Source of the DNA: Chamaelirium japonicum
Lineage: Eukaryota; Streptophyta; Magnoliopsida; Liliales; Melanthiaceae
DNA length: 64,000 bases
NCBI GenBank assembly: GCA_947650365.1
Contig: OX393553.1
Span: 41,649,949-41,713,948 of the forward strand
Direction of reading: 5' to 3'
A program made the translations under genes and the position numbers. Shown in pieces: positions 1 through 64,000 of this stretch. The notes below the pieces were generated by a model. It was not told the DNA's origin. It worked only from the letters and a program-made list of their open reading frames with translations, and made no database searches. How positions within the stretch are numbered: the stretch's first letter is position 1; every line of letters begins with the position of its first letter.

Positions 1-478
1 GGATTGTATGAATGAATTAGAATTGTACGAATGAATTAGAATGGATACATTCGTACGAACGAATTAGAATGGATCGTTTGAATGATTTAGATTGGATCGT
101 ATTAATGAATTAGAATGGATCATGCGAATGAATTAGAATAGATCGTACGAATTAATTAGAATGGATACATTCGTGCAAATGAATTAGAATGGATCATATG
201 AATGAATTAGAATGGATCGTATGAGTGAATTTGAATGGATCGTACGAATGAATTAGAATAGATTGTGCGAATGAGTAAGAATGGATCGTACGAAGGAATT
301 AGATTGGATCGTATGAATGAATTAGAATGGATCGTGCGAATGAATTAGAATGGATCGTATGAATGAATTAGAATGGATCGTATGAATGAATTAGAATGGA
401 TCGTACAAAAAGAATTAGAATGGATCGTACGAATGAATTAGAATGAATCGTATGAATGAATTAGAATGGATCGTGTAT
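1..478 (+). repeat. Satellite block, + direction
   Basis: The block contains about 20 monomers, including 28-bp units near 38-65 and 155-182 and an 18-bp shortened unit near 23-40. It ends in a '+' to '-' flip at the text GATCGTGTATGTACGATCC near 469-487. Confidence 0.9.
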
Positions 479-2230
479 GTACGATCCATTCTAATTCCTT
501 CGTACAATCCATTCTATTTCATTCGTTCAATCCATTCTTATTCATTCGCACAATCTATTCTAATTCATTCGTATGATCCATTCTAATTCATTAGCACGAT
601 CCATTCTAATTCATTTGTACGATCCATTCTATTTCATTCGTAAGATCCATTTCTAATTCATTCGTACGATCCATTCTAATTCATTCGTACGATCCATTCT
701 AATTCATTCGCACGAATGTATCCATTCTAATTCATTCGTATGATCCATTCTAATTCCTTCGTACGAATGTATCCACTCTAATTCATTCGTACGATCCATT
801 CTAATTCATTCGCACGATCTATTCTAATTCATTCATACGATCTATTCTAATTCATTCGCACGATCCATTCTAATTCATTCATACGATCCAATCTAATTCA
901 TTCGTACGATCCATTCTAATTCATTCGCACGATCCATTCTAAATCATTCGTACAATCCATTCTTACTCATTCGTACGATCCATTCTAATTTATTCATTCA
1001 TACGATCCATTCTAATTCATTCGTATGTATCCATTCTAATTTATTCGTACGATCCATTCTAATTCATTCGTACGATCCATTCTAATTCATTCGTACGATC
1101 CATTCTAATTCATTCGCACGATCCATTCTAATTCATTCGCACGAATGTATCCATTCTAATTCCTTCGCACGATCCATTCTAATTCATTCATACGATCCAA
1201 TCTAATTCATTCATACGATCCATTCTAATTCTTTCGCACGAATGTATCCATTCTAATTCATTCGTACAATCCATTCTAATTTATTACTACGAAAAAACAC
1301 AATACACTCTAATTCGATCATACGATCCATTCTAATTCATTCATACAATCTATTCTAATTCTTTCACACGATCCATTCTAATTTATTCATACGATCCATT
1401 CTAATTCATTCGTATGATCCATTCTAATTCATTCGTACAATCCATTCTATTTCTTTCGTACGATCCATTCTTACTCATTCGTACGATCCATTCTAATTCA
1501 TTCGCACGAATGTATCAATTATTATTCATTCATACGATCCATTCTAATTCATTCGTACGATCCATTCTAATTCCTTCGTACGATCCATTCTAATTCCTTC
1601 GTATGATCCATTCTAATTTCATTCGTATGATCCATTCTAATTCCTTCGTACGATCCATTCTTATTTATTCCCATGAATGTATCCATTCTAATTCATACGT
1701 ACGATCCATTCTAATTGATTTATACGATCCAATCTAATTCATTCATACAATCCATTCTAATTCATTCACACGAATGTACAATCTATTCTAATTCATTCAT
1801 ACGATCCATTCTAATTCATTCGCACGATCCATTCTAATTCATTCGCACGAATGTATCCGTTCTAATTCATTCGTACGATCCATTCTAATTCATTCGCACG
1901 AATGTATCCATTCTAATTCATTCGTACGATCCATTCTAATTCATTCGCACAATCCATTCTAATTCATCCGTACGATCTATTCTAATTCATTCGTACGATC
2001 CATTCTAATTCATTCATACGATCCATTCTAATTCATTCGTACGTTCAATTCTAATTCATTAGCACGATCCATGCTAATTCATTCGTATGATCCATTCTAA
2101 TTCATTCGTACAAACCATTCTATTTCATTCGTACGATCCATTCTTACTCATTCGTATGATCCATTCTAATTCATTCGCAAGAATGTATCCATTCTAATTC
2201 ATTCGTACAATCCATTCTTACTCATTCGTA
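479..2230 (-). repeat. Satellite block, - direction
   Basis: Mixed 23- and 28-bp units; the 28-bp units show as GCACGAATGTATCC. A rare A6-containing variant, GAAAAAACAC, lies at 1291-1300 and recurs at 58585. A CCCATGAATGTATCC unit near 1669-1683 is shared with 6.19, 24.3 and 33.9 kb. The block ends at CATTCGTA joined to ATGAATTAG. Confidence 0.9.
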
Positions 2231-3022
2231 ATGAATTAGAATGGATACATTCGTGCAAAAGAATTAGAATGGATTGTATTAATGAATTAAAATGGATCGT
2301 GCAAGTGAATTAGAATGGATCGTGCTAATGAATTAGAATGGATCATACGAATGAATTAGAATAGTTTGTGCGAATGAATTAAAATGGATCGAACGAATGA
2401 ATTAGAATGGATCGTGCTAATGAATTAGAATGGATCGTAAAAATGAAATAGAATGGAATGTACGAATGAATTAGAATGGATCGTACGAATGAATTAGAAT
2501 GGATCGTATGAATGATTTAGAATGGATACATTCGTGCGAATGAATTATAATGGATCGTGCGAATGAAATAGAATGGATCGTACGAATGAATTAGAATGGA
2601 TCGTACGAATGAATTAGAATAGATTGTGCGACGAATTAGAATGGATTGTATGAATGAATTAGAATGGATCGTATGAATGAATTAGAATGGATCATACGAA
2701 TGAATTAGAATGGATCGTACGAATGAATTAGAATGGATACATTCGTGCGAATGAATTAGAATGGATCATACGAATGAGTAAGAATGGATCGTACGAATGA
2801 ATTAGAATGGATCGTACGAATGAATTAGAATGGATCGTACGAATGAATTAGAATAGATTGTGCGAATGAATTAGAATGGATCGTACGAATGAATTAGAAT
2901 GGATCGTACGAATGAATTAGAATGGATCGTACGAATGAATTAGAATGCATCGTGCGAATGAATTAGAATGGATCGTGCGAAGGAATTAGAATGGATCGTA
3001 TGAATGAATTAGATTGGATCGT
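2231..3022 (+). repeat. Satellite block, + direction
   Basis: Opens with a 28-bp unit followed by the unusual GTGCAAAAGAATTAG variant, also seen near 13.65 and 16.06 kb. The rest is ordinary 23-bp units with several GATTGTGCG types. It ends at GATCGTAC joined to GCACGAATG. Confidence 0.9.
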
Positions 3023-4018
3023 ACGCACGAATGTATCCATTCTAATTCATTCGTACGATCCATTCTAATTCCTTCGTACGAATGTATCCACTCTAATTCA
3101 TTCGTACGATCCATTCTAATTCATTCGCATGATCCATTCTAATTCATTCGTACGATCCATTCTTATTCATTCGCACGAATGTATCCTACGAATGAATTAG
3201 AAGGGATATATTCGTGCAAATGAATTAGAATGGATAGTATGAATAAATTAGAATGGATCGTACGAATGAATTAGAATGGATACATTCGTGCGAATGAATT
3301 AGAATGGATCGTATTAATGAATTAGAATGGATTGTGCGAATGAATTAGAATGGATCGTATGAATGAATTAGAATGGATCGTACGAATAAATTAGAAGGGA
3401 TCATACGAAGGAATTAGAATGGATCGTATGAATGAATTAGATTGGATCGTACGCACGAATGTATCCATTCTAATTCATTCGTATGATCCATTCTAATTCC
3501 TTTGTACGAATGTATCCACTCTAATTCATTCGTACGATCCATTCTAATTCATTCGTACGATCCATTCTAATTCATTCGTACGATCCATTCTATTTCATTC
3601 GTACGATCCATTCTTACTCATTCGTACGATCCATTCTAATTCATTTGCGCAAATATATCCATTCTAATTCATTCGTACGATCCATTCTAATTCCTTTGTA
3701 CGATACATTCTAATTCATTCGCACGAATGTATCTATTCTAATTCATTCCTACGATCTATTCTAATTTATTCATACGATCCATTCTAATTCATTCGCACGA
3801 ATGTATCCATTCTAATTCATTCGTACGATCCATTCTAATTCATTCGCACGATCCATTCTAATTCATTCGTATAATCCATTCTATTTCATTCGTACGATCC
3901 ATTCTTACTCATTTGTACGATCCATTCTAATTCATTCGCACGAATGTATCCATTCTAATTCATTCGTACGATCCATTCTAATTCATTCGCACGATCCATT
4001 CTAATTCCTTCGTAGGAT
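3023..4018. repeat. Three alternating blocks (-,+,-) with a repeated flip junction
   Basis: Directions are '-' at about 3023-3187, '+' at 3188-3450 and '-' at 3451-4018. The '+' to '-' junction (GATCGTACGCACGAATG, with TTAGATT just before) is found at 3021 and again at 3449, 428 bp later, with about 170 bp of matching flank after it. The segment is a short local duplication of an inversion boundary. Confidence 0.85.
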
Positions 4019-4606
4019 CCGTACGAATGAATTAGAATGGATCGTATGAGTGAATTAGAATGGATTGTATGAATGAATTAGAATGGATCGTACGAATAAA
4101 TTAGAATGGATACATTCGTGCGAATGAATTAGAATGGATCGTATGAATGAATTAGATTGGATCGTATGAATGAATTAGAATGGATCGTGCGAATGAATTA
4201 GATTGGATCGTACGAATGAATTAGAATGGATACATTCGTGTGAATGAATTAGAATGGATCGTACGAATGAATTAGAATGGATCGTACGAATGAATTAGAA
4301 TGGATACATTCGTGCGAATGAATTAGAATGGATCGTAAGAAAGAATTAGAATGGATCGTATGAATGAATTAGAATGGATATATTCATGCAAATGAATTAG
4401 AATAGATCGTACGAATGAGTAAGAATGGATCGTACGAATGAAATAGAATGGATCGTACGAATGAATTAGAATGGATCGTACGAATGAATTAGAATGGATC
4501 GTGCGAATGAATTAGAATGGATCGTACGAATGAATTAGAGTGGATACATTCGTACGAAGGAATTAGAATAGATCGTACGAATGAACTAGAATGGATACAT
4601 TCGTGC
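4019..4606 (+). repeat. Satellite block, + direction
   Basis: Rich in 28-bp units (ATACATTCGTGCG). It contains the GAGTGGATACATTCGTACG type near 4537, whose reverse complement (GTACGAATGTATCCACTC) appears near 761, 3076 and 3504. Confidence 0.88.
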
Positions 4607-4832
4607 GTATGATCCAATCTAATTCATTCATACGATCCATTCTAATTCCTTCGTACGATCCATTCTAATTCATTCGTACGTTCCATTCTAACTCATTCAT
4701 ACGATCCATTCTAATTCATTCGCATGATCTATTCTAATTCATTCATACGATCCATTCTAATTCATTCGCACGAATGTATCCATTCTAATTAATTCATACG
4801 ATCCATTCTAATTCATTCGCACGAATGTATCC
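4607..4832 (-). repeat. Satellite block, - direction
   Basis: Ordinary units. It ends with GAATGTATCC joined directly to TACGAATGAATTA, the same join seen at about 3187. Confidence 0.87.
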
Positions 4833-5817
4833 TACGAATGAATTAAATGGATATATTTGCGCAAATGAATTAGAATGGATCATATGAATGAATTAGAATG
4901 GATCGTACAAATGAATTAGAATGGATCGTATGAATGAATTAGAATGGATCGTCGAATGAATTAGAAATGGATCGTACGAATGAAATAGAATGGATCGTAC
5001 GAATGAATTAGAATGGATCGTGCTAATAAATTAGAATGGATCGTGCTAATGAATTAGAATGGATCGTACGAATGAATTAGAATAGATTGTGCGAATGAAT
5101 TAGAATAGATCGTACGAATGAATTAGAATGGATACATTCGTGCGAATGAATTAGAATGGATCGTACGAATGAATTATAATGGATCGTACGAAGGAATTAG
5201 AATGGATCGTATGAATGAATTAGAATGGATCATACGAATGCATTAGAATGGATCGTACAAATGAATTAGAATGGATCGTACGAAGGAATTAGAATGGATC
5301 GTACGAAGGAATTAGAATGGATCGTACGAATGAATTAGAATGGATACATTTGTGCGAATGAATTAGAATAGATCATACGAATGAATTAGAATGGATCGTA
5401 TGAATGAATTAGATTGGATCGTATGAATGAATTAGAATGGATCGTGCGAATGAATTAGAATGGATCGTGCGAATGAATTAGAATGGATACTTTCGTGCGA
5501 ATAAATTAGAATGGATCGTACGAATAAATTAGAATGGAACGTATGAATGAATTAGATTGGATTGGTTGAATAAATTATATTGGATCGTATAAATGAACTA
5601 GAATGGATCGTGCAAATGAATTAGAATAGATCGTACGAATGAGTAAGAATGGATCGTACGAATGAATTAGAATAGATAGTATGAAGGAATTAGAATGGAT
5701 ACATTCGTACGAATGAGTTAGAATGGATCGTATGAATGAGTTAGAATGGATCGTATGAATGAATTAGATTGGATCGTGTGAATGAATTAGAATGGATCAT
5801 ATGAATAAATTATAATT
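4833..5817 (+). repeat. Satellite block, + direction
   Basis: About 42 units. The last part is more diverged (GATTGGTTGAATAAATTATA near 5551-5580), and the block ends in TATAATTACAATCC, one of the less tidy flips. Confidence 0.87.
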
Positions 5818-6124
5818 ACAATCCAATCTAATTTATTCATACGATCCATTCTAATTCTTTCGCACGAATGTATCCATTCTAATTCATTCGTACGTTCCAT
5901 TCTAATTCATTCGCACAATCTATTAATGGATCGTGCGAATGAATTAGAATGGATCGTTCGAATGAATTAGAATGGATCGTATGAATGAATTAGAATTGAT
6001 CGTGCGAATAAATTAGAATGGATCGTTGGAATGAATTAGAGTGGATATATTCGTGCGAATGAATTAGAATAGATCGTATTAATGAATTAGAATGGATCGT
6101 GCGAATGAATTAGAATGGATCGTT
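5818..6124. repeat. Two short blocks (-,+)
   Basis: '-' at about 5818-5923 and '+' at 5924-6124. The first flip joins ATCTATT to AATGGATCG; the second joins GATCGTT to TGATCCATTC. Confidence 0.82.
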
Positions 6125-8942
6125 TGATCCATTCTATTTCATTCGTATGATCCATTCTAATTCCTTCGTACGATCCATTCTTATTCATTCCCATGAATGT
6201 ATCCATTCTAATTCATTCGTACGATCCATTCTAATTCATTCGTACGATCCCTTCTAATTCATTCGTACGATCCATTCTAATTCATTCATACGATCCATTC
6301 TAATTCATTCATACAATCCATTCTAATTCTTTCACACGATCCATTCTAATTCATTCGTACGATCGATTCTAACTCATTTGTACGATCCATTCTTATTTAA
6401 TCATATGAACCATTCTAATTCATTCGCACGAATGTATCTATTCTAATTCATTTGTATGATCCATTCTAATTCATTCGCACGATCCATTCTAATTCATTCG
6501 TACGATCCATTCTAATTCATTCGCACGATCCATTCTAATTCATACGTACGATCCATTCTATTTCATTCATACGATCCATTCTAATTCATTCGCACGAATG
6601 AATCCATTTTAATTCATTCATATAATCCATTCGATTTCATTCGTACGATCCATTCTTACTCATTCGTATGATCCATTCTAATTCATTCGCACGAATGTAT
6701 CCATTCTAATTCATTCGTACGATCTATTCTAATTCATTCGTACAATCAATTCTAATTCATTCGCACGAATTTATCCATTCTAATTCATTCGTACGATCCA
6801 TTCTAATTCATTCGCACAAACTATTCTAATTCATTCATACGTTTCGTACAATCTATTCTAATTCACTCGTACGATCCATTCTAATTCATTCATACGATCC
6901 ATTCTAATTCCTTCGTACGATCCATTCTAATTCCTTCGTACGATCCATTTTAATTCATTCGTACGATCCATTCTAATTCATTCGTTCGATCCATTATTAC
7001 GATCCATTCTAATTCATTCGTACGATCCATTCTAATTCATTCGCACGAATGTATCCATTCTAATTCATTCATATGATCCATTCTAATTCATTCATACGAT
7101 CCAATCTAATTCATTCGCACAATCCATTCTAATTCATTCGCACAATCTATTCTAATTCATTCGTACGATCCATTCTAATTCATTCACACGATCCATTCTA
7201 ATTCATTTGCACGATCCATTCTAATTCATTCCGTACGATCCATTCTAATTCATTCGTATGATTCATTCTAATTCATTTGCACGATCCATTCTAATTCATT
7301 TGCACAATCTATTCTAATTCATTTGTACGATCCATTCTAATTCATTGGCACGATCCATTCTAATTCATTCGTACGATCTATTCTATTTCATTCGTACGAT
7401 CCATTCTTACTCAATCATATGATCTATTCTAATTCATTCACACGAATGTATCCATTCTAATTCATTCGTACGATCCATTATAATTCATTCACACGATCCA
7501 TTCTAATTCATTAATACGATCCAATCTAATTCATTCCTATGATCCATTCTAATTCATTCGCACGAATGTATCCATTCTAATTCATTCGTATGATCCATTG
7601 TAATTCATTCGCACGATCCATTCTAATTCATTCGTACGATTCATTCGCACGATCCATTCGAATTCACTCATACGATCCATTCTAATTCATTCATACGATC
7701 CATTCTAATTCATTCGCACGAATGTATCCATTCTAATTCAATTGTACGATCCATTCTAATTCATTCGTACGAATGTATCCAATCTAATTCATTCATACGA
7801 TCCATTCTAATTCATTCGCACGATCCATTCGAATTCACTCATACGATCCACTCTAATTCATTCGTATGATCCATTCTAATTCATTCGTACAATCCATTCT
7901 ATTTCATTTGTACGATTCATTCTTACTCATTCATACTATCCATTTTAATTCATTCGTACGATCCATTCTAATTCATTCGCATGAATGTATCCATCATTTG
8001 TAAGATCCATTCTAATTCATTCATACGATCCATTCTAATTCATTCGTACGATCCATTCTAATTCATTCATACGATCCAATCTAATTCATTCATACGATCA
8101 ATTCTAATTCATTCGTACGATCCATTCTAATTCATTCATACGATCCATTCTAATTCATTCGTACGAGCCATTCTAATTCATTCGTACAATTCTAATTCCT
8201 TCGTACGATCCATTCTAATTCCTTTGTTCTAATTCATTCATACGATCCATTCTAATTCATTCGTACGATTCATTCTAATTCAATCCATTCTAATTCATTC
8301 GTACGATCCATTCTAATTCATTCGTACAATCCATTCTATTTTATTCGTACGATCCATTCTTGCTCATTCGTACGATCCATTCTAATTCATTCGTACATAC
8401 GATCCATTCTTATTCATTTGCACGAATACATTCGTACGATCCATTCTTACTCATTCGTATGATCCATTCTAATTCATTCGCACGAATGTATCCATTCTAA
8501 TTCATTCGTACGATCCATTCTAATTCATTCGCACAATCCATTCTAATTCATTCGCACGATCAATTCTAATTCATTCATACGATCCATTCTAATTCATTCG
8601 TACGATCCATTCTTACTCATTCGTATGATCCATTCTAATTCATTCGCACGAATGTATCCATTCTAATTCATTCGTATCCATTCTAATTCATTCGTACGAT
8701 CCATTCTAATTCATTCGCACAATCTATTCTAATTCATTCATACGATCCATTCTAATTCATTCGTACGATCCATTCTAATTCATTCGCACGATCCATTCTA
8801 ATTCATTAATACGATCCATTCTAATTCATTCGTACGACGCACGATCCATTCTAATTCATTCATACGATCCAATCTAATTCATTCATACGATCCATTCTAA
8901 TTCATTCGTATGTATCCATTATAATTCATTCATACGATCCAT
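6125..8942 (-). repeat. Long satellite block, - direction
   Basis: About 2.8 kb. The start (6123-6225) matches 1603-1700, including the CCCATGAATG unit. GAATTCACTC variants occur at 7660 and 7831. The stretch 8160-8300 has several partly deleted units (GTACAATTCTAATTCC, CCTTTGTTCTAATTC), the most scrambled spot of the block. It ends at the GATCCATTGAATTAG junction shared with 13184 and 62979. Confidence 0.9.
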
Positions 8943-11860
8943 TGAATTAGAATGGATATATTCGTGCAAATGAATTAGAATGGATCATACGAATGACTAA
9001 GAATAGATTGTATGAATGAATTAGAATGGATCATATGAATGAATTAGAATGGATCGTGCGAATGAATTCGAATGGATCGTGCGAATGAAATAGAATGGAT
9101 ACAAAAGAATTAGAATGGATCATACGAATGAATTAGAATGGATTTTATGAATGAATTAGAATGGATCGTGCTAATGAGTTAAGAATGGATCGTACGAATG
9201 AATTAGAATGAATCGTACGAAGGAATTAGAATGGATCGTACGAATGAGTTAGAATGGATTATACGAATGAATTAGAATGGATCGTACGAATGAATTAGAA
9301 TGGATACATTCGTGCGAATGAATTAGAATAGATCATACGAATGAATAAGAAATGGATCATACGAATGAATTAGAATGGATGGTACGAATGAATTAGAATG
9401 GATCGTACGAATGAATTAGAATGGATGGTACGAATGAACTAGAATGGATCGTGCGAATGAATTAGAATGGATTTTATGAATGAATTAGAATGGATCGTAC
9501 GAAGGAATTTGAATGGATCGTACGAATGAACTAGAATGGATTATACGAATGAATTAGAATGGATCGTACGAATGAATTAGAATGGATCGTACAAATGAAA
9601 TAGAATGGATACATTCGTGCGAATGAATTAGAATGGATCATACGAATGAGTAAGAAATGGATCGTACGAATGAATTAGAATGGATGGTACGAATGAATTA
9701 GAATGGATCGTACGAATGAATTAGAATGGATAGTACGAATGAACTAGAATGGATCGGACGAATGAATTAGAATGGATCGTACGAATGAATTAGAATGGAT
9801 TCTGCGAATGAATTAGAATGGATATATTCGTGCGTAGAATGGATCGTATGAATGAATTAGATTGGATCGTGTGAAAGAATTAGAATGGATTGTATGAATG
9901 AATTAGAATGGATCGTACGAATGAATTAGAATGGATCGTACGAATGAATTAGAATGGATCGTGTGTCGTACGAATGAATTAGAATGGATTGTATTAATGA
10001 ATTAGAATGGATCGTGCGAATGAATTAGAATGGATCATACGAATGATTAAGAATGGATTGTATGAATGAATTAGAATGGATCGTATGAATGAATTAGAAT
10101 GGATCGTACGAATGAATTAGAATGGATTGTACGTATCAATTAGAATAGATACATTCGTGCGAATGAATTAGAATGGATCGTATGAATGAATTAGAATGGA
10201 TCGTATGAATGAATTAGAATGGATCATACGAAGGAATTAGAATGGATCGTATGAATGAATTAGAATAGATTGTGCGAATGAATTAGAATGGATCGTATGA
10301 ATGAATTAGAATGGATCGTACGAATGAATTAGAATGGAATGGATTGTACGAATAAATTAGAATGGATCATGCGAATGAATTAGAATGGATTGTACGAATA
10401 AATTCGAATGGATCGTACGAATGAATTAGAATGGATCGTACGAATGAATTAGAATGGATCGTACAAAGGAATTCGAAAGGATCATACGAATGAATTATAA
10501 TGGGTCGTACAAAGGAATTAGAATGGATCGTACGAAGGAATTAGAATGGATTGTACGAATGAATTAGAATGGATCGTACGAATTAGAATCGATCGTATGA
10601 ATGAATTATAATGGATATATTCGTGCAAATAAATTAGAATGGATCATACGAATGAGTAATAATGGATTGTATGAATGAATTAGAATGGATCGTATGAATG
10701 AATTAGAATGGATTATACGAATGAATTAGAATGGATCGTACGAATGAATTAGAATGGATCGTACGAATGAATTAGAATGGATACATTCGTGCGTAGAATG
10801 GATCGTACGAATGAATTAGAATGGATCGTGTGAAAGAATTAGAATGGATTGTATGAATGAATTAGAATGGATGGTATGAATGAATTAGAATGGATCGTAC
10901 GAATGAATTAGAATGGATTGTATGAATGAATTAGAATGGATCGTGCGTCATACGAATGAATTAGAATGGATCGTATTAATAAATTAGAATGGATCGTGTG
11001 AATGAATTAGAATGGATCATACGAATGAATTAGAATGGATCGTATAAATGAAGTAGAATGGATGCATACGAATGAATTAGAATGGATGCATACGAATGAA
11101 TTAGAATGGATCGTATGAATGAATTAGAATGGATCGTACGAATGAATTAGAATAGATCGTACGAATGAATTAGAATGGATCGTATGAATGAATTAGAATG
11201 GATCGTACGAATGAATTAGAATGGATCGTATGAATGAATTAGATTGGATCGTATGAATGAATTAGAACGATCATATGAATGAATTAGATTGGATACATTC
11301 GTGCGAATGAATTAGAATGGATCATACGACTGAGTAAGAAATGGATCGTACGAATGAATTAGAATGGATTGTACGAATAAATTAGAATGGATCGTACGAA
11401 TGAATTAGAATGGATCGTACGAATGAATTAGAATGGATTGTGCGAATGAATTAGAATGGATACATTCGTGCGTAGAATGGATCGTACGAATGAATTAGAA
11501 TGGATCGTGTGAATGAATTAGAATGGATTGTATGATTGAATTAGAATGTATCGTATGAATGAATTAGAATGGATCGTACGAATGAATTAGAATGGATCGT
11601 ACGAATGAATTAGAATGGATCGTGTGTCGTACGAATGAATTAGAATTGATCGTATTAATGAATTAGAATGGATCGTACGAATGAATTAGAATGGATCGTA
11701 CGAATGAATTAGAATGGATCGTATGAATAAATTAGAATGGATACATACGAATGAATTAGAATGGATCGTATGAATGAATTAGATTGGATCGTATGAATGA
11801 ATTAGAATGGATCATATGAATGAATTAGAATAGATCGTACGAATGAATTAGAATGGATCT
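8943..11860 (+). repeat. Long satellite block, + direction, with higher-order structure
   Basis: About 2.9 kb. Three copies of a tagged module sit inside: GCGTAGAATGG at 9832, 10791 and 11470, each followed 129 or 152 bp later by a shortened unit GTGTGTCGTAC or GTGCGTCATAC. It ends in GATCTCTAATTC, a junction also found at 53613 and 55197. Confidence 0.9.
9832..11650 (+). repeat. Three-copy higher-order module tagged GCGTAGAATGG
   Basis: The tag marks a 28-bp unit fused to a truncated next unit. Copies start at 9832, 10791 and 11470 (spacings 959 and 679). In each the order is a GTGTGAA(A/T)G unit, GATTGTATG, ordinary units, then a cut unit ending GTCGTAC/GTCATAC and a GATCGTATTAATG-type unit. 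The tag also occurs near 48731, 55504 and 61390. Confidence 0.85.
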
Positions 11861-13183
11861 CTAATTCATTCATACGATCCTTTCTAATTCATTCATACAA
11901 TCCATTCTATTTCTTTCACACGATCAATTCTAATTCATTCGTACGATCCATTCTAATTCATTCATACAATCCATTCTAATTCATTCGCACGATCCATTCT
12001 AATTCATTCGTACAATCAATTCCATTCTAATTTATTCGTACGATCCTTTCTAATTTATTCATACGATCCATTCTAATTCATTCGCACAATCTATTCTAAT
12101 TCATTCGTATGATCCATTCTAATTCCTTTGTACGATCCATTCTAATTCATTCATACGATCCATTCTAATTCATTCGTACGATCCATTGTAATTTATTCGC
12201 ACGAATGTATCCATTCTAATTGATACGTACAATCCATTCGAATTCATTCGTACGATCCATTCTAATTCTTTTGCACGATCCATTATAATTTATTCGTACG
12301 ATCCATTCTATTTCATTCGTACGATCCATTCTTATTCATTCTAATTCATTCGTACGATCTATTCTAATTCATTCGTACGATCCATTCTAATTCATTCATA
12401 CGATCCATTCTAATTCATTCATATGATCCATTCTAATTCATTCGTATGTATCCATTTTAATTCATTCATACAATCCATTCTAATTCATTCGTACGATCCA
12501 TTCTAATTCATTCGTACGATCCATTCTATTTCATTTGCACGATCCATTCCTACTCATTCGTACGATCCATTCTAATTCATTCGCACGAATGTATCCATTC
12601 TAATTCATTCGCACGATCTATTCTAATTCATTCGTACAATCCATTCTATTTCATTCGTACGATCCATTCTTACTTATTCCTATGATCCATTCTAATTTAT
12701 TCGCACGAATGTATCCATTCTAATTCATTCGTACGATCCATTCTAATTCATTTGCATGATCTATTCTTACACATTCGTACGATCCATTCTAATTCATTCG
12801 CACGATCCATTCTAATTCATTAATACGATCCATTCTTACTCATTCGTATGATCCATTCTAATTCATTTGCACGAATATATCCATTCTAATTCATTCTACG
12901 ATCCATTCTAATTCATTCGTACGATCCATTCTAATTCATTCGCACGATCCATTCTAATTCATTCGTACGATCCATTCTATTTCATTCGTACGATCCATTC
13001 TAATTCATTCATACGATCCATTCTAATTCATTCATACGATCTATTCTAATTCATTCATACGATCCAATCTAATTCATTTATACGATCCATTCTAATTCAT
13101 TCGTACGATCTATTCTAATTCATTCATACGATCCATTCTAATTCATTCGTATGTATCCATTCTAATTTATTCATACGATCCAT
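11861..13183 (-). repeat. Satellite block, - direction
   Basis: The first 170 bp match the sequence after the flips at 53.6 and 55.2 kb. A CAATTCCATTC expansion occurs near 12007. It ends at the GATCCATTGAATTAG junction. Confidence 0.9.
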
Positions 13184-14435
13184 TGAATTAGAATGGATAT
13201 ATTCGTGCAAATGAATTAGAATGGATCATACGAATGAGTAAGAATGGATTGTATGAATGAATTAGAATGGATCGTACGAATGAAATAGAATGGATTATAC
13301 GAATGAATTAGAATGGATCGTACGAATGAATTAGAATAGATTGTATGAATGAATTAGAATGGATCGTACGAATGAATTCGAATGGATCGTACGAATAAAT
13401 TAGAATGGATACATTCGTGCGAAAGAATTAGAATAGATCGTATGAATGAATTAGAATGGATCGTGCGAATGAATTAGAATGGATCATACGAAGGAATTAG
13501 AATGGATCGTACGAATGAATTAGAATGGATCGTACGAATGAATTAGAATGGATCGTACGAATAAGTAAGAATGGATCGTACGAATGAAATAGAATGGATT
13601 GTACGAATGAATTAGAATGAATCGTACGAATGAATTAGAATGGATACATTCGTGCAAAAGAATTAGAATGGATTGTATGAATGAATTAGAATGGATCGTA
13701 TGAATGAATTAGATTGGATCTTATGAATGAATTAGAATGGATCGTGCGTCGTACGAATGAATTAGAATGGATCGTATTAATGAATTAGAATGGATCGTGC
13801 GAATGAATTAGAATGGATCGTACGAATGAATTAGAATGGATCGTATGAATGAATTAGAATTGATCGTGCGAATGAATTAGAATGGATCGTACGATTGAAT
13901 TAGAATGGATACGAATGAATTAGAATGGATACATTCATGCGAATGAATTAGAATGGATCATACAAATGAGTAAGAATGGATCGTACGAATGAATTAGAAT
14001 GGATCGTATGAATGAATTAGAATTGATCGTGCGAATGAATTAGAATGGATTGTGCGAATGAATTAGAATGGATCGTACGAATGAATTAGAATGGATACAT
14101 TCATGCGAATAAATTAGAATGGATCATACGAATGAGTAAGAATGGATCGTACGAATGTATTCGTGCAAATGAATTAGAATGGATCGTATGTAAGAATGAA
14201 TTAGAATGGATCATACGAATGAGTAAGAATAGATCGTACGTATGAAATAGAATGGATTGTACGAATGAATTAGAATGGATCGTACGAATGAATTAAAATA
14301 GATCTGGATCGTACGAATGAAATAGAATGGATACATTCGTGCGAATGAATTAGAATGGATCATGCGAATGAATTAGAATGGATCGTACGAATGAATTAGA
14401 ATGGATCGTATGAATGAATTAGAATGGATCGTGTA
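13184..14435 (+). repeat. Satellite block, + direction
   Basis: Contains the first copy of a distant duplicate pair (about 13.68-14.29 kb, matched at 17.02-17.62 kb) and a GATCTGGATC tag near 14302. It ends at GATCGTGTATCC, a flip type shared with 21.50 and 30.98 kb. Confidence 0.9.
13680..14290 (+). repeat. Dispersed duplicate, copy 1
   Basis: GTGCGTCGTACG at 13744 and ACGAATGTATTCG at 14151 recur at 17081 and 17488, both 3337 bp away, so there is no net indel over 400 bp. Shared rarities include a cut unit GATACGAATG and the ACGAATGTATTCG unit. Confidence 0.87.
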
Positions 14436-15289
14436 TCCATTCTAATTCATTCGTACGATCCATTCCAATTCATAAGTACGATCCATTCTAATTCATTCAT
14501 ACGATCCATTCTAATTCATTCATACGATCCATTCTAATTCATTCGCACGAATGTATCCATTCTAATTCATTCGTACGATCCATTCAATTTCATTCGTACG
14601 ATCCATTCTAATTCATTCGTACGATCCATTCTAATTCATTCGCACGATCTATTCTAATTCATTCGCACGATCCATTGTAATTCATTCGCACAATCCATTC
14701 TAATTCATTTGTACGATCCATTGTAATTCATTCGCACGATCCATTCTAATTCATTCGCACGAATGTATCCATTCTATTTCATTCGTACGATCCAGATCCA
14801 TTCTAATTCATTCGTACGATCCATTCTATTTCATTCGTGCAATCCATTCTATTTCATTTGTATGATCTATTCTTACTCATTCGTACGATCCATTCTATTT
14901 CATTTGTACGATCCATTCTAATTCATTCGTACGATCCTTTCGAATTCATTCGTACGATCCATTCTAATTCATTCGTACAATCCATTCTATTTCATTCGTA
15001 CAATCCATTCTAATTCATTCATACGATCCATTCTAATTCATTCATACGATCCATTCTAATTCATTCGTACGATCCATTCTAATTCATTCGTACAATCCAT
15101 TCTATTTCATTCGTACGATCCATTCTTACTCATTCGTATGATCCATTCTAATTCATTCGTACGATCCATTCTAATTCATTCGTACGTTCATACGATCCAT
15201 TCTAATTCATTCAGACGATCCATTCTAATTCATTCGCACAATCTATTCTAATTCATTCGTTACGATCCATTCTAATTCTCCATTCTAAT
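14436..15289 (-). repeat. Satellite block, - direction
   Basis: Contains GATCCAGATCC near 14791, the reverse complement of the GATCTGGATC tag in the preceding '+' block, with matching flanks. The two blocks are therefore an inverted duplication rather than generic repeats facing each other. The end is scrambled (TTCTCCATTCTAATTAATG). Confidence 0.88.
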
Positions 15290-16219
15290 TAATGAATTAG
15301 AATGTATTGTACGAATGAATTAGAATGGATCATATGAATGAATTAGAATGGATCGTGCGAATGAAATAGAATGGATCGTACGAATGAATTAGAATGGATC
15401 GTATGAATGAATTAGAATGGATATATACGAATGAATTAGAATGGATCGTATGAATGAATTAGATTGGATCGTACGAATAAATTAGAATGGAATGGATTGT
15501 ACGAATGAATTAGAATGGATCATGCGAATGAATTAGAATGGATTGTACAAATGAATTAGAATGGATCGTACGAATGAATTAGAATGGATCGTGAGAAAGA
15601 ATTAGAATGGATTGTTTGAATGAATTAGAATGGATCGTATGAATGAATTAGAATTGATCGTGCGAATGAAATAGAATGGATCGTACGAATGAATTAGAAT
15701 GGATACATTCATATGAATGAATTAGAATGGATCGTGCGAATGAATTAGAATGGATCGTACGAATGAATTAGAATGGATCGTGCGTCGTACGAATGAATTA
15801 GAATGGATTGTATTAATGAATTAGAATGGATCGTGCGAATGAATTAGAATGGATCGTACGAATGAATTAGAATGGATCGTATGAATGAATTAGAATGGAT
15901 ACATACGAATGAATTCGAATGGATCGTATGAATAAATTAGATTGGATCGTATGAATGAATTAGAATGGATCATACGAATGAATTAGAGTAGATCGTATGA
16001 ATGAATTAGAATGAATTAGAATGCATCATACGAATGAATTAGAATGGATACATTCGTGCAAAAGAATTAATGGATACATTCATGCGAATGAATTAGAATG
16101 GATCGTACGAATGAATTAGAATTGATCGTATGAATGAATTAGAATGGATCGTACGAAGGAATTAGAATGGATCGTACGAAGGAATTTGAATGGATTGTAG
16201 GAATGAATTAGAATTGATA
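15290..16219 (+). repeat. Satellite block, + direction
   Basis: Includes GAATGGAATGGATTGTACG (a 28-bp unit made by an extra GAATG) near 15487 and a GTGCGTCGTACG tag at 15780, with a 10-bp GAATGAATTA duplication near 16002-16018. Confidence 0.88.
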
Positions 16220-16979
16220 CACGATCCATTCTAATTCATTCATATGATCCATTCTAATTCATTCGTACAATCCATTCTAATTCATTCGCACGATCTATTC
16301 TAATTCATTCGCACGAATGTATCTATTCTATTTCATTCGTACGATCTATTCTAATTCATTCGAACGATCAATTCTAATTCATTCGTACGATCCATTCTAA
16401 TTCATTCATACAATCCATTCTTACTCATTCGTATGATCCATTCTAATTCATTTGCACGAATATATCTATTCTAATTCAATGGATCGTATGAATGAATTAG
16501 AATGGATACATACGAATGAATTAGAATGGATCTTATGAATGAATTAGAATAGATCGTACGAATGAATTAGAATGGATCGTACGAATGAATTAGAATTGAT
16601 CGTACGAATTAATTAGAATAGATTGTGCGAATGAATTAGAATGGTGCGAATGAATTAGAATGGATCGTGCGAATGAATTAGAATGGATCGTACGAATGAA
16701 TTAGAATGGATCACGTACAATCCATTCTATTTCATTCGTACGATCCATTCTTAACTCATTAGCACGATCCATTCTAATTTATTCATAAAATCCATTCTAA
16801 TTCATTCGCACGATCCATTCTTACTCATTCGTAAGATCCATTCTAATTCATTTGCACGAATATATCCATTCTAATTCATTTCCACGAATATATCCATTCT
16901 AATTCATTCATACAATCCATTCTTACTCATTCATATGATCCATTCTAATTCATTTGCACGAATATATCCATTCTAATTC
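16220..16979. repeat. Three alternating blocks (-,+,-) with a duplicated flip
   Basis: '-' at about 16220-16477, '+' at 16478-16713, '-' at 16714-16979. The '-' to '+' junction CTAATTCAATGGATCG occurs at 16471 and again about 502 bp later at 16973, preceded both times by TTTGCACGAATATATC and followed by the GATACATACG unit. Confidence 0.87.
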
Positions 16980-18675
16980 AATGGATCGTATGAATGAATT
17001 AGAATGGATACATACGAATGAATTAGAATGGATCGTATGAATGAATTAGATTGGATCGTATGAATGAATTAGAATGGATCATGCGTCGTACGAATGAATT
17101 AGAATGGATCGTATTAATGAATTAGAATGGATCGTGCGAATGAATTAGAATGGATCGTACGAATGAATTAGAATGGATCGTATGAATGAATTAGAATAGA
17201 TTGTGCGAATGAATTAGAATGGATCGTACGAATGAATTAGAATGGATACGAATGAATTAGAATGGATACATTCGTGCGAATGAATTAGAATGGATCATAC
17301 GAATGAGTAAGAATGGATCGTACGAATGAATTAGAATGGATCGTATGAATGAATTAGAATTGATCGTGCGAATGAATTAGAATGGATTGTGCGAATGAAT
17401 TAGAATGGATCGTACGAATGAATTAGAATGGATACATTTGTGCGAATGAATTAGAATGGATCATACGAATGAGTAAGAATGGATCGTACGAATGTATTCG
17501 TTCAAATGAATTAGAATAGATCGTATGTACGAATGAATTAGAATGGATCGTACGAATAAAATAGAATGGATTGTACGAATGAATTAGAATGGATCGAACG
17601 AATGAATTAGAATGGATTGAATTAGAATGAATCGTACGAATGAATTAGAATAGATCGTATGAATGAATGAGAACAAAGGAATTAGAATGGATCGTACGAA
17701 GGAATTAGAATTGTACGAATGAATTAGAATGGCTCATACGAATGAATTAGAATGGATCGTATGAATGAATTAGAATGGATCTTACGAATGAATAAGAATG
17801 GATCGTATGAATGAATTAGATTGGATCATACGAATGAATTAGAATAGATCGTATGAATGAATTAGAATGGATCGTACAAATGATGGATACATTCGTGCGA
17901 ATGAATTAGAATGGATCGTACGAATGAATTAGAATGGATCGTATGAATGAGTAAGAATGCATGAATCGTACAAATGAAATAGAATGGATTGTACGAATGA
18001 ATTAGAATGGATCATACGAATGAATTAGAGTGGATCGTATGAGTGAATTCGAATGGATCGTGCGAATGAATTTGAATGGATCGTTTGAATGAATTAGAAT
18101 GGATTGTACGAATGAATTAAAATGGATACATTCGTGCGAATGAATTAGAATGGATCGTACGAATGAATTAGAATGAATTAGAATGGATAAATTCGTGCGT
18201 ATAAATTAGAATGGATCGTAAGAAGGAATTAGAATAGATCATCGTATGAATGAGTAAGAATGTATCGTACGAATTAAATAGAATGGATTGTACGAATGAA
18301 TTAGAATGGATCGTACAAATAAATTAGAATGGATTCATTCGTGCGAATGAATTAGAATGGATCGTGCGAATGAATTAGAATGGATCGTATGAATGAATTA
18401 GAATGGATACATTCGTATGAATGAATTAGAATGGATCGTGCGAATAAATTAGAAAGGATCGTACGAATGAATTAAAATGGATCGTATGAATGAATTAGAA
18501 TAGATCGTACGAATGCATAAGAATGGATCGTACGAATGAATTAGAATGGATACATTCGTGCGAATGAATTAGAATGGATCATATGAATGAATTAGATTGG
18601 ATCGTATTAATGAATTAGAATGGGTCGCATGAATAAATTAGAATGGATCGTGCTAATGAGTAAGAATGGATCGTA
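16980..18675 (+). repeat. Satellite block, + direction
   Basis: Carries the second copy of the 13.7-kb module (about 17.02-17.62 kb) and, from about 17.93 kb, the start of the 9.4-kb duplicated segment. It ends at GATCGTATTCTAATTC. Confidence 0.9.
17020..17620 (+). repeat. Dispersed duplicate, copy 2
   Basis: Partner of 13680-14290. It lies just upstream of the 9.4-kb duplicated segment and is not itself included in it. Confidence 0.87.
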
Positions 18676-19223
18676 TTCTAATTCATTCGTACGATCCATT
18701 CTAATTCATAAGTACGATCCATTCTAATTCATTCATACGATCCATTCTAATTCATTCACACGAATGTATCCATTCTAATTCATTCGTACGATCCATTATA
18801 GTTCATTCGCACGAATGTATCCATTCTAATTCCTTCGTACGATCCATTCTAATTCATTCATACGAATGTATCCATTCTAATTCATTCATACGATCCATTC
18901 TAATTCATTCGCACGAATGTATCCATTCTAATTCATTCGTACGATCCATTCTAATTCATTCGCACAATCTACTCTAATTCATTCGTACGATCCATTCTAA
19001 TTCATTCGCACAAATGTATCCATTCTATTTCATTCGTACGATCCATTCTAATTCATTCGCACGAATGTATTCATTCTAATTCCTTCGTACGATCCATTCT
19101 AATTCATTCATACGATCCATTCTAATTCATTCATACAATCCATTCTAATTCTTTCACACGATCTATTCGAATTCATTCGTACGATCCATTCTAATTCATT
19201 CGTACAATCCATTCTATTTCATT
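18676..19223 (-). repeat. Satellite block, - direction (9.4-kb copy A)
   Basis: Matched at 28091-28640. Includes the marker CATTATAGTTCATTC near 18785, repeated near 28212. Confidence 0.9.
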
Positions 19224-19949
19224 AGAATGGATCGTACGAATGAAATAGAATGGATCGTACTTATGAATTAGAATGGATCGTACGAATGAATTAGAATGGA
19301 TCATGCGATCGTACGAATGAAATAGAATGGATTGTACGAATGAATTAGAATGGATTGTACGAATGAATTAGAATGGATCGTACAAATGAATTAGAATGGA
19401 TCGTACGAATGAATTAGAATGGATCATGTGAAAGAATTAGAATGGATTGTATGAATGAATTAGAATGGATCGTATGAATGAATTAGAATGGATCGTACGA
19501 ATGAATTAGAATGGATACATTCGTGCGAAAGAATTAGAATAGATCGTATGAACAAATTAGAATGGATCGTATGAATGAATTAGAATGGATATATTCGTGC
19601 AAATAAATTAGAATGGATCGTACGAATGAGTAAAAATGGATCGTACGAATGAAATATAATGGATTGTACGAATGAATTAGAATGGATCGTACGAATGAAT
19701 TAGAATGGATATGGATCATACGAATGAAATAGAATGGATACATTCATGCGAATGATTTAGAATGGATCGTGCGAATGAATTAGAATGGATCGTACGAATA
19801 AATTAGAATGGATACATTCGTGCGAATGAACTAGAATGGATCGTATGAATGAATTAGAGTGGATACATTTGTACGAATGAATTAGAATGGATCATACGAA
19901 TGAATTAGAATGGATACATTCGTGCGAATGAATTAGAATGGATCATACG
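19224..19949 (+). repeat. Satellite block, + direction (9.4-kb copy A)
   Basis: Matched at 28641-29366. Includes a GTACTTATG unit near 19257 and the GATATGGATC variant near 19708. Reading the minus strand gives a 69-codon open frame that is only a by-product of the repeat. Confidence 0.9.
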
Positions 19950-20017
19950 ATAACATTCGTACGATCCATTCTTACGATCCTTTCTATTTCATTCATATGA
20001 TCCGTTCTAATTCATTC
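19950..20017 (-). repeat. 68-bp micro-inverted block (copy A)
   Basis: A three-unit '-' island flanked by long '+' blocks, containing CTTACGATCC. The same island is at 29367-29435. Confidence 0.88.
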
Positions 20018-21045
20018 TAGAATGGATTGTACGAATGAATTAGAATGGATCGTACGAATGAATTAGAATTGATCGTGCGAATGAATTAGAATGGATCGTA
20101 CGAATGAATTAGAATGGATACATTTGTGCGAATGAATTAGAATGGATCATATGAATGAGTAAGAATGAATCGTACGAATGAAATAGAATGGATTGTATGA
20201 ATGAATTAGAATAGATCGTGCTAATGAATTAGAATGGATCGTACGAATGAATTAGAATGGATCGTACGAATGAATTAGAAAGGATACATTCCTGCTAATG
20301 AATTAGAATGGATCGTATGAATGAATTAGAATGGATCGTATGAATGCATTAGAATGGATCGTACGAATGAAGTAGAATGGATCGTACGAATGAATTAGTA
20401 TGGATACATTCGTGCGAATGAATTAGAATGGATCATACGAATGAGTAAGAATGGATCGTACGAATGAAATAGAATGGATTGTACGAATAAATTAGAATGG
20501 TTCGTACGAATGAATTAGAATGGATCATATGAATGAATTAGAATGGATACATTCGTGCGAATGAATTCGAATGGATCATACGAATGAGTAAGAATGGATC
20601 GTACGAATGAAATAGAATGGATTGTACGAATGAATTAGAATGGATCGTACGAATGAATTAGAGTAGATTGTATGAATGAATTAGAATGGATACATTCGTG
20701 CGAATGAATTAGAATGGATCGTACGATTGAATTAGAATAGATCGTACGAATGAATTAGAATGGATCGTACGAATGAATTTGAATAGATTGTGCGAATGAA
20801 TTAGAATAGATCGTACGAATGAATTAGAATAGATCGACGTATGAATTAGAATGGATCGTACGAATGAATTAGAATATATTGTGCGAATGAATTAGAATGG
20901 ATCATGCGAATGAATTAGAATGGATCGTACGAATGAATTAGAATGGATACATTCGTGCGAATGAATTAGAATGGATCGTACGAATGAATTAGAATGGATC
21001 GTATGAATGAATTAGAATGGATACATTCATGCGAATGAATTTGAG
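20018..21045 (+). repeat. Satellite block, + direction (copy A)
   Basis: Starts TTCTAGAATGG. Contains several runs of the GATCATAC / GAGTAAG / GAAATAG / GATTGTAC unit order that defines the pentamer module. Matched at 29436-30440. Confidence 0.9.
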
Positions 21046-21502
21046 TAATTCATTCATACGATCCATTCTAATTCATTCATACAATCCATTCTAATTCTTT
21101 CACACGTCATACGATCCATTCTAATTCATTCATACGATTCAATCTAATTCATTCATACAATCCATTCTAATTCATTCGCACGAATGTATCCATTCTAATT
21201 CATTCCTACGATCCATTTCTTACTCATTCGTATGATCCATTCTAATTCATTCGCACGTATACGAATGAATTAGAATGGAGCGTACGAATGAATTAGAATG
21301 GATACATTCGTATGAGCCATTCTTACTCATTCGTATGATCCATTCTAATTCATTCGTACGATCGTACGAATGAATTAGAATGGATCGTACGAATGAATTA
21401 GAATAGATTGTGCGAATGAATTAGAATGGATCGTGCGAATGAATTAGAATGGATTGTACGAATGAATTAGAATGGATCGTATGAATGAATTAGAATGGAT
21501 CA
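21046..21502. repeat. Cluster of five short blocks (copy A)
   Basis: '-' 21046-21257, '+' 21258-21311, '-' 21312-21362, '+' 21363-21502, then '-' onward. In the matching cluster at 30441-30979 there are 80 extra bases, made of 23+6+23+28 bp, which include the GATCTGGATC tag also seen near 14302. Confidence 0.85.
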
Positions 21503-23700
21503 TGTATCCATTCTAATTCATTCGTACGATCCATTCTAATTCATAAGTATGATCCATTCTAATTCATTCATACGATCCATTCTAATTCATTCACACGAAT
21601 GTATCCATTCTAATTCATTCGTACGATCCATTCTAATTCATTCGCACGATCCATTCTAATTCATTCATACGATCCATTCTAATTCATTCGCACGAATGTA
21701 TCCATTCTAATTCATTCATATGCGATCCATTCTAATTTATTCGTACGATCTATTCATTCTAATTCATTCGTATGATCCATTCTAATTCCTTCCTACGATC
21801 TATTTTAATTCATTCGTACGATCCATTCTATTCCATTCATACGATCCATTCTATTTCATTCGTACGATCCATTCTTATTCATTCGCACGAATGTATCCAT
21901 TCTAATTCATTCGTATAATCCATTCTAATTCATTCATACGATCCATTCTAATTCATTCGTATGATCCATTCTAATTCATTCATACGATCCATTCTATTTC
22001 ATTCGTACGATCCATTCTTACAAATGAATCCATTCTAATTCATTCGTAGGATCCATTCTAATTCATTCGTACGATCCATTCTAATTCATTCATACGATCC
22101 ATTCTAATTCATTCGCACAAATGTATCCATTCTAATTCATTCGCACGAATGTATCCATTCTAATTCATTCGTACGATCCATTCTATTTCATTCGTACGAT
22201 CCATTCTAATTCATTCGTACGATCCATTCTAATTCATTCGTATGATCCATTCTAATTCGTTCACACGAATGTATCCGATCCATTCTAATTCATTCGTATA
22301 ATCCATTCTAATTCATTCGCACGATCCATTCGAATTCACTCATACGATCCATTCTAATTCATTCGTATGATCCATTCTAATTCATTTGTATCCATTCTAT
22401 TTCATTTTCACGATCTATTCGAATTCATTTGCACGATCCATTCTAATTCATTCATACGATCCATTCTAATTCATTTATACAATCCATTCTTACTCATTCG
22501 TATGATCCATTCTAATTCATTTGCACGAATATATCCATTCTAATTCATTCATACGATCTATTCTAATTCATTCATACGATCTATTCTAATTCTTTCACAC
22601 GAATGTATCCATTCTAATTCATTTGTACTATCCATTCTAATTCCTTCGTACGATCCATTCTAATTCCTTTGTACGATCCATTCTAATTCCTTTGCATGAC
22701 CCATTATATTTCATTCGTACGATCCATTCTAATTCATTCGTACGATCCATTCTAAATTCATTCGTACGATCCATTCTAATTTATTCGTACGATCTATTCT
22801 ATTTCATTCGTACGATCCATTCTAATTCATTCATACGATCCATTCTAATTAATTCATACAATCCATTCTAATTCATTCGTACAATCCATTCTATTTCATT
22901 CGTACGAATCATTCTTACTCATTCGTATGATCCATTCTAATTCATACGTACGATCCATTCTAATTCATTCGTACGATCCATTCTAATTCCTTCGTACGTA
23001 CGATCCATTCTAATTCCTTCGTACAATCCATTCTATTTCATTCGTACGATCCATTCTTACTCATTCGTACGATCCATTCTAATTCATTCGCACGAATGTA
23101 TCCATTCTAATTCATTCGTACGATCCATTCTAATTCATTCATACGATCCATTCTTACTCATTCATATGATCCATTCTAATTCATTCGCACGATCGTGTGA
23201 ATGTATCCATTCTATTTCATTTGTACGATCTATTCTAATTCATTCGTACGATCCATTCTAATTCATTCATATAATCCATTCTAATTCTTTTACACGATCC
23301 ATTCTAATTCATTCGTACGATCCATTCTAATTCATTCGTACAATCCATTCTATTTCATTCGTACGATCCATTCTTACTCATTCGTATGATCCATTCTAAT
23401 TCATTCGCACGAATGTATCCATTCTAATTCATTCGTACGATGCATTCTAATTCATTCGTACGATCCATTCTAATTCATTCATATGATCCATTCTAATTCA
23501 TTCATACAATCCATTCTAATTCTTTCACACCATCCATTCTAATTCATTCGTACGATCCATTCTAATTCATTCATACAATCCATTCTATTTCATTCGTACG
23601 ATCCATTCTTACTCATTCGTATGATCCATTCTAAATCATTCACACGAATGTATCCATTCTAATTCATTCGTACGATCCATTCTAATTCATTCGTACGATC
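21503..23700 (-). repeat. Long satellite block, - direction (copy A)
   Basis: About 2.2 kb. Includes the GAATTCACTCATACG module at 22332 and pentamer modules (GTACAATCC, TATTTCATTC, CTTACTCATTC, GTATGATCC in order) near 23021-23080 and 23337-23410. Matched at 30980-33310, where the block is about 136 bp longer. Confidence 0.9.
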
Positions 23701-24291
23701 ATAAGAATGGATCGTACGAATGAATTAGAATAGATTGTGTGAATGATTTAGAATGGATCGTACGAATGAATTAGAATGGATACATTCGTGCGAATGAATT
23801 AGAATGGATCGTACGAATGAGTAAGAATAGATCATACGAATGAAATAGAATGGATTGTACGAATGAATTAGAATGGATTCATTCATGCGAATGAATTAAA
23901 ATGGATCGTGCGAATGAATTAAAATGGATCGTATGAATGAATTAGAATGGATACATTCGTGCGAATGAATTAGAATGGATCTTACGAATGAATTAGAATG
24001 GATCGTACGAATGAATTAGAATGGATCGTATGAATGAATTAGATTGGATCGTATGAATGAATTAGAATGGATCGTACGAATGAATTAGAATAGATCGTAC
24101 GAATGAATTAGAGTGGATCGTACGAATGAATTAGAATGGATCGTGCGAATGAATTAGAATAGATTGTGCAAATGAATTAGAATGGACTGTATGAATGAAT
24201 TAGAATGGATCGTACGAAGGAATTAGAATGGATACATTCGTGCGAATGAATTAGAATGGATCGTACGAATGAATTAGAATGGATACATTCG
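23701..24291 (+). repeat. Satellite block, + direction (copy A)
   Basis: Opens at CATAAGAATGG. Matched at 33311-33901 with an unchanged 9611-bp offset. Confidence 0.9.
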
Positions 24292-24349
24292 TACGATCCA
24301 TTCTTATTCATTCCCATGAATGTATCCATTCTAATTCATTCGTACGATC
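24292..24349 (-). repeat. 58-bp micro-inverted block (copy A)
   Basis: Contains CCCATGAATGTATCC. It is preceded by GATACATTCGTACGATCC and closed by GATCAATTAGAATGG. The same island occurs at 33902-33959. Confidence 0.87.
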
Positions 24350-24905
24350 AATTAGAATGGATCGTATGAATGAATTAGAATGGATCGTGCGAATGAATTA
24401 GAATGGATCGTACGAATGAATTAGAATGGAATGGATTGTATGAATGAATTCCTTCGTACGAATGAATTAGAATGGATCGTATGAATGAATAAGAATGGAT
24501 CGTACGAAGGAATTAGAATGGATCATACGAATGAAATAGAATGGATCGTACGAAGGAATTAGAATGGATCGTACGAAGGAATTAGAATGGTGCGAATGAA
24601 TTAGAATGGATTGTGTGAATGAATTAGAATGGATCGTACGAATGAATTAGAATAGATCGTACGAATGAATTAGAATGGATACATTCATGCTCGTGCGAAT
24701 GAATTAGAATGGATCATACGAATGAGTAAGAATGGATTGTACGAATGAATTAGAATGGATCGTGTGAATGAAATAGAATGGATCGTGCGAATGAATAAGA
24801 ATAGATTGTGCGAATGAATTAGAATGGATCGTACGAATGAGTAAGAATGGATCGTATGAAAGAAATAGAATGGATTGTACGTATCAATTAGAATGGATAC
24901 ATTTG
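24350..24905 (+). repeat. Satellite block, + direction (copy A)
   Basis: Carries one GAATTCCTTCGTACG module at 24446, the same type that is tandemly repeated at 40.7-43.2 kb. The minus strand is open for 84 codons across the end of this block; this is repeat-derived. Confidence 0.9.
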
Positions 24906-25282
24906 TTACGATCCATTCTAATTCATTCATACGATCCATTCTAATTCATTCGCACGATCCATTCTAATTCATTCGCACGATCCATTCTAATTCATTCGTA
25001 CGATCCATTCTAATTCCTTTGTACGGTCCATTCTAATTCATTCATGCAATCCATTCTAATTCTTTAACACGATCCATTCTAATTTCGTACGATCCATTCT
25101 ATTTCATTCGTACGATCCATTCTAATTCATTCGTACGATCCATTCTAATTCATTCGCACAATCTATTCTAATTCATTCGAACGATCCATTCTAATTCATT
25201 CGTACGATCCATTCTAATTCATTATTACACATTCGTACGATCCATTCTAATTCATTTGTACGATCCATTCTAATTCATTCGT
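24906..25282 (-). repeat. Satellite block, - direction (copy A)
   Basis: Closes with CATTCGTACGAATG, a perfect 14-bp palindrome, so the two blocks meet with no spacer. Matched at 34518-34875. Confidence 0.88.
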
Positions 25283-28090
25283 ACGAATGAAATAGAATGG
25301 ATCGTATGAATTAGAATGGATCGTACGAAGGAATTAGAATGGATATATTCGTGCGAATGAATTAGAATGGATCGTACGAATGAGTAAGAATGATTCGTAC
25401 GATGGAATTACAATGTATCGTACGAAGGAATTAGAAAAATTAGAATGGATCGTATGAATGAATTAGAATGGATACATTCGTGCGAATGAATTAGAATGGA
25501 TCGTACGAATGAATTAGAATGGATACATTCGTGCGAATGAATTAGAATGGATCGTACGAATGAGTAAGAATGGATCGTACATTCGTGCGAATGAATTAGA
25601 ATGGATCGTACGAAGGAATTAGAATGGATCATCGCATGAATGAGTAAGAATGGATCATCGCACGAATGGATCGTGTGAAAGAATTAGAATGGATTGTAGG
25701 AATGAATTAGAATGGATCGTATGAATGAATTAGAATAGATTGTGCGAATGAATTAGAATGGATCGTACGAATGAATTAGAATGAATCGTACGAATGAATT
25801 AGAATGGATCGTACGAATGAATTAGAATGCATACATTCGTGCGAATGAATTAGAATGGATCGTAAGAATGAATTAGAATGGATCGTACGAATGAATTATA
25901 ATGGATCGTACGAATAAATTAGAATGGATACATTCATGCGAATGAATTAGAATGGATCATACGAAGGAATTAGAATGGATCGTACGAATGAATTAGAATG
26001 GATCGTACGAATGATAAATTCGTGCGAATGAATTCAAATGGATTGTACGAATAAATTAGAATGGATCGTATGAATGAATTAGAATGGACAGTACGAATGA
26101 ATTAGAATGGATACATTCGTGCGAATGAATTAGAATGGATCATACGAATGAGTAAGAATGGATCGTACGAATGAAATAGAATGGATTGTACAAATGAATT
26201 AGAATGGATCGTACGAATGAATTAGAATGGATACATTCGTGCGAATGAATTAGAATGGATCGTACGAATGAATTAGAATGGATACATTCGTGCGAATGAA
26301 TTAGAATGGATCGTACGAATGAGTAAGAATGGATCGTACGAATGAAATAGAATGGATTGTACGAATGAATTAGAATGGATCAAACGAATTAATTAGAATG
26401 GATCGTACGAATGATTTAGAATGGATACATTCGTGCGAATGAATTAGAATGGATCGTACGAATGAGTAAGAATGGATCGTACGAATGAAATAGAATGGAT
26501 CGTGCGAATGAATTAGAATGGATCGTGCGAATGAATTAGAATGGATCGTACGAATGATTTAGAATGGATACATGCGTGCGAATGAATTAGAATGGATCGT
26601 ATGAATGAATTAGATTGGATCGTATAAATAAATTAGAATGGATCGTGCGAATGAATTAGAATGGATCGTACGAATGAATTAGAATGGAATGGATTGTATG
26701 AATGAATTCCTTCGTACGAATGAATTAGAATGGATCGTATGAATGAATAAGAATGGATCGTACAAAGGAATTAGAATGGATCGTGCGAATGAATTAGAAT
26801 GGATCGTACGAAGGAATTAGAATGGGTCGTACGAATGAATTAGAATGGATCGTACGAATGAAATAGAATAGATTGTGCGAATGAATTAGAATGGATCGTA
26901 CGAATGAATTAGAATGGATACATTCGTGCGAATGAATTAGATTGGATCGTACGAATGAATTAGAATGGATACATTCGTGCGAATGAATTAGAATGGATCA
27001 TACGAATGAGTAAGAATGGATCGTACATTCGTGCGAATGAATTAGAATGGATCGTACGAAGGAATTAGAATGGATCATCGTATGATTGAGTAAGAATGGA
27101 TCGTCGCACGAATGGATCGTGTGAAAGAATTAGAATGGATTGTATGAATGAATTAGAATGGATCATATGAATGAATTAGAATGGATCGTATGAATGAATT
27201 AGAATGGATCGTATGAAAGAGTAAGAATGATCGTGCGAATGAATTAGAATGGATCGTATGAATGAATTAGAATAGATTGTACTTATGAATTAGAATGGAT
27301 CGGTACGAATGAATTAGAATGAATCGTACGAATGAATTAGAATGGATCGTACGAATGAATTAGAGTGGATCGTATGAATGAGTAAGAATGAATCGTACAA
27401 ATGAAATAGAATGGATTGTACGAATGAATTAGAATGGATCATACGAATGAATTAGAGTGAATCGTATGAGTGAATTCGAATGGATTGTGCGAATGAATTT
27501 GAATGGATCGTATGAATGAATTAGAATGGATCGTACGAATGAATTAGAATGGATACATTCGTGCGAATGACTTAGAATGGATCGTACGAATGAATTAGAA
27601 TGGATAAATTCGTGCGTATAAATTAGAATGGATCGTAAGAAGGAATTAGAATGGATCATCGTATGAATGAGTAAGAATGGATCGTACGAATGAAATAGAA
27701 TGGATTGTACGAATGAATTAGAATGGATCGTACAAATAAATTAGAATGGATTCATTCGTGCGAATGAATTAGAATGGATCATGCGAATGAATTAGAATGG
27801 ATCGTATGAATGAATTAGAATGGATACATTTGTATGAATGAATTAGAATGTATAGTGCGAATAAATTAGAATGGATCGTACGAATGAATTAAAATGGATC
27901 GTATGAATGAATTAGAATAGATCGTACGAATGAATAAGAATGGATCGTACGAATGAATTAGAATGGATACATTCGTGCGAATGAATTAGAATGGATCGTA
28001 TGAATGAATTAGATTGGATCGTATTAATGAATTAGAATGGTTCGTACGAATGAATTAGAATGGATCGTGCTAATGAGTAAGAATGGATCG
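25283..28090 (+). repeat. Long satellite block, + direction, spanning the 9.4-kb copy boundary
   Basis: Copy A ends near 27280 and copy B begins near 27360 inside this block. It contains a clean 120-bp pentamer (28-bp units at 26111 and 26231), another GAATTCCTTCG module at 26704, and rare GATCATCGTATG units. Confidence 0.9.
26111..26230 (+). repeat. Type example of the 120-bp pentamer
   Basis: One 28-bp unit (ATACATTCGTGCG) is followed by units of the GATCATAC, GAGTAAG, GAAATAG/GATTGTAC and ordinary kinds, then the next 28-bp unit: 28+4x23 = 120 bp. The same 120-bp spacing is seen at 35653-35773, 43601-43721 and, reversed, 48029-48149. Confidence 0.9.
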
Positions 28091-28640
28091 TATTCTAATT
28101 CATTCGTACGATCCATTCTAATTCATAAGTACGATCCATTCTAATTCATTCATACGATCCATTCTAATTCATTCGCACGAATGTATCCATTCTAATTCAT
28201 TCGTACGATCCATTATAGTTCATTCGCACGAATGTATCCATTCTAATTTCTTCGTACGATCCATTCTAATTCATTCATACAAATGTATCCACTCTAATTC
28301 ATTCATACGATCCATTCTAATTCATTCGCACGAATATATCCATTCTAATTCATTCGTACGATCCATTCTAATTCATTCGCACAATTTATTCTAATTCATT
28401 CGTACGATCAATTCTAATTCATTCGCACGAATGTATCCATTCTATTTCATTCGTACGATCCATTCTAATTCATTCGCACGAATGTATCCATTCTAATTCC
28501 TTCGTACGATCCTTTCTAATTTATTCATACGATCCATTCTAATTCATTTATACAATCTATTCTAATTCTTTCACACGATCTATTCGAATTCATTCGTACG
28601 ATCCATTCTAATTCTTTCGTACAATCCATTCTATTTCATT
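28091..28640 (-). repeat. Satellite block, - direction (copy B)
   Basis: Counterpart of 18676-19223 at an offset of 9417 bp. Confidence 0.9.
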
Positions 28641-29366
28641 AGAATGGATCGTACGAATGAAATAGAATGGATCGTACTTATGAATTAGAATGGATCGTAC
28701 GAATGAATTAGAATGGATCGTGCGATCGTACGAATAAAATAGAATGGATTGTACGAATGAATTAGAATGGATTGTACGAATGAATTAGAATGGATCGTAC
28801 GAATGAATTAGAATGGATCGTACGAATGAATTAGAATGGATCGTGTGAAAGAATTAGAATGGATTGTATGAATGAATTAGAATGGATCGTATGAATGAAT
28901 TAGAATGGATCGTACGAATGAATTAGAATGGATACATTCGTGCGAAAGAATTAGAATAGATCGTATGAACAAATTAGAATGGATCGTATGAATGAATTAG
29001 AATGGATATATTCGTGCAAATAAATTAGAATGGATCGTACGAATGAGTAAAAATGGATCGTACGAATGAAATAGAATGGATTGTACGAATGAATTAGAAT
29101 GGATCGTACGAATGAATTAGAATGGATATGGATCATACGAATGAAATAGAATGGATACATTCATGCGAATGAATTAGAATGGATCGTGTGAATGAATTAG
29201 AATGGATCATACGAATAAATTAGAATGGATACATTCGTGCAAATGAATTAGAATGGATCGTATGAATGAATTAGAGTGGATACATTTGTACGAATGAATT
29301 AGAATGGATCGTACAAATGAATTAGAATGGATACATTCTTGCGAATGAATTAGAATGGATCATACG
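28641..29366 (+). repeat. Satellite block, + direction (copy B)
   Basis: Counterpart of 19224-19949. Translating the same minus-strand stretch of 69 codons in both copies gives one residue of difference, a rough guide to how similar the copies are. Confidence 0.9.
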
Positions 29367-29435
29367 ATAACATTCGTACGATCCATTCTTACGATCCTTT
29401 CTATTTCATTCATATGATCTGTTCTAATTCATTCT
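29367..29435 (-). repeat. Micro-inverted block (copy B)
   Basis: Counterpart of 19950-20017; same CTTACGATCC content. Confidence 0.87.
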
Positions 29436-30440
29436 AGAATGGATTATACAAATGAATTAGAATGGATCGTACGAATGAATTAGAATTGATCGTGCGAATG
29501 AATTAGAATGGATCGTACGAATAAATTAGAATGGATACATTCGTGCGAATGAATTAGAATGGATCATATGAATGAGTAAGAATGAATCGTATGAATGAAA
29601 TAGAATGGATTGTACGAATGAATTAGAATAGATCGTGCTAATGAATTAGAATGGATCGCACGAATGAATTAGAATGGATCGTACGAATAAATTAGAAAGG
29701 ATACATTCCTGCGAATTAATTAGAATGGATCGTATGAATGAATTAGAATGGATCGTATGAATGAAGTAGAATGGATCGTACGAATGAATTAGTATGGATA
29801 CATTCGTGCGAATGAATTAGAATGGATCATACGAATGAGTAAGAATGGATCGTACGAATGAAATAGAATGGATTGTACGAATGAATTAGAATGGTTCGTA
29901 CGAATGAATTAGAATGGATCATATGAATGAATTAGAATGGATACATTCGTGCGAATGAATTCGAATGGATCATACGAATGAGTAAGAATGGATCGTACGA
30001 ATGAAATAGAATCGATTGTACGAATGAATTAGAATGGATCGTACGAATGAATTAGAGTAGATTGTATGAATGAATTAGAATGGATACATTCGTGCGAATG
30101 AATTAGAATGGATCGTACGATTGAATTAGAATAGATCGTACGAATGAATTAGAATGGATCGTACGAATGAATTAGAATAGATTGTGCGAATAAATTAGAA
30201 TGGATCGTAAGAATGAATTAGAATAGATCGTACGTATGAATTAGAATGGATCGTACGAATGAATTAGAATAGATTGTGCGAATGAATTAGAATGGATCAT
30301 GCGAATGAATTAGAATGGATCGTACGAATGAATTAGAATGGATACATTCGTGCGAATGAATTAGAATGGATCGTACGAATGAATTAGAATGGATCGTATG
30401 AATGAATTAGAATGGATACATTCGTGCGAATGAATTAGAG
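29436..30440 (+). repeat. Satellite block, + direction (copy B)
   Basis: Counterpart of 20018-21045, shorter by one 23-bp unit. Confidence 0.9.
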
Positions 30441-30979
30441 TAATTCATTCATACGATCCATTCTAATTCATTCATACAATCCATTCTAATTCTTTCACAC
30501 GTCATACGATCCATTCTAATTCATTCATACGATTCAATCTAATTCATTCATACGATCCATTCTAATTCATTCGCACGAATGTATCCATTCTAATTCATTC
30601 CTACGATCCATTTCTTACTCATTCGTATGATCCATTCTAATTCATTCGCACGTGTACGAATGAATTAGAATGGATCATACGAATGAATTAGAATGGATAC
30701 ATTTGTACGATCCATTCTTACTCATTCGTATGATCCATTCTAATTCATTCGTACGATCGTACGAATGAATTAGAATGGATCGTACGAATGAATTAGAATA
30801 GATTGTGCGAATGAATTAGAATGTATCGTACGAATGAATTAGAATGGATCTGGATCGTACGAATGAAGTAGAATGGATACAATCGTGCGAATGAATTAGA
30901 ATGGATCGTGCGAATGAATTAGAATGGATTGTACGAATGAATTAGAATGGATCGTATGAATGAATTAGAATGGATCATG
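30441..30979. repeat. Cluster of short blocks (copy B)
   Basis: '-' about 30441-30651, '+' 30652-30705, '-' 30706-30756, '+' 30757-30979. It has 80 bp more than copy A, including GGATCTGGATC near 30847. The flank after that tag matches the flank at 14.30-14.55 kb. Confidence 0.85.
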
Positions 30980-33310
30980 TATCCATTCTAATTCATTCGT
31001 ACGATCCATTCTAATTCATATGTATGATCCATTCTAGTTCATTCATACGATCCATTCTAATTCATTCGCCCGAATGTATCCATTCTAATTCATTCGTACG
31101 ATCCATTCTAATTCATTCGCACGATCCATTCTAATTCATTCATACGATCTATTCTAATTCATTCGCACGAATGTATCCATTCTAATTCATTCATATACGA
31201 TCCATTCTAATTTATTCGTACGATCCATTCATTGTAATTCATTCGTATGATCCATTCTAATTCCTTCGTACGATCTATTCTAATTCATTCGTACGATCCA
31301 TTCTATTCCATTCGTACGATCCATTCTATTTCATTCGTATTATCCATTCTTATTCATTCGCACGAATGTATCCATTCTAATTCATTCGTATAATCCATTC
31401 TAATTCATTCATACGATCCATTCTAATTCATTCGTATGATCCATTCTAATTCATTCGTACGATCCATTCTATTTCATTCGTACGATCCATTCTTACTCAT
31501 TCGTATGATCTATTCTAATTCATTCGCACAAATGTATCCATTCTAATACATTCGTAGGATCCATTCTAATTCATTCGTACGATCCATTCTAATTCATTCA
31601 TACGATCCATTCTAATTCATTCGCACGAATGTATCCATTCTACTTCATTCGCACGAATGTATCCATTCTAATTCATTCGTACGATCCATTCCATTTCATT
31701 CGTACGATCCATTCTATTTCATTCGTACGATCCATTCTAATTCATTCGTACGATCCATTCTAATTCATTCGTACGATCCATTCTAATTCATTCGCACGAT
31801 CCATTCGAATTCACTCATACGATCCATTCTAATTCATTCGTATGATCTATTCTAATTCATTTGTATCCATTCTATTTCATTTGCACGATCCATTCGAATT
31901 CATTTGCACGATCCATTCTAATTCATTCATACCATCCATTCTAATTCATTTATACAATCCATTCTTACTCATTCGTATGATCCATTCTAATTCATTTGCA
32001 CGAATATATCCATTCTAATTCATTCATACGATCTATTCTAATTCATTCATATGATCTATTCTAATTCTTTCACACGAATGTATCCATTCTAATTCATTCG
32101 TACGATCCATTCTAATTCCTTTACATGACCCATTATATTTCATTCGTACGATCCATTCTAATTCATTCGTATGATCCATTTTAATTCATTCGTACGATCC
32201 TTTCTAATTCATTCGTACGATCCATTCTAATTTATTCGTACGATCTATTCTATTTAATTCGTACGATCCATTCTAATTCATTCATACGATCCATTCTAAT
32301 TAATTCATACGATCCATTCTAATTCATTCGTACGATCCATTCTAATTTATTCGTACAATCCATTCTATTTCATTTGTACGAATCATTTTTACTCATTCGT
32401 ATGATCCATTCTAATTCATTCGTACGATCCATTCTAATTCATTCGTACGATCCATTCTAATTCCTTCGTACGTACGATCCATTCTAATTCCTTCGTACAA
32501 TCCATTCTATTTCATTCGTACGATCCATTCTTACTCATTCGTACGATCTATTCTAATTCATTCGCATGAATGTATCCATTCTAATTCATTCGTACAATCC
32601 ATTTTAATTCATTCATACGATCCATTCTTACTCATTCGTATGATCCATTCTAATTCATTCGCACGATCGTGCGAATTTATCCATTCTATTTCATTCGTAC
32701 GATCCATTCTAATTCATTCGTACGATCCATTCTAATTCATTCATATAATCCATTCTAATTCTTTCACACGATCCATTCTAATTCATTCGTACGATCCATT
32801 CTAATTCATTCGTACAATCCATTCTATTTCATTCGTACGATCCATTCTTACTCGTTCGTACGATCCATTCATTCGCACGAATTTATCCATTCTAATTCAT
32901 TCGTACGATCCATTCTAATTTATTTGTACAATCCACTCTATTTCATTCGTACGATCCATTCTTACTGATTCGTAGGATCCATTCTAATTCATCCGCACGA
33001 ATGTATCCATTCTAATTCATTCGTATGATGCATTCTAATTCATTCGTACGATCCATTCTAATTCATTCATATGATCCATTCTAATTCATTCATACAATCC
33101 ATTCTAATTCTTTCACACCATCCATTCTAATTCATTCGTACGATCCATTCTAATTCATTCGTACAATCCATTCTATTTCATTCGTACGATCCATTCTTAC
33201 TCATTCGTATGATCCATTCTAAATCATTCGCACAAATGTATCCATTCTAATTCATTCGTACGATCCATTCTAATTCATTCATACGATCCATTCTAATTCA
33301 TTCGAACGAT
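30980..33310 (-). repeat. Long satellite block, - direction (copy B)
   Basis: Counterpart of 21503-23700, about 136 bp longer. Includes the GAATTCACTC module at 31807. Confidence 0.9.
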
Positions 33311-33901
33311 CATAAGAATGGATCGTACGAATGAATTAGAATAGATTGTGTGAATGATTTAGAATGGATCGTACGAATGAATTAGAATGGATACATTCGT
33401 GCGAATGAATTAGAATGGATCGTACGAATGAGTAAGAATAGATCATACGAATGAAATAGAATGGATTGTACGAATGAATTAGAATGGATTCATTCGTGCG
33501 AATGAATTAAAATGGATCGTGCGAATAAATTAGAATGGATCGTATGAATGAATTAGAATAGATACATTCGTGCGAATGAATTAGAATGGATCGTACGAAT
33601 GAATTAGAATGGATCGTACGAATGAATTAGAATGGATCGTATGAATGAATTAGATTGGATCGTAAGAATGAATTAGAATGGATCGTACGAATGAATTAGA
33701 ATAGATCGTACGAATGAATTAAAATGGATCGTACGAATGAATTAGAATGGATCATGCGAATGAATTAGAATAGATTGTGCGAATGAATTAGAATGAACTG
33801 TATGAGTGAATTAGAATGGATCGTACAAAGGAATTAGAATGGATACATTCGTGCGAATGAATTAGAATGGATCGTACGAATGAATTAGAATGGATACATT
33901 C
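33311..33901 (+). repeat. Satellite block, + direction (copy B)
   Basis: Counterpart of 23701-24291. Confidence 0.9.
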
Positions 33902-33959
33902 GTACGATCCATTCTTATTCATTCCCATGAATGTATCCATTCTAATTCATTCGTACGAT
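33902..33959 (-). repeat. Micro-inverted block (copy B)
   Basis: Counterpart of 24292-24349. Confidence 0.87.
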
Positions 33960-34517
33960 CAATTAGAATGGATCGTATGAATGAATTAGAATGGATCGTG
34001 CGAATGAATTAGAATGGATCGTAAGAATGAATTATAATGGAATGGATTGTATGAATGAATTCCTTCGTACGAATGAATTAGAATGGATCGTATGAATGAA
34101 TAAGAATGGATCGTACGAAGGAATTAGAATGGATCATACGAATGAAATAGAATGGATCGTACGAAGGAATTAGAATGGATCGTACGAAGGAATTAGAATG
34201 GTACGAATGAATTAGAATGGATTGTGCGAATGAATTAGAATGGATCGTACGAATGAATTAGAATAGATCGTACGAATGAATTAGAATGGATACATTCATG
34301 CTCGTGCGAATGAATTAGATTGGATCATACGAATGAGTAAGAATGGATTGTACGAATGAATTAGAATGGATCGTGCAAATGAAATAGAATGGATCGTGCG
34401 AATGAATAAGAATAGATTGTGCGAATGAATTAGAATGGATCGTACGAATGAGTAAGAATGGATCGTATGAATGAAATAGAATGGATTGTACGTATCAATT
34501 AGAATGGATACATTTGT
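33960..34517 (+). repeat. Satellite block, + direction (copy B)
   Basis: Counterpart of 24350-24905, including a GAATTCCTTCG module at 34057. Confidence 0.9.
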
Positions 34518-34875
34518 TACGATCCATTCTAATTCATTCATACGATCCATTCTAATTCATTCGCACGATCCATTCTAATTCATTCGCACGATCCATTCTA
34601 ATTCCTTTGTACGGTCCATTCTAATTCATTCATACAATCCATTCTAATTCTTTCACACGATCCATTCTAATTTTGTATGATCCATTCTATTTCATTCGTA
34701 CGATCCATTCTAATCCATTCGTACGATCCATTCTAATTCATTCGCACAATCTATTCTAATTCATTCGAACGATCCATTCTAATTCATTCGTACGATCCAT
34801 TCTAATTCATTATTACACATTCGTACGATCCATTCTAATTCATTTGTGCGATCCATTCTAATTCATTCGTACGAA
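34518..34875 (-). repeat. Satellite block, - direction (copy B)
   Basis: Counterpart of 24906-25282 but one 23-bp unit shorter. Confidence 0.88.
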
Positions 34876-37290
34876 TGAAATAGAATGGATCGTATGAATT
34901 AGAATGGATCGTACGAAGGAATTAGAATGGATACATTCGTGCGAATGAATTAGAATGAATCGTACGAATGAGTAAGAATGATTCGTACGAAGGAATTAGA
35001 ATGTATCGTACGAAGGAATTAGAAAAATTAGAATGGATCGTATGAATGAATTAGAATGGATACATTCGTGCGAATGAATTAGAATGGATCGTACGAATGA
35101 ATTAGAATGGATACATTCGTGCGAATGAATTAGAATGGATCGTACGAATGAGTAAGAATGGATCGTACATTCGTGCGAATGAATTTGAATGGATCGTACG
35201 AAGGAATTAGAATGGATCATCGCATGAATGAGTAAGAATGGATCATCGCACGAATGGATCGTGTGAAAGAATTAGAATGGATTGTAGGAATGAATTAGAA
35301 TGGATCGTATGAATGAATTAGAATAGATTGTGCGAATGAATTAGAATGGATCGTACGAATGAATTAGAATGGATACATTCGTGCAAATGAATTAGAATGG
35401 ATCGTAAGAATGAATTATAATGGATCGTACGAATGAATTATAATGGATCGTACGAATAAATTAGAATGGATACATTCATGCGAATGAATTAGAATGGATC
35501 ATACGAAGGAATTATAATGGATCGTACGAATGAATTAGAATGGATCGTACGAATGATAAATTCGTGCGAATGAATTAGAATGGATTGTACGAATGAATTA
35601 GAATGGATCGTATGAATGAATTAGAATGGATCGTACGAATGAATTAGAATGGATACATTCGTGCGAATGAATTAGAATGGATCATACGAATGAGTAAGAA
35701 TAGATCGTACGAATGAAATAGAATGGATTGTACGAATGAATTAGAATGGATCGTACGAATGAATTAGAATGGATACATTCGTGCGAATGAATTAGAATGG
35801 ATCGTACGAATGAGTAAGAATGGATCGTACGAATGAAATAGAATAGATTGTACGAATGAATTAGAATGGATCAAACGAATTAATTAGAATGGATTGTGTG
35901 AAAGAATAAGAATGGATCGTACAAAGGAATTAGAATGGATCATATGAATGAAATAGAATGGATCGTACGAATGAGTAAGAATGGATCGTGCGAATGAATT
36001 AGAATGGATCGTGCGAATGAATTAGAATGGATCGTACGAATGATTTAGAATGGATACATGCGTGCGAATAAATTAGAATGGATCGTATGAATGAATTAGA
36101 TTGGATCGTATAAATAAATTAGAATGGATCGTGCGAATGAATTAGAATGGATCGTACAAGTGAATTAGAATGGAATGGATTGTATGACTGAATTCCTTCG
36201 TACGAATGAATTAGAATGGATCGTATGAATGAATAAGAATGGATCGTACAAAGGAATTAGAATGGATCGTGTGAATGAATTAGAATAGATTGTACGAAGG
36301 AAGTAGAATGGGTCGTACGAATGAATTAGTATGGATCGTACGAATGAAATAGAATAGATTGTGCAAATGAATTAGAATGGATCGTACGAATGAATTAGAA
36401 TGGATACATTCGTGCGAATGAATTAGATTGGATCGTACGAATGAATTAGAATGGATACATTCATGCGAATGAATTAGAATGGATCATACGAATGAGTAAG
36501 AATGGATCGTACATTCGTGCGAATGAATTAGAATGGATCGTACGAAGGAATTAGAATGGATCATCGTATGATAGAGTAAGAATGGATCGTCGCACGAATG
36601 GATCGTGTGAAAGAATTAGAATGGATTGTATGAATGAATTAGAATGGATCATATGAATGAATTAGAATGGATCGTACGAATAAATTAGAATGGATCGTAT
36701 GAATGAGTAAGAATGATCGTGCGAATGAATTAGAATGGATCGTATGAATGAATTAGAATGAATCGTATGAATGAATTAGAATGGATCGTACGAATGAATT
36801 AGAATGGATACATTCGTGCGAAAGAATTAGAATGGATCGTACAAAGGAATTAGAATGGATCGTACGAATGAGTTAGAATGGATCGTACGAATGAATTAGA
36901 ATGGATCGTACGAATGAATTAGAATGGATACATTCGTGCGAATGAATTAGAATGGATCATACGAAGGAATTAGAATGGATCGTACGAATGAATTAGAATA
37001 GATCGTACGAATGATAAATTCATGCGAATGAATTAGAATGGATCGTACGAATGAATTAGAATGGATCGTACGAATGAATTAGAATGGATACATTCGTGCG
37101 AATGAATTAGAATGGATCGTACGAATGAGTAAGAATGGATCGTACGAATGAAATAGAATGGATTGTACGAATGAATTAGAATGGATTCATTCGTGCGAAT
37201 GAATTAGAATGGATCGTGCGAATGAATTAGAATGGATCGTACGAATGAATTAGAATAGATTGTGCGAATGAATTAGAATGGATCGTACGC
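34876..37290 (+). repeat. Long satellite block, + direction (end of copy B)
   Basis: Copy B ends near 36760; sequence after that has no matched partner at the 9.4-kb offset. A 120-bp pentamer is bounded by 28-bp units at 35653 and 35773, and a 97-bp version lies at 37091-37188. Confidence 0.9.
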
Positions 37291-37516
37291 ATGAATTTAT
37301 CCATTCTAATTCATTCACATGAATGTATCCATTCTAATTCATTCGCACGAATGTATCCATTGTAATTCATTCGCACGATCCATTTTAATTCATTCGCACA
37401 ATCTATTCTAATTCATTCGCACGATCCATTCTAATTCATTCGTATGATCCATTCTAATTCATTCGCACAATCTATTATAATTCATTCGCACGAACCATTC
37501 TAATTAATTCGTACGA
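37291..37516 (-). repeat. Short satellite block, - direction
   Basis: About ten units, beginning GTACGCATGAATTTATCC. Ends at GTACGATCGTGC. Confidence 0.86.
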
Positions 37517-37893
37517 TCGTGCTAGTGAATTAGAATGGATCGTACGAATGAATTAGAATAGATCATACAAATGAATAAGAATGGATCGTACGAATGAATT
37601 AGAATGGATTTATTCGTGCGAATGAATTAGAATGGATCGTGCGAATGAATTAGAATGGATCGTATGAATGAATTAGAATAGATCGTACGAATGAATTAGA
37701 ATAGATACATTTGTGCGAAAGAATTAGAATAGATCGTATTAATGAATTAGAATGGATCATATGAATGAATTAGAAAGGATATATTCGTGCAAATGAATTA
37801 GAATGGATCGTATGAATGAATAAGAATGGATCGTATCAATGAATTAGAATGGATACATTCATGCGAATGAATTAGAATGGATACATTCGTGCG
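37517..37893 (+). repeat. Short satellite block, + direction
   Basis: Several 28-bp units. Ends with two of them in succession, then GTGCGTACGATCC. Confidence 0.86.
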
Positions 37894-38859
37894 TACGATC
37901 CATTCTAATTCATTCGCACAATCTATTCTAATTCATTCGTACGATCCATTCTAATTCATTCGCACGATCCATTCTAATTCATTCGTACAATCCATTCTAA
38001 TTCATTCGTACAATCCATTCTATTTAATTCGTACGATCCATTCTTACTCATTCGTACAATCCATTCTAATTCATTCGTACGATCCATTATTATGATCCAT
38101 TCTAAGTCATTCGTACGATCCATTCTAATTCCTTCGTACGATCCATTCTAATTCATTCATACGATCCATTCTAATTCATTTGTACTGAATTCACTCATAT
38201 CGCACAATCTATTCTAATTCATTCATACGATCCATTCTAATTCATTCGCACGAATGTATCCATTCTAATTCATTCTTACGATCCTTTTAATTCTTTCGTA
38301 CGATCCATTGATCCATTCTAATTCATTCGCACGAATGCATCGATTCTAATTCATTCGTACGATCCATTTTAATTCATAAGTACGATCCTTTCTAATTCAT
38401 TCATACGATCCATTCTTACTCATTCGTATGATCCATTCTAATTCATTTGCACGAATATATCCATTCTAATTCATTCATATGAACCATTCTATTTCATTCC
38501 TACGATCAATTCTTACTCATTCGTACGATCCATTCTTACTCATTCGTACGATCCATTCTATTTCATTCGCACGATCCATTCTAATTCATTCGCACGAATG
38601 TATCCATTCTAATTGATTCATACGATCCATTCTAATTCATTCATACAATCCATTCTAATTCTTGCACACGATCCATTCTAATTCATTCGTACGATCCATT
38701 CTAATTCATTTGTACAATCCATTCTATTTCATTCGTACGATCCATTCTAATTCTTGCACACGATCCATTCTCATTCATTCTAATTCATTCATATAATCCA
38801 TTCTAATTCTTTCACACGATCCATTCTAATTCATTCGTACAATCTATTCTAATTCATTC
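37894..38859 (-). repeat. Satellite block, - direction, locally scrambled
   Basis: Contains several broken units: TTGTACTGAATTCACTCATATCGC near 38180, GATCCATTGATCC near 38304, and a CATTCTCATTCATTC expansion near 38766. More irregular than average, consistent with many small deletions. Confidence 0.87.
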
Positions 38860-40599
38860 GAATGGATCATCGTATGAATGAGTAAGAATTAGAATGGATT
38901 GTATGAATGAATTAGAATGAATTAGAGTGGATCGTACGAATGAAATAGATCGTATGAATGAATTAGATTGGATCGTGGATACATTCGTGCGAATGAATTA
39001 GAATGGATCGTACGAATGAAATAGAATTCTTTGTACGAATGAATTAGAATGGATCATACGAATGAATTAGAATGGATCGTGTGAAAGAATTAGAATGGAT
39101 TGTATGAATGAATTAGAATGGATCGTATGAATGAATTAGAATGGATACATTCGTGCGAATGAATTAGAATGGATCATGCGAATGAAATAGAATGGATCGT
39201 ACGAATAAGTAAGAATGGATCGTACGAATGAATTAGAATGGATCGTATGAATGAATTAGAATGGATCATACGAATGAAATATAATGGATTGTATGAATGA
39301 ATTAGAATGGATCGTACCAATGAATTAGAATGGATCATACGAATGAGTAAGAATGGATCATACGAATGAAATACAATGGATTGTACGAATGAATTAGAAT
39401 GGATGGTACGAATGAGTTAGAATGGATCATATGAATGAATTAGAATGGATCGTATGAATGAATTAGAATGGATCGTATGAATGAAATAGAATGGATTGTA
39501 TGAATGAATTAGAATGGATCGTACGAATGAATTAGAATGGATCGTATGAATGAATTAGAATAGATCGTCCGAATGAATTAGAATGGATCGTACGAATGAG
39601 TAAGAATGGATCGTACGAATGAATTAGAATGGATATATTCGTGCAAATGAATTAGAATGGATCATACGAATGAGTAAGAATGGATTGTATGAATGAATTA
39701 GAATGGATCGTACGAATGAATTAGAATGGATCGTATGAATGAATTAGAATGGATCGTGCGAATGAATTAGAATGGATCGTATGAATGAATTAGAATGGAT
39801 TCGTACGAAGGAATTAGAATGGATCGTACGAAGGAATTAGAATGGATCGTACGAATGAGTTAGAATGATTCGTACGAAGGAATTAGAATGGATCGTACGA
39901 AGGAATTAGAATGGATACATTCGTGCGAATGAATTAGAATGGATCGTATGAATGAATTAGAATGGATACATTCGTGCGAATGAATTAGAATGGATCGTAC
40001 AAATGAATTAGAATAAATCGTATGAATGAATTAGAATGGATCATACGAATGAATTAGAATGGATCGTGTGAAAGAATTAGAATGGATTGTATGAATGAAT
40101 TAGAATGGATCGTATGAATGAATTAGAATGGATCGTACGAATGAATTAGAATGGATCATACGAATGAATTAGAATAGATACATTCGTGCGAATGAATTAG
40201 AATGGATCATACGAATGAGTAAGAATGGATCGTACGAATTAAATAGAACGGATCGTACGAATGAATTAGAATTGATCGTACGAATGAATTAGAATAGATC
40301 GTGTGAAAGAATTAGAATGGATTGTATGAATGAATTAGAATGGATCATATGAATGAATTAGAATGGATAGTACGAATGAATTAGAATGGATCGTACGAAT
40401 GAATTAGAATGGATACATTCGTGCGAAAGAATTAGAATAGATCGTATGAATGAATTAGAATGGATCGTATGAATGAATTAGAATGGATATATTCGTGCAA
40501 ATGAATTAGAATGGATCGTATGAATGAATTAGAATGGATCGTACGAATGAATTAGAATGGATACATTCGTGCGAATGAATTAGAATGGATAGTATGAAT

Positions 40600-43400
40600 G
40601 AATTAGATTGGATCGTATAAATGAATTAGAATGGATCGTGCGAATGAATTAGAATGGATCGTATGAATGAATTAGAATGGAATGGATTGTATGAATGAAT
40701 TCCTTCGTACGAATGAATTAGAAAGGATCGTATGAATGAATAAGAATGGATCGTACGAAGAAATTAGAATGGATCATACGAATGAAATAGAATGGATCGT
40801 ACGAAGGAATTAGAATGGATCGTACGAAGGAATTAGAATGGTGCGATTGAATTAGAATGGATTATGTGAATGAATTTGAATGGATCGTACGAATGAATTA
40901 GAATAGATCGTACGAATGAATTAGAATAGATACATTCGTGCGAATAAATTAGAATGGATCGTACGAATGAGTAAGAATGGATTGTGCGAATGAATTAGAA
41001 TGGATCGTGCGAATGAATTAGAATGGATCGTGCGAATGAATTAGAATAGATTGTGCGAATGAATTAGAATGGATCGTACGAATGAATTAGAATGGATACA
41101 TTCGTGCGAATGAATTAGAATGGATCGTACGAATGAATTAGAATGGATACATTCGTGCGAATAAATGAATTAGAATGGATCGTGCGAATGAATTAGAATG
41201 GATCGTACGAATAAATTAGAATGGAATGGATTGTATGAATGAATTCCTTCGTACGAATGAATTAGAATGGATCGTATGAATGAATAAGAATGGATCATAC
41301 GAAGGAATTAGAATGGATCATACGATTGAAATAGAATGGATCGTACGAAGGAATTAGAATGGATCGTACGAAGGAATTAGAATGGTGTGAATGAATTAGA
41401 ATGGATTGTGCGAATGAATTAGAATGGATCGTACGAATGAATTAGAATAGATCGTATGAATAAATTAGAATGGATACATTCGTGCGAATGAATTAGAATG
41501 GATTGTACGAATGAATTAGAATGGATCGTGTGAATGAATTAGAATGGATCGTGCGAATGAATTAGAATGGATCGTGCGAATGAATTAGAATGGATACATT
41601 CGTGCGAATGAATTAGAATGGATCGTGTGAATGAATTAGATTGGATCGTATAAATGAATTAGAATGGATCGTGCGAATGAATTAGAATGGATCGTACAAA
41701 TGAATTAGAATGGAATGGATTGTATGAATGAATTCCTACGTACGAATGAATTAGAATGGATCGTATGAATGAATAAGAATGGATCGTACGAAGGAATTAG
41801 AATGGATCATACGAATGAAATAGAATGGATCGTACGAAGGAATTAGAATGGATCGTACGAAGGAATTAGAATGTGCGAATGAATTAGAATGGATTGTGTG
41901 AATGAATTAGAATGGATCGTAAGAATGAATTAGAATAGATCGTACGAATGAATTAGAATGGATACATTCATGCGAATGAATTAGAATGGATCGTACGAAT
42001 GAGTAAGAATGGATTGTACGAATGAATTAGAATGGATCGTGCGAATGAATTAGAATGGATCATGCGAATGAATTAGAATGGATATATTCGTGCGAATGAA
42101 TTAGAATGGATCGTATGAATGAATTAGATTGGATCATATAAATGAATTAGAATGGATCGTGCGAATGAATTAGAATGGATCGTACGAATGAATTAGAATG
42201 GAATGGATTGTACGAATGAATTCCTTCGTACGAATGAATTAGAATGGATCGTATGAATAAATAAGAATGGATCGTACGAAGGAATTAGAATGGATCATAG
42301 GAATGAAATAGAATGGATCGTACGAAGGAATTAGAATGGATCGTACGAAGGAATTAGAATGGTGCGAATGAATTAGAATGGATTGTGCGAATGAATTAGA
42401 ATGGATCGTACGAATGAATTAGAATGGATACATTCGTGCGAATGAATTAGAATAGATCGTACGAATGAGTAAGAATGGATTTTACGAATGAATTGGAATG
42501 GATCGTGCGAATGAATTAGAATAAATCGTGCGAATGAATTAGAATAGATTGTGCGAATGAATTAGAATGGATCGTACGAATGAATTAGAATGGATACATT
42601 CGTGCGAATGAATTAGAGTGGATCGTATGAATGAATTAGATTGGATCGTATAAATGAATTTGAATGGATCGTGCGAATGAATTAGAATGGATTGTACGAA
42701 TGAATTAGAATGGAATGGATTGTATGAATGAATTCCTTCGTACGAATGAATTAGAATGGATCGTATGAATGAATAAGAATGGATCGTACGAAGGAATTAG
42801 AATGGATCATACGAATGAAATAGAATGGATCGTACGAAGGAATTAGAATGGATCGTACGAAGGAATTAGAATGGCGCGAATAAATTAGAATGGATTGTGC
42901 GAATGAATTAAAATGGATCGTACGAATGAATTAGAATAGATCGTACGAATGAATTAGAATGGATACATTCGTGCGAATGAATTAGAATGGATCGTACGAA
43001 TAAGTAAGAATGGATTGTACGAATGAATTACAATGGACCGTGCGAATGAATTAGAATGGATTGTGCGAATGAATTAGAATAGATTGTGCGAATGAATTAG
43101 AATGTATCGTACGAATGAATTAGAATGGATACATTCGTGTGAATGAATTAGAATGGATCGTACGAATGAATTAGAATGGAATGGATTGTATGAATGAATT
43201 CCTTTGTACGAAAGAATTAGAATGGATCGTATGAATGAATAAGAATGGATCGTACGAAGGAATTAGAATAGATCATACGAATGAAATAGAATGGATCGTA
43301 CGAAGGAATTAGAATGGATTGTACGAATGAAATAGTATGGATCGTACGAATGAAATAGAATGGATTGTATGAATGAATTAGAATGGATCGTACGAATGGA
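40600..43400 (+). repeat. Six-copy higher-order repeat of 466-544 bp
   Basis: A recognisable run recurs: GAATGGAATGGATTGTATG, then GAATTCCTTCGTACG, a GAATAAG unit, a GAAGG unit, a GAAATAG unit, two GAAGG units, then a shortened AATGGTGCG unit. The CC of GAATTCC lies at 40702, 41246, 41735, 42223, 42735 and 43201, giving spacings of 544, 489, 488, 512 and 466 bp. Single copies also exist at 24451, 26709, 34062 and 36195. Length differences arise from gain or loss of 23- and 28-bp units. Confidence 0.9.
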
Positions 43401-43579
43401 TTAGAATGGATCGTACGAATGAATTAGAATGGATACATTCGTGCGAATGAATTAGAATGGATCGTACGAATGAATTAGAATGGATCGTACGAATGAATTA
43501 GAATGGATCGTATGAATGAATTAGAATGGATTGTATGAATGAATTAGAATGGATCGTACAAATGAATTAGAATGGATCG

Positions 43580-44760
43580 TACGAATGAATTAGAATGGAT
43601 ACATTCGTGCGAATGAATTAGAATGGATCATACGAATGAGTAAGAATAGATCGTACGAATGAAATAGAATGGATTGTACGAATGAATTAGAATGGATCAT
43701 ACGAATGAATTAGAATGGATACATTCGTGCGAATGAATTAGAATGGATCGTACGAATAAGTAAGAATGGATCGTGCGAATGAAATAGAAAGGATCGTGCG
43801 AATGAATTAGAATGGATTGTACGAATGAATTAGAATGGATCGTATGAATGGATACATACGAATGAATTAGAATGGATCGTACAAATGAATTAGAATGGAT
43901 TGTATGAATGAATTAGAATGGATCGTGTGAATGAATTCGAATGGATCGTGCGAATGAAATAGAATGGATACAAATGAATTAGAATGGATCATACGAATGA
44001 ATTAGAATGGATCGTATGAATGAATTAGAATGGATCGTACGAATGAATTAGAATGGAACATACGAATGAATTAGAATGGAAACTTTCGTGCGAATAATTA
44101 GAATGGATCATACGAATGAGTAAGAATGGATCATACGAATGAAATAGAATGGATTGTACGAATGAATTAGAATGGATCATACGAATGAATTAGAATGGAT
44201 CGTACGAATGAATTAGAATGGATACATTCGTGCGAATGAATTAGAATGTATCATACGAATGAGTAAGAATAGATCGTACGAATGAAATAGAATGGATTGT
44301 ACGAATGAATTAGAATGGATCGTACGAATGAATTAGAATGGATCGTACGAATGAGTAAGAATGGATCGTGCGAATGAAATAGAAAGGATCGTGCGAATGA
44401 ATTAGAATGGATCGTACGAATGAATTAGAATGGATCGTATGAATGGATACATACGAATGAATTAGAATGGATCGTACAAATGAATTAGAATAGATTGTAT
44501 GAATGAATTAGAATGGATCGTGTGAATGAATTCGAATGGATCGTGCGAATGAAATAGAATGGATATAAATGAATTAGAATGGATCATACGAATGAATTAG
44601 AATGGATCGTATGAATGAATTAGAATGGATCGTACGAATGAATTAGAATGGAACATACGAATGAATTAGAATGGAAACTTTCGTGCGAATAATTAGAATG
44701 GATCATACGAATGAGTAAGAATGGATCATACGAATGAAATAGAAAGGATTGTACGAATGA
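43580..44760 (+). repeat. Two-copy tandem repeat of 595 bp
   Basis: GATACATACG is at 43851 and 44446, and AACTTTCGTG at 44081 and 44676, both exactly 595 bp apart. Shared rare units include GAAAGGATCG, GAATTCGAATGG, a shortened GATACAAATG unit and a shortened GAATAATTAG unit. The constant offset shows no net indel between the two landmarks. Confidence 0.9.
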
Positions 44761-46065
44761 ATTAGAATGGATCGTACGAATGAATTAGAATGGATTGTAC
44801 GAATGAATTAGAATGGATCGTACGAATGAATTAGAATGGATCGTATGAATGAATTAGAATGGATACATTCGTACGAATGAATTAGAATAAATCGTATGAA
44901 TGAATTAAATGTATCGTACGAATGAAATTGAATGGATCGTACGAATGAATTAGAATGGATACATTCGTGCGAATGAATTAGAATGGATCATACGAATGAG
45001 TAAGAATAGAATGGATACATTCGTGCATAGAATGGATCGTACGAAGGAAATTAGAATGGATCGTATGAATAAATAAGAATGGATCGTATGAATGAAATAG
45101 AATGGATTGTACGTATCAATTAGAATGGATCGTATGAATGAATTAGAATGGATCGTACTTATGAATTAGAATAGATTGTATGAATGAATTAGAATGGATA
45201 CATTCGTGCGAATGAATTAGAATGGATCATACGAATGAATTAGAATAGATCGTACGAATGAATTAGAATGGATCGTACGAATGAATTAGAATAGATCGTA
45301 CGAAGGAATTAGAATGGATCGTACGAAGGAATTAGAATAGATCGTATGAAAGAATTAGAATGGATACATTCCTGCGAAAGAATTAGAATAGATCGTATGA
45401 ATGAATTAGAATGGATCGTATGAATGAATTAGAATGGATCCTACGAATGAAATAGAATGGATCGTACGAATGAAATAAAATGGATCGTACGAATGAATTA
45501 GAATGGATCGTGCGAATGAATTAGAATGGATCGTGTGAAAGAATTAGAATTGATTGTATGAATGAATTAGAATGGATCGTATGAATGAATTAGAATAGAT
45601 CGTACGAATGAATTAGAATGGATACATTCGTGCGAATGAATTAGAATGGATCGTACGAATGAGTAAGAATGGATCGTACGAATGAAATAGAATGGATTAT
45701 ACGAATGAATTAGAATGGATCATACGAATGAATTAGAATGGATTGTACGAATGAATTAGAATGGATCGTACGAATGAATTAGAATGGATCGTATGAATGA
45801 ATTAGAATGGATACATTCGTGCGAATGAATTAGAATAGATTATGCGAATGAATTAGAATGGATCATACGAATGAATTAGAATGGATCATGCGAATGAATT
45901 AGCATAGATTGTGTGAATGAATTAGAATGGATCGTACGAATGAATTAGAATAGATACATTCGTACGAATGAATTAGAATGGATACATTCGTGCGAATGAA
46001 TGAATTAGAATGGATCATAAGAATGAATTAGAATGGATCGTACGAATGAATTAGAAAGGATCGTA

Positions 46066-48297
46066 ATCTAATTCATTCGATCTATTCTAATTCAATCATA
46101 CGATCCATTCTAATTCATTCATACAATCCATTCAAATTCTTTCACACGATCCATTCTAATTCATTCGTACGATCCATTCTAATTCATTCGTACAATCCAT
46201 TCAATTTCATTCGTACGATCCATTCTTACTCATTCGTATGATCCATTCTTTTTCATTCGCACGAATGTATCCATTCTAATTCCATTCTAATTCATTTGCA
46301 CGATCCATTCTAATTCATTCGCACGATCCATTATAATTTATTTGCACAATCCATTCTAATTCATTCGTACGATCCATTCTAATTCATTCGTACGATCCAT
46401 TCTAATTCATTCACACGATCCATTCTAATTCATTCGTACGATTCATTCTATGCACGAATGTATCCATTCTAATTCATTCGCACAATCCATTCTAATTCAT
46501 TCATACGATCCATTCTAATTCATTCGTACAATCCATTCTAATTCATTCGTACGATCTATTCTAATTCGTTCATACGATCCATTCAAATTCATTCATACGA
46601 TCCATTCTAATTCATTCACACGATCCATTCTAATTCAATCGTACGATCCATTCTAATTCATTCGTACATTCCATTCTATTTCATTCGTACGATCCATTCT
46701 TACTCATTCGTACGATCCATTCTAATTCATTCGCACGAATGTATCCATTCTAATTCATTCGTACAATCCATTCTATTTCATTCGTACGATCCATTCTTAC
46801 TCATTCATACGATCCATTCTAATTCATTCATACAATCCATTCTAATTCATTCATACGATCTATTCTAATTCATTCGTATGATCCATTCTAATTCCTTCGT
46901 ACGATCCATTCTATTTCATTCGTACGATCCATTCTTACTCATTCGTATGATCTATTCTAATTAATTCGCACGAATGTATCCATTCTAATTCATTCGTATG
47001 ATCCATTCTAATTTATTCGTACGATCCATTCTAATTTATTCGTACAATCCATTCTATTTCATTCGTACGATTGTACGATCCATTCTAATTCATTTGTACG
47101 ATCCATTCTAATTCATAAGTACGATCCATTCAAATTCATTCGTACAATCCATTCTAATTCATTCGTACGATCTATTCTAATTCCTTCATACGATCCATTC
47201 TAATTCATTCATACAATCCATTCTAATTCTTTCACACGATCCATTCTAATTCATTCATACGATCCATTCTAATTCATTCGTACAATCCATTCTATTTCAT
47301 TCGTACGATCCATTCTTACTCATTCGTATGATCCATTCTAATACATTCGTACGATATATTCTAATTCATTCGCACGAATGTATCTATTCTAATTCATTCG
47401 TACGATCCATTCTAATTCATTTGTACAATCCATTCCATTCTAATTCATTCGTACGATCCATTCTAATTTATTCATACGATCCATTCTAATTCATTCGCAC
47501 GATCCATTCTAATTCATTCGTACGATCCATTCTAATTCATTCATACGATCCATTCTAATTCATGCGCACGATCCATTCTAATTCATACGTACGATCCATT
47601 CTATTTCATTCGTACAATCCATTCTATTTCATTCGTACGATCCATTCTTACTCATTCGTATGATCCATTCTAATTCATTCGCACCAATGTATCCATTCTA
47701 ATTCATTTGCACGATCCATTCGAATTCACTCATACGATCCATTCTAATTCATTCGTATGATCCAGTCTAATTCATTTGTATCCATTCTATTTCATTCGCA
47801 CGATCCATTCGAATTCATTCACACGATCCATTCTAATTCATTCATACAATCCATTCTAATTCATTTGTACGATCCATTCTAATTCATTCGTATGTATCCA
47901 TTCTAATTCATTCATACGATCCATTCTAATTCATTCGTACGATCCATTCTAATTCATTCGCACGATCCATTCTATTTCATTCGCACGATCCATTCTTACT
48001 CATTCGTATGATCAATTCTAATTCATTCGCACGAATGTATACATTCTAATTCATTCGTACGATCCATTCTAATTCATTCGTACAATCCATTCTATTGCAT
48101 TCGTACGATCCATTCTTACTCATTCGTATGATCCATTCTAATTCATTCGCACGAATGTATCCATTCTAATTCATTCGTACGATCCATTCTTACTCATTCG
48201 TACGATCCATTCTAATTCATTCTCACGAATGTATCCATTCTAATTCATTCGTACGATCCATTCTAATTCATTCGTACAATCCATTCTATTTCATTCT
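46066..48297 (-). repeat. Long satellite block, - direction
   Basis: Several pentamer modules in '-' direction. Two 28-bp units at 48029 and 48149 are exactly 120 bp apart. Includes a GAATTCACTC module at 47722. The first 250 bp match the sequence after 50399. Confidence 0.9.
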
Positions 48298-48746
48298 AAG
48301 AATGGATCGTATGAATGAATTAGATTGGATCATATTAATGAATTAGAATGGATCGTGCGAATGAATTAGAATGGATCGTACGAATGAATTAGAATGGATC
48401 GTATGAATGAATTAGAATGGATACATACGAATGAATTAGAATGGATCGTATGAATGAATTAGATTGGATCGTAAGAATGAATTAGAATGGATCGTATGAA
48501 TGAGTAAGAATGGATCGTACGAATGAGTAAGAATGGATCGTACGAATGAAATAGAATGGATTGTACGAATGAATTAGAATGGATCGTACGAATGAATTAG
48601 AATGGATCGTGTGAAAGAAGTAGAATGGATTGTATGAATGAATTAGAATGGATCATACGACTGAATTAGAATGGATCGTATGAATGAATTAGAATAGATA
48701 GTGCGAATGAATTAGAATGGATACATTCGTGCGTAGAATGGATCGT
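48298..48746 (+). repeat. Satellite block, + direction
   Basis: The opening part (GATATTAATG-like, then GATACATACG) resembles 11.6-11.8 and 15.8-15.95 kb. GCGTAGAATGG tag near 48731, immediately before the flip. Confidence 0.88.
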
Positions 48747-49198
48747 ACAATCCATTCTAATTCATTCGTATACGATCCATTCTAATTCATTCGTACGATC
48801 CATTCTAATTCATTCGTACGATCCATTCTAATTTATTCGTACAATCCATTCTATTTCATTCGTACGATCCATTCTAATTCATTCATACGATCCATTCTAA
48901 TTCATTCGATCATACGATCCATTATAATTTATTCGTACGATCCATTCTAATTCATTCGTACAATCCATTCTATTTCATTCGTACGATCCATTCTTACTCA
49001 TTCGTATGATCCATTCTAATTCATTCGTACGATCCATTCTAATTCATTCATACGATCCATTCTAATTCCTTCGTATGATCCATTCTAATTCATTCGCACG
49101 AATGTATCCATTCTAATTCATTCGTACGATCCATTCTTACTCATTCGTATGATCCATTCTAATTCATTCGCACGAATGTATCCATTCTAATTCATTCG
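48747..49198 (-). repeat. Satellite block, - direction
   Basis: About 20 units including a pentamer module near 48957-49020 and a broken unit ATTCGATCATACG near 48904. Confidence 0.87.
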
Positions 49199-50103
49199 TG
49201 TGGATACATTTGTGCGAATGAATTTGAATGGATCGTATGAATGAATTAGAATACATTGTGCGAATGAATTAGAATGGATCGTACGAATGAATTAGAATGG
49301 ATCGTACGAATGAATTAGAATGGATCATACGAATGAATTAGAATGGATCGTAGGAATGAATTAGAATGGATCGTATGAATGAATCAGAATGGATACATTC
49401 GTGCGAATGAATTAGAATGGATCGTGCGAATGAATTAGAATGGATCGTACGAATGAGTAAGAATGGATCGTACGAATGAAATAGAATGGATTTTACGAAT
49501 GAATTAGAATGGATCGTACAAATAAATTAGAATGGATCGTATGAATAAATTAGAATGGATCGTATGAATGAATTAGTATGGATCATACGAATGAAATAGA
49601 ATGGATTGTACGAATGAATTAGAATGGATCATACGAATGAATTAGAATGGATCGTGTGAATGAATTAGAATAGATTGTGCGAATGAATTAGAATGGATCG
49701 TATGAATGAATTAGAATGGATCGTACGAATGAATTAGAATGGATCGTGTGAAAGAATTAGAATGGATTGTATGAATGAATTAGAATGGATCGTATGAATT
49801 AATTAGAATGGATCGTACGAATGAATTAGAATGGATATATTCGTGCGAATGAATTAGAATGGATCGTATGAATGAATTAGAATGGATCGTACGAATGAAT
49901 TAGAATGGATACATTCGTGCGAATGAATTAGAATGGATCATACGAATGAGTATAAATGGATCATACGAATGAAATTAGAATGGATCGTACGAATGAATTA
50001 GAATGGATCGTGCAAAGGATGGATACATTCGTGCGAATGAATTAGAATGGATCGTACGAATGAATTAGAATGGATCGTTTGAATGAATTAGAATGGATCG
50101 TAA
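49199..50103 (+). repeat. Satellite block, + direction
   Basis: Opens GTGTGGATACATTTGTGCG. A shortened unit GTGCAAAGGATGGATAC lies near 50010. Ends at GATCGTAACGAATGTATCC. Confidence 0.88.
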
Positions 50104-50398
50104 CGAATGTATCCATTCTAATTGATACGTACAATCCATTCTATTTCATTCGTACGATCCATTCTTACTCATTCATACGATCCATTCTAATTCATTCGCA
50201 CAATCTATTCTAATTCATTCGCACGATCCATTCTAATTCATTAGAATAGATTGTGCGAATGAATTAGAATGGATCATACGAATGAATTAGAATGGATACA
50301 TTCGTGCGAATGAATTAGAATAGATTGTGCGAATGAATTAGAATGGATCATACGAATGAATTAGAATGGATCGTACGAATGAATTAGAATGGATCGTA
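50104..50398. repeat. Two short blocks (-,+)
   Basis: '-' about 50104-50240, '+' 50241-50398. The closing junction GATCGTAATCTAATTC is the second copy of the one at 46059. Confidence 0.85.
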
Positions 50399-52589
50399 AT
50401 CTAATTCATTTGATCCATTCTAATTCAATCATACGATCCATTCTAATTCATTCATACAATCCATTCTAATTCTTTCACACGATCCATTCTAATTCATTCG
50501 TCCGATCCATTCTAATTCATTCGTACAATCCATTCTATTTCATTCGTACGATCCATTCTTACTCATTCGTATGATCCATTCTAATTCAGTCGCACGAATG
50601 TATCCATTCTAATTTATTCGTACGATCCATTCTAATTCATTCATACGATCCATTCTAATTCTTTCGTATAATCCATTCTAATTCATTCGTACAATCCATT
50701 CTTTTTCATTCGTACGATCCATTCTTACAAATTCGTACGATCCATTATAATTCATTCGCACGAATGTATCCATTCTAATTCATTCGTACGATCCATTCTA
50801 ATTCATTCATACGATCCATTTTAATTCATTCATACAATCCATTCTAATTCTATCACACGATCCATTCTAATTTATTCGTACGATCCATTCTAATTCATTC
50901 GTACAATCTATTCTATTTCATTCGTACGATCCATTCTAATTCATTCGTACGATCCATTCTAATTCATTCATACGATCTATTCTAATTCTTTTGCAAGAAT
51001 GTATCCATTCTAATTCATTCGTACGATCCATTCTAATTCCTTCGTACGATCCATTCTAATTCCTTCGTACGATATATTCTAATTCATTCGTACGATCTAT
51101 TATAATTCATTCGTACGATCCTTTCTAATTAATTCGCACGAATGTATCCATTCTAATTCATTCATACAATCTATTCTAATTCATAAGTACGATCCATTCT
51201 AATTCATTCGTACGATCCATTCTTACTCATTCGTACGATCCATTCTAATTTCCTTCGTACGATCCATTCTACACACGAATGTATCCATTCTATTCTTACT
51301 CATTCGTATGATCCATTCTAATTCATTCGCACGAATCTATCCATTCTAATTCATTCGTACGATCACTTCTATTTCATTCGTACGATCCATTCTAATTCAT
51401 TCATACGATCCATTCTAATACATTCGTACGATCTATTCTAATTCATAAGTACGATCCATTCTAATTCATTCATACGATCCATTCTAAATGATACGTACAA
51501 TCCATTCTAATTCATTCATACGATCCATTCTAATTCATTCATACAATCCATTCTAATTCTTTCACACGATCCATTCTAATTCATTCGTACGATCCATTCT
51601 AATTCATTCGTACGATCCATTGTAATTCATTCGTACAATCCATTCTTATTCATTCGTACGATCCATTTCTTACTCAATCGTATGATCCATTCTAATTCAT
51701 TCGCACGAATGTATCCATTCTAATTCATTCATATGATCATTGTAATTCATTCGTACGATCCATTCTAATTCATTCATACGATCCAATCTAATTCATTCAT
51801 ACGATCCATTCTAATTCATTCGTACGATCCATTCTAATTCCTTCGTACGATCCATTCTAATTCATTCATACGATCCATTCTAATTCATTCACACGAATTT
51901 ATCCATTCTAATTCATTGGTACAATCTATTTAATTTCATTCGTACGATCCATTCTTACTCAGTCGTATGATCCATTCTAATTCATTCGCACGAATGTATC
52001 CATTCTAATTCATTCGTACGATCCATTCTAAAACATTCGTACGATCCATTCTAATTTATTCGTACAATCCATTCTAATTCATTCGTACGATCCATTTCTT
52101 ACTCATTCGTATGATCCATTCTAATTCATTTATACGATCCAATCTAATTCATTCATACAATCCATTCTAATTTTTTCGCATTCTAATTCATTCGTACGAT
52201 CCATTCTAAAACATTCGTACGATCCATTCTAATTTATTCGTACAATCCATTCTAATTCATTCGTACGATCCATTTCTTACTCATTCGTATGATCCATTCT
52301 AATTCATTTATACGATCCAATCTAATTCATTCATACAATCCATTCTAATTTATTCGCACGATCCATTCTAATTCATTCATACGATCCATTCTAATTCATT
52401 TATACAATCCATTCTAATTCGTTGCACAATCTATTCTAATTCATTCGTACGATCCATTCTAATTCCTTTGTACGATCCATTCTAATTCTAATTCATACGA
52501 TCTATTCTAATTCATTCGCACGAATATATCCATTCTAATTCATTCGTATGATCCATTCTAATTCATTCGCATGATCCATTCTAATTCAT
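50399..52589 (-). repeat. Long satellite block, - direction
   Basis: Contains a 178-bp near-perfect tandem duplication (52.03-52.36 kb) and many GTACAATCC/TATTTCATTC units. A compact scrambled spot is near 51265-51300 (CATTCTACACACGAATG, then TATTCTTACTC). Confidence 0.9.
52025..52365 (-). repeat. 178-bp tandem duplication
   Basis: AAAACATTCG is at 52030 and 52208. What follows is nearly identical in both copies, including a TTTCTTACTC variant and GATCCAATCTAATTC. The join lies in a run of T near 52173. Near-identity suggests a young event. Confidence 0.9.
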
Positions 52590-53226
52590 TGGATTATGCG
52601 AATGAATTAGAATGGATCGTACGAATGAATTAGAATGGATCATATGAATGAATTAGATTGGATCGTCTCAATGAATTAGAATAGATCGTATGAATGAATT
52701 AGAATGGATCGTATGAATGAATTAGAATGGATCGTATGAATGAAATAGAATGGATCGAACGAATGAATTAGAATGAATCGTGTGAATGAATTAGAATGGA
52801 TCGTACGAATGAATTAGAATGGATATATTCATGCGAAGGAATTAGAATGGATCGTACAAATGAATTAGAATGGATCGTACGAATGAATTAGAATGGATCG
52901 TATGAATGAATTAGATTGGATTGTATGTATGAATTAGAATGGATCATACGAATGAATTAGAATAGATCATACGAATGAATTAGAATGGATCGTGCGAATG
53001 AATTAGAATAGATTGTGCGAATGAATTAGAATGGATTGTATGAATGAATTAGAATGGATCGTACGAATGAATTAGAATGGATACATTCGTGCGAATGAAT
53101 TAGAATGGAACGTACGAATGAATTAGAATGGATACATTCGTGCGAATGAATTAGAATGGATTGTATGAATGAATTAGAATGGATCGTACTTATGAATTAG
53201 AATGGATCGTACGAATGAATTAGAAT
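52590..53226 (+). repeat. Satellite block, + direction
   Basis: About 27 units. It opens GGATTATGCGAATG and ends TTAGAATACGATCC. Confidence 0.88.
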
Positions 53227-53405
53227 ACGATCCATTCTTACTCATTAGCATGATCCATTCTTATTCATTCGTACGACCCATTCTAATTCATTCGCACGAA
53301 TGTATCCATTCTAATTCATTCATACGATCCATTCTAATTTATTCACACGAATATATCCATTCTAATTCATTCGTACGATCCATTCTAATTCATTCGTACG
53401 ACGCA
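53227..53405 (-). repeat. Short satellite block, - direction
   Basis: About seven units including two 28-bp forms. The plus strand is open for 70 codons across this island; this is repeat-derived, not a gene. Confidence 0.85.
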
Positions 53406-53616
53406 CGCGAATGAATTAGAATGGATATATTCGTGCAAATGAATTAGAATGGATCGTATGAATGAATTAGAATGGATCGTACGAATAAATTAGAATGGAT
53501 CGTACGAATGAATTAGAATGGATCGTGCGATTGAATTAGAATGGATCGTATGAATGAATTAGAATGGATCATACGAATGAATTAGAATAGATCGTACGAA
53601 TAAATTAGAATGGATC
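53406..53616 (+). repeat. Short satellite block, + direction
   Basis: About nine units ending in the shared GATCTCTAATTC flip. Confidence 0.86.
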
Positions 53617-54475
53617 TCTAATTCATTCATACGATCCATTCTAATTCATTCATACAATCCATTCTAATTCTTTCACACAATCCATTCTAATTTATTCGTA
53701 CGATCCATTCTAATTCATTCGTACAATCCATTCTAATTCATTCGCACGATCCATTCTAATTCATTCGTACAATCCATTCCATTCTAATTCATTCGTACAA
53801 TCCATTCTATTTCATTCGTACGATCCATTGTAATTCATTCGTACGATCTATTCTAATTCATTCGTACGATCCATTCTAATTCATTCGTACAATCCATTCT
53901 ATTTCATTCGTACGATCCAATCTAATGCATTCATACAATCCATTCTAATTCATTCGCACAAATTTATCCATTCTAATTCATTCGCATGATCCATTCTAAT
54001 TCATTCGCACAATCCATTCTAATTCATTCATACGATCCATTCTAATTCATTAGAATGTATCCATTCTAATTCCTTCGTACGATCCATTCTAATTCATACG
54101 ATCCATTCTATTTCATTCTTACGATCCATTCTTACTCATTAGCACGATCCATTCTAATTCATTCGTACAATCCATTCTAATTCCTTCGCACGATCCATTC
54201 GAATTCACTCATACGATCCATTCTAATTCATTCGTATGATCCATTCTAATTCATTTCTATCCATTCTATTTCATTCGCACGATCCATTCGAATTCATTCG
54301 TATGATCCATTCTAATTTCCATTCTAATTCATTCATACGATCCATTCTAATTCATTCGCACGAATGTATCCATTCTAATTCATTCGCACAATCTATTCTA
54401 ATTCATTCGTACGATCCATTCTAATTCATTCATACGATCCATTCTAATTCATTTGTACAATCCATTCTAATTCAT
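53617..54475 (-). repeat. Satellite block, - direction
   Basis: The first 170 bp match 11.86 and 55.20 kb. It also contains the first copy of the TAATTTCC-tagged module (tag at 54313). Confidence 0.88.
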
Positions 54476-54480
54476 TAATT
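54060..54480 (-). repeat. TAATTTCC-tagged module, copy 1
   Basis: Order: GAATTCACTC unit (54201), GTATGATCC, a cut ATTTCTATCC unit, TATTTCATTC, GAATTCATTC, then the truncated TAATTTCCATTC unit at 54313. Further copies are at 56709 and 57611. The plus strand is open for 62 codons here and in copy 2, which is a by-product of the shared units. Confidence 0.86.
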
Positions 54481-55199
54481 AGAATGGATCGTACGAATGA
54501 ATTAGAATGGATCGTAACGAATGAATTAGAATAGATTGTGCGAATGAATTAGAATGGATCGTATGAATGAATTAGAATGGATCGTACAAATGAATTAGAA
54601 TGGATTCATTTGAGCGAATGAATTAGAATGAATCGTGCAAATGAATTAGAATGGATCGTGCGAATTAATTAGAATAGATCGTACGAATGAATTAGAATGG
54701 ATACATTCGTGCGAATGAATTAGAATGGATCGTACGAATGAATGAGAATGGATCGTATGAATAAATTAGAATGGATATAATCGTGCAAATGAATTAGAAT
54801 GGATCATACAAATGAGTAAGAATGGATTGTATGAATGAATTAGAATGGATCGTATGAATGAATTAGAATGGATCGTGCGAATGAATTAGAATGGATCGTG
54901 CGAATGAAATAGAATGGATACAATTGAATTAGAATGGATCATACGAATGAATTAGAATGGATCGTATGAGTGAATTAGAATGGATACATACGAATGAATT
55001 AGAATGGATCGTATGAATGAATTAGAATGGATCATATGAATGAATTAGAGTGGATCGTATGAGTGAATTAGAATGGATACATACGAATGAATTAGAATGG
55101 ATCGTATGAATGAATTAGATTGGATCGTATGAATGAATTAGAATGGATCGTATGAATGAATTTGAATGGAATGGATTGTACGAATGAATTAGAATGGAT
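54476..55199 (+). repeat. Satellite block, + direction
   Basis: Contains a GATACAATTGAATTAG shortened unit near 54916, related to GATACAAATGAATTAG at 43.97 and 60.07 kb, and GAATGGAATGG near 55165. Ends in the shared GATCTCTAATTC flip. Confidence 0.88.
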
Positions 55200-55358
55200 C
55201 TCTAATTCATTCATACGATCCATTCTAATTAATTCATACAATCCATTCTAATTCTTTCACACGATCCATTCTAGTTCATTCATACGATCCATTCTAATTC
55301 ATTCGTACAATCCATTCTAATTCATTCGCACGATCCATTCTAATTCATTCGTACAATC
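55200..55358 (-). repeat. Short satellite block, - direction
   Basis: Essentially only the 160-bp flank that always follows the GATCTCTAATTC junction. It then flips at GTACAATCCGTACG. Confidence 0.86.
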
Positions 55359-56179
55359 CGTACGAATTATTTAGAATGGATCGTGTGAAAGAATTAGAAT
55401 GGATCGTATGAATGAATTAGAATGGATCGAACGAATGAAATAGAATGGATCGTACAAATGAATTAGAATGGATCGTACGAATGAATTAGAATGGATACAT
55501 TCGTGCGTAGAATGGATCGTACAAATGAGTTAGAATGGATCGTGTGAATGAATTAGAATTGATCATACGAATGAATTAGAATGGATCGTGCGAATGAATT
55601 AGAATGGATCGTGCGAATGAATTAGAATGGATCGTATGAAAGAAATAGAATGGATTGTACGAATGAATTAGAATGGATCGTACGAATGAATTAGAATGGA
55701 TCATACGAAGCAATTAGAATGGATCGTACGAATGAATTAGAATGGATCGTGCGAATGAATTAGAATGGATACATTCGTGCGAATGAATTAGAATGGATCA
55801 TACAAATGAGTAAGAATGGATCGTACGAATGAAATAGAATGGATTGTACGAATGAATTAGAATGGATCATGCTAATGAATTAGAATGGATCGTACGAATG
55901 AATTAGAATGGATCGTACGAATGAATTAGAATGGATACATTCGTGCGAATGAATTAGAATGGATCGAATGAATGAATTAGAATGGATCGTGCGAATGAAT
56001 TAGAATGGATCATACGAATGAATTAGAATGGATCGTAGGAATGAATTAGAATTGATCGTGCGAATGAATTAGAATGGATCATACGAATGAATTAGAGTGG
56101 ATACATTCGTGCGAATGAATTAGAATGGATCGTATTAATGAATTAGAATGGATCGTGCGAATGAATTAGAATGGATCGT
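55359..56179 (+). repeat. Satellite block, + direction
   Basis: GCGTAGAATGG tag near 55504; an expanded pentamer-type module at 55765-55940. Ends at a palindromic flip centred on 56179/56180. Confidence 0.88.
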
Positions 56180-56873
56180 ACGATCCATTCTATTTCATTC
56201 GTATGATCCATTCTAATTCCTTCACACAATCCATTCTAATTCATTAATAAGATCCATTCTAATTCATTCGCACGAATGTATCCACTCTAATTCACTCGTA
56301 CGATCCATTCTAATTCATTCGCACGATCAATTCTAATTCATTCATACGATCCATTCTAATTCATTCGTACGATCCATTCTAATTCATTCGCACGAATGTA
56401 TCCATTCTAATTCCTTCGTACGATCCATTCTAATTCCTTCATACGAATCATTCTTACTCATTCGTACGATCCATTCTAATTCATTCGCACGAATGTATCC
56501 ATTCTAATTCCTTCGTACGATCCATTCTTACTTATTAGCACGATCCATTCTAATTCATTCGTACAATCAATTCTAATTCATTCGCACGATCCATTCGAAT
56601 TCACTCATACGATCCATTCTAATTCATTCGTATGATCCATTTTAATTCATTTGTATCCATTCTATTTCATTCGCACGATCCATTCGAATTCAATCGTACG
56701 ATCCATTCTAATTTCCATTCTAATTCATTCATACGATCCATTCTAATTCATTCGCACGAATGTATCAATTCTAATTCATTCGCAAAATCTTTTCTAATTT
56801 ATTCGTATAATCCATTCTAATTCATTCGTACGATCCATTCTAATTCATTCGTACAATCCATTCTAATCCATTA
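56180..56873 (-). repeat. Satellite block, - direction
   Basis: Second copy of the TAATTTCC-tagged module (tag at 56709) and a TATCCACTC unit at 56279. Ends CCATTAATTAGAATGG. Confidence 0.88.
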
Positions 56874-56880
56874 ATTAGAA
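56440..56880 (-). repeat. TAATTTCC-tagged module, copy 2
   Basis: Tag at 56709, 2396 bp from copy 1. Preceded by GAATTCACTC at 56597 and a cut ATTTGTATCC unit. Followed, as in copy 1, by a '-' to '+' flip through TTAATTAGAATGG. Confidence 0.86.
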
Positions 56881-57020
56881 TGGATCGTACGAATGAATTA
56901 GAATGGATCGTAACGAATGAATTAGTATAGATTGTGCGAAAGAATTAGAATCGATTGTATGAATGAATTAGAATGGATCGTATGAATGAATTAGAATGGA
57001 TCGTACGAATGAATTAGAAT
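56874..57020 (+). repeat. Short satellite block, + direction
   Basis: About six units including the same GATCGTAACGAATG variant that opens the '+' block at 54476. Ends GAATGCCATTC. Confidence 0.85.
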
Positions 57021-58101
57021 GCCATTCTAATTCATTTGTAAGATCCATTCTAATTCATTCGTATGATCCATTCTAATTCATTCACACGATCCCATTCTAA
57101 TTCCTTCGTACGATCCATTCTAATTCATTCGCACGAATGTATCCACTCTAATTCAGTCGTACGATCCATTCTAATTCATTCGCACGATCAATTCTAAATC
57201 ATTCATACGATCCATTATAATTCATTTGTACGATCCATTATAATTCATTCGCACGAATGTATCCATTCTAATTCCTTCGTACGATCATTCTAATTCCTTC
57301 GTACAAATCATTCTTACTCATTCGTACGATCCATTCTAATTCATTCGCACGAATGTATCCATTCTAATTCCTTCGTACGATCTATTCTAATTCATACGAT
57401 CCATTCTATTTTATTCGTACGATCCATTTTTACTCATTAGCACGATCCATTCTAATTCATTCGTACAATCCATTCTAATTCATTCGCACTATCCATTTGA
57501 ATTCACTCATACGATCCATTCTAATTCATTCGTATGATCCATTCTAATTCATTTGTATCCATTCTATTTCATTCGCACGATCCATTCGAATTCATTCATA
57601 CGATCCATTCTAATTTCCATTCTAATTCATTCATACGATCCATTCTAATTCATTCGCATAATCTATTCTAATTCATTCGCACGAATGTATCCATTCTAAT
57701 TCATTCGTATGATCCATTCTAATTCATTCGTACGATCCATTCTAATTCATTCGTACAAACCATTCTAATTCATTCATACGATCCATTCTAATTCATTCGC
57801 ACGAATGTATCCATTCTAATTCATTCGTACGATCCATTTTTATTCATTCGTACGATCTATTCTAATTCATTCATACGATCCTCTCTAATTCATTCGTACA
57901 ATCCATTCTAATTCATTCGCACGATCAATTCTAATTCATTCGCACAATCTATTCTAATTCATTCGTACGATCCATTCTAATTTATTCGTATGATCCATTC
58001 TATTTCATTCGTACGATCCATTCTAATTTATAAGTACGATCCATTCTATTTCATTCGTACGATCCATTCTAATTCATTCATACGATCCATTCTAATTCCA
58101 T
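57021..58101 (-). repeat. Satellite block, - direction
   Basis: Third copy of the TAATTTCC module (tag at 57611). The segment 57.10-57.60 kb parallels 56.24-56.70 kb, at an offset of 861 growing to 902 bp. Confidence 0.88.
57260..57760 (-). repeat. TAATTTCC-tagged module, copy 3
   Basis: Tag at 57611, 902 bp from copy 2. It has the same unit order but is not followed by the flip, which separates it from the other two copies. Confidence 0.85.
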
Positions 58102-58174
58102 CGTACGAATGAATTAGAATGGATTGTATGAATGAATTAGAATAGATCGTACAAATGAATTAGAATGGATCGTA
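58102..58174 (+). repeat. 73-bp micro-inverted block
   Basis: Three '+' units between two '-' blocks, opening at CATCGTACGAATG and closing at GTACGGAATGTATCC. Confidence 0.83.
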
Positions 58175-58652
58175 CGGAATGTATCCATTCTAATTCATTC
58201 GTACGATCCATTCTAATTCATTCGTACGATCCATTCTAATTCCTTCGTACGATCTATTCTAATTCATTCGTACGATCCATTCTAATTCATTAGCACGATC
58301 CATGATAATTCATTCGTACGATCCATTCTATTTCATTCGTACGATCCATTCTAATTCATTCGTACGATCCATTCTAATTCATTTGCACGATCCATTCTAA
58401 TTCATTAATACGATCCATTCTAATTCATTCGTACGACGCACGATCCATTCTAATTCATTCATACGATCCAATCTAATTCATTCATACGATCCATTCTAAT
58501 TCATTCATACGATCCATTCTAATTCTTTCGCACAAATGTATCCATTCTAATTCATTCGTACGATCCATTCTAATTCATTAGCACGAAAAAACACGACCCA
58601 CTCTAATTCATTCATTCGATCCATTCTTATTCATTCATACAATCCATTCTAA
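58175..58652 (-). repeat. Satellite block, - direction
   Basis: Contains GTACGACGCACGATCC near 58431 (also near 8831) and the A6 variant GAAAAAACAC at 58585. Ends TTCTAATTAGAATGG, a short palindrome. Confidence 0.87.
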
Positions 58653-61600
58653 TTAGAATGGATCGTATGGAGGAATTAGAATGAATTAGAATGGATACAT
58701 TCGTACGAATGAATCATACGAATGAATTAGAATGGATCGTGTGAAAGAAGTAGAATGGATTGTATGAATGAATTAGAATGGATCATATGAATGAATTAGA
58801 TTGGATCGTATTAGTGAATTAGAATGGATCGTGCGAATGAATTAGAATGGATCGTACGAATGAATTAGAATGGATCGTACGAATGAATTAGAATGAATTG
58901 TATGAATGAATTAGAATGGATCGTATGAATGAATTAGAATGGATCGTATGAGTGAATTCGAATGGATCCTACGAATGAATTAGAATGAATACATTCGTGC
59001 GAATGAATTAGAATGGATTGTGCGAATGAAATAGAATGGATCATACGAATGAGTAAGAATGGATCGTACGAATGAAATAGAATGGATTGTACGAATGAAT
59101 TAGAATGGATCGTACGAATGAATTAGAATGGATCGTACGAATGAATTTGAATAGACACATTCATACGAATGAAATAGAATGGATCATACGAATGAATTAG
59201 AATGAATCGTGTGAAAGAATTAGAATGGATTGTATGAATGAATTAGAATGGATCGTATGAATGAATTAGATTGGATCGTATTAGTGAATTAGAATGGATC
59301 GTGCGAATGAATTAGAATGGATCGTACAAATGAATTAGAATGGATCGTACGAATGAATTGGAATAGATCGTATGAATGAATTAGAATGGATTGTATGAAT
59401 GAATTAGAATGGATCGTATGAATGAATTAGAATGGATACATTCGTGCGAATGAATTAGAATGGATCGTGCGAATGAAATAGAATGGATCATACGAATGAG
59501 TAAGAATGGATCGTACGAATGAATTAGAATGGATCGTACGAATGAATTAGAATGGATCGTACGAATGAATTAGAATGGATCGTATGAATGAATTAGAATG
59601 GATACATTCGTGCGAATGAAATAGAATGGATCGTACGAATGAAATAGAATGGATTGTACGAATGATTTAGAATGGATCGTACGAATGAATTAGAATGGAT
59701 ACATTCGTGCGAATGAATTAGAATGGATCGTACGAATGAGTAAGAATGGATCATACGAATGAATTAGAATGGATACATTCGTGCGAATGAATTAGAATGG
59801 ATCATACGAATGAGTAAGAATGGATAGTACGAATGAAATAGAATGGATTGTACGAATGAATTAGAATGGATCGTACGAATGAATTACAATGGATACATTC
59901 ATGTGAATGAAATAGAATGGATCGTACAAATGAGTAAGAATGAATCGTGCGAATGAAATAGAATGGATCGTGTGAATGAATTAGAATGGATCGTACGAAT
60001 GAATTAGAATGGATCGTATGAATGAATTAGAATGGATCGTGTGAATGAATTCAAATGGATCGTGCGAATGAAATATAATGGATACAAATGAACTAGAATT
60101 GATCATACGAATGAATTAGAATGGATCATATGAGTGAATATGAATGGATCGTGCGAATGAATTAGAATGGATACATTCATGCGAATGAGTTAGAATGGAT
60201 CATACGAATGAGTAAGAATGGATCGTAAGAATGAAATAGAATGGATTGTACGAATGAAATAGAACGGATAGTACGTATGAATTAGAATGGATTGTGCGAA
60301 TGAATTAGAATGGATCATACGAATGAATTAGAATGGATCGTGCGAATGAATTAGAATTGATCGTATGAATGAATTAGAATGGATCGTACGAATGAATTAG
60401 AATGGAATGGATTGTACGAATGAATTAGAATGGATCGTGCGAATGAATTAGAATGGATCGTATGAATGAATTAGAATGGATCGTATGAATGAATTAGAAT
60501 GGAATGGATTGTACGAATGAATTAGAATGGATCGTATGAATGAATAAGAATGGATCGTACGAATGAATTAGAATGGATACATTCGTGCGAATGAATTAGA
60601 ATAGATCGTACGAATGAATTAGAATGGATCGTATGAATGAGTAAGAATGGATCGTACGAATGAAATAGAATAGATTGTACGAATGAATTAGAATGGATGT
60701 GTGAAAGAATTAGAATGGATTGTATGAATGAATTAGAATGGATCGTATGAATGAATTAGAATGGATCGTACGAATGAATTAGAATGGATTGTACGAAAGA
60801 ATTAGAATGGATCGTACTTATGAATTAGAATGGATCGTACGAATGAATTAGAATGGATCGTACGATCATACGAATTAAATAGAATGGATTGTATGAATGA
60901 ATTAGAATGGATCGTACGAATGAATTAGAGTGGATCGTATGAATGAATTAGAATGGATACATTCGTGCGAATGAATTAGAATAGATCATACGAATGAGTA
61001 AGAATGGATCGTACGAATGAAATAGAATGGATCGTACGAAGAAATTAGAATGGATCATACAAATGAATTAGAATGGATCGTATGAATGAATTAGAAAGGA
61101 TTGTATGAATGAATTAGAATGGATCGTACGAATGAGTAAGAATGGATCGTACGAATGAAATAGAATAGATTGTACGAATGAATTAGAATGGATACATTCG
61201 TGCGAATGAATTAGAATGGATCGTACGAATGAGTAAGAATGGATCGTACGAATGAAATAGAATGGATTGTACGAATGAATTAGAATGGATCGTATGAATG
61301 AATTAGAATGGATCGTACGAATGAATTAGACTGGATCGTACGAATGAATCAGAATGGATTGTGCGAATGAATTAGAATGGATACATTCGTGCGTAGAATG
61401 GATCGTACGAATGAATTAGAATAGATCGTGTGAATGAATTAGAATGGATCATACGAATGAATTAGAATGTATCGTATGAATGAATTAGAATGGATCGTGC
61501 GAATGGATTAGAATGGATCGTGCGAATGAATTAGAATGGATCGTACGAATGAATTAGAATGGATCGTATGAAAGAAATAGAATGGATTGTACGAATGAAT

Positions 61601-62472
61601 CAGAATGGATCGTACGAATGAATTAGAATGGATCATACGAAGGAATTAGAATGGATCGTACGAATAAATTAGAATTGATTGTGCGAATGAATTAGAATGG
61701 ATCGTACGTAATGAATTAGAATGGATCGTACGAATGAATTAGAATAGATTGTGCGAATGAATTAGAATAGATCGTATGAATGAATTAGAATGGATCGTGT
61801 GAAAGAATTAGAATGGATCGTATGAATGAATTAAAATGGATCATACGAATGAATTAGAATGGATCGTATGAATGAATTAGAATAGATACATTCGTGCGAA
61901 TGAATTAGAATGGATCGTACGAATGAATTAGAATGGATCGTACGAATGAATTAGAATGGATCGTACGAATGAATTAGAATGGATACATTCGTGCGAATGA
62001 ATTAGAATGGATCATACGAATGAGTAAGAATGGATCGTACGAATGAAATAGAATGGATTGTACGAATGAATTAGAATGGATCGTATGAATGAATTAGAAT
62101 GGATTGTACGAATGAATTAGAATAGATCGTACGAATGAATTAGAATGGATCGTACGAATGAATTAGAATAGATTGTGCGAATGAATTAGAATGCATCGTA
62201 CGAATGAATTAGAATAGATCGTACGAATGAATTAGAATGGATTGTACGAATGAATTAGAATAGATTGTGCGAATGAATTAGAATGGATCGTACGAATGAA
62301 TTAGAATAGATCGTATGAATGAATTAGAATGGATCGTACGATTGAATTAGAATAGATTGTGCGAATGAATTAGAATGGATCGTGCGAATGAATTCGAATG
62401 GATCGTACGAATGAATTAGAATGGATCGTATGAAAAAATTAGAATGGATACATTCGTGCGAATGAATTAGAG
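58653..62472 (+). repeat. Long satellite block, + direction (3.8 kb)
   Basis: Second-longest block. Contains a local duplication offset by 470 bp (TTGGATCGTATTAGTG at 58801 and 59271), GAATGGAATGG units at 60400 and 60497 that are 97 bp apart, and many pentamer-order runs near 59.0, 59.5, 61.2 and 61.98 kb. Confidence 0.91.
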
Positions 62473-62979
62473 TACGATCCATTCTTACTCATTCATATGA
62501 TCCATTCTAACTCATTCGCATAATCTATTCTAATTCATTCGTACGATCCATTCTAATTCATTCGTACGATCTATTCTAATTCATTCATACGATCCATTCT
62601 AATTCATTCGCACAATCTATTCTAATTCATTCATACGATCCATTCTAATTCATTCGTACGATCCATTCTAATTCATTCGTACGATCCATTCTAATTCATT
62701 CGCACGAATGTATTCATTCTAATTCATTCATACAATCTATTCTAATTCATTCGTACGATCCATTCTAATTCATTCGTACAATCAATTCTAATTCATTCGT
62801 ACGATCCATTCTAATTCATTCGCACGATCCATTCTAATTCATTGATACGATCCATTCTAATTCATTCGTACGATGCACGATCCATTCTAATTCATTCATA
62901 CGATACAATCTAATTCATTTATACGATCCATTCTAATTCATTCGTATGTATCCATTCTAATTCATTCATACGATCCATT
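62473..62979 (-). repeat. Satellite block, - direction
   Basis: Includes GTACGATGCACGATCC near 62868. It closes at the GATCCATTGAATTAG junction shared with 8943 and 13184. Confidence 0.88.
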
Positions 62980-63890
62980 GAATTAGAATGCATATATTCG
63001 TGCGAAAGAATTAATGGATAATAAATTAGAATGGATCGTATGAATGAATTAGAATGGATGCATACGAATGAATTAGAATGGTTCGTATGAATGAATTAGA
63101 TTGGATCGTATGAATGAATTAGAATGGATCGTACGAATGAAATAGAATGGATTGTACGAATGAATTAGAATGGATCGTACGAATGAATTAGAATGGATCG
63201 TGTGAATGAATTAGAATGGATACACTCGTGCGAATGAATTAGAATGGATCGTGCGAATGAAATAGAATGGATCGTACGAATGATTAAGAATGGATCGTAT
63301 GAATGAAATAGAATGGATCGTACGAATGAATTAGAATGGATATATTCGTGCAAATGAATTAGAATGGATCATACGAATGAGTAAGAATGGATTGTATGAA
63401 TGAATTAGAATGGATCGTACGAATGAATTAGAATTGATCGTACGAATCAATTAGAATGGATCGTACAAATGAATTAGAATGGATCGTATGAATGAATTAG
63501 AATGGATCGTACGAATGAAATAGAATGGATCGTACGAATGAATTAGAATGGATCGTACGAATGAAATAGAATGGATTGTACGAATGAATTAGAATGGATC
63601 GTACGAATGAATTAGAATGGATCGTATGAATGAATTAGAATGGATCATACAAATGAATTAGAATGGATCGTATGAGTGAATTCGAATGGATCGTGCGAAT
63701 GAATTAGAATAGATTATACGAATGAATTAGAATGGATCGTGCTAATGAGTAAGAATGGATCGTACGAATGAAATAGAATGGATTCTACGAATGAATTAGA
63801 ATGGATCGTACGAATGAATTAGAATAGATTGTATAAATGAATTAGAATGGATACATTCGTGCGAATGAATTAGAATGGATCGTACGAATG
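62980..63890 (+). repeat. Satellite block, + direction
   Basis: Begins with a truncated unit run (GAAAGAATTAATGGATAATAAATTAG near 63004). GTGAATTCGAATGG near 63676 is the '+' form of the GAATTCACTC variant. Ends GTACGAATGCCATTC. Confidence 0.87.
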
Positions 63891-64000
63891 CCATTCTAAT
63901 TCATTCGTACGATCCATTCTAATTCATTCATACGATCCATTCTAATTCATTCGTACATCCATTCTATTTCATTCGTACGATCCATTCTTACTCATTCGTA
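63891..64000 (-). repeat. Satellite block, - direction, running off the window end
   Basis: About five units with the TATTTCATTC and CTTACTCATTC types in pentamer order. The array continues beyond the window. Confidence 0.88.

Follow-up and report, generated by a model that had tools for sequence, protein, structure and literature searches.

Direction flips in the Chio centromeric satellite of Chionographis japonica: junction families, their copies and possible origins

The stretch of DNA analysed here (64,000 nucleotides, hereafter the window) raises the question of how a tandem satellite comes to reverse its direction dozens of times within 64 kb. The window is the interior of an array of the Chio1/Chio2 centromeric satellite of Chionographis japonica (NCBI: Chamaelirium japonicum), a match by monomer lengths, the 5-bp indel and the description in the original paper. 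Both the satellite and its alternating orientation have already been published, and the headline observation is therefore known. ChIP-seq established Chio1/Chio2 as the CENH3-binding centromere satellite of this holocentric plant, present on all chromosomes, making up about 16-17% of the genome, and arranged in arrays that mix forward and reverse repeats (Kuo et al. 2023, PMC10264360); its orientation was subsequently termed 'frequently alternating' (Kuo et al. 2025, PMC12722358). Junction families, junction copy numbers and tests of flip formation are added here, and are absent from the available parts of the text of PMC10264360.

The satellite and its direction blocks

The repeat period of the window is 23. 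The 23-mer GGATCGTACGAATGAATTAGAAT and the 28-mer GGATACATTCGTGCGAATGAATTAGAAT differ by ACATT plus one base; the 28-mer has 124 exact copies in the window, and the 28-bp path was taken by 345 of 2,691 monomer passes. The consensus monomer contains an 8-bp dyad, TCGTACGA, at which both strands read alike, and TTCGTACGA, given as part of Chio by Kuo et al. 2025 (PMC12722358), is present on the reverse strand of the window consensus. The satellite runs on into the 10 kb on either side (stretches L009 and L010). An exact 15-mer matched the genome 5,902,268 times (2,929,390 forward and 2,972,878 reverse), against 2 matches for a control. Scaled by the density in the window, this count corresponds to about 336 Mb of satellite or 22% of the assembly, which is somewhat more than the published share. 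The satellite turned up in 6 of 20 and 2 of 13 stretches placed without knowledge of the arrays, and was found on all 12 scaffolds among the sampled loci and the listed junction places. A search of a plasmid collection with 1.5 kb of the window gave no match.

Directions were assigned by a two-direction profile hidden Markov model (HMM) with forward, reverse and background states, in which the 28-mer variant was permitted. A sequence-only reading of the window had counted, by eye, about 75 flips in pure satellite and had called for a direction-wise segmentation; this was run and reproduced the count, with 76 blocks, hence 75 flips, and not one position of the 64 kb assigned to background. The same reading had put blocks at about 50 bp to 7.2 kb and reversals at one per 850 bp or so, close to the measured range of 43 to 7,207 bp and mean of 842 bp. 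Its claim of little or no spacer also held, since blocks abut without background bases, though the HMM might take up a few spacer bases unnoticed. The median block is 545 bp, nine blocks are shorter than 100 bp, and in every one of the 76 blocks the direction assigned is preferred by 43 nats or more; strand totals are 38,340 bp forward and 25,660 bp reverse. The 75 flips were unchanged in 12 of 15 settings (switch probability 1e-3 to 1e-6; error 0.08, 0.12 and 0.18), and in the three settings with a switch probability of 1e-8 background gaps were inserted instead, giving 103-105 boundaries. The longest block contains direct duplications offset by about 0.5-2 kb, with best pieces 94.7-98.4% identical, and the shortest has a 44-bp copy at 30711-30754 (direction log-odds 45.3 nats). 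Coordinates are collected in Table 1.

Beyond the window, mean flip density was similar (178 flips in 151 kb, a small sample of the estimated 336 Mb), and flips were irregularly spaced, as shown by stretch L040, 2 kb without a flip, and by the 7.2-kb block of the window. The hairpin potential proposed for the flips was borne out as a prediction: among junctions with both blocks longer than 100 bp, the 200-nt fold computed with DNA parameters at 59 junctions averaged -69 kcal/mol, compared with -15 in 60 windows of a single direction and -7 in the mononucleotide shuffles. Of the Chio2 monomers, 12.2% lay within 50 bp of a junction, as did 11.3% of random positions, and thus Chio2 shows no link with the flips.

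Table 1. Features of the window
Feature	Position	Strand	Basis
Chio1 (23 bp) / Chio2 (28 bp) satellite only, in 76 direction blocks	1..64000	.	HMM segmentation
R-to-F junction, flip at 2229	2220..2248	+	29-mer exact genome copies
Large palindrome, mirror at about 4019 (R564/F593, F269/R220)	3241..4818	.	Inverted self-BLAST, block lengths
R-to-F junction, flip at 8942	8931..8964	+	34-mer exact genome copies
Copy A of tandem duplication, 14 flips (18675 to 25279)	18171..27587	+	Self-BLAST
Shortest block, 43 bp, less than 2 monomers	21317..21359	-	HMM; log-odds 43.0 nats
F-to-R junction, flip at 24296, copy at 33907	24277..24318	+	42-mer exact genome copies
Copy B of tandem duplication, same 14 flips (28092 to 34867)	27588..36788	+	Self-BLAST, junction pairs
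Longest one-direction block, 7,207 bp	38860..46066	+	HMM segmentation

Copies of junctions and of flip-bearing segments

Junctions were compared with one another over their flanks. A near-identical second copy was found for 97 of 177 junctions, against 9 of 177 phase-matched chimera controls; the partner cut-off, a score of at least 85 of 100, was chosen after viewing the score histogram, one of 178 junctions was left out because its flanks were incomplete, and stretches L049-L059, which hold or lie beside known junctions, stood outside the comparison. Within the window, 53 of the 75 flips fall in families of at least two.

Exact copies in the genome were counted for three junctions, picked for their recurrence in the window or the sample, and for one control. 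The 29-mer across the flip at 2229 has 662 copies (350 + 312), with places on C1, C2, C3, C4 and C5 among the first 100 matches listed, whereas the same arms minus one base, used as the control, have 4. The 34-mer across the flip at 8942 has 116 copies, 58 per strand, on 10 of 12 chromosomes among the matches listed, and the window has near-identical junctions at 13183, 16477 and 16979. The 42-mer across the flip at 24296 has 5 copies, all on C5 (41.67, 80.06 and 85.65 Mb); that one of the three counted junctions has so few counts against the main reading given below.

Copies also extend over whole runs of flips. The tandem duplication in the window (copies A and B) has offsets of 9.39-9.61 kb, and its alignable pieces reach 27302 in copy A. 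Ungapped self-BLAST pieces are 94.8-98.4% identical, a gapped alignment carried over indels gives 91.5% over 3.76 kb, and each of the 14 junction pairs reaches 89-100 of 100. C3 has a repeat of about 6.3 kb in which every unit carries some 20 flips, with best pieces 97.9-99.2% identical. An F596/R53 block pair recurs on C5 in arrays that lie 38 and 44 Mb apart, with an identity of 90.6-93.0% over 1.5-2.1 kb. The C5 pair at 80.06 and 85.65 Mb is 99.4% identical; since the assembly, at 1.52 Gb, is larger than the measured 1C value of 1,368 Mb (PMC10264360), some such 'copies', this pair among them, may be two haplotypes.

Possible origins of the flips

The reading that we consider probable is that strand-switch junctions form rarely and that the segments bearing them are then copied extensively. 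New junctions would arise occasionally and singly, when opposite strands of an array are joined or the template switches from one to the other, mostly with an overlap of 0-2 bases, and roughly one fifth of them would turn at the TCGTACGA dyad within the monomer. Existing junctions would thereafter be passengers in segments that may be multiplied by tandem duplication, to some extent by palindromic duplication, and by copying from one centromere unit to another; in this way some junctions could attain more than 100 copies on many chromosomes. We infer a repair or replication process behind the junctions, as well as the direction of copying. The dyad is the commonest flip axis, with 21 of 112 junction families turning there where 4.9 were expected (P = 1.6e-8), four of 116 families having been dropped because their junction lies inside the 28-mer insert and has no axis. 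The other 91 of the 112 families do not use this axis, which counts against the reading.

Neither simple inversion nor fold-back duplication was supported by our tests as the main source of flips, although the phase and mirror tests used for them lose power if later overwriting has altered the arms. In ordinary inversion a segment is excised, turned and reinserted, and one event makes both ends of a block. Inverted satellite segments are known elsewhere (array a2 of pea CEN6 has one inverted portion), the balance of forward and reverse 15-mers across the genome fits such a process, and among blocks longer than 800 bp the left-end phase lay within one base of prediction in 13 of 51, a mild excess over the 6.7 expected. 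A clean inversion should, however, link the phases of the two ends, and among 127 unique blocks the exact phase was found in 7 at one end and 4 at the other (5.5 expected each), with both ends within one base of prediction in 2; neither end agreed exactly in the 11 blocks of at most 100 bp. This test took one block per junction-family pair and omitted blocks that adjoin non-satellite sequence or have a junction within the 28-mer insert. Base loss at breaks or later copying could hide the phase link of an inversion. We regard inversion as a rather unlikely explanation.

Fold-back (palindromic) duplication, in which a broken or stalled end turns back at a hairpin and serves as its own template, would leave mirrored arms. 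Block orders are mirrored at 4019 in the window and at 5179 in L052 (R178/F178), with inverted pieces 93.1-94.5% identical, and these two clear palindromes indicate that fold-back is not absent. The former is the clearest fold-back-like case of the window: its inverted pieces are 93.1 and 94.1% identical and centred at 4018 and 4029.5, and its 700-bp arms score 521 against a null mean of 298 (z 2.2); the 120 bp adjoining the flip are not clearly mirrored and lie outside the 25 best of the 120-bp arm test. Inverted pieces (at least 200 bp, 95%) outnumber direct ones in 6 of 14 10-kb chunks, for example 15 to 8 in L010, 44 to 37 in L026 and 11 to 7 in L052, while direct pieces prevail in 6 and the two are equal in 2. 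Against this origin, mirroring is not general. The 120-bp arms resembled each other no more than arms taken from unrelated junctions (7 of 137 passed the 5% level, 40 of 177 junctions being omitted for a block under 120 bp), the 700-bp arms of 188 junctions (L050 and L053-L059 omitted) gave 8 at z >2 and 8 at z <-2, and recent copies in the window are mostly direct, 98 against 27 inverted by the same length and identity limits, with no excess of near inverted copies. Fold-back is thus unlikely as the general origin.

It is very improbable that sequencing (through missed hairpin adapters) or assembly produced the flips as an artefact. Megabase satellites are difficult to assemble and the primary assembly exceeds the measured genome. 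However, reads folded back at a missed adapter would have arms that mirror each other exactly, and such arms are generally not seen even at junctions common to several chromosomes, and average flip density is similar across the sampled stretches. PacBio HiFi libraries with mean lengths of 14-26 kb went into the assembly, so that one read should cover about 16-30 flips, and mixed orientation was stated by Kuo et al. 2023 themselves (PMC10264360). Selection might instead keep the flips, if hairpins or cruciforms of adjacent inverted repeats aid CENH3 loading or a line-like holocentromere. The predicted single-strand folding at flips favours this idea, and dyads and non-B DNA are discussed by Kuo et al. 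(PMC10264360, PMC12722358); the irregular spacing of the flips speaks against it, as does the sister-genus satellite Chama, whose arrays bind CENH3 though consistently oriented over hundreds of kilobases. We think it improbable, and the flips themselves presumably have no separate function. Rare junctions, much copied, in place of frequent inversion, is what our results suggest for the shuffled look of the arrays.

Implications and comparison with known systems

The flips bear on how centromere satellites spread along holocentric chromosomes. Because a few kilobases usually hold both directions, any two centromere units, on any chromosome and in any relative orientation, could pair and exchange by homology; the flips would then make Chio arrays direction-blind, and might, in a speculation to which we give little credence, have enabled a single satellite to seed 100 centromere units and homogenise them, leading to holocentricity. 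Were this so, Chama of the sister genus, running in one direction, would have stayed in single large centromeres, and junction families would be natural bar codes of which units exchanged. A 23-bp repeat offers few markers, but flip junctions, taken together with the variants that flank them, are rare and readily recognised. The 662-copy and 116-copy junctions, the latter on 10 of 12 chromosomes among the matches listed, show that units share segments and that this sharing can be traced directly.

We make no claim that the flipping of Chio is unique. A human centromere study (PMC11062924) reportedly contains 'changes in orientation'. Compared with published Chio1/Chio2, the window is alike in its monomers of 23 and 28 bp, its 5-bp indel and its 8-bp dyad (the dyad compared by description, not by letters), and in 12 chromosomes, megabase arrays and mixed directions, and the available parts of PMC10264360 reveal no difference in kind. 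The pea metapolycentromere satellite FabTR-10 resembles Chio in having no preferred orientation across arrays, but each array except a2 runs in one direction, with no flip every 0.85 kb in the parts of the description available (PMC10027222). Chama, the centromere satellite of Chamaelirium luteum in the sister genus, has TTCGTACGA in common with Chio, whereas its monomer is 60 bp and its arrays, as far as the available text describes them, are consistently oriented, with higher-order repeats over hundreds of kilobases and without flips (PMC12722358); the dyad is therefore not sufficient for flipping.

Direction changes in the window and across the genome

The window was segmented by monomer direction, as the sequence-only reading had proposed, with a profile hidden Markov model (HMM) comprising the monomer GGATCGTACGAATGAATTAGAAT in both directions, the 28-bp variant and a background state. 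The model resolved 76 blocks, that is, 75 points of direction change (flips), with zero background over the whole 64 kb. Direction preference was at least 43 nats in every block, and the count of 75 was stable in 12 of 15 parameter settings; lowering the switch probability to 1e-8 made the model take up background gaps instead. The same reading had described the whole window as a 23-bp satellite with about 75 direction changes, counted by eye, and both statements were borne out. The observation of a direction-changing satellite in the window is confirmed.

The window lies at C5:41,649,949-41,713,948 (C1 to C12 being the 12 largest scaffolds) of the 1.519-Gb assembly and is composed of Chio1 and Chio2. 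Together with 14 further stretches, it contained 178 flips in 151,420 bp of satellite, or one per 851 bp. Each of five 10-kb stretches near the window held 10-19 flips, and flips were also present in stretches on C5 at 60 Mb and on C1, C2, C4, C6, C8 and C12; one 2-kb stretch on C7 had zero flips. The satellite was found in 8 of the 33 stretches placed without knowledge of the arrays (2/13 and 6/20). Exact 15-mers were balanced by direction genome-wide (2,929,390 versus 2,972,878), and a reversed control 15-mer gave 1+1 matches. At the density seen in the window, this count corresponds to a satellite total of about 336 Mb, or 22% of the assembly, and extrapolation gave about 395,000 flips; the share stated in PMC10264360 is 16-17%.

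Features located by segmentation in L021, a sampled satellite stretch on C1
Feature	Coordinates	Basis
Satellite array edge on C1	L021:1-3399	HMM segmentation
Non-satellite stretch, 1,188 bp, inside the C1 array	L021:5825-7012	HMM segmentation

Junction families and copying

The part worth following is the junction families, groups of near-identical junctions. Junctions were compared over 50 bp on each side, with partners called at 85 of 100 or more, a threshold set only after inspection of the score histogram. Partners were found for 97/177 junctions, against 9/177 chimeric controls with matched phases and arms taken from elsewhere. Within the window, 49 families cover the 75 flips, and a tandem duplication at offsets of 9.39-9.61 kb carries 14 flips. 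A repeat of about 6.3 kb on C3, where the 10-kb locus spans a full unit and a portion of the following one, has about 20 flips per unit.

Junctions 2229, 8942 and 24296 (named by window position) were chosen for recurring, which makes their copy numbers unrepresentative: a 29-mer across 2229 had 662 exact genome copies, on C1 to C5 among the matches listed, against 4 for a control with identical arms minus one base at the joint; a 34-mer across 8942 had 116, on C1, C2, C3, C5, C6, C7, C9, C10, C11, C12 and further small contigs among the matches listed; and a 42-mer across 24296 had only 5, all on C5. Mean pairwise identity among 2229 copies from several chromosomes drops to about 0.77-0.90 in bins 300-450 bp from the joint, so the shared segments are short or old. 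At 24296, a 596-bp forward block is paired with a 53-bp reverse block; comparing C5 41.67 Mb with both 80.06 and 85.65 Mb, this pair and the sequence around it show 90.6-93.0% identity. The latter two places are 99.4% identical over 2.8 kb; given an assembly larger than the measured genome size, they may represent two haplotypes. The fifth copy (stretch L050) keeps the 53-bp block, preceded by a much longer forward block.

Among the matches listed (the first 100 of 662), 2229 copies on C2 are confined to the regions near its two ends, at 1.67-4.30 and 121.47-122.29 Mb. On both C2 and C3, listed copies also recur as minus/plus pairs spaced 2.4-2.6 kb, which would suit an inverted pair acting as a single repeating unit. 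On C1 at about 27.1 and 29.8 Mb, listed 8942 copies occur in identical order and strands 2.67-2.70 Mb apart, which points to a large duplication or else to two haplotypes within one scaffold. One stretch on C2 (20,000,001-20,010,000) has 37 direct and 44 inverted pieces (at least 200 bp, at least 95% identity), both recent, unlike most of the window.

Formation of the flips

If the flips were artefacts of sequencing or assembly, missed-adapter reads would yield mirror-identical arms, and fold-backs in the genome likewise predict arms that mirror each other. Mirrored arms at the 5% level were found at 7/137 junctions, the chance level, contrary to both; with 700-bp arms, 8/188 junctions lay above z = 2 and 8 below -2. 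For the assembly, hifiasm was run on HiFi libraries of 14, 15, 20 and 26 kb (PMC10264360), so many flips should fall inside single reads, which further argues against an artefact. Individual palindromes nevertheless exist at window position 4019 and at position 5179 of stretch L052, and in several stretches outside the window recent inverted copies match direct ones in number. Clean inversions would link the phases at the two block ends, but of 127 blocks only 7 and 4 showed the exact link, where 5.5 were expected; left ends of blocks longer than 800 bp were in mild excess within one base of the prediction (13/51, expected 6.7).

The dyad prediction places the turning axis at the monomer's own palindrome, TCGTACGA. 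The axis was there in 21/112 families (expected 4.9, P = 1.6e-8), and a second axis, RF class 5, was also in excess (10/57). Mean junction overlap was 1.4 and 1.9 bases, versus 0.76 and 0.77 in random joins. The data fit a course in which strands of opposite direction are rarely joined, or the template rarely switched between them, mostly with little homology and in part with help from the dyad, and flip-bearing segments are afterwards copied many times; the biochemical route is inferred.

In the 28-bp variant, GGATACATTCGTGCGAATGAATTAGAAT, the 5-bp insertion of Chio2 lengthens the dyad to CATTCG-TG-CGAATG, which resembles the core of a reverse-to-forward flip at the dyad; judged from its sequence, the insertion may have arisen by template switching on a very small scale, as a quasi-palindrome event.

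Flips strongly raised predicted self-pairing, which may or may not matter to the centromere. A bolder reading, to which we assign low probability, is that flips would make the arrays direction-blind and thereby ease exchange between units.

Comparison with published satellites

Chio1 (23 bp) and Chio2 (28 bp, differing by a 5-bp indel and one substitution) are described as CENH3-enriched satellites of Chionographis japonica, a member of Melanthiaceae entered at NCBI under Chamaelirium japonicum, with a primary assembly of 1,526,137,861 bp; 1090.73 Mb with an N50 of 81.11 Mb is also given (PMC10264360). The satellite and its alternating orientation are already in print, as Kuo et al. 2025 (PMC12722358) set the 'frequently alternating' Chio against Chamaelirium luteum, whose Chama arrays are consistently oriented. 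According to that account, Chama carries a dyad motif in common with Chio and yet keeps one orientation, which shows that the dyad alone is insufficient for flipping.
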